Translations under genes and position numbers: made by a program
Part shown: positions 1 through 64,000 of the stretch, piece after piece
How positions within the stretch are numbered: position 1 is the stretch's first letter
Layout: the number at the start of each line of letters is the position of its first letter
Notes under the pieces: generated by a model
What the model saw: only the letters and a program-made list of their open reading frames with translations
Told to the model about the DNA's origin: nothing
Database searches by the model: none
Origin: Dongia rigui
Lineage (GTDB): Bacteria > Pseudomonadota > Alphaproteobacteria > Dongiales > Dongiaceae
Reading direction: 5' to 3'
NCBI RefSeq assembly: GCF_034044635.1
Contig: NZ_JAXCLX010000003.1
Coordinates: forward strand, 541,789-605,788
DNA: 64,000 nt

Positions 1-225
1 CTGCAACAGCGCGCAGGTCGGCACGAAGGCCGGGTAGTCCTTGTCGTTATGGGCATGCTGTGGCCCACCCAGGATCACGGCACCATCATAGCCCGCCGGC
101 GTTTCCGGCAGATCCACGCCATGATGTGGCTGCACCGTCACCAATTCCGCGCCGTTGGCCCTGAGATGTTCGCCCAGCAGCGAGACATGGGAGGTCGGTT
201 CATTCTGGATCACCAGGACGCGCAT
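1..225 (-). CDS. Type 1 glutamine amidotransferase (GMP synthase-like), 3' end cut off
   Basis: The first 75 residues of a minus-strand gene are visible; the rest lies beyond base 1. The N-terminus MRVLVIQNEP, a VTVQPHHG stretch and the oxyanion-loop segment ILGGPQHAHND are typical of stand-alone class I amidotransferase-like proteins related to the GuaA glutaminase domain. The nucleophile Cys and the catalytic His/Glu fall outside the window, so activity cannot be judged. An AGGAG ribosome-binding site lies about seven bases before the ATG. It follows aztB on the same strand after a 127-base gap. I infer no specific link to zinc uptake. Confidence 0.75.
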   Translation of the reverse strand, partial: MRVLVIQNEPTSHVSLLGEHLRANGAELVTVQPHHGVDLPETPAGYDGAVILGGPQHAHNDKDYPAFVPTCALLQ

Positions 226-352
226 GCGGCAGGAACTCCTCTTGGCCAAATCATGGAGCGGATCATGCGGTCTCGCAGGACCTGTGACAAGCGAAGGGCA
301 ATGCGCCACGCGCATGACGGCCCCGCCCATGCAGCACGTTCAGGCGGCGTAC

Positions 353-1222
353 TTAATGCTGCAGATGCGCACCCGGGAAGAGGCGCCGCGCCAGCCCGCC
401 GATGCGGCCGAAGATGACTGAGGCGAGATAGACCAGTCCGGCCACCAGCACGATGGCTGGTCCGGGCGGCAGATCGGCATGGTAGGAGCCAAGCAGGCCG
501 ACAACGCCCGCGACCAGCGCGATGCCGCTTGAAAGCGCGATCATGCCGGCGACCGATCCCGCCCAGAAACGCGCGGCGGCAGCGGGCAGGATCATGAGGC
601 CCACGGCCATCAAGGTGCCGAGCGCCTGGATGGCCGCCACCAGGTTGACGGCGATGAGGACAAGGAAGGCCATATGCGCGGCGGCACCCCGCCCGCCCAC
701 GGCGCGCAGGAACATGGGGTCGAAGCATTCAACGACCAGCGTGCGGTAGATGACGGCAAAGACGACCAGCGACAGCACCGCGACCACCACGACCAGGACC
801 AGCGCATCGCCACCGATCGACAGCAGCGAGCCGAACAGGATGTGCAGCAGATCCCGTGTGTTGCCGCGCAAGGAAACGATCAGCACGCCGCTTGCGAGAG
901 AGACGAGATAGAGTGCCGCGAGACTGGTGTCTTCCTTCAGCGCGGTGAGACGCGCGATGGCGCCGGAAAGCAGCGCCACGGCCAGGCAAGCCACCAGCCC
1001 GCCGACACTCATTGCCCAGAGATCCAGCCCGAACAGGAAGAAGCCGATGGCGACGCCTGGCAAAATGGCATGGGCCAGCGCGTCGCCCATCAGGCTCATG
1101 CGGCGCAACTGCAGGAAGACGCCCAAAGGCCCGGCCACCAGCGACACGGCAATGACCGCCACCAGCGCGCGGCGCATGAAGGCGAAGTCGACAAACGGCG
1201 TCAGGAGAAGTTCGGTCAGCAT
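353..1222 (-). CDS. aztB: Zinc/manganese-type ABC transporter permease (AztB-like)
   Basis: A 289-residue polytopic inner-membrane protein of the ABC-3 family, the permease partner of metal-binding-protein-dependent importers such as ZnuB and AztB. Long hydrophobic segments run through most of the chain, and the conserved GDALAHAILPG loop of this family is near residue 50. The ATG lies eight bases after the stop of the ATPase gene upstream, so the two are co-transcribed. No periplasmic zinc-binding protein (ZnuA/AztC) is encoded next to it here, so the binding protein must be elsewhere. The Zur-type palindrome in front of the operon supports zinc over manganese. The choice of Azt over Znu rests mainly on the ATPase. 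Confidence 0.8.
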   Translation of the reverse strand: MLTELLLTPFVDFAFMRRALVAVIAVSLVAGPLGVFLQLRRMSLMGDALAHAILPGVAIGFFLFGLDLWAMSVGGLVACLAVALLSGAIARLTALKEDTSLAALYLVSLASGVLIVSLRGNTRDLLHILFGSLLSIGGDALVLVVVVAVLSLVVFAVIYRTLVVECFDPMFLRAVGGRGAAAHMAFLVLIAVNLVAAIQALGTLMAVGLMILPAAAARFWAGSVAGMIALSSGIALVAGVVGLLGSYHADLPPGPAIVLVAGLVYLASVIFGRIGGLARRLFPGAHLQH

Positions 1223-1230
1223 GGTCGGCG

Positions 1231-2013
1231 TCAGGCGGCGCAGATTTCGGCCGGCATCACCCAGCTTTCGGCGGCGATGCGTGCCTTAGCCAGATTGTCG
1301 GGGCTCAACACGGCCGGCGTCTCGCCCCAAGCCACCGGCTCCCGCGCCAGCAACAGGCAATGCGGAAAGTGCCGGCGCACGAAGTCGAGGTCATGAAGTG
1401 CTGCGATCACCGTGCGGCCGTCGCGGTGCCAGCTCTCGATGAGCGCCATCAGATCGGCGATGGTGCGCTGGTCGACAGCATTGAACGGCTCATCGAGCAG
1501 GATGAGCGCCGCGTCGGCAGCGATCAGCCGCGCAAACAGCACACGCTGAAACTGCCCGACCGAAAGGCTGGCAATCGGCCGCGCATCGAAACCGGCGAGC
1601 CCCACTTGGGCGAGTGCCGCCGAGGAGGCCGCGCGCATCGCTGGCGTCAGCCGGCCAAAGGCGCCGATCTTGCGCCAATGACCGAGATCGACCACCTCGC
1701 GCACCGACATGGGGAAACTGCGATCCACATCCGTCACCTGCGGCAGGAAAGCCAGCTTGTCGCGCGCCGCAATCGAGATTTCGCCGCCGTTCAAGGGCAG
1801 CAGACCGACGATGGCTTTCAGCAGGGTGCTCTTGCCGGCGCCATTGGGGCCGACCAGGGCGGTGAGGCTGCCCTTGGCGAAACTGCCGCTCAAATGATGG
1901 ATCGCCGGATGCCGCTGATAGGCGACGGTGACGTTTTCCAGGCGGATGGCTGGATCGACACTTTGGGGTCCATGGAAATGAACCCCATGCTCATGGGCCT
2001 GGATATGGTCCAT
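1231..2013 (-). CDS. aztA: Zinc ABC transporter ATP-binding protein (AztA-like)
   Basis: A 260-residue ABC ATPase energising zinc uptake with the downstream permease. Walker A GPNGAGKST is at about residues 55-63, the signature LSVGQ at 150-154 and Walker B LILLDEP at 170-176. The sequence around YQRHPAIHHLSG, DRSFP and LLLAREPVAWG resembles my recollection of the AztA subgroup more than ZnuC. The first 15 residues carry four histidines (motif HEHGVHFHG), which might bind metal in the cytosol; that is inference. The ATG overlaps the TGA of a 30-codon reading frame upstream (TGATG), so translation is probably coupled to that miniprotein. Confidence 0.85.
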   Translation of the reverse strand: MDHIQAHEHGVHFHGPQSVDPAIRLENVTVAYQRHPAIHHLSGSFAKGSLTALVGPNGAGKSTLLKAIVGLLPLNGGEISIAARDKLAFLPQVTDVDRSFPMSVREVVDLGHWRKIGAFGRLTPAMRAASSAALAQVGLAGFDARPIASLSVGQFQRVLFARLIAADAALILLDEPFNAVDQRTIADLMALIESWHRDGRTVIAALHDLDFVRRHFPHCLLLAREPVAWGETPAVLSPDNLAKARIAAESWVMPAEICAA

Positions 2014-2105
2014 CAGGCCAGCGCCCAGCGCAGCAGGATGAGCAGGGCGACACCAAGTCCCGCCGCCACCGCCAACCGCCCCGCCATGCTCATGCCGAAT
2101 GCCAT
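2013..2105 (-). CDS. 30-residue single-span membrane miniprotein, translationally coupled to aztA
   Basis: This short frame is the first gene after the Zur-type box. It begins with ATG after a GGGAG ribosome-binding site and encodes MAFGMSMAGRLAV followed by a hydrophobic span ending in LLRWALA. Its TGA overlaps the aztA start (TGATG), the classic arrangement for translational coupling. It could be a genuine small subunit or regulator of the zinc importer, or a leader peptide that sets aztA translation. I do not recognise a family. The alternating Gly/Ala/Leu composition and absence of charged residues in the core fit a transmembrane helix. Confidence 0.5.
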   Translation of the reverse strand: MAFGMSMAGRLAVAAGLGVALLILLRWALA

Positions 2106-2135
2106 GATCGCTCCCGAAATCGCTCTCGCCGGATC

Positions 2136-2148
2136 GTTATAACATAAC
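2136..2148. promoter_or_regulatory. Zur-type operator
   Basis: The sequence GTTATAACATAAC is a perfect inverted repeat of GTTAT separated by three bases. This matches the AT-rich core of Zur boxes known from alphaproteobacteria (GTTATAnnnTATAAC-like). It ends 31 bases upstream of the first start codon of the aztAB operon, where a repressor would block transcription under zinc sufficiency. The assignment to Zur rests on motif and context together. Confidence 0.72.
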
Positions 2149-2215
2149 GCAACAATGGGACCAGCGGACTCATAGGGGGGGGGTGAATCTTTAACACAAA
2201 AAACGTCTCTCTAGA

Positions 2216-2231
2216 TGTTTCACGTGAAACA
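2216..2231. other. parS site (ParB-binding palindrome)
   Basis: TGTTTCACGTGAAACA is a perfect 16-bp palindrome identical to the bacterial parS consensus recognised by ParB/Spo0J. Such sites nucleate the segregation complex and usually lie near the replication origin. It is non-coding, between divergent transcription units. I found no second exact copy in the window and no parA, parB or gidA/gidB gene beside it. Confidence 0.85.
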
Positions 2232-2437
2232 TTTCAGGAACGCATCTGCGCCAAGATGGTATCGTGGCGCCGCCGCAAACGGCGGCACTGCCTAATATCT
2301 GAGCAAAGAGCGCGGCCGGCTCTGCCTTTCTGCAAAGAATCCAAGGGGCGGAACATGGCACAGCCCTTGCTGTTTTATCTCCAACCGCTGGCGGCCCAAA
2401 CGTCCGGCCGGAAACAGATTACCCCGGGGGACTTCGT

Positions 2438-3850
2438 ATGCCTTTTGACGAGATGCGGCTGAAAGACGGCTCGGTCCGCGCGCCCTATCTCGAGGTGGCG
2501 AAATGGCTGGAGGGTGTCACCTCCGCCCAGCTGGAACGCCGCCGCGCCGAGGCGGAGCTCTTTTACCGCCGCGGCGGCATCACCTTCGCCGTTTATGGCG
2601 ACGCCCAGGGCGAAGAGCGCATCATCCCCTATGACATCATCCCGCGCATCCTCGCCGCCCAGGAATGGGCCAAGCTCAAGGCCGGGCTCGAGCAGCGCAT
2701 CAAGGCCTTGAACGCCTATCTCGCCGACATCTACGGGTCGCGCGAAATCCTGAAAGCCGGGATTGTCCCTGCCGATCTGGTCTGGCGCAATCCCGCCTAC
2801 CGCCCCGAGATGGCGGGGCTCACGGTGCCGCACGGAATCTACATCCATATCGCCGGCATCGACATCGTGCGTGTCGATGGCGACGATTTCTATGTGCTGG
2901 AAGACAATGCGCGGACACCTTCCGGCGTTTCCTACATGCTGGGTGGGCGCGAGATTTCGATCCGCCTGATGCCGGAGCTGTACGGCGCCCACCGCGTCGC
3001 TCCGGTCGAAAACTATCCCAATGAACTCCTCGCTACCCTGCAATCGGCCGCACCACGCAACGCGACCAAGGATGTGACGGCGGTGCTGCTGACCCCTGGC
3101 CAATTCAATTCGGCCTATTACGAACACTCGTTCCTCGCCGACAAGATGGGGATCGAACTGGTCGAAGGCTCCGACCTCTTTGTGCGCGACAGCGTCGTCT
3201 TCATGCGCACGACCGAAGGACCGAAGCGGGTCGACATCATCTATCGCCGGCTCGACGACGCCTTCATCGATCCGCTGGTCTTCGATCCGCATTCCATGCT
3301 GGGCGTTCCTGGCCTCTTTGCGGCCTATGCCGCCGGCAACGTGACGCTCGCCAATGCCGTCGGCACCGGCGCCGTTGACGACAAGGTCGTCTATTCCTAC
3401 GTCCCCGACATGGTGCGCTTCTATCTGGGCGAAGAACCGCTGTTGAAGAACGTGCCGACCTGGCGCTGCCGCGATCCCGAAGACCTCGCCTATGTCCTCG
3501 ACCATCTCTCTGAATTGGTGGTGAAGGAGGTGCATGGCTCTGGCGGCTACGGCATGCTGGTGGGGCCGCACGCAACCGGTGCCGACATCGCCCTCTTCCG
3601 CGACAAATTGAAGGCCGATCCCACCAACTACGTGGCACAGCCCACGCTGGCACTGTCGACCTGCCCGTCCTTTGTGGAGATGGGGATAGCGCCGCGCCAT
3701 GTCGATCTCAGGCCCTTCATTCTGACCGGTGCCGATGGCATCCGCATCGTACCCGGCGGCCTCACGCGCGTTGCCTTGCGGGCTGGGTCACTGGTGGTGA
3801 ATTCCAGCCAGGGCGGCGGCACAAAAGATACCTGGGTCGTGGAGAGCTGA
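2438..3850 (+). CDS. Circularly permuted ATP-grasp protein of the Anbu cluster
   Basis: A 470-residue protein of the DUF404/DUF407 circularly permuted ATP-grasp family, predicted to form amide bonds in an uncharacterised peptide-modification pathway. Recognisable segments are the N-terminal GITFAVYG region, FYVLEDNARTPSGVSYML near residue 155, KEVHGSGGYGMLVG (glycine-rich nucleotide loop) near 365 and the C-terminal SSQGGGTKDTWV. It starts with ATG after a GGGGGAC ribosome-binding site. It is followed after one base by the alpha-E gene, then the transglutaminase and the Anbu peptidase. Published genomic surveys describe this exact four-gene association; the substrate is unknown. Confidence 0.9.
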   Translation: MPFDEMRLKDGSVRAPYLEVAKWLEGVTSAQLERRRAEAELFYRRGGITFAVYGDAQGEERIIPYDIIPRILAAQEWAKLKAGLEQRIKALNAYLADIYGSREILKAGIVPADLVWRNPAYRPEMAGLTVPHGIYIHIAGIDIVRVDGDDFYVLEDNARTPSGVSYMLGGREISIRLMPELYGAHRVAPVENYPNELLATLQSAAPRNATKDVTAVLLTPGQFNSAYYEHSFLADKMGIELVEGSDLFVRDSVVFMRTTEGPKRVDIIYRRLDDAFIDPLVFDPHSMLGVPGLFAAYAAGNVTLANAVGTGAVDDKVVYSYVPDMVRFYLGEEPLLKNVPTWRCRDPEDLAYVLDHLSELVVKEVHGSGGYGMLVGPHATGADIALFRDKLKADPTNYVAQPTLALSTCPSFVEMGIAPRHVDLRPFILTGADGIRIVPGGLTRVALRAGSLVVNSSQGGGTKDTWVVES

Positions 3851-3851
3851 C

Positions 3852-4793
3852 ATGTTGAGCCGCACTGCCGATTCGCTCTTCTGGTTGTCGCGTTACGTGG
3901 AACGCGCCGATTACCTGGCCCGTGTTCTCGAAGCCGCCGCACGCCTCTCCGCCTTGCCCAAGGCCTATGGCAGTGGCACCAACGAATGGGAAAGCGCTGT
4001 GGCCACGGCCAGCTGCACCGACCTCTTTCACCAATTCTACGAAACGCCGGACGCAGCCAATGTCATCCACTTCCTGGCCTTCTCTGACGACAACCCCTCG
4101 TCGATCAAATCGTGCCTGGAAGTCGCCCGCACCAACGCCCGCGCTGTGCGCACCGCGATCACAACGGAAATGTGGCAAACGATCAACGGCGCCTGGCTGG
4201 AACTGCCGCAGATGGCGGCAAAGGCCACCGACCCCGACAGCCTGATGGATTTCCTCGACTGGGTGAAGGAAATCTCGCTGCGCTTCGATGGATCTGGCTA
4301 TCGGACGATGCTGCGCAACGACGCCTACTGGTTCGCGCGCCTCGGCATCTTCATCGAGCGGGCCGACAACACCGCGCGTATCCTCGACGTCAAATACCAC
4401 GTCCTGCTGCCCGAACATGCGGCGGTGGGCGGCGGTATCGACTATTCGCAATGGGCCGCCATCCTGCGCGCGGTCTCCGCCCTCACCTCCTATCACTGGG
4501 TCTATCGACAGGGGCTGCAGCCCTGGCTCATTGCCGATCTTCTCATCCTCAACCAGCAGATGCCGCGATCGCTGGCGTCCTGCTATGGCGCCATCGCCGC
4601 CAATCTCGAACGGCTCTCCAGCGCCTATGGAAGGCACGGGGAATCGCAACGTCTCGCCCGGTCGATCCTGGTGCAGCTGGAGAACAACCGCATCGAACAG
4701 ATTTTCCAATCCGGCCTTCATGAATTCGTCACCGGTTTCATCGCCAACAACAATCGCTTGGGCGGCGCCGTCGCGGCGCAATACCTGAGCTAG
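3852..4793 (+). CDS. Alpha-E domain protein (DUF403)
   Basis: A 313-residue, predominantly helical cytosolic protein of the alpha-E (DUF403) family, opening with MLSRTADSLFWLSRYVERADYLARVLE. Conserved glutamate/arginine-rich helices recur in the middle (FARLGIFIERADNTARILD). The family is found almost exclusively with the permuted ATP-grasp protein and a transglutaminase, and is thought to act with them in forming or cleaving an amide-linked product. The start is one base after the upstream stop, and a GGAGAG within the upstream gene supplies the ribosome-binding site. No biochemical activity is established for the family. Confidence 0.9.
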   Translation: MLSRTADSLFWLSRYVERADYLARVLEAAARLSALPKAYGSGTNEWESAVATASCTDLFHQFYETPDAANVIHFLAFSDDNPSSIKSCLEVARTNARAVRTAITTEMWQTINGAWLELPQMAAKATDPDSLMDFLDWVKEISLRFDGSGYRTMLRNDAYWFARLGIFIERADNTARILDVKYHVLLPEHAAVGGGIDYSQWAAILRAVSALTSYHWVYRQGLQPWLIADLLILNQQMPRSLASCYGAIAANLERLSSAYGRHGESQRLARSILVQLENNRIEQIFQSGLHEFVTGFIANNNRLGGAVAAQYLS

Positions 4794-4803
4794 AAGGGAC
4801 GAA

Positions 4804-5694
4804 ATGCTGATCCATGTTCGCCACCGTACGCGCTATACCTACGATCGTCCGGTACAGTCGATGATCCAGGCCCTGCGCCTCAGCCCACGCAATCACGAAG
4901 GGCAATATGTGCGGCGCTGGCAGATCGATCTCGACCAGGACGGCACGTTGCGGCCGGGCGAGGATTCCTTCGGCAACGTCCTTCATATGCTCTCCCTCGA
5001 CGGCCCCTTGTCGAGCCTTTGCATCACCGTCGAGGGCGAGGTCGAGATGCTGGACACCAACGGCATCGTGCGCGGCGCCCTCGAAAAATTTCCAGCCGAA
5101 CTCTATTTGCGCGAGACGCCGCTGACCCAGGCCGACGCAGCCATTGTCGAGTTCGCGGAAGGCATCGCCGGCAAGGCCGGCAGCAACAAGCTGAAAATCC
5201 TGCACGGGCTTCTGGGCGCCATCCATGCCGACATCGTTTTCGACACCCAGCAGACGGACACCGCCACCACGGCCGCCGACGCCTTCCGCATGAAGCAAGG
5301 TGTCTGCCAGGACCTCAGCCACGTCTTCATCGCCGCCGCGCGGCATCTCGGCATCCCAGCGCGCTATGTGGGGGGCTATCTGATGCGCTCGGATGACAAC
5401 ATCCATCAGGAAGCCGGCCACGCCTGGTGCGAGGCTTATATCGAAGGTCTCGGCTGGGTGGGCTTCGATCCCGCCAACGGCATCTGCCCGACGGAAGCCC
5501 ATATCCGGGTCGCGGCCGGCCTCGACTATCTCGGCGCCTCACCCATCCGCGGGGCGAGGCTGGGGGGCCTCGCCGAACGCATGGAGGTGCAGGTGACGGT
5601 CGCAGATTCCTATCCCCAGGAGCTCGCGCAGCAACTGCATTGGGCCAAACCGATCGATGCCATCCAGCAGGCCAGCCAACAGTTCCAGGCCTAG
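4804..5694 (+). CDS. Transglutaminase-like cysteine protease/amidase
   Basis: A 296-residue protein with the bacterial transglutaminase-like N-terminal beta domain (MLIHVRHRTRYTYDRPV) followed by a transglutaminase core. The catalytic triad is readable: Cys in GVCQDLSHV near residue 167, His in AGHAWCEAY near 204 and Asp in WVGFDPANG near 220. No signal peptide is present, so it is probably cytosolic. It follows the alpha-E gene after ten bases with an AAGGGA ribosome-binding site. In this family the triad is more often hydrolytic than cross-linking. Its likely role is to cleave or transfer the amide product of the ATP-grasp enzyme, which is inference. Confidence 0.9.
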   Translation: MLIHVRHRTRYTYDRPVQSMIQALRLSPRNHEGQYVRRWQIDLDQDGTLRPGEDSFGNVLHMLSLDGPLSSLCITVEGEVEMLDTNGIVRGALEKFPAELYLRETPLTQADAAIVEFAEGIAGKAGSNKLKILHGLLGAIHADIVFDTQQTDTATTAADAFRMKQGVCQDLSHVFIAAARHLGIPARYVGGYLMRSDDNIHQEAGHAWCEAYIEGLGWVGFDPANGICPTEAHIRVAAGLDYLGASPIRGARLGGLAERMEVQVTVADSYPQELAQQLHWAKPIDAIQQASQQFQA

Positions 5695-6023
5695 TTCGAG
5701 CTGCCGCCGGAATCGCCACCGCTGCCGGAATCGCTGGTGCAGGAATCACTACCAGTGTCATAGCCGGGCTGATTGTCCTCGACGACACAGGCGTTGTCGT
5801 CATGCGTCACTTCATTCGCTCTGTTGTCAGAGCCTTGAGCGTCGCTGCCATAGCTGTTCCAACTCGCATAAGTATTGGTATCAGAATAAACCGGCACGTA
5901 CGTGCTATCATCCACCCGCCGACGCCGACGGCGGGCACTATTCCCAGTCCGGCGTCGCGCGTCGAAAACTGCCGATAGGAAGATCGCAGCAACACCGAGA
6001 CCAATGGCAACTGAGGCAAACAT
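5691..6023 (-). CDS. Membrane-anchored Ser/Gly/Asp-rich protein of unknown function
   Basis: A 110-residue reading frame on the opposite strand inside the Anbu cluster. It starts with ATG behind a GGAGAG ribosome-binding site. A single hydrophobic segment (VAIGLGVAAIFLSAVF) is followed by an arginine cluster (RRRRRR near residue 35), then a low-complexity Ser/Gly/Asp/Asn tail with two cysteines (DNACVVED and SDSCTSD). The topology is one N-terminal span plus a disordered acidic tail. Its stop codon overlaps the stop of the transglutaminase gene, so the two transcripts converge. I recognise no family. The two Cys could form a disulphide if the tail is exported. Confidence 0.6.
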   Translation of the reverse strand: MFASVAIGLGVAAIFLSAVFDARRRTGNSARRRRRRVDDSTYVPVYSDTNTYASWNSYGSDAQGSDNRANEVTHDDNACVVEDNQPGYDTGSDSCTSDSGSGGDSGGSSN

Positions 6024-6204
6024 GTAAGAACTCTCCGGTGTCTTTACCTTGGAAGCCGAGTGAATTCTAACGTCTTTGCAACCGTGGGTCGATCAAATTG
6101 AATGGGCGCCGCCGATTGGCAGGGCGCAGCAGCGGCGGTATAAGGGAACCTGCCCCGGGAGGGCGCCTTTGAGTCTCGACAAAGACAACGACCCGAACCA
6201 AAAC

Positions 6205-7032
6205 ATGACCTATTGCGTTGGATTAAAGCTGCGCGGCGGCTTGGTGATGATCTGCGATACCCGGACCAATGCCGGGATCGACAATATTTCGTGCTTTCGC
6301 AAGCTGCATCTCTTCGGCGTTCCAGGCGAACGTTCGATGGCACTGGCATCTTCGGGCAATCTCTCCGTCACCCAATCGGTCATCAGCCTGCTGACCGAAG
6401 GGCTGCCAGACCCGGATTCCGACGAAAAGCGCACCCTCCTCAACGTGCCGTCGATGTTCAAGGCAGCGCAATTGGTGGGCGAGGCCGTGCGCGAGGTCTA
6501 TCGCACCGACGGTCCCAGCCTGGAACAGCATCAGGCCGGTTTCGACGTCTCGCTGTTGCTGGGCGGCCAGATCAAGGGGCGGCGCATGCGCCTCTTCATG
6601 CTCTATTCCGCCGGCAACTTCATCGAGGCAACCGGCGACACGCCCTATCTGCAGATCGGCGAGCACAAATATGGCAAGCCGATTCTGGACCGTGCCGTCA
6701 CCTATGAGACGGATCTCTATGAAGGGTTGAAGCTGGGGTTGCTGTCGATGGATTCGACCATGCGCTCGAACCTTGCCGTAGGCTTGCCGCTCGATATCAT
6801 GGTTCAGCCGATCGACGCCTGTGCACCGGAACTGGTGCATCGCATCCATCACGGCGATCACTATTTCGAGGAGCTGAGCCGCAAATGGTCGGAAGCCCTG
6901 CGCGCCAGCCACCAGGCGATCGCGCAGCCGCCTTACAAGGGCGTCACCGGTGCGGCAGCCATCGCCGGTGCCGTCGGCACGAGCAAACTCGCCAAGGCCA
7001 CAAAGGCCAAGCAGAAGGCGAAAAAGAAGTAG
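6205..7032 (+). CDS. Anbu peptidase (ancestral beta-subunit proteasome homologue)
   Basis: A proteasome/HslV-fold peptidase of the Anbu family, 275 residues. After removal of Met the chain would begin with the nucleophile Thr (TYCVGLKLRG), with Asp at position 17 (MICDTRTN) and Lys at 32 (CFRKLH), matching the Thr/Asp/Lys set of N-terminal nucleophile proteases. I chose the ATG at 6205 for that reason. A TTG at 6169, in frame and six bases after GGGAGG, has the better ribosome-binding site and would add a 12-residue propeptide that must be cut. The C-terminus is Lys-rich (KATKAKQKAKKK). It closes the ATP-grasp/alpha-E/transglutaminase cluster. Confidence 0.9.
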   Translation: MTYCVGLKLRGGLVMICDTRTNAGIDNISCFRKLHLFGVPGERSMALASSGNLSVTQSVISLLTEGLPDPDSDEKRTLLNVPSMFKAAQLVGEAVREVYRTDGPSLEQHQAGFDVSLLLGGQIKGRRMRLFMLYSAGNFIEATGDTPYLQIGEHKYGKPILDRAVTYETDLYEGLKLGLLSMDSTMRSNLAVGLPLDIMVQPIDACAPELVHRIHHGDHYFEELSRKWSEALRASHQAIAQPPYKGVTGAAAIAGAVGTSKLAKATKAKQKAKKK

Positions 7033-8442
7033 ATGGATATCGCGGCCTTCCAACAGGCCGCCCTGGCGCTGCTGGGGCCCAAGGGCTTCATCACGGCGGC
7101 AGACGATCTCGCCCCGCATCTCACCGATTGGCGCAAGCTTTATCATGGCAAGGCCTGCGGGCTGGCCCTCCCCGCCAGTACGGACGAGGCTGCGGCACTG
7201 ATCAAATTGACAGCGCAATACAATGTTCCGGTCGTACCGCAGGGCGGCAATACCGGCCTCTCGGGTGCTGCGACCCCGGATCAGAGCGGGCAGACGCTCA
7301 TCGTCAACATGAAGCGCATGAACAGTATCCGCGCGCTCGATACCGCCAATGACACGATCATCGTCGAGGCGGGCTGCATCCTGCAGCAGATCCAGGAAGC
7401 AGCGGCGGCGGCTGACCGCTTCTTCCCCTTGAGCCTCACCGCCGAAGGCTCGTGCCAGATCGGGGGCAACCTCGCGACCAATGCCGGCGGCATCAACGTG
7501 CTGAAATACGGCAATGCCCGCGCCCTCACCCTGGGGTTGGAAGTGGTTCTGCCGGACGGATCGGTGCTGGATGCCCTCACCACCCTGCACAAGGACAATA
7601 CCGGTTACGACCTCAAACAGCTTTTCATCGGCGCGGAAGGCACACTGGGCCTCATCACCGCCGCGTCCTTGAAGCTCTTTCCGGCCTTCCGGGCACGCGC
7701 CACGGCCTTTGCCGGGTTGGCTTCGCTCGAGGCCGCCATTCCGGTGCTGGCGCGGCTGCGGGCCGCCACCGCGGACCAGTTGGTGAGTTTCGAATTGCTG
7801 CCGCGTTTCGGCCTCGACCTCGCGCAGAAGAATTTCAACCTGCGCCAGCCTTTGGACATCGCACCCGATTGGGTATTGCTGATCGAGGCGGCGACACCCT
7901 CGGCCGATTTCGACATCGCCCTCGCTTTGGAACGGGCATTGGGCGAGGCGTTGGAGGCAGACGAGATCGTCGACGGGTTGATGGCGGAATCCGACGCCCA
8001 ACGCCAGGCGCTGTGGGGCTTGCGTGAGGGCATCGTCAACGCCCAGCCCAAGGAAGGCGCCAGCATCAAGCACGATATCGCCGTGCCGGTCGCCAGCATC
8101 CCGGCCTTCGTGACGGAAGCCAGTGCCGCACTGGCGAGAGACTTCCCCACGGCGCGCCTGCTCTGCTTCGGCCATGTCGGCGACGGCAATTTGCATTTCA
8201 ACCTGCTGCAGCCCAAAGGCGGCGATCCAGCAGCATTCTTGGGGCTAGCCCCAGCGATCAACCGCCTGGTCCACGATCATGTTGCAGCGCATAAGGGCTC
8301 GATCAGCGCCGAACACGGCATCGGCCAATTGCGCCGGGGCGAACTTCAGCGCCTGAAAAGCCCGGTGGCGCTGGGCGTGATGCGGGCGCTCAAAGCCGCC
8401 CTCGACCCGGACGGGCGTTTTAACCCTGGTAAGGTTCTTTAA
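7033..8442 (+). CDS. FAD-linked D-2-hydroxyacid dehydrogenase (GlcD/D-2-hydroxyglutarate dehydrogenase type)
   Basis: A 469-residue flavoprotein of the VAO/PCMH fold. The FAD-binding half contains PQGGNTGLSG near residue 68 and IGGNLATNAGG near 143. The C-terminal half has the metal/substrate motifs HVGDGNLHFN near 385 and SAEHGIGQ near 425. These features match D-2-hydroxyglutarate, D-lactate or glycolate dehydrogenases. Length and motifs favour the D-2-hydroxyglutarate dehydrogenase-like branch, but substrate cannot be fixed. The ATG directly abuts the Anbu stop codon, so it is probably read from the same transcript, though it is not a known member of the Anbu module. Confidence 0.85.
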   Translation: MDIAAFQQAALALLGPKGFITAADDLAPHLTDWRKLYHGKACGLALPASTDEAAALIKLTAQYNVPVVPQGGNTGLSGAATPDQSGQTLIVNMKRMNSIRALDTANDTIIVEAGCILQQIQEAAAAADRFFPLSLTAEGSCQIGGNLATNAGGINVLKYGNARALTLGLEVVLPDGSVLDALTTLHKDNTGYDLKQLFIGAEGTLGLITAASLKLFPAFRARATAFAGLASLEAAIPVLARLRAATADQLVSFELLPRFGLDLAQKNFNLRQPLDIAPDWVLLIEAATPSADFDIALALERALGEALEADEIVDGLMAESDAQRQALWGLREGIVNAQPKEGASIKHDIAVPVASIPAFVTEASAALARDFPTARLLCFGHVGDGNLHFNLLQPKGGDPAAFLGLAPAINRLVHDHVAAHKGSISAEHGIGQLRRGELQRLKSPVALGVMRALKAALDPDGRFNPGKVL

Positions 8443-9097
8443 CCTCTCCCAGAGGTATAGAGCCGATGTCGTCGATCGATGTCTGAAAGTGCGGACTCAC
8501 CGGCGTGACCGCTTCTGGCACCGCGAACTCTTTGGCAAGAAATCGCCGTTGCGCCTCATTTAGGCAGCGAAAGAGCGTGCTCGCGCGTGACTTAGGTGAA
8601 AGATGGCGCACGTAAACCCTGGGATTTAGCGAATGCCATTCGCCGAACGTATTCTTGCCCGGAACGCAAAAGGTGACCCGGTATTCCGACGGCCCGGTCT
8701 CCTGCTCGACCTCCTCAATAGCCAGTGACGAAATACGAGCCCACGCAATTTCCTCGTCACCCAGCCATAGAGAATCATGGGCGATGATCAAACTGCGATC
8801 GGCGTCCTTGCCTCGTTTGACATAGAGAGTCACGCCAATACCGGAAATGAGGGTAGCGATGACGAAAATCGGAATGCCAGCCCTTTCAGAGAATTGCCAT
8901 ACAATCGCGACACTCATGAACATCATGACAGTGGCAACGCCGGCGAAAAGAAGAAGAGCGCTTTGCTCAGCAGCCTCGGCATTGTGAAGGGGCAGCAGCA
9001 GAACCGGTAACGGCAGCAGCCGGTCAGGTGGCATTAACTGGTCGTCCGGGGCAGATAGCATATCGGCAGGAAGCCCTTGGAAGAATTCGTTAACCAA
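8420..9097 (-). CDS. Unknown membrane protein with C-terminal cytosolic domain
   Basis: A 225-residue protein with two adjacent hydrophobic spans (around residues 45-65 and 75-93) separated by a short loop. A soluble region follows that is rich in beta-type sequence (SLIIAHDSLWLGDEEIAWARISSLAIEE), as in PH-like domains attached to membrane hairpins. The start appears to be TTG, five bases after AGGA; the first ATG in frame would remove 12 residues. The gene converges with and overlaps the flavoprotein gene by 23 bases. I do not recognise the family and assign no function. Confidence 0.6.
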   Translation of the reverse strand: MVNEFFQGLPADMLSAPDDQLMPPDRLLPLPVLLLPLHNAEAAEQSALLLFAGVATVMMFMSVAIVWQFSERAGIPIFVIATLISGIGVTLYVKRGKDADRSLIIAHDSLWLGDEEIAWARISSLAIEEVEQETGPSEYRVTFCVPGKNTFGEWHSLNPRVYVRHLSPKSRASTLFRCLNEAQRRFLAKEFAVPEAVTPVSPHFQTSIDDIGSIPLGEVKEPYQG

Positions 9098-9153
9098 GCC
9101 TATCCTATATTTTAAAGCTCGTTAAGCTAGGAACACTCGGTCAGGGGACGTCC

Positions 9154-10944
9154 ATGAGTGCCTATGAAGCGCCGCTGAAGGAAATCCTGTTCACGCTGGA
9201 AGAGATCGCGGGTCTCCCTGAGATCGCGACACTGCCGGGTTATGAGGAAGCAGCGCCCGAAACCGTGGCGGCGATTTTTGAGGCGGCTGGCGTCTTTGCC
9301 GGCGAGATTTTGGCGCCCATCAACAAAAACGGCGACAAGGGCTGCGTCTTCAAGGACGGCCAAGTCACGACACCCGCCGGCTATCGCGACGCCTATCAGC
9401 GTTTCGTCGCCGATGGCTGGAACGCGGTCGGCTTCGACCCGGCCTATGGCGGCCAAGGCATGCCCTGGGCCATCGTCACGGCACTGCAGGAGATCTGGAA
9501 CGGCGGCAGTGTTGCCTTTGCCGCCTGCCCGATGCTGACCCAAGCCGCGGTCGAGGCGCTCTATCACCACGGCACCGAGGCGCAGAAGCAGAAATATCTG
9601 CCCAAACTGGTGAGCGGCGAGTGGACCGGCACGATGAATTTGACCGAGCCGCAGGCCGGTACCGATCTTGGCGCTATTCGCACGCGCGCGGAAGACGACG
9701 GCAAGGGCGGGTATCTGCTCAAAGGCCAGAAGATCTTCATCACCCATGGCGAGCATGATTTCGTGCCCAACATCATCCACATGGTGCTGGCGCGCCATCC
9801 GGGTGGGCCGGCCGGGCATAAGGGCCTGTCGCTCTATGTGGCGCCGAAGTTCCTGGTGAATGATGACGGAACGCTTGGCGCACGCAACGACGTGACATGC
9901 GTGTCCATCGAACACAAATTGGGCCTGCATGGATCGCCCACCTGCGTCATGGCCTATGGCGAGAAGGGCGGCGCGCAGGCCGAACTCGTCGGCGAAGCGT
10001 TGCAGGGCCTGCCGCATATGTTCACCATGATGAACAACGCGCGCCTTACCGTCGGCGTGCAGGGCATCGGCATCGCCGAGCGCGCGACGCAACATGCCGC
10101 GGCCTATGCGCGGGCGCGCGTGCAATCCGCCGTGGTCGGCGCACCGGCGGGAAGCAGTCTTCCTATCCTGTATCATGCCGACGTGCGGCGGAACCTCGCC
10201 ACCATGCGGGCGCTGACGCAAGGGTCGCGGGCGCTGGCGCTGTTCACCGCAGGCGCCCTCGACCGCGCCAAGAACCATCCCGACAAGCAGATCGCCGCGC
10301 AGAACCAGGCGCTGGTCGATCTCATGATCCCGATCGTCAAGGCGTGGAGCACCGACAACGGCATCCGCACCTCGTCGCTCGGCGTCCAGGTTCATGGCGG
10401 CGCCGGCTTCATCGAGGAGACGGGGGCGGCACAGCATTATCGCGACGCCCGCATCTTTGCGATCTATGAAGGGACCAACGGCATCCAGGCGATCGACTTG
10501 GTCGGGCGCAAGATCCAGCGTGACGACGGCCGCACGATGCGGGGGCTGATCGACCACATGACTGTCGATCTTGCAGGGTTCGGTGTCCAGGGCGACGACT
10601 TGCCGGCGCTCCATGACCGGCTGATGCCGGCCGTCCAGCGCTTAGGTTCCGGTACCGATTACATCCTGATGGCAGGGAAGAAAGACCCCAATCTGGGCCT
10701 GGCCGTGGCGCAGCCTTATCTTAATCTCTGCGGCACAATCATTGCCGGCTGGCTGCTGGCCAAAGAAGCCCTTGCCGCTGCCAAGCGCCTTGCCGCCGGC
10801 GATGGCGACGCCGCCTTCCTCAAAGGGCGGATCGCGATGGCCCGCTTTTATGCCGATAACATCCTGGCCGAAAGCGCCGGACATCTGGCGCAAATCCATG
10901 GTGGTGCCGAGAGCCTGCTGCGGATCGACCCGGAGAGTTTGTGA
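9154..10944 (+). CDS. Acyl-CoA dehydrogenase (long form)
   Basis: A 596-residue flavoenzyme oxidising an acyl-CoA to the enoyl-CoA in the cytosol. Visible landmarks are the FAD-binding TEPQAGTDLGAIRT near residue 167, KIFITHGEHD near 197, VQVHGGAGFIEETG near 412 and YEGTNGIQAIDLVGR near 437, which carries the catalytic Glu of the family. The length, with roughly 120 residues beyond YEGTNGIQ, fits the extended subgroup that includes DmdC-type enzymes, but substrate chain length cannot be read from sequence. An AGGGG ribosome-binding site precedes the ATG. It is divergent from the unknown membrane protein and followed by a palindromic repeat. Confidence 0.9.
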   Translation: MSAYEAPLKEILFTLEEIAGLPEIATLPGYEEAAPETVAAIFEAAGVFAGEILAPINKNGDKGCVFKDGQVTTPAGYRDAYQRFVADGWNAVGFDPAYGGQGMPWAIVTALQEIWNGGSVAFAACPMLTQAAVEALYHHGTEAQKQKYLPKLVSGEWTGTMNLTEPQAGTDLGAIRTRAEDDGKGGYLLKGQKIFITHGEHDFVPNIIHMVLARHPGGPAGHKGLSLYVAPKFLVNDDGTLGARNDVTCVSIEHKLGLHGSPTCVMAYGEKGGAQAELVGEALQGLPHMFTMMNNARLTVGVQGIGIAERATQHAAAYARARVQSAVVGAPAGSSLPILYHADVRRNLATMRALTQGSRALALFTAGALDRAKNHPDKQIAAQNQALVDLMIPIVKAWSTDNGIRTSSLGVQVHGGAGFIEETGAAQHYRDARIFAIYEGTNGIQAIDLVGRKIQRDDGRTMRGLIDHMTVDLAGFGVQGDDLPALHDRLMPAVQRLGSGTDYILMAGKKDPNLGLAVAQPYLNLCGTIIAGWLLAKEALAAAKRLAAGDGDAAFLKGRIAMARFYADNILAESAGHLAQIHGGAESLLRIDPESL

Positions 10945-10950
10945 CTCCTT

Positions 10951-11028
10951 CGTCATCCCCGGGCTTGACCCGGGGATCCACTGGTGCAGTTGAGAGAGTG
11001 GATGCCTGGGTCAAGCCCGGGCATGACG
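10951..11028. repeat. Dispersed palindromic repeat, family A, copy 1
   Basis: The 78-base element has two arms of about 31 bases, beginning GTCATCCCCGGGCTTGACC and ending in the near-complement GGTCAAGCCCGGGCATGAC, around a short spacer. The arms differ at three positions. It lies between the converging acyl-CoA dehydrogenase and ABC ATPase genes, and a T-run follows it on the plus strand (11032-11037), so it could double as a terminator. Related copies are at 28274-28393 and 48893-48968, with a half-copy at 29495-29549. Confidence 0.9.
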
Positions 11029-11044
11029 GCATTTTTTGATCGTC

Positions 11045-12133
11045 TTATTTCCCCAACACCAGCACGTCGGCCGGCGAGAAGGTCACGACAGCGGCGGTAC
11101 CGCGTTCGGGGGGTGTCACGCCTGGATTGTTGAAGGTGTCGAGCGAGAGGAGATCGGTGCCGATACGCACCTTGATGCGGACGACGGACCCCAGAAAGGC
11201 CACGTCCTCGATCGCACCAGTGAGACGGTTGCGCGTCGCTAGGTCCGCGGTGTTCATTGTGGCACCCTGGCCGCCGAAGCCTTCCAGCGTCGCCACTTCG
11301 GGCCGAAGGGCGATGGCGCAGTCGGCCCCTGCGGCGGCACTGCCAAGGCCGCGGCCGACACTCACGCGCTGGCCAGCGATGTCGACCGTGCCGGCATCGA
11401 CGACCTTGCCATTAAGCACGCTCAAAGTGCCGACGAAATTGGCGACGAAGCGGGTCGTGGGATGATTATAGATATCGAACGGCACGCCGACCTGGTCGAC
11501 CCGGCCCTCATTCATGACCACGACCCGGTCCGACATGGAAAGCGCTTCTTCCTGGTCATGGGTCACATAGATGGTGGTGATGCCCAGTTTCCGCTGCAGC
11601 GAGCGAATTTCCTCGCGCAGCGAGACGCGGATCTTGGCATCGAGTGCCGACAAAGGCTCGTCGAGCAACAGCACCTGCGGCTTCACCGCAATGGCGCGTG
11701 CCAAGGCGACGCGCTGCTGCTGGCCGCCGGAAAGCTGATAGGGATAGCGTTCGGCAAGATGCGGCAGCTTGATGATGTTCAGCATCTCGTCGACGCGCGG
11801 TCCGATATCGGCCGCCTGCCACTTCGCGACCTTGAGGCCGAAGGCAACGTTCTGCGCCACCGTCATGTTGGGGAAGAGGGCATAGGATTGGAACACCATG
11901 CCGACATTGCGCTGGTTGGGTCTGAGATGCGTGATGTCCTTGCCTTCGATCGTGATCGAACCCGAACTCGGCAATTCAAACCCGGCGACCATGCGCAATG
12001 TCGTGGTCTTGCCGCAGCCGGACGGCCCAAGGAACGAGACGAATTCGCCCCGCTCGATGGCAAGGTCGAAATGCTGCACGACCACGTTCTGGGCGAAGGA
12101 TTTGCGAACTTCCTTCAGTTCAAGAAACGCCAT
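11045..12133 (-). CDS. ABC transporter ATP-binding protein (PotA/FbpC type)
   Basis: A 362-residue importer ATPase of the polyamine/iron/thiamine group. It shows Walker A GPSGCGKTT near residue 38, Q-loop MVFQSYALFPNM near 84, signature LSGGQQQR near 135, Walker B VLLLDEPLSALD near 155 and the H-loop VTHDQEEA near 192, with a C-terminal TOBE domain. The first ATG, after AGAGGTAG, is preferred over an upstream TTG. It is the last gene of a five-gene minus-strand unit: binding protein 2, binding protein 1, permease, permease, ATPase. The substrate is unknown. The neighbouring hydrolase suggests an organophosphorus compound as one option, which is inference. Confidence 0.9.
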   Translation of the reverse strand: MAFLELKEVRKSFAQNVVVQHFDLAIERGEFVSFLGPSGCGKTTTLRMVAGFELPSSGSITIEGKDITHLRPNQRNVGMVFQSYALFPNMTVAQNVAFGLKVAKWQAADIGPRVDEMLNIIKLPHLAERYPYQLSGGQQQRVALARAIAVKPQVLLLDEPLSALDAKIRVSLREEIRSLQRKLGITTIYVTHDQEEALSMSDRVVVMNEGRVDQVGVPFDIYNHPTTRFVANFVGTLSVLNGKVVDAGTVDIAGQRVSVGRGLGSAAAGADCAIALRPEVATLEGFGGQGATMNTADLATRNRLTGAIEDVAFLGSVVRIKVRIGTDLLSLDTFNNPGVTPPERGTAAVVTFSPADVLVLGK

Positions 12134-12178
12134 GACTCTACCTCTGTTCAAAACATGCTGGTGATCCGGGCGACCGGA

Positions 12179-12964
12179 TCAGCCCGCATGCTTGGTCTGT
12201 TTCGCGCGGCCGAAGACATTGATCAGGCCCATGCATGCCCAGGTGAGCACGAAGGCCATGACCGCCAGGGCCGATGGTTCATAGGCGCGGTTGGCGCCGA
12301 CAAGCTGCAGATAGGGACCGAAAGCCGGCCGATTGAGCAGGCTCGCCATGGTGAATTCGCCGATGACGATGGCAAAGGTGAGGAACGCGCCGGATAGGAT
12401 GGCGCTGCGCACATTCGGCAGGATCACCTTGAAGAGGATCGTCGTCCAGCCGGCACCAAGATTTTCGGCAGCCTCGGTCAGCGTGCGCACATCAATGGCC
12501 CGCAGACCCGTATCGACGGCGCGGTACATGTAAGGGAGCGCCAGTGTCACATAGGAGAGTGCCAGCAGCAGATCGGTCGACCACACCTGCGCCGTCAAGG
12601 GAAGGATGGACGAGCTGTTGTAGAGCCGAAGATAACCGAAGACGATGACGATGGCCGGGATGACCAGCGGCAGCAGGGTGATGAATTCGATCACCGGGCG
12701 CAGCTTGCGCAGGCGCAGCTGCACCCAATAGGCCGTCGGTACGACGATGAGGACGCCAATGACGATTGTGGCCAGGGCCATACCGCAGGAATAGAGGAAG
12801 GAATCCTGGAAGGCCGTATCGGCAAAGACCGAGCGATAGGCGTCAAAGCTGTATTCGCCGCGACGCATGCGCAAGCTGAACTCAAAGGTGCCGATCAACG
12901 GCACCACGAAATAGAGCGTGCCGATGACAAGGGCGATCCAGGAACCGAGACGGGATTGTTTCAT
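12179..12964 (-). CDS. ABC transporter permease (PotC type)
   Basis: A 261-residue inner-membrane permease with about six hydrophobic segments. The cytoplasmic coupling loop with the EAA-like motif is near residue 145 (TEAAENLGAGWTTILFKVILPNVRSAI). It would pair with the permease encoded immediately upstream and the ATPase downstream. The ATG has a distant GGAAAGG ribosome-binding site and lies 22 bases after the upstream stop. It belongs to the binding-protein-dependent transport inner-membrane family. Substrate cannot be inferred from this subunit. Confidence 0.88.
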   Translation of the reverse strand: MKQSRLGSWIALVIGTLYFVVPLIGTFEFSLRMRRGEYSFDAYRSVFADTAFQDSFLYSCGMALATIVIGVLIVVPTAYWVQLRLRKLRPVIEFITLLPLVIPAIVIVFGYLRLYNSSSILPLTAQVWSTDLLLALSYVTLALPYMYRAVDTGLRAIDVRTLTEAAENLGAGWTTILFKVILPNVRSAILSGAFLTFAIVIGEFTMASLLNRPAFGPYLQLVGANRAYEPSALAVMAFVLTWACMGLINVFGRAKQTKHAG

Positions 12965-12986
12965 CGTGAGGACCTTTCCCGCCGCG

Positions 12987-13889
12987 TCATCGCAACCATC
13001 TTTCGCTGCGACCGCGCAGCCAGATATAGGCGCCGTTGGTGCAGCCGGTGATGAAGATCATGCCAAGCGCCAGGGCATAGCCGAGATTGGGGTTGTGCAG
13101 CACGTCACCGCGGATCTGCGCATAGAGCAGGATGGTGATGATGTTGAGCGAGCTGCCGGTCAGCGCATAGGCCGTGGCGATGGCACCAAAGGCGTTGGCG
13201 AACAGCAGCAAAGTGCAGCCCAGGATGCTGGGCCACAGGATCGGGAAGGCGACATGCACCCAGTATTGGAAGACGCTGGCGCCCAGGATCTCCGACGCTT
13301 CGCGCCATTCGCGCTTCAGCCCGTCCAGGGCCGGCGTCAGGATGAGGACCATCAGCGGAATCTGGAAATAGAGATAGGTGAGCGTCAGGCCCCAGAAGGA
13401 GAGCAGGTTGAAGCCGGTCGCATAGATGTTGAAGCCGAAGAATTTCACCAGAATCACGGTCACCAGGCCGGTGCGCCCCAAGGTTGCGAGAAAGGCGAAA
13501 GCAAGCGGCAGGCCGGCGAAATTGGAGGCAACACCTGAAAAGGTCATCAATGTCGGGCGGATCCAGCCGGGCAGGCCACCGAGAACAACGGCATAGGCAA
13601 GACCGAAACCGATGAGCGCGCCGACGATGGCAGAAGCGCCGCTCACCTTGATGCTGATCCAATAGGCACTCATGATCGAGGGCTGGAACAGATCGAAGAT
13701 ATTCTGCAGCGTGAAATTGCCGTCCGGATCCTGGAAACCGCCGATGATGAGATAGAGCGTCGGCAGAATGAGGAACATGAGGGCGAAGACCAGGAAGGGG
13801 GCGACCCCCACCCAGGCCCAGGCGGCCTGCATGAATTGAAGGCGCGCGACGCCGGCCGGCGCGGGCGGATTGCTGTTCTGCTGCGACAT
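12987..13889 (-). CDS. ABC transporter permease (PotB type)
   Basis: A 300-residue permease, first of the two membrane subunits. It has an Asn/Pro-rich N-terminus (SQQNSNPPAPAG), a hydrophobic span near residues 25-45 and a coupling loop REASEILGASVFQYWVHV near 210. The ATG at 13889 was chosen over a TTG three codons upstream. It lies behind a hairpin terminator-like structure that separates it from the abundant binding-protein gene, a common way to keep permease levels below binding-protein levels. Confidence 0.88.
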   Translation of the reverse strand: MSQQNSNPPAPAGVARLQFMQAAWAWVGVAPFLVFALMFLILPTLYLIIGGFQDPDGNFTLQNIFDLFQPSIMSAYWISIKVSGASAIVGALIGFGLAYAVVLGGLPGWIRPTLMTFSGVASNFAGLPLAFAFLATLGRTGLVTVILVKFFGFNIYATGFNLLSFWGLTLTYLYFQIPLMVLILTPALDGLKREWREASEILGASVFQYWVHVAFPILWPSILGCTLLLFANAFGAIATAYALTGSSLNIITILLYAQIRGDVLHNPNLGYALALGMIFITGCTNGAYIWLRGRSERWLR

Positions 13890-13956
13890 CTTCCCCAAGA
13901 TCCAACGGCCGAATACCTGGCGCGCACCGCACGCCCCTCGATCCGGCCTCTACTTA

Positions 13957-14001
13957 AACGAAAACCGCGCCAGCACCGGGCATGCCCGAATGCTGGCGCG
14001 G
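13957..14001 (-). terminator. Hairpin downstream of binding protein gene 1
   Basis: CCGCGCCAGCA at 13965-13975 pairs perfectly with TGCTGGCGCGG at 13991-14001 around a loop that is itself partly self-complementary. Read on the minus strand the hairpin is followed by TTTTCGTTT. It lies in the gap between the binding-protein gene and the permease gene, so it probably attenuates rather than stops transcription. Confidence 0.75.
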
Positions 14002-14022
14002 CTCATCTTACCCCGCGCAGTG

Positions 14023-15135
14023 TTACTGCACGTTGGCGCCGACCACCTCGTCCCACTTCTTGGTGATCACTTCCTTGGCCGCACCCTGCTCCTCGAGCGT
14101 CGGGAAATAGGCCTTCGCGTAGGCATCAGCCGGCGGCAGCTTGTCGAGCATTTCCTGCGGCACCTTGCCATTGGCCACCAGATCGTTGAAGCGGATCGGG
14201 TGGCAGTAGCCCTTCAGCCAGCCGAGCTGACCTTCGTCGGAATAAAGGTATTCCATCCACAGCTTGGCGGCATTCGGGTGCGGTGCATAGGCGCTGATCG
14301 CCTGCACGTAAACGCCCGCCAGAACGGTGCTGGTCGGCACGACGACTTCCACCGGCGGGTTGCCCTTCAAGGTGTCGCGATCGGCCAGCGCCAGGTAATC
14401 CCAGCGGATGATGATCGGGGTCGACCCCTGCGCGAGGCTCGCGGCCTTGCCGATCACCGGCACGAAATTGCCGGCCTTGTTGAGGTCGGCAAAGAACTTC
14501 AGGCCAGCTTCGCCGGCTTCGGCGCCAGCCTTGGCGCCGGTGGACATGCCGGCACCGTGGACGCCGATGATGGCGGCGTTCGAGGCGCGCGGGTCACCGG
14601 CAAGCGCCACGGAGTTGGCGTATTCCGGCTTCTGCAGATCGGCCCAATCCTTGGGCACGTTCTTGACGATATCGGTGTTCACTTCGAAGGAGAGCACACC
14701 GTAGTAATCGCCATACCAATAGCCGTCCGCATCCTTGGCACTCTCCGGGATCGAATCCCAGGTCGCGACCTTGTACGGCTGAATGAGGCCCTCGGCCTTC
14801 GAAGACGGACCAAAGGCAAGACCGACGTCGATCACGTCCGGCGCCTGCGGGCCCTTGTTGTCCTTGTTCGCCTTGATGGCTTCGATCTCGTCGCCCGAAC
14901 CCGCATCCGGGTTGAGCTCGTTGACTTTGAGGCCGTACTTCGCCTTGAAGCCTTCGATGAGGTCGCCATAGCCGCACCAGTCATGCGGCAGCGCGATCGT
15001 GGTGAGTTCGCCTTCGGCCTTGGCGGCCTTCACTAGGTCTTCCATCGAATCGGCAGCGGCGAAGCTGGTCATCAGCGCGGTCGTCGACATCAACGTCGCG
15101 AGCGAGAGCGCAACGGAGCGCGTAACGAATTTCAT
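14023..15135 (-). CDS. Periplasmic solute-binding protein 1 (PotD/FbpA-like)
   Basis: A 370-residue secreted binding protein. The chosen ATG (MKFVTRSVALSL) gives a clean signal peptide ending near SFAAAD and sits after GGGAGG; an upstream in-frame start would add 22 residues with no signal character. The mature protein has the type II periplasmic-binding pattern of the polyamine/iron/phosphonate group, with TTIALPHDWCGYGDLI near residue 42 and a paired cysteine motif near the C-terminus (KGYCHPIRF). It is closely similar, and identical in length, to the protein of the next gene upstream. Two binding proteins therefore feed one permease pair. Confidence 0.88.
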   Translation of the reverse strand: MKFVTRSVALSLATLMSTTALMTSFAAADSMEDLVKAAKAEGELTTIALPHDWCGYGDLIEGFKAKYGLKVNELNPDAGSGDEIEAIKANKDNKGPQAPDVIDVGLAFGPSSKAEGLIQPYKVATWDSIPESAKDADGYWYGDYYGVLSFEVNTDIVKNVPKDWADLQKPEYANSVALAGDPRASNAAIIGVHGAGMSTGAKAGAEAGEAGLKFFADLNKAGNFVPVIGKAASLAQGSTPIIIRWDYLALADRDTLKGNPPVEVVVPTSTVLAGVYVQAISAYAPHPNAAKLWMEYLYSDEGQLGWLKGYCHPIRFNDLVANGKVPQEMLDKLPPADAYAKAYFPTLEEQGAAKEVITKKWDEVVGANVQ

Positions 15136-15373
15136 AGGTACCTCCCAAAGGTCCGGTAAGAGTGATCTACCAAGCAGGCTTATTGTTGTGGTGTCATGCA
15201 AACTTCACTTGACAGTGTTTCACATTGATCACGCCACCTTCGTTTGTCAAGGCGACCCGAAAGTGAAACGAAAGTCCAAACCTGCGGTGCGCGCTTAAAG
15301 CATGGGATCGATGACAGTTTCGTGAAGCCATCTTCGATTTTGCATTGCGGCAGAAAATTTGGTGGCGAGAAGA

Positions 15374-15403
15374 GGGTGCCGGCCAAAGCATTGGCCGACA
15401 CCC
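15374..15403 (-). terminator. Hairpin downstream of binding protein gene 2
   Basis: GGGTGCCGGCCAA and TTGGCCGACACCC form a 13-bp stem with one mismatch and a four-base loop. On the minus strand the stem is followed by TCTTCTC. It lies 24 bases after the stop of the second binding-protein gene. The remaining spacer to the first binding-protein start (15136-15373) holds no recognised gene and may contain a separate promoter. Confidence 0.65.
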
Positions 15404-15426
15404 GTTCTTGCATCGGATGACGGCCC

Positions 15427-16539
15427 TTACTTCACCTCGGCGCCGACCACCTTGTCCCAGTTCGTGGTGATGTATTCCTTGGCGCCGTGCTGTTCGTCGA
15501 GCGTCGGGAAGCTTGCCTTCTCATAGGCGGCGGCCGGCGGCAGCTTGTCGAGCATCTCCTGCGGCACCTTGCCGTTCTTCACCAGATCGTTGAAGCGGAT
15601 CGGGTGGCAGTAGCCCTTCAGCCAGCCGAGCTGACCCTCGTCGGAATAGAGATACTCCATCCACAGCTTCGCGGCATTGGGATGCGGCGCGTAGGCGCTG
15701 ATCGCCTGGACGTAGACGCCAGCCAGCACGGTGCTCTCCGGCACGACGACCTCGACCGGCGGGTTGCCCTTCAGCGTGTCGCGATCGGCGAGCGCCAGAT
15801 AGTCCCAGCGCAGGATGATCGGCGTCGTTCCTTGCGCCAGGCTGTTGGCCTTGCCGCCCACCGGCACGAAGTTACCCGACTTGTTGAGCTTGGCGAAGAA
15901 ATCGAGCCCCGCCTTGCCGGCATCGTGGCCGGGCTTGGCGCCGGTCGACAGACCCGCCGCATAGATCGACATGATGCCTTCATTGCCGGTGCGCGGATCG
16001 CCGGAGAGGGCGACCATGTTGGCGTATTCAGGCTTCAAGAGATCGGCAAAATCCGTCGGCACATCCTTGACGATGTCGGTGTTCACCTCGAAGGAGAGCA
16101 CGCCGTAATAGTCGCCATACCAATAGCCCTCGGCATCCTTTGCGCTGTCGGGGATCGTTGCCCAGGTTGCGACCTTGTAAGGCTGCACCAGGCCCTCGGC
16201 CTTGGACGACGGGCCGAAGCCCAATCCGACATCGATGACATCCGGCGCCTGCGGACCCTTGTTGTCCTTGTTGGACTTGATCGCCTCGATCTCGTCGCCC
16301 GAGCCGCCATCGGGGTTGAGCTCGTTGACCTTCAGGCCGTATTTGGCTTTGAAGTTCTCAATGAGCTCGCCATAGCCGCACCAGTCATGCGGCAAAGCGA
16401 TGGTGGTCAGCTCGCCTTCGGCCTGCGCCGCCTTTACCAGTTCATCAAGGGGTGCCGCCCCGGCAAAGCCGGTCGAAAGTGCTGTCGTCGTCGTCAGCGT
16501 GGCAAGGCCAAGGGCTGCCAGGCGTTTCATGGATGTCAT
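15427..16539 (-). CDS. Periplasmic solute-binding protein 2, tandem paralogue
   Basis: A 370-residue binding protein with a signal peptide (MTSMKRLAALGLATLTTTTA, ending near GFAGAA). The start after GGGGAG was chosen over an upstream in-frame ATG. Long stretches are identical to the protein encoded at 14023-15135, including ALPHDWCGYGEL, the APDVIDVGL segment and the C-terminal KGYCHPIRFNDLV. Differences concentrate in the middle third (SIYAAGLSTGAKPGHDAG against VHGAGMSTGAKAGAEAG), which may tune ligand range. It is the promoter-proximal gene of the ABC operon and is divergent from the hydrolase gene at 16765. Confidence 0.88.
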   Translation of the reverse strand: MTSMKRLAALGLATLTTTTALSTGFAGAAPLDELVKAAQAEGELTTIALPHDWCGYGELIENFKAKYGLKVNELNPDGGSGDEIEAIKSNKDNKGPQAPDVIDVGLGFGPSSKAEGLVQPYKVATWATIPDSAKDAEGYWYGDYYGVLSFEVNTDIVKDVPTDFADLLKPEYANMVALSGDPRTGNEGIMSIYAAGLSTGAKPGHDAGKAGLDFFAKLNKSGNFVPVGGKANSLAQGTTPIILRWDYLALADRDTLKGNPPVEVVVPESTVLAGVYVQAISAYAPHPNAAKLWMEYLYSDEGQLGWLKGYCHPIRFNDLVKNGKVPQEMLDKLPPAAAYEKASFPTLDEQHGAKEYITTNWDKVVGAEVK

Positions 16540-16764
16540 CTCATATCTCCCCAAACGGTATCTCGCCTGGCGCCGATTGCGCGAGGGCGACGGGGCTTAG
16601 ACCATGTGCTTAGTGACGCCTTGGTGAAGGCCGCGTGGCATTCTGGCGATTCCCGATGCTGATCCAGGTTCGCTACAGATGGTGTATTTCGTGCCCGCTG
16701 GCGCAGGGCTGCGCGGAAAGCTAGGATGCCGGCCGTTTTGCCGCACCACCTTCAGGAATGCTCC

Positions 16765-18330
16765 ATGACCGCCTTGCGCAAGATCCTTTTCATCTCGGCC
16801 GATCAATGGCGTGCCGAATGCCTGTCCGCCCTGGGCCATCCCACGGTGAAGACGCCGCATCTCGATGCGCTGGCGGCGGATTCGGTGCTGTTCAAGCGCC
16901 ACTTCACGGTGACGGCGCCCTGCGGGCCGGCGCGGGCCAGCCTCCATACGGGGCTCTATCTGATGAACCACCGCTCGGGTCGCAACGGCACGCCGTTGGA
17001 TGCGCGGCACACCAATGTGGCGCTGGAGGCCCGCAAGATCGGCCTCGACCCGACGCTGCTTGGCTATACCGATACCAGCGCCGATCCGCGCGGACGCCAT
17101 CCCAACGACCCGGCCTTGAAGACCTATGAAGGGCCGCTGCCCGGCTATAAGCCGACCATGATCTTCCAGGAATACATGGCGCAGTGGATGGCCGACCTCA
17201 AAGCCAAGGGCTATGACTTCGAAGGCCGCCACGACGTCTATAAGCCCAAGCCAGGTTTCGAGAAGCCCGCGGATCGCGGCCACCGCTTCATTCCGACCTT
17301 CTTCAAGAATGAGGACAGCGACACGACCTTCATGGCCAATCGCATCCTCAACTGGCTGGACGATCGCAAACAGGAAGAATGGTTCCTGCACTGCGTATTC
17401 CTGCGCCCGCATCCGCCGGTCATCACGCCGGAACCCTATAATGCGATATATGACCCGACGGACGTGCCCTTCCCCAACCGCAAGGCAACGCCGGAGGAAG
17501 AAGCTGAGCAGCACCCGCATTTGAAGGCCATGATTGGGAAGCTCTCGAAACCCAATTCCTATGACGAGCACAACCCCAACAACCTCGTCACCATGTCCGA
17601 CCTGGAACTCCGGCAGATGCGGGCCTGCTATTACGGCATGATGAACGAGGTCGACGATGCGGTCGGCCGCATCATCGCCCACCTCAAGGCCACCGGCGAA
17701 TATGACCACACGCTCATCATCTTCACCTGCGATCATGGCGAGATGGGTGGCGACCATTACACCTGGGGCAAGGAAACCTATTTCGACCAGAGCTTCGCCA
17801 TTCCGCTGATGATCCGCGACCCGCGGCATCTCGCCGATGCGACGCGCGGTTCGATCGTCGATGCCTTCACGGAATCAGTCGACATCATGCCGACCATCCT
17901 CGACTGGCTGGGTGCCGAGATTCCGGCCCAGGCTGACGGCCGCTCGCTCATGGGCTTCCTCACCGGCGCCCCGCCCGCCAGTTGGCGCCAGGAAGCGCAT
18001 ATGGAAATCGATTTCCGCTCCGGCCCCTATGGCGGCATCGATGCCGAACGCGCCTTCGGCATCGACAGCCACGAATGCCAGATGGCCATCATCCGCGGCA
18101 AGCGCTGGAAGTATGTGCATTTTGCGGCGCTGCCGCCGCTGCTGTTCGACCTTGAGAACGATCCGGCCGAGATGAACGATCTCTCCAAGGATCCGGGCCA
18201 TGCCGGCATCATGCTGGAAATGGCGCAGAAGATGCTCTCCTGGCGCCTGCGCCATCAGGAACATGTCCTGACCGACCTCCACAACAGCCCGAACGGCGTG
18301 GAGGATTGGGGCAAAAGGCGGCGGGGGTAG
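16765..18330 (+). CDS. Phosphonate monoester hydrolase/phosphodiesterase (sulfatase superfamily)
   Basis: A 521-residue alkaline-phosphatase-superfamily hydrolase. Cys53 in APCGPARASL fits the C-x-P-x-R sequence that is converted to formylglycine, and metal-site sequences SADQWRAE (N-terminal Asp) and FTCDHGEMGGDH are present. The pattern RNGTPLDARH, the YVHFAALPPLLFDL segment and the C-terminal LSWRLRH match my recollection of phosphonate monoester hydrolases, which cleave phosphonate monoesters and phosphodiesters, rather than arylsulfatases. There is no signal peptide, so it acts in the cytosol. The ATG after AGGAA was preferred to one 13 codons earlier. It is divergent from the ABC operon, a likely source of substrate. 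Confidence 0.82.
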   Translation: MTALRKILFISADQWRAECLSALGHPTVKTPHLDALAADSVLFKRHFTVTAPCGPARASLHTGLYLMNHRSGRNGTPLDARHTNVALEARKIGLDPTLLGYTDTSADPRGRHPNDPALKTYEGPLPGYKPTMIFQEYMAQWMADLKAKGYDFEGRHDVYKPKPGFEKPADRGHRFIPTFFKNEDSDTTFMANRILNWLDDRKQEEWFLHCVFLRPHPPVITPEPYNAIYDPTDVPFPNRKATPEEEAEQHPHLKAMIGKLSKPNSYDEHNPNNLVTMSDLELRQMRACYYGMMNEVDDAVGRIIAHLKATGEYDHTLIIFTCDHGEMGGDHYTWGKETYFDQSFAIPLMIRDPRHLADATRGSIVDAFTESVDIMPTILDWLGAEIPAQADGRSLMGFLTGAPPASWRQEAHMEIDFRSGPYGGIDAERAFGIDSHECQMAIIRGKRWKYVHFAALPPLLFDLENDPAEMNDLSKDPGHAGIMLEMAQKMLSWRLRHQEHVLTDLHNSPNGVEDWGKRRRG

Positions 18331-18331
18331 A

Positions 18332-18459
18332 AGCCCCCTCTCCCCCACCCTCCCCCACGTTGGGGGGAGGGAGTTCCATCGAGTTCGCAAATCAGATCGC
18401 GTTCAAGCTGGCTAGCGTTCCCTCCCCCCAACGTGGGGGAGGGTTAGGGAGAGGGGGCT
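18332..18459. repeat. Long inverted repeat (family B) between convergent genes
   Basis: Two 41-base arms, 18332-18372 and 18419-18459, are reverse complements with two mismatches, separated by 46 bases. Each arm contains its own smaller palindrome around CCCCCACGTTGGGGGG. The element begins one base after the hydrolase stop codon and ends three bases before the dimethylformamidase stop codon. It fills the convergent gap and may act as a two-way terminator. It is unrelated in sequence to repeat family A. Confidence 0.85.
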
Positions 18460-18462
18460 GTT

Positions 18463-20667
18463 TTAAAACGGCGTCGGATCGACGAAGCGTTTCACGACGT
18501 TCTCGGTCAAGCGGCTGACATTGTTCTTGTAGTCGCTATGCGCCAGCGAGCCGCCATAGGAGATGGAGCCCGTCGAGAAGACGGCACCGCCATTGGGCGT
18601 CTCAAAGAACATCATGTCGCAGCGGACGCGTGGGTTGGTGTCGCCGTTGACCGCCGAGTGGGTGTGGTTCATTTCCTCATTGACCCAGTGATATGAGTCC
18701 GGGAAATCGGTTGCCGCTGCGACGATAAGCGCGTGCGGCGGGGTGCCGAGGCGCGTATCGGCGCGGTCGACCTCCCAGCCGGCGGCACCACCACCGACCG
18801 TGCCGAAATCGCCGATCGGCTCGTCGCCGATGCCTTCGAACATGAAGGCCGCGCGTGGGTCACGGCTGGCCTCGGTGCGATGATAGGGGACCGCATTGAC
18901 GAAGCCCTGTGCCGCGAAGGCATTGCCGACCAGCATGTTGGGCGGGCGGCCGTTGCGTGCCCACAGGCCCGACATCTCGCCGGTGAAGCTCATGAAATTC
19001 TCGCCCGCCTCCGAGAACCAGGCGCGCATGCCATCTTCGGCGCGGCGATGCTCGATGACGCCGGGCAGGCCGGCATGATAGGCGATGCGCCAGTAGAAGC
19101 CGTTGGCGCCCATATACATGAGACGCCCGCCGCCATTGGTATAGGTCTGCAGCGCGTCCAGCATCTGCTTGGTGTAATATTCGGGATGCGTGCCGGTCAT
19201 GACGCAGCGATAGGGTCGGAGGCATTCCACGCCCTCGGCATGCAGATCGTCATCGGTGATGACGTCATAAGGCAGCCGCAACTTCTCCAGCCAGTCGGTG
19301 AGATGCGTGTCGGCATTGAACTGCCACAGATCGGTCTTCGGTCGCATGTTGAGGATGGGCCGCAGATGCGATGAATAACATACGCCGCTGCCATCGGTGT
19401 GTTCGTCATAGACCGAGAGGCCGAAGCTCTCATGCTCCTCGAGGTAGCGATCGACCTCGCTCATCGTGGCGAATTTGCAGGATGACAGCTCCTCGAACCA
19501 CCAGGATGAAATCATCTGGTGATTGGCATAGGCAAGATAGCTGGCGGTGGGGATCAGCAGCGCCAAGGGTGCCGTCGCCGTGCCGCGTGGCGGGCGCACG
19601 AAGAAGGGGACGAAATCCTCGGTTTTGTTGCCTTGCGCATCCTTCTGCCAGATCTGGGCGCAATAGATGCCGGATTTCAGACCTTCCGGAACTTCGAAGG
19701 AAAAGTCGGTGCGCCAGCCGCAATCATAAAGGTCGTCATCGTGGAAATGGATGGCGCCGTAATGCTCGGGCTTGGAGCGGAAGTCGAAATCCGAGGAATC
19801 CCAGTTCCAGCCGGTCATGGCACGGGTCGGCAGATTGATCGTGCGGCCGTGATGGCGGTTGCCTGAAACGTCCGACACTTTCACCGTGGAAATGCCGCGG
19901 GAAAAATCCCACGCCGCCACCACATGCTGGGCCAGTTCCACATCCAGCGGCAGATCGCGCAAGCGCTCGATCTCGGCAGCCTTCAATGCCCGCGCCGAGA
20001 CACGCGGGCCGTCAATCTTGCCGTTGTAGTGAGCGGTTGCAAACTTGTCGTCATTCCAGGCGGCAATCAGGAAGCGCCCGCCTTCACCCACCGGATCGGC
20101 GAGGGTGAATGTCTCGCTGACGCTGGCGGGAATGCCGTGATAGCTGAGCATCATGTTGTGGCCCAGTGTCACGCGACCGGTGCCCGCATCGAAGACGGCG
20201 TAGACTTCATACCAGTGCCGCGAGAGAAGCTTCACACCCGTCGAAACCGGCGCATTCTTGCCGGCGCGAAAGGCGAGGCAGCCGTTTTCATCGATGAAAA
20301 GCGCATAGCCAGACCCGGTCGCGGCATCGTAATTGCCGAGGATCGCCTGCGGCTTGCCATTGCCGGGGAGCGTCGGCCAGACCATGGCCTGGACCGTGAA
20401 ATTTGGGAGGTCGAAAGGCTGGCGCGCCGTCACCCAGACATAGGAACCGGCCAGGATCGGCTGCTGACGCGCCGGGTAGGCCCCGTCGATGGCACTGTCG
20501 ATCTTTTCGAGCTTGAGGCCCGGGCCTTCGGGTGAATCATCGCCGCAGATGAGGCGCACCAGGCGGGCCTTGAACTTGCCCTGCAGCGGCGCGCTGATCT
20601 TGAATTCGACCACGTCGCCGGGCACGGCGCTCAGGCGGTCGGTATAGCCGAGAATACGTTCGTTCAT
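18463..20667 (-). CDS. N,N-dimethylformamidase large subunit-like protein
   Basis: A 734-residue protein resembling the large subunit of N,N-dimethylformamidase, which hydrolyses dimethylformamide to formate and dimethylamine. The N-terminal half carries a concanavalin/LamG-like segment (near residues 85-240). The C-terminal half has HPEYYT at 494-499, NGFYWR at 522-527 and MSGLWARNGRPPN, the region expected to hold the Tyr/Tyr/Glu mononuclear iron site of the characterised enzyme. I cannot verify individual ligands without alignment. No signal peptide is seen. It lies 33 bases after a 104-residue gene that may be the small subunit. Related proteins of unknown substrate are common, so another N-substituted amide is possible. 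Confidence 0.75.
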   Translation of the reverse strand: MNERILGYTDRLSAVPGDVVEFKISAPLQGKFKARLVRLICGDDSPEGPGLKLEKIDSAIDGAYPARQQPILAGSYVWVTARQPFDLPNFTVQAMVWPTLPGNGKPQAILGNYDAATGSGYALFIDENGCLAFRAGKNAPVSTGVKLLSRHWYEVYAVFDAGTGRVTLGHNMMLSYHGIPASVSETFTLADPVGEGGRFLIAAWNDDKFATAHYNGKIDGPRVSARALKAAEIERLRDLPLDVELAQHVVAAWDFSRGISTVKVSDVSGNRHHGRTINLPTRAMTGWNWDSSDFDFRSKPEHYGAIHFHDDDLYDCGWRTDFSFEVPEGLKSGIYCAQIWQKDAQGNKTEDFVPFFVRPPRGTATAPLALLIPTASYLAYANHQMISSWWFEELSSCKFATMSEVDRYLEEHESFGLSVYDEHTDGSGVCYSSHLRPILNMRPKTDLWQFNADTHLTDWLEKLRLPYDVITDDDLHAEGVECLRPYRCVMTGTHPEYYTKQMLDALQTYTNGGGRLMYMGANGFYWRIAYHAGLPGVIEHRRAEDGMRAWFSEAGENFMSFTGEMSGLWARNGRPPNMLVGNAFAAQGFVNAVPYHRTEASRDPRAAFMFEGIGDEPIGDFGTVGGGAAGWEVDRADTRLGTPPHALIVAAATDFPDSYHWVNEEMNHTHSAVNGDTNPRVRCDMMFFETPNGGAVFSTGSISYGGSLAHSDYKNNVSRLTENVVKRFVDPTPF

Positions 20668-20700
20668 GATCTGGGTACTCTTATTGCACGGGGCAGGCCC

Positions 20701-21015
20701 CTATTGAATTGGACAAGACTGGCCGGTCACTTCCTGGAAGCGGGCACGGAAGCAGGCCCAGACGGCGCTACCGTAATCGGTGAAGGCTTCTGATTCGTCG
20801 ATCTCGACCTTCATGCCGCGCACCGGACCCATGCGGCCCAATCGCCATTCCTTGTAAGGCACCGTGCAGACGATGATGGTACGCCCGCGTGCAAAGCCCC
20901 AGCGCAGCAATTGCAGCATCTTCTGCAGATCGGCACTGTAGGGGCCAAATGGCGCCGCCTTGAATTGGCGCGCCAAGGCAGCGCTTTCGGCGCTGCCGGG
21001 ATCGATTTTCAACAT
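20701..21015 (-). CDS. Candidate small subunit of dimethylformamidase
   Basis: A 104-residue protein directly upstream of the large-subunit gene. An AGGGGTGG ribosome-binding site precedes the ATG. It has no signal peptide or membrane span. The pattern of APFGPYSADLQ, a central YKEW segment and a C-terminal DYGSAVWACFRARFQEV helix loosely follows that of the known small (alpha) subunit of dimethylformamidase, which is about 130 residues. Similarity is weak by eye, so the call relies on position, size and strand. If it is correct the enzyme is a two-subunit assembly as in Paracoccus. Confidence 0.55.
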   Translation of the reverse strand: MLKIDPGSAESAALARQFKAAPFGPYSADLQKMLQLLRWGFARGRTIIVCTVPYKEWRLGRMGPVRGMKVEIDESEAFTDYGSAVWACFRARFQEVTGQSCPIQ

Positions 21016-21063
21016 GTAGCCACCCCTGTTCCGGCGGCCCGCCCGTCGCGCCGCCCACGCACG

Positions 21064-22710
21064 CTATTTTCTGTGCGTATAACGATCATATAGGGCCATG
21101 AGGCCGGCTGTCGAGGAATCGGCAGGGCCACCTTTGCCGGCAAGAAGCGCGTTCGCCATCTCCTTGCCGAGCTCGACGCCCCATTGATCGAAGGGGTTGA
21201 TGTTCCAGATGGTTGCCGCGACGAAGACCTTATGCTCGTAGAGCGCGATGAGCGCACCCAGATGATAGGGGTCGAGCACCGGCAGCAGCAATGTCGTCGA
21301 CGGACGATTGCCGGGGAAGGTGCGGTGTGGCGTCAGGAACGCGACCTCATCGGCTGCTTTTCCGGCGGCCTTCATCTCGGCACTCACCGTCTCGGCGGAT
21401 TTGCCGAAGGCAAGGGCCGCCGATTGTGCAAGGCCATTGGCGAACAGCATCTGGTGCTGTTCCGGGAAGGCCGAGCGGTCGCGGGCGGTGAGGATGAAGT
21501 CGCAGGGCACGGGCTCCGATCCCTGGTGCAGCATCTGGTGGAAGGCATGCTGCCCATTGGTACCCGCCTGGCCCCAGATCACCGGCGAGGTCTGCCAGGT
21601 AACCGGCTGGCCCTCGCGCGTCACGCGCTTGCCGTTGCTCTCCATCTCCAGCTGCTGGAGATAGGCCGGAAGGCGCCACAGATCCTGCGCGTAAGGCAAA
21701 ATGGCCTGCGAACCGAAGCCGCAGAAATTGCGATGCCACACCTGCAGCAGCCCCATGATGACGGGCAGATTCTCTGTGAGCGGCGCCTCGGCAAAATGCC
21801 GATCGACAGCAGCGGCACCGGCAAGGAGGTCGCGGAATTTATGAGGGCCGACGGCAAGGATGATGGAAAGGCCGATCGCCGACCAAAGGGAGTAGCGCCC
21901 ACCGACCCAGTCCCAGAAGCGGAACATGCGGTCGGGGTTGATGCCGAAGGCCGTCACCGCCTCGATATTGGTCGAGACCGCGACAAAATGCCGATCGACT
22001 GCGGCCTCGCCGAGCTTGCCGGCAAGCCATTTCCGCGCCGCTTTGGCATTCGCCATGGTTTCGGCCGTGGTGAAGGTCTTCGAGGCGACGATGAACAGCG
22101 TCTTTTCCGGAACGGCGCGGCTCAGCACCAGATCAAGATGCGCCCCATCGACATTGGAAACGAAATCGAGCTGCAGCTTGCCGCCGATATCGGCGCGCAG
22201 GCCGTCGACGATGAGGGCCGGTCCCAGATCGGAGCCGCCGATGCCGATATTGACGATATGGCGGATGCGCTTACCCGTCGCCCCCTTGAAGGCGCCCATG
22301 CGCACTTCATCAGCGAAATCGCACAACAGATCGAGCTCGCGCTCGACCTGGGGTGCCACATCCTTGCCGTCGATGGCGAAGGCGAGGCCATTGCCCGCAT
22401 GGGCGGCAGGTGCGCGCAGCGCCATGTGCAAAGCCGGACGGTTTTCAGTGTTGTTGACGCGGGCGCCGCCGAAAAGCTTGGCGCGCGCCTCTTCAAGCCC
22501 CGCATCACGCGCCAAATCGAAAAGCAGTCCCATCGTGACATCGCTGACGCCGTTCTTCGAATAGTCGAGAACGACATCGCCGAACGTGGCCGAAAAATTT
22601 TTGAAGCGCGCCGGGTCGGCCGCAAAAAGCGACGCGAGGGTCGTGCCTTTCAGCTTCGCCTGATGCTCGATGAGAGATTTCCACGAAGAGAATTCGGTCG
22701 GTTTCGTCAT
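21064..22710 (-). CDS. pgi: Glucose-6-phosphate isomerase
   Basis: A 548-residue cytosolic enzyme converting glucose 6-phosphate and fructose 6-phosphate. Diagnostic segments are VNIGIGGSDLGP near residue 150, FIVASKTFTTAETM near 205, the Pgi signature region around GRYSLWSAIGLSI near 268, and the C-terminal NPFDQWGVELGK near 505. Length and motifs match the large bacterial Pgi form. Its ATG overlaps the stop codon of pgm by four bases (ATGA), so the pair is translationally coupled. Together they connect glucose 1-phosphate and fructose 6-phosphate pools. The dimethylformamidase genes follow on the same strand after 48 bases. Confidence 0.96.
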   Translation of the reverse strand: MTKPTEFSSWKSLIEHQAKLKGTTLASLFAADPARFKNFSATFGDVVLDYSKNGVSDVTMGLLFDLARDAGLEEARAKLFGGARVNNTENRPALHMALRAPAAHAGNGLAFAIDGKDVAPQVERELDLLCDFADEVRMGAFKGATGKRIRHIVNIGIGGSDLGPALIVDGLRADIGGKLQLDFVSNVDGAHLDLVLSRAVPEKTLFIVASKTFTTAETMANAKAARKWLAGKLGEAAVDRHFVAVSTNIEAVTAFGINPDRMFRFWDWVGGRYSLWSAIGLSIILAVGPHKFRDLLAGAAAVDRHFAEAPLTENLPVIMGLLQVWHRNFCGFGSQAILPYAQDLWRLPAYLQQLEMESNGKRVTREGQPVTWQTSPVIWGQAGTNGQHAFHQMLHQGSEPVPCDFILTARDRSAFPEQHQMLFANGLAQSAALAFGKSAETVSAEMKAAGKAADEVAFLTPHRTFPGNRPSTTLLLPVLDPYHLGALIALYEHKVFVAATIWNINPFDQWGVELGKEMANALLAGKGGPADSSTAGLMALYDRYTHRK

Positions 22711-24353
22711 GTCACCACATCCGGTTGGGCACGGCCAGAAAGTCGCTTGATGCCGATAATGTCTTCGGCTTGGGCGATCAGGTCTGCCAGCGCCACTTGC
22801 GCGTCCAGCTGAAGATTGCCCGTGCGGGGCTCGAAACGTTCAATATAGAGGCGCAAGGTCGCACCTTCCGTGCCGGTACCGGACAGGCGCAAGACCAGAC
22901 GGCCGCCATTGCCGAACACCAGGCGCACGCCCTGTTTTTCGCTGATCGAATTATCGATCGGGTCCTGATAGCGAAAATCGTCGGCCAGTTCGATGCCGCC
23001 GCGACCTTTGAGATCCTGCAGGCGCTGGCGCAGACCGTTCATGATGTCATTGGCCTTGGCGCTGTCGACCGCCTCGTAATCGTGGCGCGAATAATAGTGC
23101 CGGCCGAAACGGCGCCAATGCGCGTCGAGGATGGCAGGCACGGTTTCGCCCGTGGCGGCCAGCAGGTCGAGCCAGAACAACACGGCCCACAGCCCGTCCT
23201 TTTCGCGCACATGGTCGGAACCGGTGCCGTAGCTTTCCTCACCGCACAAGGTCACGCGGCCGGCGTCGAGCAGATTGCCGAAGAACTTCCACCCCGTCGG
23301 CGTCTCGAAGCTTTCGATGCCGAGTTCTGCTGCCACGACATCGGCCGCCCGGCTGGTCGGCATCGACCGCGCGACGCCACTGATCCCCTTGGCATAACCC
23401 GGGATGAGTTTTGCATTGGCTGCCAGTACGGCAAGGCTGTCGCTGGGTGTGACCGCGAGTTTTGGCCCCACGATCATGTTGCGATCGCCATCGCCGTCGG
23501 ATGCCGCACCCAAGGCGGGCGCATCCGATGCCCACATCGCCGCCATCAGGGCTTCGGCATGGGCGGGATTGGGGTCAGGATGATGATTGCCGAAATCGGG
23601 CTTCGGCACGAAGTTCATGATCGATCCGGCCGGGGCGCCGAGACGCTTGATGAAAATCTCCTCGGCATAGGGGCCGGTCACGGCATGCATGGCGTCGAAG
23701 AGGACGCCGTTCTGCTTGATCCAGCTGCGCATGCGCGCAAAATCGAACAGCTTCTCCATCAACGCCGCATAGTCGGCGACCGGATCGATCACCTCGACCG
23801 TGAGCGCGCCGAGGCGCTGCGTGCCAATCTTGTCGAGATCGATGGTGCCCGCCTGGGCATCGAGAATGTCGTAGCCGGATAGGCGCTGCGACAAGGCGAA
23901 GATCGCCTCGGTCACGCTCTCCGGCGCCGGGCCGCCATTCGCCACATTGTATTTGATGCCGAAATCGCCATCGGGCCCGCCCGGATTATGGCTGGCGGAA
24001 AGAACGATGCCGCCCTTCAGTTGTCGCTGCCGAATGATGTTGCTGACGGCCGGCGTCGACAGGATGCCGCCCTTCCCCACCACGACCTTGGCGATACCAT
24101 GGGCCGCCGCCATGCGCAGGATGATGGCGCTGGCCTCGCGGTTGAAATAGCGCCCATCACCGCCCAGCGCGATGGTACTGCCTTTGAGGTCGCCCACGCC
24201 GTCGAAGATCGCCTGCACGAACATGGCGAGATAATGCGGCTCGGCGAAACGCGTCACCTTCTTGCGCAGGCCCGAGGTGCCGGGCCGCTGGTCCATGAAT
24301 GGCGGGCAATCGATATGGGAAACCTGCAAAACGTCAGCCGCCATCAAACTCAT
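22707..24353 (-). CDS. pgm: Phosphoglucomutase (alpha-D-glucose-specific)
   Basis: A 548-residue enzyme of the alpha-D-phosphohexomutase family interconverting glucose 1- and 6-phosphate. The catalytic phosphoserine loop LSASHNPGG is near residue 120, the magnesium loop SDGDGDRNMIV near 283 and the substrate loop CGEESYGTGSDH near 375. The N-terminal FMDQRPGTSGLRKK is typical of this group. The annotated ATG overlaps the upstream stop (ATGA); a second ATG three codons on has better spacing from AAGGG and is an equal candidate. It is sandwiched between a histidinol-dehydrogenase-like gene and pgi. Confidence 0.95.
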   Translation of the reverse strand: MSLMAADVLQVSHIDCPPFMDQRPGTSGLRKKVTRFAEPHYLAMFVQAIFDGVGDLKGSTIALGGDGRYFNREASAIILRMAAAHGIAKVVVGKGGILSTPAVSNIIRQRQLKGGIVLSASHNPGGPDGDFGIKYNVANGGPAPESVTEAIFALSQRLSGYDILDAQAGTIDLDKIGTQRLGALTVEVIDPVADYAALMEKLFDFARMRSWIKQNGVLFDAMHAVTGPYAEEIFIKRLGAPAGSIMNFVPKPDFGNHHPDPNPAHAEALMAAMWASDAPALGAASDGDGDRNMIVGPKLAVTPSDSLAVLAANAKLIPGYAKGISGVARSMPTSRAADVVAAELGIESFETPTGWKFFGNLLDAGRVTLCGEESYGTGSDHVREKDGLWAVLFWLDLLAATGETVPAILDAHWRRFGRHYYSRHDYEAVDSAKANDIMNGLRQRLQDLKGRGGIELADDFRYQDPIDNSISEKQGVRLVFGNGGRLVLRLSGTGTEGATLRLYIERFEPRTGNLQLDAQVALADLIAQAEDIIGIKRLSGRAQPDVVT

Positions 24354-25687
24354 CCCTTTCTGTCAGCCATGATCTTCGCCCGCGTCTCCGACACGGCGTT
24401 GGCATGGGCATCGAAACCTTCATAGCGCGCAAGCACCTCGGCGGCCTTCGCAAGGCCCGCATAACCGGCCGGCGTCACCTGCGCCACGGTCGCGCGCTTC
24501 ATGTAATCGAACACCGACAGCGGCGACATGGTCTTGGCCCAGCCGCTGGTCGGCAAGACGTTGTTGGGACCAATCACAAAATTCGCCAGCGTGTTGGAGC
24601 TGTTCTCGCCGAGCAGGATCTCACCGGCATTCCGGATCTGCCCCAGATGCACATAGGGTTCCTTGGCGTGGATCATCAGATGCTCTGGCGCATAGTCATT
24701 GACGAAGTCATAGGCGCTCTGGATATCCGGCGTCAGCACGATGCCGCCGCGGTCGGAACTCAACACGGTCATGGTGTAGTCGATCCGTGTTTCACTCATT
24801 TGACCGAAGAAACCGGGAATGGCTTTCAGCGCCGCCTCGGCGACAGCGCGCGACGGCGTCACCAGGAAACCGGAAGAATCCGGTCCATGTTCGACCTCGA
24901 CCAGCAGATCGAGGGCGGCGAGACGCCCATCCGCCGTGTCATCGGCCAGAACCAGCGCCTCGGAAGGGCCGGCGAGCATGCCCGGATCGATCCGGTCGGC
25001 GAGCAGCTTCTTGGCGGCGATGAGGTAGGGCGAGCCCGGCCCCACGATCTTGAGGCAGCGCGGCACGCTTTCGGTCCCAAAGGCCGCAGCCGCCACGGCC
25101 TGCGCCCCGCCGACGCGGTAGACTTCGGTGACACCGGCAAGTTCGGCCGCAATCAAGGTCGCGGCATCGGCGCGGCCATCGGCACCCGGCGGGGTCAGCA
25201 TCACGACGCGCCTCGCACCGGCAACGACGGCCGGGATCGCCGTCATCAACGCCACGGAGGGAAAAGATCCCTTGCCGCGCGGCACGTAGCAGGCAACCGA
25301 ATCCAAGGGCGACCAGCGCTCACCCGCAAAGACGCCGGGCCGCATTTCCTTCAGCCACATTTCCTCGGGCATCTGCGCCTGGTGATAGCGGCGGATGTTG
25401 TCGGCGGCGAATTCCAACGCTGCGACGACCTCGGCCGAAACGGCTTTGCGCGCCCAGGCGAAATCTTCCGCCGGCGTCTTGATCGCCTTGAAATCGGCCG
25501 GCGCCCCATCGAAGCGCTGCGCGCAGCGGATGAGCGCCGCATCGCCCTCTTTTTCGACGGCACTGAGGATCGGTTTCACTGCTTCGATGAAGGAGTCGAG
25601 ATTCTCCTCCGAGCGCACCAGCAGGCGGGCGCGGGCTGCCTCGTCCAATTGGGCGAGTTCATAGAATCGGATCGAGCGGTCGGTCAT
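24350..25687 (-). CDS. Histidinol dehydrogenase-family NAD enzyme with altered zinc ligands
   Basis: A 445-residue protein with the full HisD fold signature: VGGAQAVAAAAFGTESV near residue 193, KIVGPGSPY near 213, AGPSEALVLAD near 239, YAPEHL near 333 (general-base Glu335/His336) and DAHANAV near 426. Compared with Escherichia coli HisD from memory, the zinc ligands Gln259 and Asp360 correspond to Glu264 and Asn369, and substrate-contacting His367 to Asn376, while His262 and His419 are kept. This points to a paralogue acting on another alcohol, as in sulfonate-degrading HpsN enzymes, rather than on histidinol. It heads the run with pgm and pgi and has no histidine-biosynthesis neighbours. Confidence 0.8.
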   Translation of the reverse strand: MTDRSIRFYELAQLDEAARARLLVRSEENLDSFIEAVKPILSAVEKEGDAALIRCAQRFDGAPADFKAIKTPAEDFAWARKAVSAEVVAALEFAADNIRRYHQAQMPEEMWLKEMRPGVFAGERWSPLDSVACYVPRGKGSFPSVALMTAIPAVVAGARRVVMLTPPGADGRADAATLIAAELAGVTEVYRVGGAQAVAAAAFGTESVPRCLKIVGPGSPYLIAAKKLLADRIDPGMLAGPSEALVLADDTADGRLAALDLLVEVEHGPDSSGFLVTPSRAVAEAALKAIPGFFGQMSETRIDYTMTVLSSDRGGIVLTPDIQSAYDFVNDYAPEHLMIHAKEPYVHLGQIRNAGEILLGENSSNTLANFVIGPNNVLPTSGWAKTMSPLSVFDYMKRATVAQVTPAGYAGLAKAAEVLARYEGFDAHANAVSETRAKIMADRKG

Positions 25688-26001
25688 GGCAGGGAAAAGG
25701 TCCGGGCGAGAACGGGTGAAGGGAAAGTCGGGTCCCAGCTTAACCGGGCCCGGTCCCGCCTTGCCACCCGAAAACGATGCAGTGCAGCAAACCCTCGCGC
25801 TTCAGCGGGTTCTCACATTATTTGCCCAAAAAAGATCGCCCAACCGCAAAGAGGAAGCGGTTGGGCGCGTGGGCCGATCTCGGCGGGGGTTCCCTTTCGG
25901 GGGGTAGGTCCGGCTGGGGTCACCAAGATCGGCCGACCAGTCAAGCAACGTTCAACCAGTTGGGGCCGGCAAAGCGAGAAACTGAAAGATGGGAGGGTTG
26001 A
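25688..26001. other. Intergenic spacer with one terminator
   Basis: This 314-base gap lies between the HisD-like gene and the small RSR-repeat gene, both on the minus strand. It contains a clear minus-strand terminator at 25828-25867. A nine-base inverted pair, GCCGATCT-type at 25873-25882 and its complement near 25927-25936, lies to the right. The promoter of the HisD-like operon should be in 25688-25827, but I could not identify convincing hexamers. No gene seen. Confidence 0.5.
25828..25867 (-). terminator. Rho-independent terminator
   Basis: CGCCCAACCGC (25837-25847) and GCGGTTGGGCG (25857-25867) form a perfect 11-bp stem with a nine-base loop. On the minus strand the stem is followed by ATCTTTTTTGGG, giving a six-T run. 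It would end transcription of the small gene at 26002-26190 before it reaches the HisD-like gene. Confidence 0.88.
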
Positions 26002-26190
26002 TCAGGCCAGGAACGACAGACGCGAGCGGGCGAGGGAGATGCGCGAGCGATACGTCAACCGTGAGCGAAGGACCTCGCGAGACCGCTCAAGCAAGCGCGA
26101 GCGTGTTGTCACGGGGCCGAGCCAGCCCGGCGTCAGGCCCAGGGCGATGACCCAGGTAACCAATGCCAACCCGACAATCGTCTCGATCAT
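26002..26190 (-). CDS. Small membrane protein with hexapeptide RSR repeats
   Basis: A 62-residue protein starting with ATG behind a strong GGAGGAG ribosome-binding site. Residues 5-19 form a hydrophobic span (IVGLALVTWVIALGL). From residue 30 the tail is a tandem array with RSR at 30, 36, 42, 48 and 55, each followed by three or four mainly hydrophobic residues (RSRLLE, RSREVL, RSRLTY). The tail is strongly basic and could form an amphipathic helix lying on the membrane or binding nucleic acid or phospholipid; that is inference. It is transcribed alone and ends at a good terminator. No family recognised. Confidence 0.6.
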   Translation of the reverse strand: MIETIVGLALVTWVIALGLTPGWLGPVTTRSRLLERSREVLRSRLTYRSRISLARSRLSFLA

Positions 26191-26377
26191 GGCTTTCTCC
26201 TCCAAGCATTCGGGCCGCGCCAATCCGGCCGACCCAAATGGATCCGACATCTTTGGAAATCTTGTGAGACCAAGCTACGAGACCGAGGGCGGCCTCGCTG
26301 CCGACAAGCCGGTGACCGACGTGACAAGGCTGTGATCCTGGATTTGCATTTTAGGACAAAACTTTAGCGTCCAGCGG

Positions 26378-26408
26378 GCGTGACCGCACACGATCTGTGC
26401 GGTCACGC
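26378..26408 (-). terminator. Hairpin after glycine-zipper lipoprotein gene
   Basis: GCGTGACCGCACA and TGTGCGGTCACGC form a perfect 13-bp stem with a five-base loop, starting 22 bases after the lipoprotein stop codon on the minus strand. There is no T-run on the minus-strand exit side, so it may act as a stabilising 3' hairpin or a weak terminator. Confidence 0.65.
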
Positions 26409-26430
26409 CAAAAGTGTTTAACGGGCGCCT

Positions 26431-26691
26431 TTACTGGGAGAGCAAATATCCAGTGCCGGCGCCAGCGGCGCCGCCAATGAGCGCCCCCATACCGGCCGAT
26501 CCGCCAGAAAGTGCGCCGATGGCCGCACCACCCGCGGCACCGATGGCGCCGCCGGACAGGGTGCGCTGCTGGGTTGACGACATGTTCGAACAGGCGCCGA
26601 GGCTGACGGCCAGCAGACCAGCCGCGGCGAGCATCTTGGCGGGGCGGGTCAATGAGTGGGTGGCAGGCTGTTGGATCGGTGACCCTGACAT
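26431..26691 (-). CDS. Glycine-zipper outer-membrane lipoprotein
   Basis: An 86-residue lipoprotein precursor. The ATG (MSGSPIQQ) follows AGGAGAG, preferred over a start ten codons upstream. A lipobox LGAC is at about residues 30-33, after the hydrophobic MLAAAGLLAVS. The remainder is a glycine-zipper array (GGAIGAAGGAAIGALSGGSAG and a second GALIGGAAGAG unit), typical of small envelope lipoproteins related to the SlyB/Rick_17kDa group. It probably inserts into or stabilises the outer membrane. It is a single gene with its own 3' hairpin. Confidence 0.85.
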   Translation of the reverse strand: MSGSPIQQPATHSLTRPAKMLAAAGLLAVSLGACSNMSSTQQRTLSGGAIGAAGGAAIGALSGGSAGMGALIGGAAGAGTGYLLSQ

Positions 26692-26929
26692 GGCTCTCTC
26701 CTGTCTCGTTCTAGCCGCCAAATGAACGGCGGCCGGTGCGATCAGTGCCAGGAACGCGGCGTCACATCGCTGTGAGGCGATAAATACTGAATTATTTCAA
26801 TATATTAGAAGCCATCTTGCCGCTCGGTTAAAATCGGGATAGGTCACGGCTGAAATGGGTGGGCTCCATGAGAGCCTGACGCCGCCGGTTGATGTAGGGC
26901 GCGCCCGCAATTTTTGGATTTTCAAGATC

Positions 26930-28258
26930 ATGAGCAAAAGCCAGCCGCGCGTCGGCATCGTCAGCCTGGGCTGCCCCAAGGCGCTCGTCGATTCGGAACG
27001 GATCCTCACCCAGCTGCGCGCTGAGGGGTATGAAATTTCCGATACCTATAGCGGGGCCGACGTCGTCATCGTCAACACCTGCGGCTTCCTCGATTCCGCC
27101 CGCACCGAAAGCTTGGAGGCGATCGGCGAGGCGCTTAACGAGAACGGCAAGGTCATCGTCACCGGCTGCCTGGGTGCGACACCCGAACTCATCCGCGGCG
27201 ATTATCCGAACGTCCTCGCCATCACCGGTCCGCAGCAATATGAGACCGTCGTGAATGCGGTTCACGGCGTCGTGCCGCCCAAGCATGACCCCTTCATGGA
27301 TCTGGTGCCGCCGGCCGGTCTCAAACTGACGCCGCGCCATTATGCCTATTTGAAGATTTCGGAAGGCTGCAACAACCGCTGCACCTTCTGCATCATTCCG
27401 TCCCTGCGCGGCGATCTTGCCTCGCGCCCGGCGCGCGAAGTGCTGATCGAAGCCGAGAATCTGGTGAAATCCGGCGTCAAGGAATTGCTGGTCATCAGCC
27501 AGGATACCTCGGCCTATGGAATCGATATCAAATACGCCGAGAGCAAATATCAAGGCCGCATGGTCAAGGCGAAGTTCCTGGATCTGGCGCGCGAATTGGG
27601 CCAGCTCGGCGCCTGGACGCGCCTCCATTACGTCTATCCCTATCCGCATGTCGACGATGTCATTCCGTTGATGGCGGAAGGCCTGGTGCTCCCTTATCTC
27701 GATATTCCGTTCCAGCATGCGAGCCCGAAGGTCTTGAAGGCGATGAAGCGGCCCGGCAACCAGGAGAAGGTGCTGGAGCGCATCAAGAAGTGGCGCGAGA
27801 TCTGCCCCGACCTCACCATCCGCTCGACCTTCATCGTCGGTTTCCCCGGCGAGACCGAGGATGATTTCAACTACATGCTCGACTGGCTGGAAGAAGCGCA
27901 GCTCGACCGCGTCGGTTGCTTCAAATACGAACCCGTGGACGGCGCCAAGGCCAATGATCTCGGCCTTGAGCAGGTGGATGAGGACGAGAAGCATGACCGC
28001 TGGGACCGTTTCATGGAAACCCAACGCCAGATCAGCGAAGAGCGCATGCAGAAGAAAGTCGGCAAGACGCTCGACGTGCTGATCGACGAGGCCGACAAGG
28101 TGCAGGCGATTGGCCGCTCGTCGGCGGATGCGCCGGAAATCGACGGCCAGGTCTTTGTCGGCAATCTCGGCAAGAAGCGCCTCAAGGCCGGCGACATGGT
28201 GAAGGTGAAGATCGAGCGCGCCGAGGATTACGATCTCTGGGGCGACCTCGTCAGCTAA
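26930..28258 (+). CDS. rimO: Ribosomal protein S12 methylthiotransferase
   Basis: A 442-residue radical-SAM enzyme adding a methylthio group to an aspartate of ribosomal protein S12. The N-terminal UPF0004 domain has cysteines in [22 protein letters not shown] and VTGCLGA for the second iron-sulfur cluster. The radical-SAM CNNRCTFC motif is near residue 149, and a C-terminal TRAM domain covers about 375-442. [12 protein letters not shown] distinguishes RimO from the tRNA enzyme MiaB. The ATG at 26930 (MSKSQPRVG) was chosen because the upstream extension has no conserved character. No strong ribosome-binding site is visible. Confidence 0.95.
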
Positions 28259-28273
28259 GGAACCTAATCCAGC

Positions 28274-28393
28274 GTCATCCCCGGGCCCTGTCGGCGCATG
28301 CCGACATGCCTCGGCCGGGACCCGGGGATCCACTGATTGCCTGGAGGAAGTGGATGCCCGGCCAATGGGATCAACGCTGGGCCCGGGCATGAC
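28274..28393. repeat. Dispersed palindromic repeat, family A, copy 2 (expanded)
   Basis: A 120-base version of the family A repeat, starting GTCATCCCCGGGCC and ending GGCCCGGGCATGAC. Compared with copies 1 and 3 each arm is lengthened by an extra internal segment: TCGGCGCATGCCGA, itself palindromic, on the left, and CCAATGGGATCAACGC on the right. It lies between rimO and the ureohydrolase gene. The right arm matches the half-copy at 29495-29549 in inverted orientation. Confidence 0.88.
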
Positions 28394-28465
28394 GAGCATA
28401 AACTGCCGACGATTGTTGTCAGCCACCTGCGCGGCGGCTAGGTTTGCCCCGTCGTAAAGCGGGGG

Positions 28466-29476
28466 ATGAAAATGGACGAGGCTGAGTTCCAGCGCAAAAA
28501 GGCGGAGATGGAGCCCTGGTATTGGTGGGGCATCCAGACCTTCTTTAAATGCAAGTTCGACGAGAACCCGGCCAATTGCGACATTGCGTTGGTGGGCGTG
28601 CCGCATTCCTCCGGCAACGGCTCGACCGAGCGCGACCAGCACCTGGCACCACGCGCTGTGCGCAATGTTTCCGGCTGGTATCGCCGTGGCCATCAGCATT
28701 ACGGCATCGTTCCCTGGGAATCGGCGCGCATCAACGACATCGGCGATGTGCCGCTGCCCCATGCCATGGTCAACGACATCTGCGTCAAGGATATCGAGGC
28801 TTTCTATAAGCGCGTCGATGCGGCCGGCGCCCGGCCCGTCTCGATCGGCGGCGATCATTCGATCACTGGGCCGATCCTCAAAGCGCTGGCCGGCAAGGAC
28901 GCCAAGACGACCAAGGGCCGCAAATGCGCCCTCCTTCATTTCGATGCCCATCGCGACGATTACGAACACATCCCGCATTGGCTGGGCGCCGAGCGATCAG
29001 CGGCACATTGGGCCGCCTATACCGTGACCGAGCAGCATGTCGACCCGGAACGCAGTGTGCAGATCGGCATGCGCGGCAACCCCATTCGCCCGCGCAAGGA
29101 CCTCAATTTCAGCAAGCTCGGCTATCGCCTGATCCCGGCCGATGAATTCTTCGAGATCGGCATCGAGAAGACCATCGAGATCATCCGCGAGCGTGTCGGT
29201 GACATGCCGCTCTACATCACCTTCGATCTCGACTGCCTGGACCCGGCCGATGCGCCGGCCGTCTCCAATCTGGAACCGCTGCATGAGGGCCTCCGCGCCT
29301 CGCAAATCGTCAAGATCTTCCACGGCCTGCGCGGGCTCGACATCATCGGCGGCGACATCGTCTGCATGATCCCCACCAAGGACAACCCCAACAACATCAC
29401 CGCCATGAACGCGATGGCGATCATGTTCGAAATGGCGGCGCTGATTGCCGACAACATCGACAAGGGGCGGCGGTAG
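28466..29476 (+). CDS. Ureohydrolase (agmatinase/guanidino-acid hydrolase family)
   Basis: A 336-residue manganese hydrolase of the arginase/agmatinase family releasing urea from a guanidino compound. The metal-binding motifs are present: GGDHS near residue 129, DAHRDD near 153 and DLDCLDPADAP near 254. The length, with an N-terminal extension (EPWYWWGIQTFFKC), fits the agmatinase-like branch that includes guanidinobutyrase and guanidinopropionase, so the exact substrate is open. The start may be this ATG or the next one two codons later, which is better spaced from GGGGG. A downstream ABC importer is a candidate supplier of substrate, but two genes lie between. Confidence 0.85.
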   Translation: MKMDEAEFQRKKAEMEPWYWWGIQTFFKCKFDENPANCDIALVGVPHSSGNGSTERDQHLAPRAVRNVSGWYRRGHQHYGIVPWESARINDIGDVPLPHAMVNDICVKDIEAFYKRVDAAGARPVSIGGDHSITGPILKALAGKDAKTTKGRKCALLHFDAHRDDYEHIPHWLGAERSAAHWAAYTVTEQHVDPERSVQIGMRGNPIRPRKDLNFSKLGYRLIPADEFFEIGIEKTIEIIRERVGDMPLYITFDLDCLDPADAPAVSNLEPLHEGLRASQIVKIFHGLRGLDIIGGDIVCMIPTKDNPNNITAMNAMAIMFEMAALIADNIDKGRR

Positions 29477-29494
29477 TTCCCTCCTCAACGAATA

Positions 29495-29549
29495 GTCAGG
29501 CCCGGGCCAAGCGTTGGTCCGATTGGCCGGGCATCCACTCCCTCAAGGC
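29495..29549. repeat. Half-copy remnant of repeat family A
   Basis: These 55 bases align along their whole length, with a handful of mismatches, to the reverse complement of the right arm of copy 2. Shared blocks are GCCCGGGCC, AGCGTTG and TTGGCCGGGCATCCACT. The partner arm is missing. With copy 2 it brackets the ureohydrolase gene in opposite orientation. Confidence 0.75.
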
Positions 29550-29590
29550 GGTCCTTGCGGGATGGGCTGCACCTCGCAAGAATGCACGCC

Positions 29591-30241
29591 ATGCTACGGA
29601 AAGTGTTCTGGGAAGACCCTTATCTCGCGCATCTCGATACCGAGGTGGCGTCGGTGGATGGCGATGCGGTGACGCTGGCCGCCACCATCATCTATGCCGT
29701 CTCCGGCGGGCAGGAGAGCGATCAGGGCACGATCGCCGGTCACGAAGTCCGGGAGGCGAGGAAGGCCGGCCAGGACATCATCTATACCCTGCCGCCCGGG
29801 CACGGGTTGATGCCTGGGCAAAAGGTTGCAACCACCATCGATTGGGCGCGCCGCTATCGGCTGATGCGCCTCCATTTCGCAGCCGAGATCGTGCTGGAGC
29901 TCGTCTACCGCGACCTCGGCCCGATTGAGAAAATCGGCGCCCATATTGCGGCCGACAAGGCACGCATCGATTTCGCGCGGGAGCAGCCCGTGACCCAGGA
30001 GCTTCTCCGCCTCACGGCGCGGGCCAACGCCGTCATTGCCGCCGATCTGCAGATTACCAGCGCCTTCAGTGACGAAGCCGCGGGGCGCCGCTTTTGGCAG
30101 GTGCCGGGCTTCGACCCGGTGCCCTGCGGTGGTACACATCTGAAACGCACCAGCGAAGTGGGGCCTATTGCCCTCAAGCGCCGGAATATCGGCAAGGGCA
30201 AAGAGCGGATCGAAATAGTGTTCGCTGCGGATGCATGCTAG
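29591..30241 (+). CDS. AlaX-like alanyl-tRNA editing domain protein
   Basis: A 216-residue stand-alone relative of the alanyl-tRNA synthetase editing domain, which removes serine or glycine mis-attached to tRNA-Ala. The glycine-rich entry loop VSGGQESDQG is near residue 38 and the CGGTH motif at 179-183. The usual HxxxH zinc pair appears as His95-Phe-Ala-Ala-Glu99, so the second His is replaced by Glu. Starts at 29582 (ATG) and 29555 (TTG) are also possible; the chosen ATG begins MLRKVFWEDPY, typical of the family. No strong ribosome-binding site is seen. It follows the half-repeat closely. Confidence 0.82.
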   Translation: MLRKVFWEDPYLAHLDTEVASVDGDAVTLAATIIYAVSGGQESDQGTIAGHEVREARKAGQDIIYTLPPGHGLMPGQKVATTIDWARRYRLMRLHFAAEIVLELVYRDLGPIEKIGAHIAADKARIDFAREQPVTQELLRLTARANAVIAADLQITSAFSDEAAGRRFWQVPGFDPVPCGGTHLKRTSEVGPIALKRRNIGKGKERIEIVFAADAC

Positions 30242-30279
30242 GGTTGTATCGAACATCATTCCTCAACGCGATCGGAACC

Positions 30280-30915
30280 ATGCTGACCCCATTTTCCCTG
30301 CGCGCGATGTGCATCATTGCTTTGTCCGTCGTGACCGGCTGCCAATCGGCGTCACAGTGGACGCCACCCGCTAGCCCCACTTTCCAGAGCTACGAACTCA
30401 CCGACGACCCGGCCTATACCGAGGCGGCGCGGGAACATTGGTCTCTTGTCGTCGCGCGCTGTAGCAATGGGGGTAGCGATGCGCGCGCGGCATGCAGCCT
30501 TGATGTGGTTAGCCGCTCGCTACCGGATGGCGCCACGGTCACAGATTATTGCCGCTGGAATGGCGGGTACATCATCGAAAGTGACTGTATCATCAAGATG
30601 GCCCTGACACTGGATCTTCGACGCCTCGCGCGGGATCCGGACCCGACATCAATCCTTACCGGCATGCCTCGGGATTCTTATCCATTCGGCCCAGGCCGGG
30701 CCGCCGATGGCTTTGCCGCGACCGTCTGGCAGGAATGCGGGAACGACGCCCGGGAGTGCCACATCACCGAGGCCGCCGCCCGGCTTGGCCTCTCTGCCGG
30801 TGTAAAAGCGGTTTGCCAGCGCCTGGAGCGCGAACGCGCGACGCTGCGCTGCCTCATCAGCCATCGGCTCGCGGACGTGATGAAAGACGCAACCCGTCGT
30901 CTGCTGCCGTCCTGA
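30280..30915 (+). CDS. Cysteine-containing lipoprotein of unknown function
   Basis: A 211-residue predicted lipoprotein. The chosen ATG gives a signal peptide (MLTPFSLRAMCIIALSVVTG) ending at lipobox Cys21. An alternative ATG at 30235, overlapping the AlaX-like stop, would lengthen the leader by 15 residues. The mature part contains about eight further cysteines spread in pairs (ARCSNGG, AACSLD, DYCRWN, SDCIIK, QECGND, RECHIT, AVCQRL, RCLIS), suggesting several disulphides in the periplasm. I do not recognise a family. It is followed by 205 bases without a gene, then the peptide-type ABC operon. Confidence 0.7.
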   Translation: MLTPFSLRAMCIIALSVVTGCQSASQWTPPASPTFQSYELTDDPAYTEAAREHWSLVVARCSNGGSDARAACSLDVVSRSLPDGATVTDYCRWNGGYIIESDCIIKMALTLDLRRLARDPDPTSILTGMPRDSYPFGPGRAADGFAATVWQECGNDARECHITEAAARLGLSAGVKAVCQRLERERATLRCLISHRLADVMKDATRRLLPS

Positions 30916-31120
30916 TCAACGAAGCTTTGGCGCGATATTTCCGCGCCTGACGATTCGGCCGCAGGCCTTGGATCGCCCATCCCCTTGGGCTTCCGGTCAA
31001 ATTTTCATTGCAGAATTGTCATCGAAGTATAGCCTAGCGGGCGGCACGGGCGCTGGGGTATGCGCCCGATCGCGCTTGTGGGATGCAAGAAACAAGTCAG
31101 ATCACAACCTGGAGGCTTCT

Positions 31121-32680
31121 ATGAATATGTTGCTGAAGGCCGGCGTCGCCGGTCTGGCCCTGGTCGTGGCAAGCGGCTTTGCCGCCGAGGCCAAGACCCC
31201 CAAGGACACGCTGGTCATGGCCTGGGTGTTCGACGATATCATTTCGCTCGACCCGGCCGAGATCTACGAATTTTCCAGCTCGGAATACATGGCCAATGCC
31301 TATGACCGCCTCGTGGTCCAGGATCTGGACAAGCCGGGCGAAGTGAAGCTGCAAGCCGCCGAGAGCTATTCCGTCTCGGACGACGGCAAGGTCTTCACCT
31401 TCAAGATCCGTCCGGGCATCAAATTCGCTTCCGGTAACGAGCTGACCGCAGAAGACGTCGAGTTCTCCATCGAACGCTACGTGCTGCTCGCCAAGAATCC
31501 CTCCTTCATTCTCAATCAGTTTGGCTTGAAGCCCGAGAATGTGAAGGACATGGTGCGTGTGAAGGACGCTTCGACTGTCGAAGTCGAACTCGACGCCTCC
31601 TATGCCCCCTCGTTCTTCCTGAACTGCCTCTCCTTCACCTCGGCCGTGGTCGACAAGAAGGAAGCGATGTCGCATGAGAAGGACGGCGATCTCGGCTACG
31701 ATTGGATGCGCACCAACTATGCCGGTTCCGGCCCGTTCGTGCTGAAGGCCTGGAAGCCCAATGAATCGCTGGTCCTTGAAGCCAACGAGAACTATTGGGG
31801 CGGCGCGCCGAAGATCAAGCGCGTGCTCGCGAAGAACGTGACCGAAAGCGCCACCCAGCAGCTGCTGCTGCAGAAGGGTGACGTCGATATGGCGCGCAAC
31901 CTCACCGGCGACCAGCTGAAGGCGATTGCCGGAGACAAGAACGTGCATGTCGCAGCGGCACCCAAAGCGACCCTGTGGTATATGGGCCTCAACACCAAGA
32001 ACGAATATCTGGCCAAGCCCGAAGTGCGCCAGGCGATGAAGTACCTGGTCGACTATGACGGCCTTGCCAACACATCGTTCAAGGCCATCGGCATCAAGCA
32101 CCAGACCTTCCTGCCGGAAGGCCAGCTGGGTGCGGATAACGAGACGCCGTTCAAGCTCGACGTCGCCAAGGCCAAGGAATTGCTGGCCAAGGCCGGCCTG
32201 CCCAACGGCTTCAACGTCACCATGGACACGACCAACAAGACGGAGACCCGTCTCCTCTCGGCGTCGATCCAGAACACGATGTCCAAGGCCGGCATCAACA
32301 TCATCATCAAGTTGGCCGACAACAAGACGACGCTGACCAAGTATCGTGCCAGCCAGCACGATATCTATATCGGCCAGTGGGGTTCGGATTATCAGGACCC
32401 GCATTCCAACGCCGAAGGCTATCTGATGGCGCCGCTTGCCAAGCGCAATCAGTGGCAGCTGCCGGAAAACGAGGCCGCCGTTCTCGCCGCCCGCGACGAG
32501 AAGGACGGCACCAAGCGTGCCGCCATGTACATGACCCTGCAGAAGCAGGCGTTGGAGACCAGCCCCTATGTCATCATGTTCCAGCAGGTCGAAACCGCGG
32601 CCGTGCAGAACAATGTGAAGGGCTTCGTCCTCGGCCCCACCTTCGATCTCAACCTCTATGCGAATGTGACGAAGGAATAA
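31121..32680 (+). CDS. Peptide-type ABC transporter periplasmic binding protein (family 5)
   Basis: A 519-residue binding protein of the DppA/OppA family. The ATG (MNMLLKAGVAGLAL) follows GGAGG and gives a signal peptide ending near FAAEA. Conserved stretches include SLDPAEIYEFSSSEYMANAYDRL near residue 48, the family 5 region around YSVSDDGKVFTFKIRPGIKF and the WGSDYQDPHSN segment near 427. Ligands of this family range from peptides to opines, nickel and guanidino compounds. The ureohydrolase 1.6 kb upstream makes a guanidino ligand possible but unproven. A terminator-like hairpin follows the gene. Confidence 0.9.
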   Translation: MNMLLKAGVAGLALVVASGFAAEAKTPKDTLVMAWVFDDIISLDPAEIYEFSSSEYMANAYDRLVVQDLDKPGEVKLQAAESYSVSDDGKVFTFKIRPGIKFASGNELTAEDVEFSIERYVLLAKNPSFILNQFGLKPENVKDMVRVKDASTVEVELDASYAPSFFLNCLSFTSAVVDKKEAMSHEKDGDLGYDWMRTNYAGSGPFVLKAWKPNESLVLEANENYWGGAPKIKRVLAKNVTESATQQLLLQKGDVDMARNLTGDQLKAIAGDKNVHVAAAPKATLWYMGLNTKNEYLAKPEVRQAMKYLVDYDGLANTSFKAIGIKHQTFLPEGQLGADNETPFKLDVAKAKELLAKAGLPNGFNVTMDTTNKTETRLLSASIQNTMSKAGINIIIKLADNKTTLTKYRASQHDIYIGQWGSDYQDPHSNAEGYLMAPLAKRNQWQLPENEAAVLAARDEKDGTKRAAMYMTLQKQALETSPYVIMFQQVETAAVQNNVKGFVLGPTFDLNLYANVTKE

Positions 32681-32697
32681 CGATCTTCGTTCGACAG

Positions 32698-32728
32698 CCC
32701 TCTCCCCTGACCGGGAGAGGGCCTTTTT
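32698..32728 (+). terminator. Rho-independent terminator/attenuator
   Basis: CCCTCTCCC and GGGAGAGGG form a perfect nine-bp stem around CTGACC, followed by CCTTTTT. It sits 17 bases after the binding-protein stop and upstream of the permease gene. It probably causes partial termination so that the binding protein is made in excess over the membrane subunits. Confidence 0.88.
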
Positions 32729-32771
32729 CATTTTGGGTGGAGATGTTGTTGCCGATGCCCGGACCTAAGAC

Positions 32772-33794
32772 ATGCTGATCAAGTCACGTCGCTTGCGCGG
32801 ATTTCTGCGCACGCTCGCTTCCGTTCTCACCACCCTGTTCGGGCTGCTGCTGGTGACCTTCATCATCAGCCGGATGCTGCCCGCCGATCCCGTCCTTGCC
32901 ATCGTCGGCGACCACGCGACCGAGGACTATGTCGCCCGCGTACGCGAGGAACTCGGCCTCAACAAGCCGATCCTGGTCCAGTTCTGGATCTATTTCACCC
33001 ATGTCATCCAGGGCGATCTCGGCCAGTCGATCCGCACCAGCCAGCCCATCGCCCATGAATTGATGAACGTCTTCCCGGCGACGCTGGAACTGGCCACACT
33101 CGGCACCATCATCGGCATCATTCTCGGGATTCCCTTGGGCGTTCTTGCCGCTGTGCGCAAGGACACCATGGTCGATCACGTCGTCCGTTTCCTCGGCCTC
33201 GTCGGTTATTCGGTACCGATTTTCTGGCTGGGGTTGATGGGCCTCCTTGTCTTCTACGCCAAGCTCGACTGGCTGCCTGGGCCCGGGCGCCTCGATTTCG
33301 GCTATGAGGATATGATCACGCCGGTCACCGGACTGATGACCGTCGACACGCTGATCGCCGGCGACATGGACCTCTTCAAGAACGCGCTGGGACACCTCAT
33401 CCTGCCGGCAAGCCTGCTCGGCTATTTCAGCCTCGCTTATATCAGCCGCATGACCCGCTCCCTGATGCTGGGCCAGCTCTCTCAGGAATACATCCTGACG
33501 GCGCGGGTCAAAGGCGTTTCCGAAGCGCGCATCATCTGGAAACACGCCATGGGCAACATCCTGGTGCCGCTCATCACCGTCATCGCCCTATCATATGGCA
33601 ATCTGCTGGAAGGCTCCGTGCTGACCGAAACCGTTTTCGCCTGGCGCGGGCTTGGCCTCTACATCACCGATTCCATCTTCGGCCAGGACATGCCGGCCGT
33701 CATGGGCGGCACCATCGTGGTGGGTGCCATCTTCATCGTCATCAACATGCTGACCGACGTGGCCTACCGGCTGCTCGATCCGCGCGCAAAGTAA
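32772..33794 (+). CDS. Peptide-type ABC permease (DppB-like)
   Basis: A 340-residue polytopic permease, first of two membrane subunits. It has an N-terminal span (TLASVLTTLFGLLLVTFIIS), the family segment ARVREELGLNKPILVQFWIYF near residue 55, and the coupling loop EYILTARVKGVSEARIIWKHAMGN near 238. It is longer than typical DppB because of an insertion between conserved regions (LDFGYEDMITPVTGLMT to DMDLFKNALGHL). The weak ribosome-binding site and the preceding hairpin fit lower expression than the binding protein. It forms the channel with the next gene product. Confidence 0.92.
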   Translation: MLIKSRRLRGFLRTLASVLTTLFGLLLVTFIISRMLPADPVLAIVGDHATEDYVARVREELGLNKPILVQFWIYFTHVIQGDLGQSIRTSQPIAHELMNVFPATLELATLGTIIGIILGIPLGVLAAVRKDTMVDHVVRFLGLVGYSVPIFWLGLMGLLVFYAKLDWLPGPGRLDFGYEDMITPVTGLMTVDTLIAGDMDLFKNALGHLILPASLLGYFSLAYISRMTRSLMLGQLSQEYILTARVKGVSEARIIWKHAMGNILVPLITVIALSYGNLLEGSVLTETVFAWRGLGLYITDSIFGQDMPAVMGGTIVVGAIFIVINMLTDVAYRLLDPRAK

Positions 33795-33806
33795 GGGAGG
33801 GACAAA

Positions 33807-34709
33807 GTGATCTCTGCTTCCCTCCGCTCCTGGCTCCTCTCCGACACGCCGGATTCACGGTTGCAGGCGCGCGCCGGACGTTTTTATCTGGGCTGGCTGA
33901 CCTTCGCCAAGAATCCGCTCGCCATGCTGGGGCTCATCATCCTGGTCGTGCTGGTGGTGATGGCGGTCTTTGCCGCCTGGATTTCGCCGCATGACCCGCT
34001 ATTCGGCAATCTCGAAGACCGCCTGCTGCCACCGTCCGGGAAGTTCTGGCTGGGCACCGACGAGAACGGCCGCGACATCTTCAGCCGCATCGTCTTCGGC
34101 GCACGCACGACGCTCTATATCATCGGCCTGGTGGCCGTGACGGCAGCGCCCATCGGCCTCCTCATCGGCACCACCGCCGGCTATGTCGGCGGCTGGGTCG
34201 AAACCGGCCTGATGCGCTTGACCGATGCTTTCCTCGCTTTCCCGAAGCTGATCCTGGCGCTCGCTTTCGCAGCGGCCCTGGGGGCAGGCCTCGAGAACGC
34301 GGTGCTCGCCATTGCGCTGACCGCCTGGCCGCCTTACGCCCGCATCGCCCGCGCGGAAACACTTTCCGTGCGCGGCAGCGACTATCTGGCGGCGGCGCGC
34401 ATGACCGGTGCCGGGTCGTGGCGGATTCTGTTCGGCCATATCATGCCGATGTGCATCCCCTCGCTCATCGTGCGCGTCTCGCTCGACATGGCCGGCATCA
34501 TCCTGATTGCCGCTGGTCTCGGCTTCTTGGGGTTGGGCGTTGCCCCGCCGCAACCGGAATGGGGTTCGATGGTCTCGGAAGGACGCTCGCAGATCCTGGA
34601 ACAATGGTGGGTCTGCACCTATCCCGGCATCGCCATCTGCATCGTCAGCCTTGGCTTCAACCTGATCGGCGACGGCCTTCGTGACGTCCTCGACCCGCGT
34701 GGCAAGTGA
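33807..34709 (+). CDS. Peptide-type ABC permease (DppC-like)
   Basis: A 300-residue permease, second membrane subunit. It begins with GTG seven bases after GGGAGG. The DppC hallmark HDPLFGNLEDRLLPPSGKFWLGTDENGRDIFSRI lies near residue 55 and the coupling loop SDYLAAARMTGAGSWRILFGHI near 195. It ends with GDGLRDVLDPRGK, the usual terminus of the family. The gene lies 12 bases after the first permease and nine before the first ATPase, so all five subunits are in one operon. Confidence 0.92.
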   Translation: MISASLRSWLLSDTPDSRLQARAGRFYLGWLTFAKNPLAMLGLIILVVLVVMAVFAAWISPHDPLFGNLEDRLLPPSGKFWLGTDENGRDIFSRIVFGARTTLYIIGLVAVTAAPIGLLIGTTAGYVGGWVETGLMRLTDAFLAFPKLILALAFAAALGAGLENAVLAIALTAWPPYARIARAETLSVRGSDYLAAARMTGAGSWRILFGHIMPMCIPSLIVRVSLDMAGIILIAAGLGFLGLGVAPPQPEWGSMVSEGRSQILEQWWVCTYPGIAICIVSLGFNLIGDGLRDVLDPRGK

Positions 34710-34718
34710 GGTAACACG

Positions 34719-35576
34719 ATGACCGACGCACCCGTTCTCGAGGTCCGCAACCTCAACGTCCGCTTCGACACGCCCAAGGGCGAATTCCATGCCGTGAAGG
34801 ATGTCAATTTCACCATGGGGCGCGAGAAGCTCGCCATCGTCGGCGAATCCGGCTCCGGCAAGACGCAGACCGGCCGCGCCATTCTGGGCCTGACGCAAGG
34901 CCGTATCACCGCAGATAAGATGGCCTTCCACGGCACCAATCTGCTGGGGCTCAGCCCCGCCCAATGGCGCGAGATCCGCGGCAAGCGCATCGCCATGGTG
35001 ATGCAGGACCCGAAATATTCGCTGAACCCTGTGATGACCATCGGCGACCAGCTGATCGAGGCCGGCAAGCGCCTGCTGGGCACCGCTGGAGCACACAAGC
35101 GCGCCCTTGAAATGCTGGCGGCGGTCAAGATCCGCGACCCGCAACGCGTCTTCAATGCCTGGCCGCACGAGCTTTCGGGCGGCATGGGCCAGCGGGCGAT
35201 GATCGCGATGATGCTGATGGCCGAACCAGAACTCCTCATCGCCGATGAGCCCACCTCGGCCCTCGACGTCACCGTGCGCCTGCAGGTGCTGGCGATCCTC
35301 GATGATTTGGTAAAGACCCGCAATATGGGCCTCATCTTCATCAGCCACGATCTCAATCTGGTGCGCACCTTTGCCGACCGCGTCCTCATCATGTATGGCG
35401 GGCGCGTGGTCGAGGAAGTGCCGGCCAAGGACCTCATGAACGCAACGCATCCCTATACGCGCGGGCTTCTGGCCTGTGCGCCCGAAGTCGACCGGCCGAC
35501 CAAGCGCCTGGCGACGCTCACCCGCGATCCGGCCTGGGCGCAGGGTCAGCAGGCGAACCAGGGAAGCACGCGATGA
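34719..35576 (+). CDS. Peptide-type ABC ATPase (DppD-like)
   Basis: A 285-residue ATPase. Walker [11 protein letters not shown] is near residue 46, signature [15 protein letters not shown] near 150, Walker [13 protein letters not shown] near 173 and the switch His in ISHDLNLV near 208. The oligopeptide-family C-terminus ([15 protein letters not shown] near 248) is present but shortened, and the Cys-rich iron-sulfur tail of many DppD proteins is reduced to one Cys. Its stop overlaps the start of the partner ATPase by four bases (ATGA). It supplies one of the two nucleotide-binding domains of the importer. Confidence 0.92.
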
Positions 35577-36343
35577 TCGAGATCGAGAATCTGACCGTCG
35601 TCTTCGGCGATGCCGACAACCGCGTTACCGCCGTCGATAACGTCAGCCTCAATGTCGCGGCCGGCGAGAGCTTCGGCCTGGTGGGTGAATCCGGTTCCGG
35701 GAAATCGACCATCCTGCGCGCCGTCGCCGGTCTGGTGGACAGCGCCGGTCGCATCACCATCAATGGCGTGACTCAGGGCAAGAAACGCGACAAGAACTTC
35801 TACGCGCAGGTCCAGATGGTCTTTCAGGACCCCTTCGGATCGCTGCACCCCAAGCACACGATCGACCGCATCCTCACCGAACCGCTCATCGTCCATGATG
35901 TCCCGGACCGCGAAGCCAAGGTGCGCGCCGTGCTGGATCAGGTGCAACTCGGCCCCTCTTTCCGTTTCCGCTATCCGCACCAATTGTCGGGTGGGCAACG
36001 CCAGCGCATCGCCATCGCGCGGGCGCTGATCCTGCGCCCGCAGATCATCCTCCTTGACGAGCCCACCTCCGCCCTCGACGTCTCGATCCAGGCCGAGGTG
36101 CTCAACCTTCTCGACGACATCCGCACCGAACTGGGCGTCACCTATCTGATGGTCAGCCATGATCTGGGCGTCGTCGCCCATATGTGCCAGCGCTTTGCCG
36201 TCATGCGGCAAGGGAAGGTGGTCGAGGTGGCAGAGAGCCGGCATTTGGGAACCGGTACACTGGATCATGCCTATTCGCGCCAGCTGCTGCTGGCATCCAA
36301 GGGATATGACCGCGCGGTCATCGACGCCTTTGCAGATCTGTAA
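35573..36343 (+). CDS. Peptide-type ABC ATPase (DppF-like)
   Basis: A 256-residue ATPase, last gene of the importer operon. Walker [10 protein letters not shown] is near residue 39, the Q-loop [16 protein letters not shown] near 82, signature [15 protein letters not shown] near 139 and Walker [12 protein letters not shown] near 161. The LHPKHTID region and short C-terminus ([13 protein letters not shown]) mark the DppF partner. The start overlaps the previous stop codon. About 200 bases without a gene follow before the IF-1 paralogue. Confidence 0.92.
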
Positions 36344-36545
36344 AGGTGGATAAAGTCAATAATTTCAGCAAGATAGATTTGCGCAGGACGGGCGCAGGGC
36401 AGCTCTGTGGGGATTGGGCTTGAATGCCCCCACAACCTGCTTTATTCCATCGGCCATTCGCGGCGAAATCGGACCCGAATCCGCCCGTCAGGCCTTTGGC
36501 CCGGCGGGATAAATCCGCCTAGCCGCCTGGAAATGAAAGAGACCC

Positions 36546-36821
36546 ATGTCCAAAGAAGACGTCATCACCTTTGACGGTACCGTCACGGAGATGCTCCCGG
36601 ACCTGCGTTACGTGGTGCAGCTCGACAACGGCCACCAGACCCTCGCCTATACCTCAGGCAAGATGCGCAAGAATCGCATCCGCATCCTGGAAGGCGACCG
36701 CGTCACGGTCGAAATGACGCCCTACGATCTCACCAAGGGTCGCATCACCTTCCGCTTCAAGGACGAGCGTCCGGCCGGCGCCGGTGCCCCGCGCCCGCAG
36801 CCCTTCAAGCGCCGCCACTAA
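36546..36821 (+). CDS. infA: Translation initiation factor IF-1, C-terminally extended
   Basis: A 91-residue S1/OB-fold protein. Residues 1-72 match IF-1 closely ([13 protein letters not shown], the core [15 protein letters not shown], and [16 protein letters not shown]), the factor that occupies the ribosomal A site during initiation. The family is normally about 72 residues. Here a basic, Pro/Gly-rich tail of some 19 residues ([18 protein letters not shown]) is added. Several core positions differ from the common alphaproteobacterial IF-1, so this may be a second, specialised copy rather than the housekeeping gene. It stands alone after a 202-base gap. Confidence 0.9.
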
Positions 36822-36828
36822 GTCAAGC

Positions 36829-37686
36829 TCAGGGTACCGGCCGGCGCTGAACCGGGCTGGCCGGCTTTAACCCACGCGCCTTAAGCGCCGCCCAGGCCTC
36901 GGCGCCGGTATCGACGATATCGAAGATTTTGAGATCGTCGGCCTCGATGAGGCCGCTATCGATCATGGCGTCGAAATTGATGACGCTCTCCCAATAAGCC
37001 TTCCCCACCAGGACGACCGGCGTCACGCTGGCCTTCTGCGTCTGCTGCAGGGTCAGTAGCTCGAACAATTCGTCCATCGTGCCGAAGCCGCCGGGAAACA
37101 CGGCGAGAGCCCGGGCGCGCATGGCGAGATGCATCTTGCGCATCGCGAAGTAATGGAAGCGAAAGGTGAGGTCGGGCGTCGAATAGGCGTTGGGTTGCTG
37201 CTCGCCAGGCAGCGTGATGTTGAAGCCGATCGATGGCGCCCCGGCATCATGGGCACCCCGATTGGCCGCCTCCATGATGCCAGGCCCCCCGCCCGTCGCG
37301 ATGACATTGTCGCGCCAGCCCTCGACGGGTTTGAGCGCACCGCCTTCTTCCGAGACCAGTTTGGCAAAGGCCTGTGCCTCCTGATAATAGCGCGACCAGG
37401 CGCCGAGCTTCTCGGCCCGCGCGCGCGCTGGTCCGGCGGGTGCCGCGGCGATACGTTCCGCCGCCAGTTCCGGGGAGGGGATGCGGGCGGAGCCGAATAC
37501 GATCACCGTCGAGCGTACCCCCCAATCGCGCAGGACCAGATCCGCCTTGGAATATTCCAGGGCAAAGCGCAGGCCGCGCAACTCTTCGCGGTTGGCGAGG
37601 AAATCGGTGTCCTGTACCGGCAGCAGATAGCTCGGCGCATGAAGTTGCTGGGAATTGTCAGGGCGCTCGGTATTGCTCATGGTCAT
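36829..37686 (-). CDS. LOG-family Rossmann-fold protein (nucleoside-5'-monophosphate phosphoribohydrolase-like)
   Basis: A 285-residue protein of the TIGR00730/LOG family, whose members cleave nucleoside monophosphates to base and ribose 5-phosphate, including cytokinin precursors. The signature GGGPGIMEAANRGA is near residue 132 and PGGFGTMDELFELLT near 199. The Arg in FAMRKMH belongs to the conserved RK-dyad region. The chain is longer than the 190-residue plant-type LOG because of an N-terminal extension (to about residue 70), as in the AMP nucleosidase-like subgroup. The stop lies seven bases from the convergent IF-1 gene. Confidence 0.88.
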   Translation of the reverse strand: MTMSNTERPDNSQQLHAPSYLLPVQDTDFLANREELRGLRFALEYSKADLVLRDWGVRSTVIVFGSARIPSPELAAERIAAAPAGPARARAEKLGAWSRYYQEAQAFAKLVSEEGGALKPVEGWRDNVIATGGGPGIMEAANRGAHDAGAPSIGFNITLPGEQQPNAYSTPDLTFRFHYFAMRKMHLAMRARALAVFPGGFGTMDELFELLTLQQTQKASVTPVVLVGKAYWESVINFDAMIDSGLIEADDLKIFDIVDTGAEAWAALKARGLKPASPVQRRPVP

Positions 37687-37798
37687 GCTCGTCGCTCAGC
37701 CGTGGTTCGGGAATCATGCCCGCATCGGCCCGATTTGTCTCAGCACAATTTATCTGGGAGAGCGCACCGCCGATGATGCTAAAATCCGTACCCACCGC

Positions 37799-39892
37799 AT
37801 GACTTCCGAGACGTGCATGAGACCCGCCCAGGCTGCCTTGATCGACGACATGCTGCGCCGAGTCCTTGCCGGGCAACCGGCACATGAGACCGTGCCCCAT
37901 CTGCGGCGCTGGCTGGACTTCAACAATCATCGCTTCGGGCCGGTTGTCGACGCCCCGCTTGATCGCGACCACGTGGCGATCCTCGATGCGAGCCTGGCGC
38001 CGGAGAGGCTTGCGCATCCCAGCCAAAACGGCGGCGAGAACCTGACCGCCTGGTGGCGCGCCCAGTTGGCCCGCATCGCGCCCCGCATCGGCATCGGCCG
38101 CTATGCCGAAGATCGGGGCATCTACGATCACCCCGAGGCACCGCGTGAGGCCAATCCGCGCAAGATCCACCATGCCATCGACATCTTCCTGCCGGCTGGC
38201 AGCAAGGTCCTCTGCCCCTACCCCGGCACGGTCGCGGATATTGGCAATGATACCGAACGCCACGGGTTCGGCGGCATCCTGATTCTGCGGCATGAGACCG
38301 ATGCCGGTGTCCCGTTCTGGACCTTCTATGGCCATCTGGCCCCGGCGGGTCTTGCTGGCTGGAAACCCGGTCAGGTGGTAGCGCAAGGCACCCTCATCGG
38401 CACGCTTGCAAGCGAGGCCGAGAACGGCGACTGGCCGCCCCATCTCCATTTCCAGCTGATGACGCATCTGATGGGCTGGGAAGCGCTGGACGTCATCGGC
38501 ATTTCCTGGGCGAGCCAATGGGAGCTGTGGCGCGAGATCTGCCTGGACCCCAACATCATCCTTGGCATCGGCGCCAATTGCGCCGCACCCGTTGCCCGCA
38601 GCCCTTTGCAATTGGTGGCGGAACGGCGGCGTCATTTCGCGCCCTCGGCGAGCCTTGCCTATGCCCAGCCGCTGAAGATCGTACGCGGGGCCGGCTGCCA
38701 CCTTTATGACGAGACCGGCCGCGCCTATCTCGACATGGTCAACAATGTCGCGCATGTCGGCCACAGCCATCCGCGCGTGGTCGAGGCATCGGCTCGGCAG
38801 ATGGCGGCGCTCAACACCAACAGCCGCTATCTCCACGACCATCTCGCCGGGTATATCAAGCGCCTTGCAGACATCCTGCCGCCCGAGCTGTCGGTCATCT
38901 ATCTGGTGAATTCCGGCAGCGAGGCCAACGATCTCGCGCTGCGCCTCGCGCAAGCCCACACCCAGGCGCGGGACGTGGTCGTGGTGGACCATGCCTATCA
39001 CGGCCATCTCTCGAACCTCATCGACATCAGCCCCTATAAATTCGACGGCCCCGGCGGCGGCGGTCGCCCCAGCCATGTCTGGGTCGCCGAGATGCCGGAC
39101 ACCTATCGCGGACGGTTGCGCGATGGCGGAAAGGATATCGGCGCCGGCTACGCCGAAAGTGTCGCCACGCTGCTGATGGATATGATCGGCCTCGGCCGCA
39201 AGCCCATGGCCTTCATCGCCGAATCGATCCAGGGCTGCGGCGGGCAGATCCCCTTCCCGCCCGGCTATCTCGATGCCGCCTATCGCCACATCCGGCGCGA
39301 GGGCGGTGTCTGCATCGCTGACGAGGTGCAGACGGGCTTTGGTCGCGTGGGGACGCATTGGTGGGCGTTCGAGACGCAAGGCGTGACGCCGGACATTGTC
39401 ACCATGGGCAAGCCGATGGGTGCCGGCCATCCGTTGGCGGCCGTCGCCACGCGACCGGAGATCGCCGCCGCCTTTGCCGGCGGCATGGAATACTTCAACA
39501 CCTTCGGCGGCAACCCGGTGTCGGCGGCCATTGGCCTTGCCGTGCTCGACATCATCCGCGATGAGCGCCTGCTCGCCAATGCGCGGGCGCGGGGGATGCA
39601 GTTGATGGATGGGTTGCGGGTACTGGCCGGTCGCCATCCGGCCATCGGCCATATCCGCGGCCTCGGCCTCTTCATCGGCGCCGAATTCGTCCAGGACCGC
39701 ACGACGCTGCAGCCGGATGCTGCGGCGCTGAAGACGGTGATCGAAGGCATGAAGGATGCTGGCGTGCTACTCTCCAGCGAAGGGCCGCACCATAATGTGC
39801 TGAAGGTCAAGCCGCCTATGGTTATCAGTGAACAGGAATGCGCGCATTTCCTGGGGCTGCTGGACCGCGTCCTCACCGAACTCGGCCGCTAG
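37799..39892 (+). CDS. M23 metallopeptidase-class III aminotransferase fusion
   Basis: A 697-residue two-domain protein. Residues about 115-235 form an M23/LytM-type peptidase domain with an intact zinc set: His124 and Asp128 (HHAID) and His215-Leu-His217. Residues about 260-697 form a PLP-dependent class III aminotransferase with NSGSEANDLALRLAQ, HAYHGHLS, the cofactor Asp in IADEVQTGFGRVG and the PLP-lysine region MGKPMGAGHPLAA. The latter matches the ethanolamine-phosphate phospholyase/AGXT2L-like branch. Many relatives carry an additional N-terminal kinase (APH) domain, which is absent here. The start is uncertain; an ATG six codons later is possible, and neither has a strong ribosome-binding site. 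Confidence 0.85.
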   Translation: MTSETCMRPAQAALIDDMLRRVLAGQPAHETVPHLRRWLDFNNHRFGPVVDAPLDRDHVAILDASLAPERLAHPSQNGGENLTAWWRAQLARIAPRIGIGRYAEDRGIYDHPEAPREANPRKIHHAIDIFLPAGSKVLCPYPGTVADIGNDTERHGFGGILILRHETDAGVPFWTFYGHLAPAGLAGWKPGQVVAQGTLIGTLASEAENGDWPPHLHFQLMTHLMGWEALDVIGISWASQWELWREICLDPNIILGIGANCAAPVARSPLQLVAERRRHFAPSASLAYAQPLKIVRGAGCHLYDETGRAYLDMVNNVAHVGHSHPRVVEASARQMAALNTNSRYLHDHLAGYIKRLADILPPELSVIYLVNSGSEANDLALRLAQAHTQARDVVVVDHAYHGHLSNLIDISPYKFDGPGGGGRPSHVWVAEMPDTYRGRLRDGGKDIGAGYAESVATLLMDMIGLGRKPMAFIAESIQGCGGQIPFPPGYLDAAYRHIRREGGVCIADEVQTGFGRVGTHWWAFETQGVTPDIVTMGKPMGAGHPLAAVATRPEIAAAFAGGMEYFNTFGGNPVSAAIGLAVLDIIRDERLLANARARGMQLMDGLRVLAGRHPAIGHIRGLGLFIGAEFVQDRTTLQPDAAALKTVIEGMKDAGVLLSSEGPHHNVLKVKPPMVISEQECAHFLGLLDRVLTELGR

Positions 39893-39901
39893 GAGATTGC
39901 G

Positions 39902-40534
39902 ATGACCTTTCCGATCGAGAGCTATTCCTCCTTCGGTGAGGATCGGTTGATCCTGAAATTCCTCGCCAAGCTGCCCGCCGGCTTCTATGTCGATGTCGGT
40001 GCCCATGCGCCGAAGGATTATTCCAATACCTACGCGCTTTACCAGCGCGGCTGGCGCGGCATCGCCATCGATCCGGATCCCGATGCCATCAAGGCGTTTG
40101 GGCAGGAGCGACCGGAGGATATTGCCCTGCAGGTGGCGATCGGAACCAAGCCCGGCAAGGTCACCCTGCATCTCTTCAACGACCGCTCGATGAACACGGT
40201 CGATACGGCGCTCTATGAAAAGACGCTGCAGAACCCAAGGAAGCGGCACCAGGGCGATATCGAGGTCGAACGCCGGACCTTGGCTGATGTCCTGGCGCGA
40301 CATGTGCCTGCGGGCCGCGCGGTCGATTTCTTGAATGTCGATTGCGAGGGCGCCGATCTCAACGTGCTGCGCTCGAATGACTGGGCGCGCTTTCACCCGA
40401 AGCTGCTGGCGGTCGAGGATCTTGACCTTGATTTGGAGCGCGTCACCGAAAGCCGCATCTTCCGCTTCCTGCGCCCGCTCGGCTATCGCCTCGTCTCACA
40501 CCTTCACTACACGTCGCTCTATCGCCTGAGCTGA
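39902..40534 (+). CDS. FkbM-family methyltransferase
   Basis: A 210-residue SAM-dependent methyltransferase. The family signature starts SYSSFGEDRLILKFL, followed by FYVDVGAHAPKDYSNTYALYQRGWRGIAIDPDP (SAM-binding motif I and acidic loop) near residue 28 and FLNVDCEGADLNVL near 142. Such enzymes O-methylate sugars or polyketides. An AGGAG ribosome-binding site lies six bases before the ATG, and the gene begins nine bases after the aminotransferase fusion, so the two are probably co-transcribed. Acceptor substrate unknown. Confidence 0.88.
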   Translation: MTFPIESYSSFGEDRLILKFLAKLPAGFYVDVGAHAPKDYSNTYALYQRGWRGIAIDPDPDAIKAFGQERPEDIALQVAIGTKPGKVTLHLFNDRSMNTVDTALYEKTLQNPRKRHQGDIEVERRTLADVLARHVPAGRAVDFLNVDCEGADLNVLRSNDWARFHPKLLAVEDLDLDLERVTESRIFRFLRPLGYRLVSHLHYTSLYRLS

Positions 40535-40538
40535 TGGC

Positions 40539-40829
40539 TCATGCCTTGGGATGCGCGTGGTAGAAAATTTCCCAGCGCACCTTGGCCCAGCGATAGGCAT
40601 CCATGATGGCCACCGCATAGATGAAGAAGCCGCCGGCATAGCGCCCGACCAGGCTGGCATCGGGTGCCGCGTATTTGGACGTCACATAGCCCAGCGCCAC
40701 CGTCGTGAACGCAAAGAGCAGCCCGCGTGTCGGCTGGTTGTTGGCGATCTGACCCATGCCCGGCAGGACCACGGCGATGAGGAGCACCAGCAAGGGGTGC
40801 AGCGGGGCTTTCAGTTTTGTGTCGGTCAT
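40539..40829 (-). CDS. Small polytopic membrane protein, unknown
   Basis: A 96-residue protein with three likely membrane spans: LLVLLIAVVLPGMGQIA, GLLFAFTTVALGYV and GFFIYAVAIMDAY. The GMGQIANNQPTRGLLF pattern resembles the TM2/PGPGW-like small membrane families in general layout only. Its ATG overlaps the stop of the 228-residue gene upstream by four bases (ATGA), implying that the two proteins are made together and perhaps interact. It converges with the methyltransferase gene. Function unknown. Confidence 0.75.
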   Translation of the reverse strand: MTDTKLKAPLHPLLVLLIAVVLPGMGQIANNQPTRGLLFAFTTVALGYVTSKYAAPDASLVGRYAGGFFIYAVAIMDAYRWAKVRWEIFYHAHPKA

Positions 40830-41512
40830 TTCACGCTTCCCTTGGCAAGATCATCGGCCAATGCGATGCAGCGGTCCATCATCTCGGCCAGGATCTCAGG
40901 CTTCAGGTCGACGGCACGAAAGTCGGCAATACGCAGCACCATGTATTCGGCCCGTTCGCCCTGGTGGATCATGCGGACCAGCCGCACGCCCTTGGCCGTG
41001 ACCAGCATTTCCTTGGATTCGATCGCGCCGAAGAAATCGATATGGCGATCGAGAAGGTCAAGTGCCGGCGCCTGGTCGGGGTCCTCGGTCTTCACCTGCG
41101 CGCCGGGCGGCCAATGGCCAGGCACCGGCAGTTGAAAGGCCAGATCATTGGCCGGCGAATAGAACTCGTTGTTCTGCACCCGGACCAGGATATCGGTCGC
41201 CGCCACGCCGGGGAGCGCACGCAGCAAGCTGACGCGCAGCCACAGCACGGGAATCTTGCGGAAGGTCAGCGTGTCGATGATGGCATCGATCGCAAAATCA
41301 TGGTCGCGGTAGCGCCCGCTGAGGACCGGGAAATCGGCCCGTTCCTGCACCACGCGGTAGGATTGGAACAGATCATAAGCCGGCTGAAACAGCGCGGCAC
41401 GCAAGGCGCGGCGCCGTTGCTGGTCGCGCCGGTAATAGAAGATCAGAACGGCCAAGGCCGCCGCGATCAGCAGCACCAGGACAGACAAGGAAGCGGAAGA
41501 GGTCGTCGGCAT
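40826..41512 (-). CDS. Membrane-anchored cytosolic protein, unknown
   Basis: A 228-residue protein with one N-terminal span (LSVLVLLIAAALAVLIFYY) followed by an Arg-rich stop-transfer segment (RRDQQRRRALRAAL). The soluble domain of about 190 residues contains ADFPVLSGRYRDHDFAIDAIIDTLTFRKIPVLWLRV and a helical C-terminus ending LADDLAKGSVK. I recognise no family. Translational coupling to the 96-residue membrane protein suggests a two-component membrane assembly. The upstream spacer of about 100 bases separates it from the APC permease gene on the same strand. Confidence 0.75.
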   Translation of the reverse strand: MPTTSSASLSVLVLLIAAALAVLIFYYRRDQQRRRALRAALFQPAYDLFQSYRVVQERADFPVLSGRYRDHDFAIDAIIDTLTFRKIPVLWLRVSLLRALPGVAATDILVRVQNNEFYSPANDLAFQLPVPGHWPPGAQVKTEDPDQAPALDLLDRHIDFFGAIESKEMLVTAKGVRLVRMIHQGERAEYMVLRIADFRAVDLKPEILAEMMDRCIALADDLAKGSVK

Positions 41513-41613
41513 GGGCGCAATCTGATGAAAACAAATCGACCGGCGGGCACGCCCGCCGGTCGTGTGAGAGGTATCTTATAGAGGACCTTCTCGAAAATCA
41601 GTAACCCTTCAGC

Positions 41614-43020
41614 CTAGTAACCCTTGGGGCGCGGCCAGGCCATGGTGAACTGGTCGCCGCGCCGCACATATTTATAGCGGAAGAGGACGAACCAGACGGA
41701 AGCGACGATGTAGAACACCATCATGGCGAGGAGCTGCGTGCCGAAGCCGAGGAACACCGCGATGTAAGTGGCCGCGCACAGTGCCAGCAGCACCAGCGAC
41801 GGAATCGGGTGGAACGGATGGATATAGCCCCGCTTGATCGTGTCGAGCGGCCATTTCCCGCGGAAGCGGAACATGTTGATCGGCATGAAGGTATAGCCGA
41901 GCAGACCCGACAGGATCGAGAAAGTGATCGTCGGCGCCAGCAGCTGCAGGAAGCCGAACGATGCCGCGATCGGAATGAGGAAGATGATCGCGCGGTAAGG
42001 CGTGCGGTATTTGGGATGCACCGCCGCGAAGAATTGCGGCAGATAGCGGTCGCGGCCCATCGAGAACCAGGCGCGCGCCGCATCGTTGATGCAGCCATTG
42101 GCCGAGGCAAGCGCCGAGAACACGGTGCCGACCCACAGCAGCACGATGAGCACGGTGCTGCCCGAGACACGCGCCGAGTCATAGAGCGGTGCCAAGGCGG
42201 TGCCGAGATATTCCCAGGGCAGCGACCCGGCGCAGACATACCAGGTAAGCGCCGCGGCAATGAGCAGCGTGATCATGCCCGTCATGGTGCCCAGCGGCAG
42301 CGACCGACCGCAGGAGCGCACTTCTTCGGCCGCCTGGCAGGTACCCTCGATGCCGAGGTAATACCAGATGCCGAATTGGAAGGCGGCCAGCACGCCCATC
42401 CAGCCATAGGGCAGCGAGCCCATGCCGAGGCCTTCATGCTGCAGCGGTTCGGCGGTGAAGATACCGAACTGGTAGGCCACGACCAGCACGATGATGGAGA
42501 AGAACGCCACCGCCGTGATCAGGAAGTTGACCGACAGCGCCATGAAGACGCCGCGGTAATTGAGGAAGGCGAGGGCCGAGACGGCCAGCAGCACGAAAGG
42601 TCGTGCATCGACCATGCCGGGTTCTGCGCCCAGGCTTTCCGACGCGATGCGGATGAGATCGCCGAAGACGAAAATGTCGGCAGCTTCCAGCATCGTATAG
42701 GCCAGCACCAGATAGAGGCCGACATTGAAGGCCATCAGCGGTCCAGTGGTGTGCTTGGCCTGGGTGTATTGACCACCGGCGGCGGCCACGGTCGATGTCA
42801 CTTCGGAATCGATCATGGCGACGCAGGTATAAAGCAGGCCGATAATCCAGCAGGCGATGATGGAACCCAGCGCGCCGCCTTTCTCGACCGAATAATTCCA
42901 ACCCATGAACTCGCCGACGAGCACGATGCCGACGCCCAACGCCCAAACATGGGTCGGACCCAGCACCTTCACGAGGTTGATGGAGGATGGCTTTTCGCCG
43001 TTCGCAGTCATGTCTGTCAT
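41614..43020 (-). CDS. APC-family amino acid/amine permease
   Basis: A 468-residue secondary transporter with about twelve hydrophobic segments. The first helix holds the APC-type substrate loop GVGIVLVGEFMGWNYS near residue 35. The sequence is close in style to ethanolamine permeases and amino acid transporters of that group. The ATG after GAGGGG was preferred to an upstream start. It is the last gene of a four-gene unit whose first three genes encode small membrane proteins, downstream of gmaS. The context predicts uptake of methylamine, gamma-glutamylmethylamide or another small amine; substrate is inference. Confidence 0.88.
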   Translation of the reverse strand: MTDMTANGEKPSSINLVKVLGPTHVWALGVGIVLVGEFMGWNYSVEKGGALGSIIACWIIGLLYTCVAMIDSEVTSTVAAAGGQYTQAKHTTGPLMAFNVGLYLVLAYTMLEAADIFVFGDLIRIASESLGAEPGMVDARPFVLLAVSALAFLNYRGVFMALSVNFLITAVAFFSIIVLVVAYQFGIFTAEPLQHEGLGMGSLPYGWMGVLAAFQFGIWYYLGIEGTCQAAEEVRSCGRSLPLGTMTGMITLLIAAALTWYVCAGSLPWEYLGTALAPLYDSARVSGSTVLIVLLWVGTVFSALASANGCINDAARAWFSMGRDRYLPQFFAAVHPKYRTPYRAIIFLIPIAASFGFLQLLAPTITFSILSGLLGYTFMPINMFRFRGKWPLDTIKRGYIHPFHPIPSLVLLALCAATYIAVFLGFGTQLLAMMVFYIVASVWFVLFRYKYVRRGDQFTMAWPRPKGY

Positions 43021-43031
43021 GGCGGTGCCCC

Positions 43032-43229
43032 TCAACCCCTCTTATGGCCGTCTTGCTGCATGGCAAGCTCGTCGACGCCTTCCTGAGAACTGGTCAGGAT
43101 GTCTTCGCTGTATTGCTGGCTGACGCGGATCGCATCCCAGATCATCCAAAGCAGCAGCAGGATGGAAACGAGCCACGCGCCTGCCTGGATAAGGTCCCAG
43201 GGCCCGCGGAATTGCAGAAAATCAAGCAT
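43032..43229 (-). CDS. Small single-span membrane protein beside the permease
   Basis: A 65-residue protein with one central span (LIQAGAWLVSILLLLWMIWDA) and a polar C-terminal tail (QYSEDILTSSQEGVDELAMQQDGHKRG). A purine-rich GGGGGAAACC precedes the ATG. It ends 11 bases before the permease start and begins 15 bases after the 159-residue gene, so it is tightly embedded in the operon. No family recognised. It is a likely accessory subunit of the transporter by position only. Confidence 0.7.
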   Translation of the reverse strand: MLDFLQFRGPWDLIQAGAWLVSILLLLWMIWDAIRVSQQYSEDILTSSQEGVDELAMQQDGHKRG

Positions 43230-43244
43230 GGTTTCCCCCGTCCC

Positions 43245-43724
43245 TTAAGAACCGTTGCCGAACTTCTCGGCGATGACCTGGCGATATTCGCGGTCCGATT
43301 GCCAGACCAGGAAGATGAAATAGCCAGCGATCGCGGCGAGCGTCGCGATGAGGCCACCCCAACTGAAGGAATAGTCGTAGCGCAGCGTGATCGCCGCGGC
43401 GGCAGTTTCGAGATCCATCCCGAGCTTGCCCCACTGCGCCTGCATCACCGGGGTCTGCTCCAGCGCTTCCCAGGTGAGATTCTCGAAGCTGATCGTGCCA
43501 TCCGGCGCGGTGCGCTTGATCAGGCCCTTGTCGTTGCTGACCACGGTGGTGCCGTCGGTCGCGGTCTCGACGGTCATTTGCCCCGGCAGCCAATCGCCCT
43601 TCGCTGCACCGGCCAATTCCATTTCCAGCGGCACCAGCAGTGCCAGGAACACGAGCACCAGCAGGAACACGGCGTCGAATGCCTGCCCGAACCCGCTTTG
43701 CTTTGGTGGTTGATATTTTGCCAT
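43245..43724 (-). CDS. Two-span membrane protein with periplasmic domain, unknown
   Basis: A 159-residue protein with spans at about residues 18-35 (VFLLVLVFLALLVPL) and 122-142 (GLIATLAAIAGYFIFLVW). Between them is a hydrophilic, mostly beta-type domain of about 85 residues (DWLPGQMTVETATDGTTVVSN onward) that would face the periplasm. A strong GGGGAGGAAGG ribosome-binding site precedes the ATG. It belongs to the conserved-looking set of three small membrane proteins preceding the APC permease. I recognise no family. Confidence 0.75.
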   Translation of the reverse strand: MAKYQPPKQSGFGQAFDAVFLLVLVFLALLVPLEMELAGAAKGDWLPGQMTVETATDGTTVVSNDKGLIKRTAPDGTISFENLTWEALEQTPVMQAQWGKLGMDLETAAAAITLRYDYSFSWGGLIATLAAIAGYFIFLVWQSDREYRQVIAEKFGNGS

Positions 43725-43808
43725 TGCCTTCCTCCCCTACTCGGCTCGGCCGATAGCGCTGCCCCAGCCGCTTATGGTGCGGCCGCGATTATCGTCACGC
43801 GGGCAGCC

Positions 43809-44087
43809 TTAACGGTTCGCGTCCAGATGCTTGATGTCGAGTTCGTAAATGAACTTCTTGTCATGGCCGTAATGCGAGATCATTGCGGCGATGGAAGCGG
43901 TATTGAAGATGCCGACCAGGAGGCCGGCGACCGCCAGCAGGATGCGGGCACTGCCGTCCTGGATGTAACCGCTGACCGCGAAATAGACGAAAAGCAGTGT
44001 CGCCCACAGGACCACGACAAAGGCCCAGGCCCATAAGCGATCTTTATTGAACATGGAATCAACGCGCGACTGAAGGTCGTTCGCCAT
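43809..44087 (-). CDS. Small two-span membrane protein, first gene of permease operon
   Basis: A 92-residue protein with two hydrophobic segments (LWAWAFVVVLWATLLFVYFAVSGY and ILLAVAGLLVGIFNTASIAAMI) linked by a short loop, and a cytosolic tail ending DIKHLDANR. The ATG at 44087 follows GGGGAG and is clearly better than an upstream in-frame start. It is the promoter-proximal gene of the unit with the 159- and 65-residue proteins and the APC permease. No family recognised. Confidence 0.75.
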   Translation of the reverse strand: MANDLQSRVDSMFNKDRLWAWAFVVVLWATLLFVYFAVSGYIQDGSARILLAVAGLLVGIFNTASIAAMISHYGHDKKFIYELDIKHLDANR

Positions 44088-44357
44088 ATCACTCTCCCCT
44101 GAGACGGCGACCGACTTCCTTGCGGCCGCTTCATCCTGACTGAAACGTCCCGTTCTTTTTTCGGGACGGCACTCCCATTGCACGCGCCCCTTTGGGGTCT
44201 TCGTGGCGCTCCCTTCCTTGAGGAGCGACTTGGATCCGTTATCGGCCCTCAAGCCGATTCGGACGTGTCATTCATGGCACTTATTAATTTTTAACACGCC
44301 ATGTATGACTTTACTAGACTTAAATGAATTTTCCTATGCGGAAACATCGCAACCGGG
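44088..44357. other. Leader/promoter region of the permease operon
   Basis: No gene is seen in this 270-base stretch, which with the gmaS terminator makes a 315-base gap. It has a seven-bp hairpin CGTCCCG/CGGGACG at 44146-44168 within the presumed 5' leader, and two smaller self-complementary patches near 44190-44225. An AT-rich block (44281-44335) is unlike the surrounding GC-rich sequence and probably contains the promoter. I could not fix -35/-10 elements. Confidence 0.5.
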
Positions 44358-44393
44358 AAGAAAAACGCCCGGACCACATGGACCCGGGCGTTT
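44358..44393 (-). terminator. Rho-independent terminator of gmaS
   Basis: AAACGCCCGG (44363-44372) and CCGGGCGTTT (44384-44393) form a perfect ten-bp stem with an 11-base loop. On the minus strand the stem exits into TTCTTCC. It begins ten bases after the gmaS stop codon and separates the synthase operon from the permease operon. Confidence 0.85.
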
Positions 44394-44402
44394 CGCCTGT
44401 CA

Positions 44403-45710
44403 TCAGCAATCGAGCGTGTTGTGCCGCTCCCACTCGGTGAGGTGCTTGGTGTAGCTGTTCCATTCCTCGGTCTTCATGCGCACATAGGCGTTGACGAAGC
44501 TGTCGCCGAATTGCTCGCGCACCACCTTGCTGCTGTCGGTGAGGCGCAGCGCGTCGAGAAGATTGAGCGGCAGCTTGCGCCCGCCCTTCACGGTATGGCC
44601 TTCGGTATACATGTTGATGTCGAGGCGCTTGCCCGGATCGCGCTTGTTGTCGATGCCGTCGAGACCCGAGGCGACGATGCCCGCCTGCAGCAGATAGGGA
44701 TTGGCCGAGCCGTCGGCGAGGCGCAATTCGAAACGGCCTTCGTCCGGCACGCGGATCATATGCGTGCGGTTGTTGCCGGTCCAAGTGATGGTATTAGGTG
44801 CCCAGGTGGCACCCGAAACGGTGCGCGGCGCGTTGATGCGCTTATAAGAATTGACCGTCGGGTTGAAGAACGAGCAGAGCGCATCGGCATTGTGCTGAAT
44901 GCCGCCCAGGACCTGATAAGCGAGCTTGGAAAGACCCAACTCGCCCTTCGGATCGCTGAAGAGGTTCTTCTTGCCAGACGCATCCCAGAACGAGATATGG
45001 GCGTGGGCGCCGTTGCCGGTCAGCGTGCTGAAGGGCTTGGGCATGAAAGTGGCGCGCAGGCCGTGGTTCTCGGCAATCGACTTCGCCATGTATTTGAAGA
45101 AGACGTGGCGATCAGCCGTCTTGAGGACGTCGTCATATTCCCAGTTCATCTCGAACTGGCCATTCGCGTCCTCATGGTCATTCTGATAAGGCTTCCAGCC
45201 CAAGGTCAGCATGGCGTCGCAGATCTCGGTGATGACGTCATAGCGGCGCATCAGAGCCAGCTGGTCATAGCAGGGCTTATCCGCCGTATCGGCGTCATCG
45301 GCGATCTGCTTGCCATCGGGCGTGATGAGGAAGAATTCGCATTCGACGCCGGCCTTGGCGCGCAAACCCTTCTTGGCCGCTTCGGCGATCTTGCGCTTCA
45401 GCAAATTGCGCGGTGAATCGGCAACGGGCTTCCCGTCCATCCAGAGATCGGAAGCGAGCCAACCCACTTCCGGTTTCCACGGCAGCTGGATGAGGCTCTC
45501 AGGGTCGGGCTTGGCGAAGAGATCGGGATGGGCCGGCGTCATGTCCAGCCAGGTCGCGAAACCGGCGAAACCAGCGCCGTTCTTCTGCATCTCCGCGATC
45601 GCGGCGGCGGGCACGAGTTTGGCGCGCAGCGCGCCGAAGAGATCCGTGTACGAGATCAGAAAGTATTTGATCTTGCGGTCCTTCGCCACCTTGGCGAGGT
45701 CGGTTGCCAT
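44403..45710 (-). CDS. gmaS: Gamma-glutamylmethylamide synthetase (GlnA-like, type III)
   Basis: A 435-residue glutamine-synthetase-fold ligase. GS landmarks are present: DLFGALRAKLVP near residue 22, ECEFFLITPDGK (metal-binding Glu) near 123, the NGAHAHISFWD nucleotide/metal motif near 230 and FFNPTVNSYKRINAP near 288. Context identifies the subgroup: it follows mgsC, mgsB and mgsA and lies in the same block as mgdA-D, so it probably ligates methylamine to glutamate (ATP-dependent) as the first step of the N-methylglutamate pathway. A true glutamine synthetase of the GlnT type would look similar; the choice is by neighbourhood. A GAGAGGGG ribosome-binding site is present. Confidence 0.85.
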   Translation of the reverse strand: MATDLAKVAKDRKIKYFLISYTDLFGALRAKLVPAAAIAEMQKNGAGFAGFATWLDMTPAHPDLFAKPDPESLIQLPWKPEVGWLASDLWMDGKPVADSPRNLLKRKIAEAAKKGLRAKAGVECEFFLITPDGKQIADDADTADKPCYDQLALMRRYDVITEICDAMLTLGWKPYQNDHEDANGQFEMNWEYDDVLKTADRHVFFKYMAKSIAENHGLRATFMPKPFSTLTGNGAHAHISFWDASGKKNLFSDPKGELGLSKLAYQVLGGIQHNADALCSFFNPTVNSYKRINAPRTVSGATWAPNTITWTGNNRTHMIRVPDEGRFELRLADGSANPYLLQAGIVASGLDGIDNKRDPGKRLDINMYTEGHTVKGGRKLPLNLLDALRLTDSSKVVREQFGDSFVNAYVRMKTEEWNSYTKHLTEWERHNTLDC

Positions 45711-45809
45711 GCTAGTTCCCCTCTCGGTTAAAGCCTCAAACTACCTGTTTCGTCTTGTTCTTATGCCGGCGGGCGACCCCTATCGACCGCCGCCGGTATT
45801 CTTGCGTCT

Positions 45810-47141
45810 TCAGTAACGGTCCTTGCCCGGGATCCAGTTGGTGCCGGCCAGCGGCACCCCCGCCATCGCCGCCGATTCCACGGTGAGCGCCACCAGATCG
45901 TCTGGTTCCAGATTGTGGACATGGCTCTTGCCGCAGGCACGCGCGATGATCTGCGTTTCCATGGTGAGCACGGCGAGATAATTGGCGAGGCGATGACCGG
46001 CCTTTACCGGGTCGAGCCGCGCCGCCAAGGCCGGATCCTGCGTCGTGATGCCGGCAGGATCCTTGCCTTCGTGCCAATCGTCATAGGCGCCGGCCGTCGT
46101 GCCGAGCTTCTTATACTCGGCCTCGAGGCTCGGCGAATTGTCACCCAGCGCAATCAGCGCCGCAGTGCCGATGGCAACCGCATCGGCGCCCATGGCGAGG
46201 CACTTCGCCACGTCGGCACCATTGCGAATGCCGCCGGAGACGACGAGCTGCACCTTACGGTGCATGTCGAGATCCTGCAGCGCCTGCACGGCCGGACGGA
46301 TGGCGGCGAGGATCGGCAGGCCGACATGCTCGATGAAGACTTCCTGCGTCGCCGCCGTACCGCCCTGCATGCCGTCGAGCACGACCACATCGGCGCCGGA
46401 CTTCACGGCCAAGGCCGTGTCGTAATAGGGACGGGTGGCACCAACCTTCACATAGATCGGCTTTTCCCAATTGGTGATCTCGCGCAGCTCGGTGATCTTG
46501 ATGGCAAGATCATCAGGGCCGGTCCAATCCGGATGCCGGCAGGCCGAGCGTTGATCGATGCCGATCGGCAGGTTGCGCATCTTGGCGACGCGTTCGGTGA
46601 TCTTTTGCCCCAGCAGCATGCCGCCGCCGCCGGGCTTCGCCCCTTGGCCGACGACGACTTCAATGGCATCGGCCTTGCGGAGGTCGTCCGGATTCATCCC
46701 GTAGCGCGAGGGGAGGAGCTGATAGACCAGCTTCGATGAATGACCGCGCTCTTCCGGCGTCATGCCGCCGTCGCCCGTGGTCGTGCTGGTCCCCATGGCG
46801 GAGGCACCGCGACCCAGGGCTTCCTTGGCATTGCCCGACAATGCGCCAAAGCTCATGCCGGCAATGGTCACCGGTATCTTGAGCTCGATCGGCTTCTTGG
46901 CAAAGCGTGTGCCGAGCACGACGTCGGTGCCGCATTTCTCGCGGTAGCCTTCCAGCGGATAGCGCGAGATAGAGGCACCAAGAAACAGCAGATCATCAAA
47001 ATGCGGCACCCGGCGCTTGGCGCCACCACCGCGGATGTCGTAGATGCCGGTCGCCGCCGCGCGCTGGATCTGGGCGATCGCGTCCTGGTCGAAGGTCGAA
47101 GAGAAACGCGGCGGTGTATAGAAGGGGCTGTGGTCACTCAT
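45810..47141 (-). CDS. mgsC: N-methylglutamate synthase subunit C (FMN-binding GltB-like)
   Basis: A 443-residue flavoprotein corresponding to the FMN-binding synthase domain of glutamate synthase. FMN/barrel motifs include IAGMSFGALSGNAKEALGRGA near residue 92, the GQGAKPGGGGMLLG loop near 165 and the phosphate-binding region SGGIRNGADVAKCLAMGADAVAIG near 295. It would condense 2-oxoglutarate-bound intermediates with methylamine-derived nitrogen to yield N-methylglutamate. The ATG at 47141 was chosen over earlier starts lying inside its own GAGGGGG ribosome-binding site. It is encoded 17 bases after mgsB. The related GlxD/GltB3 annotation is the alternative name. Confidence 0.88.
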   Translation of the reverse strand: MSDHSPFYTPPRFSSTFDQDAIAQIQRAAATGIYDIRGGGAKRRVPHFDDLLFLGASISRYPLEGYREKCGTDVVLGTRFAKKPIELKIPVTIAGMSFGALSGNAKEALGRGASAMGTSTTTGDGGMTPEERGHSSKLVYQLLPSRYGMNPDDLRKADAIEVVVGQGAKPGGGGMLLGQKITERVAKMRNLPIGIDQRSACRHPDWTGPDDLAIKITELREITNWEKPIYVKVGATRPYYDTALAVKSGADVVVLDGMQGGTAATQEVFIEHVGLPILAAIRPAVQALQDLDMHRKVQLVVSGGIRNGADVAKCLAMGADAVAIGTAALIALGDNSPSLEAEYKKLGTTAGAYDDWHEGKDPAGITTQDPALAARLDPVKAGHRLANYLAVLTMETQIIARACGKSHVHNLEPDDLVALTVESAAMAGVPLAGTNWIPGKDRY

Positions 47142-47158
47142 AATGCTACTCATCCCCC

Positions 47159-47842
47159 TCAATACGCGTCGACATTGTCGACATGGAAATTATAGAGGCT
47201 CCGCTTGGAGCCATAGCGCTTGAACTTGCTTGGATCGGCATCGATGCCGGCCTTCTTGAGCAAGCGGCCCAGCTTTTCGACGTGATGCGGCGTCATCTTC
47301 TTCTCGATGCAATCGGAGCCGAGGCTCTCGACCTTGCCCTGCACGTATAGCCGCGCCTCATAGATCGAATCGCCAAGGCTCGCCCCCGCATCGCCGCACA
47401 CGACCAGCGCACCGCTCTGGGCCATGAAGGCGCTCATCGCACCGACCGAGCCTTTGACGACGATATCGACGCCCTTCATGGAGATGCCGCAACGCGTACC
47501 CGCATCGCCCTCGATGACCAGAAGACCGCCTTGCGCCGTGGCGCCGGCAGCGGAGCTTGCGGTGCCTTTGACGCGCACTTCACCGGACATCATGTTTTCG
47601 GCAACACCAACACCGCACTGGCCATGGATGACGACTGTCGCCTTCTGGTTCATGCCGGCGGCGTAATAACCGATATGGCCGTTGATATGAACCTCGATCG
47701 GCTGGGTCAGGCCCACGGCGCAGGCATGCTCGCCGTGGAGATTGTTCAGATGCCAGACCTTTTCATTGGTATCGGCCGGCAGGCTCTGGAGCTTCTGGTT
47801 GACGTCGCGGAGCGGCGTCTTGGTCAAGTCGAAGGCATTCAT
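47159..47842 (-). CDS. mgsB: N-methylglutamate synthase subunit B (GXGXG domain)
   Basis: A 227-residue right-handed beta-helix protein equivalent to the C-terminal GXGXG domain of glutamate synthase large subunit. Periodic glycine turns are visible from about residue 60 to 180 (INGHIGYYAAGMN, GQCGVGVAENMMSG, GDAGTRCGISMKG, GDAGASLGDSIYEARLYVQG). It has structural rather than catalytic roles in the three-piece synthase. The gene starts two bases after the mgsA stop codon and is followed by mgsC, the usual mgsABC order. Confidence 0.9.
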   Translation of the reverse strand: MNAFDLTKTPLRDVNQKLQSLPADTNEKVWHLNNLHGEHACAVGLTQPIEVHINGHIGYYAAGMNQKATVVIHGQCGVGVAENMMSGEVRVKGTASSAAGATAQGGLLVIEGDAGTRCGISMKGVDIVVKGSVGAMSAFMAQSGALVVCGDAGASLGDSIYEARLYVQGKVESLGSDCIEKKMTPHHVEKLGRLLKKAGIDADPSKFKRYGSKRSLYNFHVDNVDAY

Positions 47843-47844
47843 GA

Positions 47845-48744
47845 TCAGTGCAGGCTCCAGCTATAGACGGTGGCGGGGGCCGGTTCCCAGATCTTGGCCT
47901 TCTCGATATTGGGGAGATAGGCGAGGCTGCGGAATTCCGACGCCATCGCCACCCAATCGTCGTTCTCGGCAAGGACCGCCGGCTTGCAGGCGACACCATC
48001 GCGCAGGACTGCGAAGCCGTCCTTGGTGCCCATGGTGAAGGTGAAGAAGCCGTCGAGATCGGAAAGGCCGGCTTCGAGCGCCTCCTTCAGCGTGGCGCCC
48101 TCGCCGAGGCGATGGGCGAAATAGCGCGCCGCCACTTCCGAATCGTTGTCGGTGTCGAATTCCTGGCCCTGCTTCCGAAGCCATTTGCGCAAATTGTTGT
48201 GGTTGGAAAGCGAGCCGTTATGGACCAGGCACATGTCCGGGGCCGGCGTGAAGGGATGCGAATGCTCGGTCGTCACGGCGCTTTCCGTGGCCATCCGGGT
48301 ATGGCCGATGGCGTGGCTGCCCTGCATGCCGGCCAGGCCGTACTTCCTGGCGACATCGGCCGGCAGGCCCATGTCCTTGTAGACTTCCATGAGCTTGCCA
48401 TAGCCCATGATGCGCACATCCGGCTGCTTGGCCTTGACCCAGGCGACGACAGCCGCCTCGGTGGTGTCGGCCGTCACCAGCGCATGGTTCCCACGCAGCT
48501 CGACATCCACCTCGACGCCGAGATCGGCACCCATATCGCCGGCGAGCTTGCGCCAGGGGAAGGCTTCGTTGGCGTTGAACAGCGTGATCTTGCTGCGCTT
48601 GCCGCTGACCGGGCTGTGATAGACGGCGATGCCGGCACTGTCCGGGCCGCGATCGGTCATGCCGATCAGCATGGTTTCCAGATGCTTGCCGAGCGTCGGC
48701 TTCAGCGCCGGGTTTTTGAGGAATAGACCAACGATGCCGCACAT
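47845..48744 (-). CDS. mgsA: N-methylglutamate synthase subunit A (class II glutamine amidotransferase)
   Basis: A 299-residue N-terminal-nucleophile amidotransferase. The chain opens MCGIVGLFLKNP, so Cys2 becomes the nucleophile after Met removal. IGHTRMATESAVTTEHSHPF near residue 145 and LVHNGSLSNHNNLRKWL near 172 hold the glutamine-binding and oxyanion residues. In the synthase this subunit would release methylamine from gamma-glutamylmethylamide. It is the first gene of the mgsABC-gmaS run, with a candidate promoter 58 bases upstream. An equivalent GlxB label is used in rhizobia. Confidence 0.9.
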   Translation of the reverse strand: MCGIVGLFLKNPALKPTLGKHLETMLIGMTDRGPDSAGIAVYHSPVSGKRSKITLFNANEAFPWRKLAGDMGADLGVEVDVELRGNHALVTADTTEAAVVAWVKAKQPDVRIMGYGKLMEVYKDMGLPADVARKYGLAGMQGSHAIGHTRMATESAVTTEHSHPFTPAPDMCLVHNGSLSNHNNLRKWLRKQGQEFDTDNDSEVAARYFAHRLGEGATLKEALEAGLSDLDGFFTFTMGTKDGFAVLRDGVACKPAVLAENDDWVAMASEFRSLAYLPNIEKAKIWEPAPATVYSWSLH

Positions 48745-48801
48745 GGCGCATGTCTCCCTGTCAGAGGGCGAGAAGCGGCCGGGCCGGGCCGCGCTGGCCT
48801 A

Positions 48802-48829
48802 AAGATAGCCGGCAGGCAGCCCCTGTCAA
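48802..48829 (-). promoter_or_regulatory. Candidate sigma-70-type promoter of mgsABC-gmaS
   Basis: On the minus strand a perfect TTGACA (48824-48829) is followed 16 bases later by TATCTT (48802-48807), four of six to TATAAT. It lies 58-85 bases before the mgsA start. Just upstream, a GTTTC direct repeat around an A/T run (about 48834-48861) could bind a regulator. The XRE-cupin gene lies immediately beyond. Confidence 0.6.
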
Positions 48830-48892
48830 GGATAATGAAACTTTTTTTACTGTGAGGAAACTCTATTCCTGGGAGATCTTTTCCGCTTTCTC

Positions 48893-48968
48893 GTCATCCC
48901 CGGGCGCAGACCCGGGGATCCAGTTCCAGCAGGCAATACTGGATGCCCGGGTCAAGCCCGGGCATGAC
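48893..48968. repeat. Dispersed palindromic repeat, family A, copy 3
   Basis: The 76-base element opens GTCATCCCCGGGCGCAGACC and closes GGTCAAGCCCGGGCATGAC. It matches copy 1 in both arms while the spacer differs. It lies between the XRE-cupin regulator and the mgsA promoter, both on the minus strand, so it would be transcribed as part of the regulator's 3' region and could terminate it. Confidence 0.9.
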
Positions 48969-48986
48969 GAAAGGTCAAATGCCGGA

Positions 48987-49736
48987 TCACTCGTTGTCCC
49001 GGGCATAGGTGATGATGGAGAGAAACCGGATCGGCAGCTTGATCAGCTGTTCCGGCCCATGCGGCACGTCCGAATCGAAATAGAGGCTGTCGCCCGGTCG
49101 CATGTGATAGAGCTTGTCGCCGTGGCGATAGCCCACTTCCCCTTGCAAAATATAGAGAAACTCGACCCCATCATGCTGGAAGATGGGGAACACGTCGGAG
49201 TTCTCGGTAAGCGTCACCAGATAGGGCTCGACCGAGATGCCGCGGCTGAAACCGTGGCCGAGCAGCTGGTATTGGTGCCCGGCGCGCGTACCCCGGCGTT
49301 CGATCGGCAAACCCTGCCCAGCCTGGACGAAGGTCGCCGAGCGTTCTTCCTCAAAGCCGCGGAAGAACGAGGTCACCGGGACCTGCAGGGCCTTCGAAAG
49401 CTCATGCAAGGTGGCGAGCGAGGGCGAGGTCTGGCCGTTTTCGATCTTGGACAGCATGCCGGCCGACATGCCGGAGGCTTGCGACAGCTGCGCCACGGTC
49501 ATGTTGAGCTGGTGGCGGAAATTGCGCACTTCACGGCCGATCGCCGCTTCCAGCGAGCGTCCCTTGCCGCTGACATGGTGCGGGTCCTGTTGCAGCGCCG
49601 CCGCCTGCTTGACCTGCTTGGGGGTCAGCTTTTCCGGGGCGCCGGAGATGGAGACGGTCGACTTTCCACGCCGCGCGGCATCGCCTTTCGCCACCTTCTT
49701 GCTGCTGGCATCCCGCTCGCTGCGCTCCCGCGCCAT
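48987..49736 (-). CDS. XRE-family regulator with cupin sensor domain
   Basis: A 249-residue transcription factor. After a basic, probably disordered N-terminus of about 60 residues, a helix-turn-helix covers about residues 65-125 (TVAQLSQASGMSAGMLSKIENGQTSPSLATLHEL). A cupin beta-barrel fills about 165-245 (FQHDGVEFLYILQGEVGYRHGDKLYHMRPGDSLYFDSDVPHG), with a histidine and glutamate pattern suited to metal or small-ligand binding. Members of this family often control amine and polyamine catabolism. It sits between the mgs and mgd operons on the same strand and is a natural candidate to control one or both. Confidence 0.9.
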   Translation of the reverse strand: MARERSERDASSKKVAKGDAARRGKSTVSISGAPEKLTPKQVKQAAALQQDPHHVSGKGRSLEAAIGREVRNFRHQLNMTVAQLSQASGMSAGMLSKIENGQTSPSLATLHELSKALQVPVTSFFRGFEEERSATFVQAGQGLPIERRGTRAGHQYQLLGHGFSRGISVEPYLVTLTENSDVFPIFQHDGVEFLYILQGEVGYRHGDKLYHMRPGDSLYFDSDVPHGPEQLIKLPIRFLSIITYARDNE

Positions 49737-49842
49737 GGCCCCATCCCGCTGAATATTGTCCTTGGATCGACTTAAGGAGTCGATGCCGGAGCATAGCGGC
49801 AGAAAACGCCCCCGTCATGCCTCCTAACGTCGCGGTGCCGAC

Positions 49843-50835
49843 TCAAGCGGCTTGCCGGTCCTGTCGCGGACTGACCGAGAATTGCCGCCGATAGGCCTTG
49901 GCGAAGTGCGAGAGGGAGACGAAGCCACAGGCAATGGCGATCTCAGCCACAGAAAGCTCGGTCTGGCGCAGCATCCGGCGCGCCCGCTGCAGGCGCAGTT
50001 GGGCATGAAACTTCGCCGGCGTGCAACCGAGATAGCGCTTGGAGAGGCGCTCCAGCTGGCGCTGGCTGACGCCCAGCTCATCGGCAAGCTTGGCCGGCGA
50101 AACCGGCTCTTCAACCGTCGCCTCCATGCGCTGCACGGCTTTCTGCACCACCGTATTGCGCACGGCGGCACCCAGCAAGACCTGGCGCTGGCCTTCGGTC
50201 GCCCCCCGGATGCCGCCATGCAGGAACTGGTCGGCGATCTGGCGCGCCAACTCACGCCCGTGATGGCATTGAATGAGTTCCAGCATCATGTCGAGGGCAG
50301 CGGTGGCACCGGCACAAGTCAGAATGCGCCCGTCGACGACAAAAAGGTCGTTGAGGAGGTCGACATCGGGAAAAGCCTCGCGGAAGGAATCGGCGTAATC
50401 CCAATGCACGGTGCAGCGCTTGCCGGCGAGCAGCCCGGCACGGGCCAGGACGAAGCTGCCGGTCGAGACTGCGGCAATGGCGAGCCCAGCGCGATGCAGG
50501 CGCCGCATCGCCGCTTCGACTGCCATGAAGCGCTTGGTCTCGGCATGGGTGGCGGCACAGACGATCGCCATGTCGAAATCGGCCGGATCGAGCTCGGCAA
50601 CGGGGTTACTCGCCACCTCGATCCCGCTATTCGATTCGACGCCGCCCGGGGTCGTGCCGAACAGCTTCCATTCATAGAGCTTGCGGCCCGACATGCGGTT
50701 GGCGGCGCGCGCCGGCTCGATGACCGAGGCAAACGACATCAGCGCAAAGCCGGGGACCGAGATGATGGCAAGACGAAACGGCGCCGACCCGATGGTGCGG
50801 GCCGCCGCAAAATCAGCGATTTCCCGCTCGCTCAT
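49843..50835 (-). CDS. GlxA-type AraC regulator coupled to the mgd operon
   Basis: A 330-residue regulator. An N-terminal DJ-1/PfpI-like amidase-fold domain (residues about 15-190, with MAIVCAATHAET and GAIL-type TCAGATAALDMMLEL segments) is followed by a C-terminal double helix-turn-helix AraC domain (LADELGVSQRQLERLSKRYLG and VAEIAIACGFVSLSHFAKAYRR). The layout matches glycine-betaine and sarcosine regulators such as GbdR and SouR. Its ATG overlaps the mgdD stop codon (ATGA), so it is made from the structural-gene message and can report operon expression. The ATG was chosen over upstream in-frame starts inside mgdD. Confidence 0.88.
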   Translation of the reverse strand: MSEREIADFAAARTIGSAPFRLAIISVPGFALMSFASVIEPARAANRMSGRKLYEWKLFGTTPGGVESNSGIEVASNPVAELDPADFDMAIVCAATHAETKRFMAVEAAMRRLHRAGLAIAAVSTGSFVLARAGLLAGKRCTVHWDYADSFREAFPDVDLLNDLFVVDGRILTCAGATAALDMMLELIQCHHGRELARQIADQFLHGGIRGATEGQRQVLLGAAVRNTVVQKAVQRMEATVEEPVSPAKLADELGVSQRQLERLSKRYLGCTPAKFHAQLRLQRARRMLRQTELSVAEIAIACGFVSLSHFAKAYRRQFSVSPRQDRQAA

Positions 50836-51566
50836 TGCTCCAGGTCGCGGAGGGCGGTGAGACCCACTGGCTTGATGCCGAATTCCTGGCCGGCATCCAT
50901 CAGGCAGGACCACAGATATTCCGCCGAGGCGATATCCGCCAGCACGTGATAGGCGGCATGGGCGCGGCCGTCTTTGCCCTTGCGGTCGGCGCGGATGATG
51001 ATGGCACTCATCTTGGCGACCGAGGTCTGGGCGATCTGGCCATCGGCAAAGCGGTCGCGGCGCAAATCGACGCCGCACATTTTCGAGAACATCTCCGGCG
51101 CGAATTCGCCGGCCAGCATGAACCAGCCATGGCTGTCCTGTCGGGGCAGCGGATAGCCTTGCTGCGGCCGGGGTGCGGCTGCCGCCCATTGCCAGGCCGC
51201 GTTCAAGCGCTGCATCAGCGCGCCCGATCCGGCAAGCGAATCCAGGAGGAAGATTTCGGTCGGCGCCAGCCGCGCTGCCATTTCCCCACCCGGCTGGGTA
51301 TAGGCGACATTGCTGTCAGCGCCGATATTAAGGCCCTGAGCCGTCAGCCATTCGGCCGTGCCGCGGCCCTTGAAACCAGCATGCGGCATCACCGAGAGAT
51401 CCGCCAGCGCCAGACGCCGGGCGCTCGCCAGTTCCGCCTCGCGCGCGGCACCGAAACTGAGTGCCACGGCGGCACCATTCACCTCGCCGAATTCGGCGCC
51501 GAGTTTGACCAGCTCACGGTAGATGAAGCTGCGGCGCTTGAAGCTCGTGGGATTGATCGCGTTCAT
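50832..51566 (-). CDS. mgdD: N-methylglutamate dehydrogenase subunit D (SoxG-like)
   Basis: A 244-residue protein resembling the gamma subunit of heterotetrameric sarcosine oxidase. It has a GcvT-related fold with no cofactor of its own. Segments such as GLNIGADSNVAYTQPGG near residue 72 and the C-terminal half (LRRDRFADGQIAQTSVAKMSAIIIR) fit the family. It is the fourth structural gene in the order A-B-C-D and starts after a GGAG located inside the end of mgdC. Alone it could equally be called soxG; the mgs and gmaS genes nearby favour the N-methylglutamate enzyme. Confidence 0.82.
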   Translation of the reverse strand: MNAINPTSFKRRSFIYRELVKLGAEFGEVNGAAVALSFGAAREAELASARRLALADLSVMPHAGFKGRGTAEWLTAQGLNIGADSNVAYTQPGGEMAARLAPTEIFLLDSLAGSGALMQRLNAAWQWAAAAPRPQQGYPLPRQDSHGWFMLAGEFAPEMFSKMCGVDLRRDRFADGQIAQTSVAKMSAIIIRADRKGKDGRAHAAYHVLADIASAEYLWSCLMDAGQEFGIKPVGLTALRDLEQ

Positions 51567-51567
51567 C

Positions 51568-54486
51568 TCACATCTCCTGCCGCTTGTTCTCGGGGTCGTA
51601 GAACGGATATTTCGTCACGACACCGGTGATGCGCCGACCACCCTCGACCTTGATGGTGAATTCGGTGCCGGGTGCCCCGTCATCGCCATGCACATAAGCA
51701 AGGCCCACCACCTTGCCGACGCTGGGCGATTTCACCGCCGAGGTGACGCGACCCACGATCTCCTCACCCTTGAGCACCAGATGGCACTCCTCGGGACAGG
51801 GATCGGAATCGTTCTTCAATGTAAAGCCGACGAGTTTGCGCGCCAGTTTCATCTTGCCCATGATCTCGGTCGACTTGCCACCGACGAAGAACGGCTTGGT
51901 CTTGGCCAACGCCCAGGGCATGTCGGCTTCCCAGACATTGGTAAGACCGTCGGTATCCTGGCTGACGATGATGTGGCCCTTCTCCAAGCGCAGCACGCGC
52001 TGCGCCTCGACGCCGAACGGGCGGATGCCTTCGGGCTTCCCCGCTTCCATCAGCGCGTCCCACAAGGCTTCGCCATAGCCCGCGGGGACGTGGATTTCGT
52101 AACCCAACTCGCCGACGAAGCCGACGCGCATCAGGCGCGCGGGGATGCCGGCGACCGTGCCCATCTTGACGCCCATATAGGGAAAGCCTTCCGGCGACAG
52201 GTCGATATCCGTGCAGACCTTCTGCAGCACGGCGCGGGATTTGGGCCCGGCGATGTTGACGCCGCAAAGCGCTGCCGTGACATTGGCGACATCGACATCG
52301 AGCCGCCATTGCGCGTTCCAGAACAGCATCTGGCGATAAACGCTATCGACACCACTGGTCGTCGCCGTCACGTAGAAATGCTCGTCATGGAACCGGCAGG
52401 CAACACCGTCATCGGTAATGACGCCGGCATTGTCGGTCATCAGCACATAGCGCGAGCGGCCAATCGGCTGCTTGGTGTAGCTGAACGTATACATGCGGTT
52501 GAGGAATTCGGCGGCATCGGGCCCCCGCACATCGAGACCGCCCAGGGTCGAGACATCGATGAGGCCGACATTCTGGCGCACCGCCTTCACTTCCGTCTCA
52601 ATCGCCTGCGCGCGGTCGGCTTTGCCGCCGTAATAGGCAGGGCGCCACCAGACACCGGCCGGCATCATCTGCGCGCCCAGTTCCAGATGGCGGTGATGCA
52701 TCGCCGTGCGCCGTTCCGGGTCGAAGACGCGGCCGGCCAAGTGACCGAACTTCTCCGGCGTATAAGGCGGGCGCTGCGTCGTCACACTCATGCCGGCAAT
52801 GTCGACGCCGGTCTCGCGCGAGACGATACGCACCGAGGTCACGGCCGAATGGCGGCCCTGGCTCGGCCCCATGCCGACGGTGGAATAGCGCTTCAGCAAT
52901 TCGACATTGTCATAGCCGTCAGCAATGCCGTTGATGAGATCGTGATATTTAAGGTCCTCGTCGAAATCGACGAAGTCGAAGCCGCGATCATGCGGAAAGA
53001 TCGGCCAGGGATGGGTGCGGCCGACATTGCCCCTCTCGGCGATGGGTGCCGGCACCGCAGCGACGGTGAGGCCCGCATCGCGGGCGGCCGCGAGACCCGC
53101 CCGCTTGCCATCGGCGATGACGGACCCCAAGTCATAGACATTGTTGACCGAACCCGCCGCATGGACCTTTGCCGGCAAGTCGACCGGCTGGAACATGTCG
53201 GATTGGCGGCAATAGCCGAATTTTGCGCCGGCATGATGCAGCAGTTGCCCGGCCGGGCTGAAACCCACCGACATCAGGATGAGATCGCAGGCAACCGACT
53301 TGCCGCCCGTTCCCAGCCTGCCCTCACCCGTGACCGGTGCCAGGGCAGCCCCTGAGATATGCGTCTTGCTGGCATAGAGCGCTTCGCTGATCGCATGGCC
53401 CGCCAAAATCTCGACACCGCGCGCCCGGACGGCGGCCACCAGAGGCGTCGCCGGGACGCTCTGCCGCAAATCGGCAATGGCTGCGACCGTGACACCCGCA
53501 TCGATGAGGTCGAGTGCTGCGCCATAGGCATCGTCATTGGCGGCAAGAATGACGGCGGTGCGGCCTGGGCGCACGCCATAGAGCTTGATGAGGCGTTGCG
53601 CGGCCGAGGCCATCATGACGCCCGGCAGATCGTTGTTGCGGAAGACCGCCGGCTGCTCGATCGAGCCGGTCGCGACCACGATCGATTTGGCACGCAGCTT
53701 ATAAAAGCGGTTGCCCCTGATCAGCGGAATCCAATTGTCCGAGAAAAGGCCGGAGCAGATCGTGCCGGTCATGACGGTGACGCCCTTGGCACCGCCCAGC
53801 ACGCGCTCGAAATCGCCAAGCTGGCGCGTGGCCGAGATGCCTTCCGCGTCGAAGCGCGCGTAACCGAGCGAACCGCCCAGCGCCGCATTCTCCTCGATGA
53901 GGATCACATCGGCACCGGATTCGGCCGCGGCCTGGGCTGCCGCAAGTCCCGCCGGTCCGCCGCCGATCACGGCAACATCGGCAAAGAGGTATTGCTTGTC
54001 GTAATAGCTCTCGTGGAAATCGGCCTTGGGATCGATGGCGCCAAGACCCGTCATGGCGCGGACGACCGGCTCCCAGAACGACCAGGACTGCTTCTTCTCA
54101 TGGAAGGTCTTGTAATAGAAGCCCACCGGCAGGAAGCGGTGAACAAGTTCCACCACCCGCGCCATGTCGTTGTCGAAGGAACCGAAATAGTTCTGCGCCT
54201 TGACCTTCAATCCGTTCTTGGCCGGGTATTTGTCAGCCAGGCAATTGGGTTCGTCTGAGAGCTGCACCAGCGTGTTGGCATCCTGCCCCGCCATGGTCAG
54301 CACACCGCGCGGGCGATGATATTTGAACGAGCGCGAGATCATCCACTGGTCGTTGGCACAGAGTGCCGAGGCGATCGTGTCGCCCTTGAATCCTTCGATA
54401 GTGCGGCCTTCGAAATCGAAAGTCACGGTCTCGCTGCGGTCGAGGAGGCGGCCGAAAGGTGCCGGCAGGCGGTTGACATTGCTCAT
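51568..54486 (-). CDS. mgdC: N-methylglutamate dehydrogenase subunit C (SoxA-like, folate/FAD)
   Basis: A 972-residue multidomain flavoprotein corresponding to the alpha subunit of heterotetrameric sarcosine oxidase. The order is: an N-terminal ferredoxin-like region (DFEGRTIEGFKGDTIASALCAN) to about residue 100; an NAD/FAD-binding domain with VAVIGGGPAGLAAAQAAAESG near 175 and a second dinucleotide motif near 315; a bridging region; and a GcvT-type tetrahydrofolate-binding domain from about 590 to the end. The folate domain would accept the methyl carbon as methylene-tetrahydrofolate. The ATG overlaps the mgdB stop by one base. The start uses GGAG eight bases upstream. Confidence 0.88.
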   Translation of the reverse strand: MSNVNRLPAPFGRLLDRSETVTFDFEGRTIEGFKGDTIASALCANDQWMISRSFKYHRPRGVLTMAGQDANTLVQLSDEPNCLADKYPAKNGLKVKAQNYFGSFDNDMARVVELVHRFLPVGFYYKTFHEKKQSWSFWEPVVRAMTGLGAIDPKADFHESYYDKQYLFADVAVIGGGPAGLAAAQAAAESGADVILIEENAALGGSLGYARFDAEGISATRQLGDFERVLGGAKGVTVMTGTICSGLFSDNWIPLIRGNRFYKLRAKSIVVATGSIEQPAVFRNNDLPGVMMASAAQRLIKLYGVRPGRTAVILAANDDAYGAALDLIDAGVTVAAIADLRQSVPATPLVAAVRARGVEILAGHAISEALYASKTHISGAALAPVTGEGRLGTGGKSVACDLILMSVGFSPAGQLLHHAGAKFGYCRQSDMFQPVDLPAKVHAAGSVNNVYDLGSVIADGKRAGLAAARDAGLTVAAVPAPIAERGNVGRTHPWPIFPHDRGFDFVDFDEDLKYHDLINGIADGYDNVELLKRYSTVGMGPSQGRHSAVTSVRIVSRETGVDIAGMSVTTQRPPYTPEKFGHLAGRVFDPERRTAMHHRHLELGAQMMPAGVWWRPAYYGGKADRAQAIETEVKAVRQNVGLIDVSTLGGLDVRGPDAAEFLNRMYTFSYTKQPIGRSRYVLMTDNAGVITDDGVACRFHDEHFYVTATTSGVDSVYRQMLFWNAQWRLDVDVANVTAALCGVNIAGPKSRAVLQKVCTDIDLSPEGFPYMGVKMGTVAGIPARLMRVGFVGELGYEIHVPAGYGEALWDALMEAGKPEGIRPFGVEAQRVLRLEKGHIIVSQDTDGLTNVWEADMPWALAKTKPFFVGGKSTEIMGKMKLARKLVGFTLKNDSDPCPEECHLVLKGEEIVGRVTSAVKSPSVGKVVGLAYVHGDDGAPGTEFTIKVEGGRRITGVVTKYPFYDPENKRQEM

Positions 54487-54791
54487 CACTTCTTCTCCCC
54501 GGCGCCGGCCTTCGCCGCAAACTCGACACGCGTGTTGAACACCTCGGTTGCCGGATAGGTCTTGATGATCTCATCCGTGATGTTGTTGCGCTCGGCGATG
54601 AACCAGTAGGAGGTGGGCACATGGCACCACCATTCGCGCACGACGCCCGCCTCGTTGGCTTCCAGGAACAGCCAGGCGGCCCATTCCTTGTCGCCGACAC
54701 CGGCCGGATCCGGCATCGGCTTCACCTCGCCACCCCAGGCGAATTCGCTGATATTGCGGGGCCCGTTCAAGGGGCAGTTCATGACTTTCAT
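54486..54791 (-). CDS. mgdB: N-methylglutamate dehydrogenase subunit B (SoxD-like) with reduced zinc site
   Basis: A 101-residue protein equivalent to the delta subunit of heterotetrameric sarcosine oxidase. The family signature is NCPLNGPRNISEFAWGGE at residues 5-22. In the characterised sarcosine oxidase subunit, as I recall it, zinc is held by Cys6, Cys9, His59 and Cys63. Here the corresponding residues read Cys6, Asn9, His57 and Ser61, so two cysteine ligands are missing. The protein probably keeps its structural role without zinc. The start (MKVMNCP) follows AGGGAG; a longer frame upstream has no family character. Confidence 0.85.
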   Translation of the reverse strand: MKVMNCPLNGPRNISEFAWGGEVKPMPDPAGVGDKEWAAWLFLEANEAGVVREWWCHVPTSYWFIAERNNITDEIIKTYPATEVFNTRVEFAAKAGAGEKK

Positions 54792-54807
54792 GGCTATGCT
54801 CCCTCTC

Positions 54808-56064
54808 TCAATGGCCGACCGAGGCCGCACCTTTTTCGCCGACCTGCTGATAGTCGACGAAACGGTCCAGATAGAACGGCTTGATGAGATCGTGCGGACT
54901 GTCATGGGCGATGGTGTGCGCCATGGTCATGCCGCAGACCGGCGTTGCCTTGAAGCCCCAGGTGCCCCAGCCGCTGTCGATGTAATAATTCTTCACCGGG
55001 GTAAGGCCCATGACGGGGCTGAAATCCGGCGTCATGTCGGTCATGCCGGCCCATTGCCGCATCACCTTCACCTCGCCCAGCATGGGCAGAAGCTCCAGCA
55101 TGTGGCCGAGCAGGCCTTCCTTGAAGTCGAGTGTCGAGCGCGTGCCATAGAGGCCGTAGGGGTCGGTCGAGCCGCCCATCACCAATTCGCCGCGCGAGCT
55201 CTGGCTCACGTAAACATGGAGCGAGCCGGAGACGATGATCTGGTCGAGGAACGGCTTCAACGGCACGCTGACGCAAGCCTGCAGCGGGATCGTTTTGATC
55301 GGCAGGCGGAAGCCCGCCATCTTGGCGACGACCGAGGTATTGCCGGCCACCGCCTGCATCACCCGGTTGGCATAGACCGTGCCGCGCGGCGTCTGCACGC
55401 CCTTGATTGTCCCATTTTCGACAATGAGGCCGGTGACCGGCGTCTGCTGATGGATCTCGACGCCGTGTTTGGCGGCACCGCGGGCATAGGCCCAGGCGAC
55501 CGCGTCATGCCGGGCGATCGACCCCGGTGGGTGATAGAGCGCCCCCATGATCGGATAGCGCACATGGTCCGACATGTTGAGATGCGGGCAGAGCTTGGCA
55601 ATATCGTCCGGATAGATCAGTTCCGAATCGACCCCCAGCTGCTTGTTCACCTCGGCGCGCCAGCGGCTGGTGCGCACGGCAGCGTCGGTGTGGGCGAGCG
55701 TGAAATGGCCGCGCTCGGAATAGAGGATGTTGAAGTCGAGTTCCTGCGAAAAATCGCGGTAAAGCTTCAGCGATTGCTCGTAAAAGCGCACGCCTTCCGG
55801 CGTCAGATAGTTGGAGCGGATGATCGCCGTGTTGCGGGCCGTGTTGCCGCCGGCCAGATAGCCGCGCTCCAGAATGCAGACATTGGTGATGCCGTGGGTC
55901 TTGGCAAGATAATAGGCGCAGGCCAAGGCATGACCGCCGCCGCCAATGATCACCACGTCGTAGGATTTCTTGAGATCCTGCTGCTTCGGGATGAAGCGCT
56001 CGGCCGGATATTTCTTGCGGAAGCCGTAACGCAGGATCTTCAGTGGGACAAAGGCCGGGATCAT
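54808..56064 (-). CDS. mgdA: N-methylglutamate dehydrogenase subunit A (SoxB-like flavoprotein)
   Basis: A 418-residue DAO-family flavoprotein corresponding to sarcosine oxidase beta subunit. The dinucleotide motif VVIIGGGGHALACAYYLA is near residue 38, GGNTARNTAIIRSNY near 72, and RHDAVAWAYARG near 177. The last contains the His to which FMN is covalently attached in characterised homologues. The substrate would be N-methylglutamate, oxidised to glutamate with transfer of the methyl carbon to folate or its release as formaldehyde. It is the first gene of mgdABCD plus the coupled regulator. The ATG at 56064 was chosen over a TTG two codons earlier. Confidence 0.88.
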   Translation of the reverse strand: MIPAFVPLKILRYGFRKKYPAERFIPKQQDLKKSYDVVIIGGGGHALACAYYLAKTHGITNVCILERGYLAGGNTARNTAIIRSNYLTPEGVRFYEQSLKLYRDFSQELDFNILYSERGHFTLAHTDAAVRTSRWRAEVNKQLGVDSELIYPDDIAKLCPHLNMSDHVRYPIMGALYHPPGSIARHDAVAWAYARGAAKHGVEIHQQTPVTGLIVENGTIKGVQTPRGTVYANRVMQAVAGNTSVVAKMAGFRLPIKTIPLQACVSVPLKPFLDQIIVSGSLHVYVSQSSRGELVMGGSTDPYGLYGTRSTLDFKEGLLGHMLELLPMLGEVKVMRQWAGMTDMTPDFSPVMGLTPVKNYYIDSGWGTWGFKATPVCGMTMAHTIAHDSPHDLIKPFYLDRFVDYQQVGEKGAASVGH

Positions 56065-56177
56065 GGGCAACGCCTCGCAAGCTGTATAATGGCCGCAAGG
56101 CTATCTCAGCCGATTTTCCTTCATTGTCAATTATCGACATACGATGACGTAAAATCGGCTAGCCGGCTTTGGGCCAA

Positions 56178-57110
56178 TTACGGCAGCGGCGTCGCTTCGC
56201 TCTCGCGCGCTCGGTCGAGCAGCCATTTGCGGAGCAAGGTCGTCGCCGTCCGTGGCCTCGCGCCGATCGGCTCGACCAGATGGAAGGCGAACTCCGTCAT
56301 CAGCACTTCCTCGACCGGACGTACCAGGCGCTGGTCGTGGAGGAATTCGTCGACGAAATAGCGCCAGCCCAGGCCAACGCCTTCACCTGCGATCGCCGCC
56401 TGGATGAGGAGCGGGTAGGAGTTGAAGCGGATGCGGGCCGCCGGCAATTTGGGGCGCTGCGGCAGGCTTTGCGCCCAATCCTCCCAGGACAGCCAGCGGG
56501 GGTCGGCCGATTCATATTCCAGCAATGGCAAGGCGCAGAATTCCTCGACGCTGAGCGGCAATTTCTTGCCTTTCAGCAGCGTCGGGCTCACCACCGGAAA
56601 CATTTCGCCCCCAAACATGCGCGTGGCATTCAAGGCCGGCCAATGCCCGTCACCATAGCGGATCGCCATGTCGATGCGCTCTTCCGCAAGGTCACCGAGG
56701 GCATCGGAGGAAATGAGGCGCAGGTCGATGCTGGGATTGACGGACCGAAAGCCGGGCAAACGCGGCATCAGCCAGAAGGTGGAAAAGCCCAGGCTGGCGC
56801 CGATCGTGACGCTGCGCCGGCCCTGCTGCTGGCGCAGCGTCATGGCCGTGTCGGAGATCGACGTGAGGCCCGCCGTCACGGCGCGATAGAGAATGTCGCC
56901 TTCCGGCGTCAGGCGCATGCCGCGGCGCGAGCGGGAAAAGAGCAGCACGCCGAGATCGCCTTCCAGCTGCTGAATCTGCCGGCTGATGGCGGCCTGGGTC
57001 AGGCCAAGTTCGCGTCCCGCCGCCGTGAAGCTCTCCAGGCGGCCGGCGGCTTCGAAGGCAACCAATGAGTTGAGGGGCGGGAGCGAGCGGCGCAGCGACG
57101 GTCGGGCCAT
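56178..57110 (-). CDS. LysR-family regulator (GcvA-like)
   Basis: A 310-residue LysR regulator. The winged helix-turn-helix is at about residues 10-65 (LNSLVAFEAAGRLESFTAAGRELGLTQAAISRQIQQLE). The effector domain starts near 95 (VTIGASLGFSTFWLMPRLPGF) and fits the GcvA/choline-responsive subgroup. It is upstream of mgdA on the same strand with 113 bases between and divergent from the Rieske oxygenase across 199 bases. It could control either or both. The ATG is preferred over a TTG six codons before it. Confidence 0.9.
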   Translation of the reverse strand: MARPSLRRSLPPLNSLVAFEAAGRLESFTAAGRELGLTQAAISRQIQQLEGDLGVLLFSRSRRGMRLTPEGDILYRAVTAGLTSISDTAMTLRQQQGRRSVTIGASLGFSTFWLMPRLPGFRSVNPSIDLRLISSDALGDLAEERIDMAIRYGDGHWPALNATRMFGGEMFPVVSPTLLKGKKLPLSVEEFCALPLLEYESADPRWLSWEDWAQSLPQRPKLPAARIRFNSYPLLIQAAIAGEGVGLGWRYFVDEFLHDQRLVRPVEEVLMTEFAFHLVEPIGARPRTATTLLRKWLLDRARESEATPLP

Positions 57111-57309
57111 TTCCAGTTCCGTGAGCAAATGTTCGATTTCTCTATACCGCAGGGTTGCTGCGGCATAAAGCCCGCGTATGCGCGATCCGGCATCATGATC
57201 CTATCGCATGCCGCAATCACGCATCCCTGGATTTACAAGCCCCGCCATCCCCGTCATGAAAGCACCAATGCCCCCGTCCGGCATCCGCCTTTCATCGGAG
57301 TAACAGCCC

Positions 57310-58500
57310 GTGCAACCAGCACTCGCCAGCAATCATCCCCAGGGGCGCTTGCCTTTCGACCCAGCCGCTATCGCCCGTGTGCTGCAGCCGATCGAGATCG
57401 CCCGCGGCCTGCCCAACGAGGCCTATGTCAGCGCTGAATTTCGCGTGTTCGAACGCGACCGCGTCATCGCCAAGACCTGGTTCTGCATCGGCTTCGGCCG
57501 CGACGTACCCCATGCCGGCGACGCCTTCCCCAGCGACGTGCTGGGCCTGCCCGTCATCATGGTGCGGCGCGAGGATGGATCGATCGGCGTCTTCCACAAC
57601 GTCTGTTCGCATCGCGGCGCACAGCTGCTGACCGAGCCCTGCAATGTCGCCAAGCGCTTGCGCTGCCCCTATCATGCCTGGCTATACGATCTCGATGGCA
57701 AGCTGATCGCCACACCCCATATCGGCGGGCCAAAGACCAATGCCGTGGATGGCTTCGACAAAAGTCAGCATGGCCTGAAGCCTGTGCGGCATGCGGTCTT
57801 CTGGGACATGGTCTTCGTCAACATCAGCGGCGATGCGGAACCGTTCGAAGATTTCGTGAAGCCGCTCACCGACCGCTGGGGCGATTTCGACATGCGCCAG
57901 ATCCGTCATCCAGGTGCGGTGGGCAGCCTGAAGCTCGACGTCAATTGCAACTGGAAGCTCGCGGTCGAGAATTACTGCGAGGCCTATCACCTGCCCTCGA
58001 TCCATCCGGGCCTCAACTCCTATTCCAGGCTCGAGGACCATTACAACATCGAGGAGCCGGATCATTTTTCCGGCCAGGGCAGCCACGCCTACACCCCGCT
58101 ATTGGTCAAGGACGGCCCGGGCCTGCCGCAATTCCCGAACCTGCCGGCACGCTGGGACAAGGCCGCCGAATATACCTCGCTTTTCCCCAACGTGCTGCTC
58201 GGCATCCACCGCGACCATTATTACGCCATCCGCCTCGAGCCAATCGCGCTGGGACAGACCCGCGAGCATCTGGAAATCTATTACGTCGGCGACGATTCCG
58301 CCGACCCGGTCTATGACGCCACCAAGGCCGCCAATCTCAAGGCCTGGCAGACGGTCTTTGCCGAAGATGTCGACGTGGTCGAGCGTATGCAGCGCGGGCG
58401 CCAGTCACCGGCTTATGATGGCGGTGTATTCTCGCCCGCCATGGATGGGCCGACGCATTGTTTCCACCGCTGGCTCGCCAAGAGGCTCCTGGCGGCGTAA
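57310..58500 (+). CDS. Rieske non-haem iron oxygenase, large subunit
   Basis: A 396-residue oxygenase alpha subunit. The Rieske cluster ligands are in CSHRGAQ (Cys-x-His) near residue 98 and CPYHAWLYD (Cys-x-x-His) near 118. The mononuclear iron His residues are in NYCEAYHLPSIHPG near 225, with a later acidic ligand near DVDVVER. Sequence and length fit the group that includes choline/glycine-betaine/carnitine and similar N-demethylating oxygenases, as well as aromatic ring hydroxylases. No reductase is encoded next to it. It begins with GTG nine bases after GGAG. Placement beside mgdA-D suggests oxidative N-demethylation of a methylated amine, which is inference. Confidence 0.85.
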   Translation: MQPALASNHPQGRLPFDPAAIARVLQPIEIARGLPNEAYVSAEFRVFERDRVIAKTWFCIGFGRDVPHAGDAFPSDVLGLPVIMVRREDGSIGVFHNVCSHRGAQLLTEPCNVAKRLRCPYHAWLYDLDGKLIATPHIGGPKTNAVDGFDKSQHGLKPVRHAVFWDMVFVNISGDAEPFEDFVKPLTDRWGDFDMRQIRHPGAVGSLKLDVNCNWKLAVENYCEAYHLPSIHPGLNSYSRLEDHYNIEEPDHFSGQGSHAYTPLLVKDGPGLPQFPNLPARWDKAAEYTSLFPNVLLGIHRDHYYAIRLEPIALGQTREHLEIYYVGDDSADPVYDATKAANLKAWQTVFAEDVDVVERMQRGRQSPAYDGGVFSPAMDGPTHCFHRWLAKRLLAA

Positions 58501-58514
58501 TCGACGGGCGGAAC

Positions 58515-59285
58515 TCAGGTAACGACGCTCACCCCAGCAGCCTCCAGTGCTGCTGCGAGGTCGCCGCCGGGCGGCCGGTCGCTGATCATGACGTCGAAAT
58601 CCGTGAGCGGACAGGCCGTCACCAGACTGGTCTGGTCGAACTTGCTGTGATCAAGCAGGACGACGCGCTTCTTGGCGCGCGACAGCATGGTGCATTTCAC
58701 CGCCGCGATGCCGGTATGGCTTTCCTGCAGCCCCGCCGTCGTGATGCCGGTCGAACCCACAAACGCCGTGGTGGCGTTGTAGCGTTCCAGAAAATCCTCG
58801 GCCTCGGCGCCGACCACGCTGCCTTCGCGGGCATCGAGAATGCCCGGGCACAAATGCACCTCGATCGCATTGTTGCGCCCCAGCACCAGCGCCACTTCCA
58901 GGCTGCTGGTGATGACGGAAAGGTCGCGACCGTTGTTCGCCAATGCTTCGGCCAGATGCATCACGGTCGACCCGGTTTCGAGAATGAGCACGTCGCCCGG
59001 ATGGACCAGCTTGAAGGCAAGTTCGGCGATGATGCCCCGCTCGGCACGCAAGGCGTCGTGGCGGACGCGCCAATTGGGTTCATGCAGCACGGGCTTGGCG
59101 ACAGCGCCGCCAAATGTTCGGCTGACGGCACCTTCATTGCCGAGTTCCGAAAGGTCGCGGCGAATCGTTTCCCCGGAAACCCCCAGCGCCTCGGCAAGCT
59201 CGCCCACGCGGACCGCTGCATTCACCTGCAACGCTTCCATAATGCGCTTGTGGCGCGCGACCTTGTTGCGGGCACTTCGCCCCAT
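58515..59285 (-). CDS. DeoR-family transcriptional regulator
   Basis: A 256-residue DeoR-type repressor. The helix-turn-helix is at about residues 18-55 (NAAVRVGELAEALGVSGETIRRDLSELGNEG), followed by the sugar-phosphate isomerase-like effector domain with GDVLILETGSTVMHLAEAL near 105 and VGSTGITTAGLQESHTGIAAVK near 185. Members usually respond to phosphorylated sugars or polyols. No sugar operon is next to it, so its target is unclear. It converges with the Rieske gene. The ATG follows GGAAGG; a longer upstream extension has no family character. Confidence 0.9.
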   Translation of the reverse strand: MGRSARNKVARHKRIMEALQVNAAVRVGELAEALGVSGETIRRDLSELGNEGAVSRTFGGAVAKPVLHEPNWRVRHDALRAERGIIAELAFKLVHPGDVLILETGSTVMHLAEALANNGRDLSVITSSLEVALVLGRNNAIEVHLCPGILDAREGSVVGAEAEDFLERYNATTAFVGSTGITTAGLQESHTGIAAVKCTMLSRAKKRVVLLDHSKFDQTSLVTACPLTDFDVMISDRPPGGDLAAALEAAGVSVVT

Positions 59286-59417
59286 GATCAGACCTTCCCG
59301 AGGGGTGATATTGCGAATCACCACACTATGCCCTAGCGGGCAATTCCTGCAAATCCCCGTTAAATTGTTGAAAATGGCAACATAATTGCCGCTGCAGGGC
59401 ATTAGCGTTCTCAAAAA

Positions 59418-59450
59418 TGTGTGATCTGGCACACAAAACGAAAATATAAT
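59418..59450 (+). promoter_or_regulatory. Operator-like palindrome with -10 element
   Basis: TGTGTG and CACACA (59418-59435) form a six-bp inverted repeat with a six-base spacer. The core TGTGA-N6-ACACA is close to the CRP-type consensus TGTGA-N6-TCACA. A perfect TATAAT follows at 59445-59450, about 60 bases before the small secreted protein start at 59513. The palindrome overlaps the expected -35 region. No good -35 hexamer is present, so an activator or repressor site is plausible. Confidence 0.45.
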
Positions 59451-59512
59451 GTTGGATATTGGCCATCTAAAATACATCTTTCTCCGTGGGGACGTCCTTG
59501 ATGGAGAGCCAA

Positions 59513-59899
59513 ATGAACAGCCTTGCTTCTTCGACCAGCCGCCGCTTTGCCGGCGTCGCAATGATCGTCGCCATCTGGCTGGCGCTGCCCATCGCAGCCT
59601 CGGCCGAAATGAAAGAAGTGCCCGGCGCCAACAACCAGACCATCCACAATGCCTGCGCCAAGAAGGGCTCGTCCTGCATCCTCAGCGACATCGACATGGG
59701 CGGTGGCATCACCGGCTACATGGTCATCGGCCCGGGCGGATCCAGCACCAATGTCTATTGCAGCAGCACCACCTGTGTGCAGACGCCGACGCCAACCGGC
59801 GGTACCGGTGGTGGCGGCGGCAGTCCCGCAAAGACGATGCCGCCGGTGCCCAAAGGCATCTTCAAAATGGTCGACGGCAATGCCACAACATTGAACTGA
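59513..59899 (+). CDS. Small secreted protein with Gly/Pro-rich tail
   Basis: A 128-residue precursor with a signal peptide (RRFAGVAMIVAIWLALPIAASA, cleaved near residue 33). The mature part has four cysteines in its first half (HNACAKKGSSC and VYCSSTTC) suited to two disulphides, then a low-complexity PTPTGGTGGGGGSPAK linker and a short C-terminal tail. The ATG was chosen for its GGAG at six bases; earlier starts at 59486 and 59501 are possible. It shares size and general layout with the secreted protein at 61839. No family recognised. Confidence 0.7.
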   Translation: MNSLASSTSRRFAGVAMIVAIWLALPIAASAEMKEVPGANNQTIHNACAKKGSSCILSDIDMGGGITGYMVIGPGGSSTNVYCSSTTCVQTPTPTGGTGGGGGSPAKTMPPVPKGIFKMVDGNATTLN

Positions 59900-59977
59900 C
59901 GATCATGGTCAAGCGCGGCGGGCCGCTCGCAAATATGCGCTTTGGCTCCGCCGCGTTGGGCCGCTATGCTCCCACCC

Positions 59978-61672
59978 ATGACTGACCCGATTCCCGTGGC
60001 CAATGCCGCGATCTTCTATCAACCAGAAGGCTATGACACCGGCCGCCAGAAGCTGATGGGCCGCCACGCCGCGGGCGAAGGATTCCTGAAAGGTTTCCTG
60101 CGCCATAGCGGCGTCGATACGCTTTATTGCTATGCCGCCACCAAGGAATTCGCCGGGCATTTCCAGCGCCTGGTGGGCGGCTTCGGCAACAAGCGCCCGA
60201 TTCGCTGGCTCGATGAACGCGACGCAGCTGGTCCTAAGGCACCGGGCACGCTCTATTTGCCGGATCCCAGCCTGGTCGCCGCCGCCTGGCGCCGCCGCGC
60301 GGTGGGACAGCGGCTTTATTCGATCACCGGCATCACCCACACCACCGCCTCGGCCGGTGCCATGGACTGGATCAGTGGCCTGCTGACAGCGCCTGTGCAG
60401 AATTGGGATGCCCTCATCTGCACCTCAAGCGTCGTGCGCGAGACGATCGAGCTGGTGCTCGACCGGCAGCAGGAATATCTCGGTCAGCGCATCGGCGCCG
60501 CACGCTTCACCCGTCCGCAATTGCCGGTGATCCCGCTGGGCGTCGATACCGAGAATTTTGCGCCCGATGCGGCGAAGCGTGGCGCGGCACGTGCCGCACT
60601 GGGCCTGGGACCCGACGATGTTGCGGTCCTCTTCGTCGGCCGCCTCTCCTTCCATGCCAAGGCGCACCCTTTGCCCATGTATATGGGCCTTGAGCGCGCG
60701 GCACAGGCGCTGGCCAAGACCAGCGGCCGCAAAATTCACCTCATCCAGGCCGGCTGGTTTGCCAACGATTTCATCGAGAACGCGTTCAAGAGTGGCGCGG
60801 CACAGTTCTGCCCCAGCGTCACGGCGCATTTCCTCGATGGCCGCAAGCCGGATATGCGCAACTATGCCTGGGGTGCCGCCGACCTTTTCACCTCGCTCTC
60901 CGACAATTTCCAGGAGACCTTCGGCCTCACCCCGATCGAGGCGATGGCCGCTGGCCTGCCCGGCGTGGTCAGCGATTGGAACGGCTATAAGGATACCGTG
61001 CGGGACGGCATCGACGGGTTGCGCGTGCCGACGCTGATGCCGCGCGGCGGCCTCGGTGCGGATCTTGCCGATCGCCATGCCGCCGGCATCGATACCTATG
61101 ATCTTTATTGCGGCTTCTCCAGCCAGTTTGTGGCGATCGATCCCAATGCCGCCGCCAGGGCCTATCTGAAGCTGATCGAGGACGCGGATTTGCGCCGGCG
61201 CATGGGCGAAGCCGCCCGCGCCCGCGCCGTCGAGGCCTTCGACTGGTCTGTCGTGGTGAAGCGCTATCAGGCGCTGTGGCAGGAGCTCGGCGAAATGCGC
61301 AAGGCCGGTGCGGAAATCGCGCCGCGCCAGGCGGGCGAGCCTGCCAACCCGGCGCGGCTCGACCCCTTCATCAGCTTCGAGAGCTATCCCAGCGACATCT
61401 TGAGCGAGCAGCATATCGTGGCGGCATCCCCCGGTGCCGATGGCGCCAAGCTGCAGGCGCTGGTGCAATCGCCGCTGATCTCCTTTGTGAAGCCGGTGGC
61501 GCCGGAACCCGACGATTGCGCGCGAATCTTAAGCGACCTGCAGCGCCGCGGCCCGATGAGCGTCAGCGACCTCCTCGCCGATACCGCGGATTCGCGGCGC
61601 AATCGGATTGAACGCGGCCTCGTCTGGCTGGCCAAGCTCGGCCTGGTGCAGATCCGCAGCCCACGCGCCTGA
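59978..61672 (+). CDS. Glycosyltransferase family 4-like protein with C-terminal extension
   Basis: A 564-residue GT-B fold glycosyltransferase. The GT1 domain is visible from about residue 200: DVAVLFVGRLSFHAKAHPL, then NFQETFGLTPIEAMAAGLPGVVSDWNGYKD near 308, which contains the E-x7-E donor-binding motif. The C-terminal 130 residues beyond the GT fold include a region (LSDLQRRGPMSVSDLLADTADSRRNRIERGLVWL) resembling a winged helix. The start is uncertain: no ribosome-binding site is seen at 59978 or at the in-frame ATG 59966. Donor, acceptor and pathway are unknown, and no other polysaccharide genes are nearby. Confidence 0.85.
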   Translation: MTDPIPVANAAIFYQPEGYDTGRQKLMGRHAAGEGFLKGFLRHSGVDTLYCYAATKEFAGHFQRLVGGFGNKRPIRWLDERDAAGPKAPGTLYLPDPSLVAAAWRRRAVGQRLYSITGITHTTASAGAMDWISGLLTAPVQNWDALICTSSVVRETIELVLDRQQEYLGQRIGAARFTRPQLPVIPLGVDTENFAPDAAKRGAARAALGLGPDDVAVLFVGRLSFHAKAHPLPMYMGLERAAQALAKTSGRKIHLIQAGWFANDFIENAFKSGAAQFCPSVTAHFLDGRKPDMRNYAWGAADLFTSLSDNFQETFGLTPIEAMAAGLPGVVSDWNGYKDTVRDGIDGLRVPTLMPRGGLGADLADRHAAGIDTYDLYCGFSSQFVAIDPNAAARAYLKLIEDADLRRRMGEAARARAVEAFDWSVVVKRYQALWQELGEMRKAGAEIAPRQAGEPANPARLDPFISFESYPSDILSEQHIVAASPGADGAKLQALVQSPLISFVKPVAPEPDDCARILSDLQRRGPMSVSDLLADTADSRRNRIERGLVWLAKLGLVQIRSPRA

Positions 61673-61838
61673 CCGGCGCCCGTCCACATTTGTCTAAAGT
61701 TCCACCACACTCTCTCTTGAGAGGCGGTTTTTGTGTCGCCTGTCACGCATCGGTCCTCCCGCTCTCGTAAATCGGCGACGCGATCTATATCGCTTCGTCA
61801 GGGACGCCCCTCATCGAGAGCGAGTGGAGGAAATGCAG

Positions 61839-62213
61839 ATGTCAATGAAATGGCGCGATATCCGTGGCAACATCCTGGTTGCCGCCATCACACTGGGCTT
61901 TATCGCCGGCCCCATTCCCGTTGCCCTGGCCAAGGATGGCATTGCCATCGTTCAACTGAGCAGCGCGCAATTTATCTCGAACTGCCAGCGCATGGGTGGA
62001 ACTCTGTCTCAGCCGGCGGCCGGCGGGCTCAGCTGCAAGCTGCCGAGCGGCACGACCGTCAGTTGCTCGTTCAATGGCGACGGCTCGGCTTTCTGCAACT
62101 GGACGACACGGCTGACCCCAGCACAGTCGCGCGACCTCCTTGGCACCAGGCTCGATGGGACGACGACCCGGCCGCCCAAGGAGACGACGCCCGGCAGCGA
62201 TACAGTGAACTGA
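61839..62213 (+). CDS. Small secreted cysteine-containing protein
   Basis: A 124-residue precursor with a signal peptide (NILVAAITLGFIAGPIPVALA, cleaved near residue 31). The mature part has four cysteines (SNCQRMG, LSCKLPSG, VSCSFNG, AFCNW) in a compact 45-residue stretch, followed by a Thr/Pro-rich tail ending GSDTVN. The start follows GGAGG at eight bases; ATGs six bases either side are alternatives. It resembles the protein at 59513 in size, export and Cys content, though the sequences are not obviously homologous. It ends two bases before the convergent bioA stop. Confidence 0.7.
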   Translation: MSMKWRDIRGNILVAAITLGFIAGPIPVALAKDGIAIVQLSSAQFISNCQRMGGTLSQPAAGGLSCKLPSGTTVSCSFNGDGSAFCNWTTRLTPAQSRDLLGTRLDGTTTRPPKETTPGSDTVN

Positions 62214-62214
62214 G

Positions 62215-63516
62215 CTAAGCCCGCTCGCGCGACCACAGCGCCGTCACCTCGGTGACGGCGCTGGTGAGCTGGCGCAGATCCAGCTCATCGATCACGAAGG
62301 GCGGCGCCAGATAGACGATGTTGCCGAAGGGCCGGATCCACACGCCGCGCTTCAGGAAATGCGGCCGCAGCCAGGTTCCTTCGCCGGCACGGTCAAGTTC
62401 GACGACACCAATGGCGCCTTTGACGCGCACATCGACGACGCCTTTGAGGGCGCGGCAAGGTTCCAAGTCGGTGCGCAACTGCCGCTCGATCGCCGCCACC
62501 TGCGCCAGGCGCGGCTCGCGTTCGAACAGATCGAGCGAGGCGTTGGCGGCCGCACAGGCAAGCGGGTTGCCCATATAGGTCGGGCCATGCATCAAGGCCG
62601 TCTCGGCGCGGTCTGACAGAAAGGCCTCGAACACGTGTCGCCTTGCGATGGTGGCGGAAAGCGGCAGCGTCCCGCCTGAGAGCGCCTTCGAGAGCGTCAT
62701 GATATCCGGGACGATTCCCGCCTGCTCGCTGGCGAACATGGTGCCCAGCCGACCGAAGCCGGTCATGATTTCATCGAGAATCAGCAGCTGCCCGCGCGCA
62801 TCGGCGGCCTGGCGCAGAAAGCGCAGGACCGACGGATCATGGAACTTCATGCCGCCCGCACCCTGCACCAGCGGCTCCACGATGATGCCGGCGATCTCGC
62901 CCCCGCGCCGGTCGAGCATGTCGTTGAAGGCCGCTTCGCCGGCCGCATCGCGCGGCAGCGGCACCACGATCTGCTCCGGCAGATAGCCTTTGAAATGACC
63001 ATGCATGCCCTCATCCGGATCGCAGATCGACATGCAGGCCATCGTGTCACCGTGATAACCATGGCGGAAGCTGACAAAACGGGTGCGGCCACGGGTGCCA
63101 CGGTTGATCCAGTACTGGATCGCCATCTTCATCGCCACTTCGACCGAGACCGACCCGGACTCGCAAAAGAAGACATGATCGAGATCGCCTGGCGCCAGCT
63201 TGGCCAGACGTGTCGCCAGCGTCATCGCCGGTTCGTTGGCAAGCCCGCCCAGCATCACATGGGCAAGCTTGCCCAATTGCGCCGAGACGCTGTCCCGGAT
63301 ATGCGGGTGGTTATAGCCATGGGCCTGCGTCCACCACGAGGCGATTCCGTCGACCAGGCTGGAACCGTCGGCCAAATAAAGCCTTGCCCCTTCCGCCCGC
63401 AGGACAGGCAAGGGTGTGGGTGCCGTCCGCATCTGCGCATAAGGCAGCCACAGATGCTTGGAGCCTTCCTGCAGCCAGTCCGGCTGCACTTGGGCCGGCT
63501 GCACTTGTTCAGGCAT
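62215..63516 (-). CDS. bioA: Adenosylmethionine-8-amino-7-oxononanoate aminotransferase
   Basis: A 433-residue class III PLP aminotransferase of biotin synthesis, making 7,8-diaminopelargonate from KAPA with S-adenosylmethionine as amino donor. BioA hallmarks are HLWLPYAQM near residue 21, [15 protein letters not shown] near 58, [15 protein letters not shown] near 150, [18 protein letters not shown] (cofactor Asp) near 245 and the PLP-lysine segment [15 protein letters not shown] near 277. The tryptophan pair in SWW separates BioA from other transaminases. Its ATG overlaps the bioB 3' end by eight bases. Confidence 0.96.
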
Positions 63517-64000
63517 GATGGCGATGAACCGGCATCGGCTTCAAGCCCAGCTTGTCGAACAAGGCTTCGTCCTTGGGCTGGGTCGGGTTGGCGGTGGTCA
63601 GCAGCTTGGGCCCGCAGAAGATCGAATTGGCACCGGCGAGGAAAGCCAGCGCCTGGATCTCCTCGCTCATCGTCTCACGCCCCGCCGAGAGGCGCACCAT
63701 CGAGGCCGGCATCATGATGCGGGCGACCGCGATCGTGCGCACGAATTCCAGTGGCTCCAGCTGGTCGGTGCCATGCAGCGGCGTGCCCTTCACCTGCACC
63801 AGCATGTTGATCGGCACCGATTCCGGATGCTCGGCCATGTTGGCGAGCGTCACCAGCATGCCGGCTCGGTCGCGGCGGCTTTCGCCCAGGCCCACGATGC
63901 CGCCGCAGCAGACCTTCATCCCCGCATCGCGTACATGCTGCAGCGTCTCGAAGCGGTCCTGGATCGTGCGTGTCGTGATGATCTCGCCGTAATACTCCGG
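63509..64000 (-). CDS. bioB: Biotin synthase, C-terminal part (cut by window end)
   Basis: The last 163 residues of a radical-SAM biotin synthase, running in from beyond base 64000. The visible chain starts [20 protein letters not shown] and contains [36 protein letters not shown], the conserved Arg region RLSAGRETM and the [17 protein letters not shown] segment. The latter contains a cluster-interacting Cys/Asn environment of the BioB active site. The CxxxCxxC motif is outside the window. It precedes and overlaps bioA, forming a bioB-bioA operon. Confidence 0.95.

Follow-up and report, generated by a model that had tools for sequence, protein, structure and literature searches.

A probable methylamine nitrogen-assimilation locus in Dongia rigui with a conserved six-gene permease unit

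We analysed a window of 64,000 nucleotides from Dongia rigui and found a block of long open frames whose family matches in profile searches (Pfam/NCBIfam) are those expected of N-methylglutamate (NMG) pathway genes and their neighbours. On the minus strand, the block runs 5' to 3' as LysR, mgdA, mgdB, mgdC, mgdD, GlxA/AraC, XRE-cupin, mgsA, mgsB, mgsC, gmaS, sm1, sm2, sm3 and APC, and a Rieske gene lies divergently on the plus strand. The first-pass annotation had placed mgsABC, gmaS and mgdABCD on one strand with two regulator genes between them, and the frames and family matches agree; genes of gmaS, mgsABC and mgdABCD type were all found, in line with its call of a complete pathway. It had also described an APC permease operon at one end. 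This operon is present, and it was undercounted by two further genes (40539-41512), hypA and hypB, which lie beyond the start given for it. The features are as follows.

57310..58500, plus strand: Rieske oxygenase alpha subunit, adjacent and not core (PF00355, PF00848)
56178..57110, minus strand: LysR regulator (GcvA-like, by family match), adjacent and not core, in place in 2 of 12 relatives
54808..56070, minus strand: mgdA, 420 aa (PF01266, DAO; aligned to 1vrq_B; placed by tree)
54486..54791, minus strand: mgdB (PF04267, SoxD)
51568..54486, minus strand: mgdC, 972 aa (Fer2_4, Pyr_redox_2, SO_alpha_A3, GCV_T, GCV_T_C; placed by tree)
50832..51566, minus strand: mgdD (GCV_T; weak soxG match)
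49843..50835, minus strand: GlxA/AraC-family regulator, TmaR-like by position (PF12833 and PF01965)
48987..49736, minus strand: XRE-cupin regulator (PF01381 and PF07883)
47845..48744, minus strand: mgsA, amidotransferase (GATase) subunit (PF13522/PF13537)
47159..47842, minus strand: mgsB, GXGXG subunit (PF01493)
45810..47141, start maybe at 47153, minus strand: mgsC, FMN-binding glutamate synthase-like subunit (PF01645, Glu_synthase)
44403..45710, minus strand: gmaS, gamma-glutamylmethylamide synthetase, 435 aa (TIGR03105; match to 7cql_A; 11 of 11 residues)
43809..44087, minus strand: sm1, 92 aa, two membrane helices and a conserved C-terminal tail (alignment; hydrophobic segments)
43245..43724, minus strand: sm2, 159 aa, two membrane helices and a loop domain (alignments; structure model)
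43032..43229, minus strand: sm3, 65 aa, one-helix peptide (one hydrophobic segment; conserved in place)
41614..43020, minus strand: APC-superfamily permease, 468 aa (PF13520/PF00324)
40826..41512, minus strand: hypA, gene five of the permease unit, 228 aa, one N-terminal membrane helix and a beta-rich domain (conserved order)
40539..40829, minus strand: hypB, gene six of the unit, small membrane protein of 96 aa (conserved order; two hydrophobic segments)

In the NMG pathway, GmaS joins methylamine to glutamate, MgsABC turns gamma-glutamylmethylamide into N-methylglutamate, and MgdABCD oxidises N-methylglutamate back to glutamate, with the methyl carbon going to tetrahydrofolate. These enzymes of methylamine use are already known, and uptake is the part to which the locus adds a candidate. 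The ligase of the window passes the GmaS model TIGR03105 with 671.5 bits (cut-off 469.6) and matches the solved GmaS 7cql_A over its full length, with 67% identity over 332 columns. An excerpt on RhGmaS names residues K30, Y147, Q175, D177, E179, E186, N188, R288 and R312, together with Ala48 and Trp300, which replace an Asp and a Glu of glutamine synthetase (PMC7948447). All 11 residues, Ala48 and Trp300 included, are identical in the aligned window protein, and we observed no notable difference from the protein of known structure; because all 11 fit, we take 7cql_A to be the RhGmaS of that paper. The first-pass annotation had allowed that the ligase might fall with true glutamine synthetases, but its identity to 7cql_A and these residues firmly assign it as GmaS. 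The mgsC product is similarly close to known copies (83% to that of Paracoccus aminophilus and 82% to that of Aminobacter). The NMG clusters of P. aminophilus pAMI6, Aminobacter aminovorans pAA01 and Methyloversatilis universalis FAM5 likewise have gmaS, mgsABC and mgdABCD together; our sequence comparison covered the first two, and FAM5 entered by description. A neighbourhood survey, as the first-pass annotation had proposed, found that the NMG genes cluster in relatives of the same family, which argues for an arrangement beyond chance, and that the order of the six-gene permease unit is kept elsewhere.

Both regulators between the enzyme genes recur in the family. Of the 13 family loci whose sequence extends beyond mgsA, 12 have the XRE-cupin gene next to mgsA. 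The GlxA/AraC gene, which overlaps mgdD by 4 bases, is a neighbour of mgd in 7 of the 12 family loci, and its product shares 35% identity with the GlxA encoded beside mgd in P. aminophilus. An excerpt on Ruegeria pomeroyi describes TmaR (SPO1584), likewise encoded by an AraC-type regulator gene beside mgd, as an activator of methylamine genes (PMC13390433). However, the window gene sits downstream of mgdD, and the likeness is one of position and type. A search upstream of sm1, mgsA and mgdA with 16-base words and at most 3 mismatches revealed no shared operator: each pair gave 0 to 2 matches, counts that fall inside the spread of 30 simple shuffles. We suggest that the XRE-cupin and GlxA/AraC proteins may switch the locus.

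The locus had been credited with its own transporter. A permease unit is indeed linked to it, although this unit comprises six genes, three of them small genes between gmaS and the permease. The window carries sm1-sm2-sm3-APC-hypA-hypB, an order that 76 of the 80 public loci found through sm2 keep for all six genes, with median gaps between genes of 8, 10, 10, 58 and -4 bases; relatives have hypA and hypB at the equivalent position. The unit is divergent from mgsA in P. aminophilus, lies about 17 kb from gmaS in Aminobacter, and has mgs and mgd as neighbours in L161, of another family, and in L165, of another class. Our searches of open-licence PMC papers gave no description of it.

The unit is tied to GmaS across genomes. 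GmaS was found in 77 of the 80 unit genomes, in the flank of the unit in 36 and elsewhere in 41 of the other 44, and was not found in three; the loci were collected with sm2 and ordered by their similarity to a single sm2, and many are related, so the 77 are not independent cases. By comparison, GmaS occurs in 49 of 289 genomes in a class-wide sample, which serves here in place of a comparison set from the orders to which the 80 loci belong. Most GmaS genomes in that sample are without the unit, and sm2 was found in five genomes: four belong to the genus of the window, and the fifth is incomplete and lacks GmaS. Among 17 genomes of the window's own order, sm2 and GmaS each occur in 15, and 14 have both. 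This association makes the unit a candidate for another uptake system.

Apart from the permease, no protein of the unit reached a Pfam or NCBIfam cut-off, and the Pfam matches of hypB were all sub-threshold. The window sm2 is about 33 residues longer than the aligned Rhodobacterales and Rhizobiales copies. The AlphaFold2 model of hypA (pLDDT 90.8, pTM 0.87) had no fold match in PDB or viral libraries at E<=0.001. The permease itself fell below the cut-off of every NCBIfam model that it matched (n=11). It was assigned neither to ethanolamine permease, the best of these matches (TIGR00908, 173.8 bits against a cut-off of 381.75), nor to TMAO permease, as NF053774 (690 bits) was absent among matches at E<=0.001. 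TmoP is likewise an APC permease of methylated-amine users, but a TmoP over cut-off is encoded elsewhere in this genome.

From its conservation and genomic context, we suggest that the six-gene unit is probably the uptake system of the pathway, a dedicated and perhaps multi-subunit methylamine importer. The APC permease would carry methylammonium, either in a complex with sm1, sm2, sm3, hypA and hypB or under their control. We propose only tentatively, and at somewhat less than an even chance, that the unit is a bacterial heteromeric APC methylammonium transporter in which a permease of an unnamed clade would depend on hypA and four small membrane proteins in order to work. SLC7 chains, also APC permeases, have been solved with a partner protein. 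The solved relatives of the window permease are SLC7-type chains and 5oqt/6f34, but the likeness is only 24-55 bits and the window partner proteins match no named family over cut-off. If the proposal is true, the unit would be a bacterial APC-family system with obligate partner subunits, and small proteins acting as subunits would be a new build for the APC superfamily. It would also be an NMG-pathway methylamine importer unlike that of Pseudomonas C5pp, for which an excerpt on the gmaS-mgsABC operon names an Amt-type protein for uptake (PMC8292978); for R. pomeroyi and Methylocella, the legend of a figure names amtB (PMC5520151). As the unit occurs in the cultured genera Aminobacter, Paracoccus and Sinorhizobium, the candidate is amenable to simple gene deletion.

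One possible alternative, which we consider somewhat unlikely, is that the permease acts alone and that sm1, sm2, sm3, hypA and hypB are independent small membrane proteins or a sensor. Consistent with this, the sm2 model is only moderate (pLDDT 71.8, pTM 0.39) and too weak for a fold search. That 76 of the 80 loci keep one gene order with short gaps argues for subunits, although these loci were found through sm2. The plasmid records point the same way: the 22 that hold a permease of at least 64% (64-71%) are the same 22 that hold sm2, whereas the permeases of the remaining 12 APC records reach only 27-30%.

Another alternative, which we hold to be unlikely, concerns the cargo. The unit might move di- or trimethylamine, ethanolamine or a pathway intermediate, or export surplus ammonium or an amino acid. 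Ethanolamine permease is the nearest curated family, although far under its cut-off, and part of the 80 loci have genes for other methylated amines near the unit (9 with a tmoP-type gene, 9 with an HODM/DmmA-type gene, 8 with tmm and 7 with tdm). Such neighbours also speak for the methylamine reading; against it, no sought methylated-amine gene was found in the flank in 34 of the 80 loci, where some flanks are short. A tmoP-like gene, 45-58% to a checked one, is present in all six family loci in which the unit lies away from gmaS (L145-L150), and one is near the unit in both Paraburkholderia loci. The unit of Pararhizobium is preceded by a glutamine-synthetase-like ligase, which scores under the TIGR03105 cut-off. 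By contrast, the common companion of the unit genome-wide is GmaS, and this genome has a separate TMAO permease of curated score. We keep methylamine as the favoured cargo. On balance, we interpret the block as a methylamine nitrogen-assimilation locus, probably with its own six-gene amine importer and with two regulators that may switch it, in which methylamine nitrogen would pass from GmaS to MgsABC to MgdABCD.

At the other end of the block, the LysR and Rieske genes that the first-pass annotation had listed are present, but they are not core, as the pair stands beside mgdA in just 2 of the 12 relatives that show mgdA. The Rieske enzyme had been expected to extend the module to larger methylated amines, and this did not hold up: besides its sporadic placement, tmm, tdm and tmoP, all over curated cut-offs, are on another contig of the genome. 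That the Rieske protein cleaves a quaternary amine and so supplies the block seems to us quite unlikely. Its best solved relative is carnitine monooxygenase, and in all three contexts examined its relatives at 50-52% adjoin an aldehyde dehydrogenase gene, with a BCCT transporter gene near in two of them; however, its neighbours in the window are LysR and a DeoR-type regulator, and an aldehyde dehydrogenase and a reductase are absent. It scores far too low for the glycine betaine monooxygenase GbcA (146.2 bits against the NF058607 cut-off of 670). A homarine enzyme was dropped as an unsupported lead, as the contexts of the three relatives give no pointer to one and the homarine literature, seen in excerpt, gave only a mention of Mgd as taking part in homarine catabolism.

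Phylogenetic analysis of MgdA and MgdC (midpoint root, long branches flagged) placed the window proteins in a clade apart from that of P. aminophilus and Aminobacter, with support of 100/100. A second SoxA/B-like pair of this genome (C4) groups with the Paracoccus-type Mgd, nearer to it than the window Mgd does. The first-pass annotation had raised the prospect of the sox-like genes clustering with sarcosine oxidases in species lacking methylamine use. We found that they do separate from the Mgd proteins in the NMG clusters of other Alphaproteobacteria, yet of the 12 loci retrieved from outside the family, 8 have the window clade close to mgs or gmaS, for which reason NMG dehydrogenase remains the best reading of MgdABCD. 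It is improbable that MgdABCD instead acts on another N-methyl amino compound, such as 4-methylaminobutyrate, with the NMG step left to another enzyme such as the C4 pair: although the closest named Mgd relatives (49-56%) are not beside gmaS (one in Acinetobacter PK01 is with purU-folD beside trigonelline genes, one on a plasmid of P. aeruginosa RW109 adjoins a gene annotated as 4-methylaminobutanoate oxidase, and others are beside other genes), 12 of the 14 family loci retrieved have the window type next to mgs/gmaS, and the place of C4 is without gmaS or mgs in the GmaS search of this genome. The window MgdC scored 869.1 bits with TIGR01372, the model of heterotetrameric sarcosine oxidase SoxA, under its cut-off of 1164. 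The C4 SoxA (1517) exceeds this cut-off, but so do MgdC of P. aminophilus (1292) and Aminobacter (1467), so TIGR01372 cannot separate the two functions and does not prove C4 to be a sarcosine oxidase. The existence of two Mgd clades warns against naming such dehydrogenases by their likeness to sarcosine oxidase.

Open reading frames, start sites and matches to protein families were combined into a gene map of the N-methylglutamate (NMG) block. Read 5' to 3' on the minus strand, the genes run LysR, mgdA-B-C-D, GlxA/AraC, XRE-cupin, mgsA-B-C, gmaS, sm1, sm2, sm3, APC permease, hypA and hypB, and the features are placed as follows.

57310-58500, divergent from the minus-strand block: Rieske gene
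56178-57110, minus strand: LysR gene
56070 down to 50832, minus strand: mgdA, mgdB, mgdC and mgdD
Overlapping mgdD by 4 bases, minus strand: GlxA/AraC regulator gene
3' of gmaS, minus strand: three small genes, sm1 (92 aa), sm2 (159 aa) and sm3 (65 aa)
3' of the APC permease gene, minus strand: hypA (40826-41512, 228 aa) and hypB (40539-40829, 96 aa)

The NMG block that the first-pass annotation had marked at 41614-58500 is borne out and extends past that range through hypA and hypB, and its reading of the genes as the N-methylglutamate pathway is correct. This pathway is already known; the new part is the six-gene unit from sm1 to hypB. Upstream of mgsA (48745-48986) lie two GC-rich inverted repeats, TGCCCGGG...CCCGGGCA and CCCCGGG...CCCGGGG, which are perhaps dispersed intergenic repeats. 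An open frame at 37655-39892 appears, by eye, to fuse an M23-type peptidase-like segment with a class-III aminotransferase.

The 435-aa ligase was set apart from true glutamine synthetases, the distinction on which the first-pass annotation had made its identity as GmaS depend. It scored 671.5 bits against TIGR03105 (cut-off 469.6) and keeps all 11 residues named for RhGmaS (K30, A48, Y147, Q175, D177, E179, E186, N188, R288, W300 and R312), of which A48 and W300 are described as distinguishing GmaS from glutamine synthetase (PMC7948447). Its alignment with chain 7cql_A runs from residue 3 through the end of GmaS, with 67% identity over the 332 columns compared. To judge by the fit of the 11 residues, 7cql_A is probably RhGmaS itself, at a numbering offset of 20 that was picked because it fits all of them.

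None of sm1, sm2, sm3, hypA and hypB scored above any Pfam or NCBIfam cut-off. The same six genes occur in the same order on plasmids pAMI6 of P. aminophilus, where the unit diverges from mgsA, and pAA01 of Aminobacter aminovorans, where it lies about 17 kb from gmaS, as well as on plasmids of Paracoccus sp. MA, Pseudohalocynthiibacter, Rhizobium RCAM05350 and Pararhizobium qamdonense. From an sm2-alignment scan of named genomes we used the best 80 of 126 relatives, ranked by likeness to P. aminophilus sm2. All six genes stood in one order at 76 of these 80 loci; in three exceptions (L047, L079 and L103) the sequence ends too early, and in the fourth (L112) hypB was not found. Median gaps within the unit were 8, 10, 10, 58 and -4 bases, with single wider gaps of up to 958 bases between the APC permease gene and hypA. 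Among plasmids, an identical set of 22 records carries sm2 and an APC permease of 64-71% identity, which indicates that the unit is discrete and that this APC clade travels with its companions. The remaining 12 plasmid APC records reach 27-30% identity, and 11 of them are annotated as ethanolamine permease. In the window's lineage, sm2 (43245-43724) is about 33 residues longer in the inter-helix loop than in Rhodobacterales and Rhizobiales copies. Directly 5' of the unit in Pararhizobium qamdonense (L041:5968-7320) is a glutamine-synthetase-like ligase that falls under the cut-offs of all four models it matched.

GmaS (>300 bits) was encoded in the flank fetched for 36 of the best 80 unit loci, and a whole-genome search of the other 44 found it at E<=1e-120 in 41, for a total of 77 of 80; it was not found at this threshold in the genomes of L047, L051 and L091. 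In a class-wide sample of 289 genomes, GmaS occurred in 49 (E<=1e-120) and sm2 in five, namely four of the window's genus and an incomplete genome without GmaS (G086). The unit therefore accompanies GmaS, and GmaS mostly occurs without the unit. Of the 17 genomes in the order to which the window belongs, 15 carry sm2 and 15 carry GmaS, with both present in 14. The unit, or its visible part, directly follows gmaS in eight of the order's genomes, the window's included, and in six further ones (L145-L150) all six genes are ordered but away from gmaS. Two loci that were fetched on Mgd, not on the unit, also place it beside pathway genes: in L161, from another family of the same class, it adjoins mgs and mgd, and in L165, from a different class, it adjoins these genes and gmaS. 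Near the unit in the best 80 loci we found genes of tmoP type (9), HODM/DmmA type (9), tmm (8) and tdm (7); for each type, one representative was verified with a curated model. Counting gmaS and mgdA as well, 46 loci have at least one such gene near the unit, and none was found near it in 34, where some flanks are short. Mesorhizobium sp. 1M-11, one of the 80 (L094), is reported to grow on methylated amines (PMC4653772).

We favour the view that the block is a methylamine nitrogen-assimilation locus with the six-gene unit as its own methylammonium importer, in which the six products would form a complex. Hydrophobic segments number two each in sm1, sm2 and hypB and one in sm3; in hypA a strong segment lies at the N terminus, and a marginal one falls within the beta domain. 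The structure model of hypA confidently predicts a beta-rich domain preceded by a long helix at the N terminus, with no match to a solved structure or viral fold at E<=0.001, and the invariant residues of hypA across 42 sequences include R38, D80, R85, W91, R111, K167, E168, R187 and R194. Among solved structures, the permease is related to SLC7-type chains and to the bacterial entries 5oqt and 6f34, with scores of 24-55 bits. In Methyloversatilis universalis FAM5, homologues of an ammonium transporter and an amino-acid permease are described as responding to methylamine (PMC5023235). The amt gene that follows gmaS-mgsABC in Pseudomonas C5pp is termed a methylamine transporter (PMC8292978), so Amt-type channels are a known alternative for methylamine uptake. 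A cargo other than methylammonium for the six-gene unit seems to us the less probable case, although it gains weight from tmoP-like neighbours, which lie close to the unit in all six of L145-L150 (45-58% identity to a checked TmoP) and on two Paraburkholderia plasmids (L040 and L042; 46%).

The window's MgdA and MgdC are 42-47% and 31-36% identical to NMG-linked copies of the other alphaproteobacteria compared, whereas at the same loci gmaS is 64-73% and mgsC 81-83% identical. Maximum-likelihood trees of MgdC (32 rows, limited to proteins of at least 900 aa, with the truncated L068, L069, L083 and L087 excluded) and MgdA (43 rows), midpoint-rooted and with long branches, the C4 row included, flagged, both gave two clades with 100/100 support. 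One holds the NMG-linked copies, those of P. aminophilus and Aminobacter among them, together with a second SoxA/SoxB-like pair at C4 in the window's genome; the other holds the window's family and copies from Rhizobium CCGE531, Ruegeria 43209, P. aeruginosa RW109 and Acinetobacter PK01. To P. aminophilus-type Mgd, the C4 pair is 46% and 55% identical and the window's Mgd 34% and 44%. That the C4 pair is the closer of the two counts against reading the window's Mgd as an NMG dehydrogenase. The C4 protein scored 1517 bits against the sarcosine oxidase model TIGR01372 (cut-off 1164), but the MgdC proteins of P. aminophilus (1292) and Aminobacter (1467) also pass, so it is only by score that the pair counts as SoxA/SoxB-like, and it may be a second NMG enzyme.

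In a phylum sample of 398 genomes, window-type Mgd found a match in 19 (E<=1e-180), of which 17 lie outside the window's genus. We fetched 12 loci from these 17 genomes, omitting five at 39-40%. Genes for mgs or gmaS lay within the fetched 20 kb in eight (L160-L163 and L165-L168) and were not found there in four (L159, L164, L169 and L170). Because of this proximity, the window's Mgd is best read as a putative N-methylglutamate dehydrogenase of a second lineage, distinct from that of P. aminophilus. We consider it improbable that it acts on another N-methyl compound, with the NMG step left to another enzyme. That alternative draws weight from the failure of the SoxA model to separate the two functions. 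The neighbours of window-clade Mgd, which include purU and folD in three of the four named members, trigonelline genes in Acinetobacter and a gene annotated as 4-methylaminobutanoate oxidase in P. aeruginosa RW109, argue for a wider substrate range of this clade.

The XRE-cupin gene adjoins mgsA in 12 of the 13 family loci that extend beyond mgsA. The GlxA/AraC gene adjoins mgd in 7 of 12 family loci; its nearest characterised case is TmaR of R. pomeroyi, described as an AraC-type activator beside mgd (PMC13390433), which it resembles in AraC type and position. XRE-cupin-like proteins also occur near NMG genes in distant genomes, at 41-47% (L160, L163, L165, L166 and L167) and 69% (L161), a hint that the pathway may have a further regulator of long standing besides TmaR.

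The earlier proposal that the Rieske gene extends the module to larger methylated amines was not supported. LysR and Rieske genes stand beside mgdA in two of the 12 relatives showing mgdA (L016 and L018) and are absent as a pair from the other ten, including the closest, L015; in three of these ten (L020, L022 and L025) the flank is about 1.2 kb, long enough to reveal a LysR gene at this place but too short to reach a Rieske gene. For the dimethylamine step, HODM/DmmA had no match at E<=0.001 in the window's genome. Genes above their curated cut-offs lie on another contig of that genome.

L142:8272-15874 (G000:C2:337771-345373): tdm (1177.2, cut-off 1100), tmm (860.7, cut-off 675) and tmoP (831.2, cut-off 690)

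Between tmm and tmoP at this locus is a 333-aa open frame with weak likeness to methylphosphonate hydroxylase.
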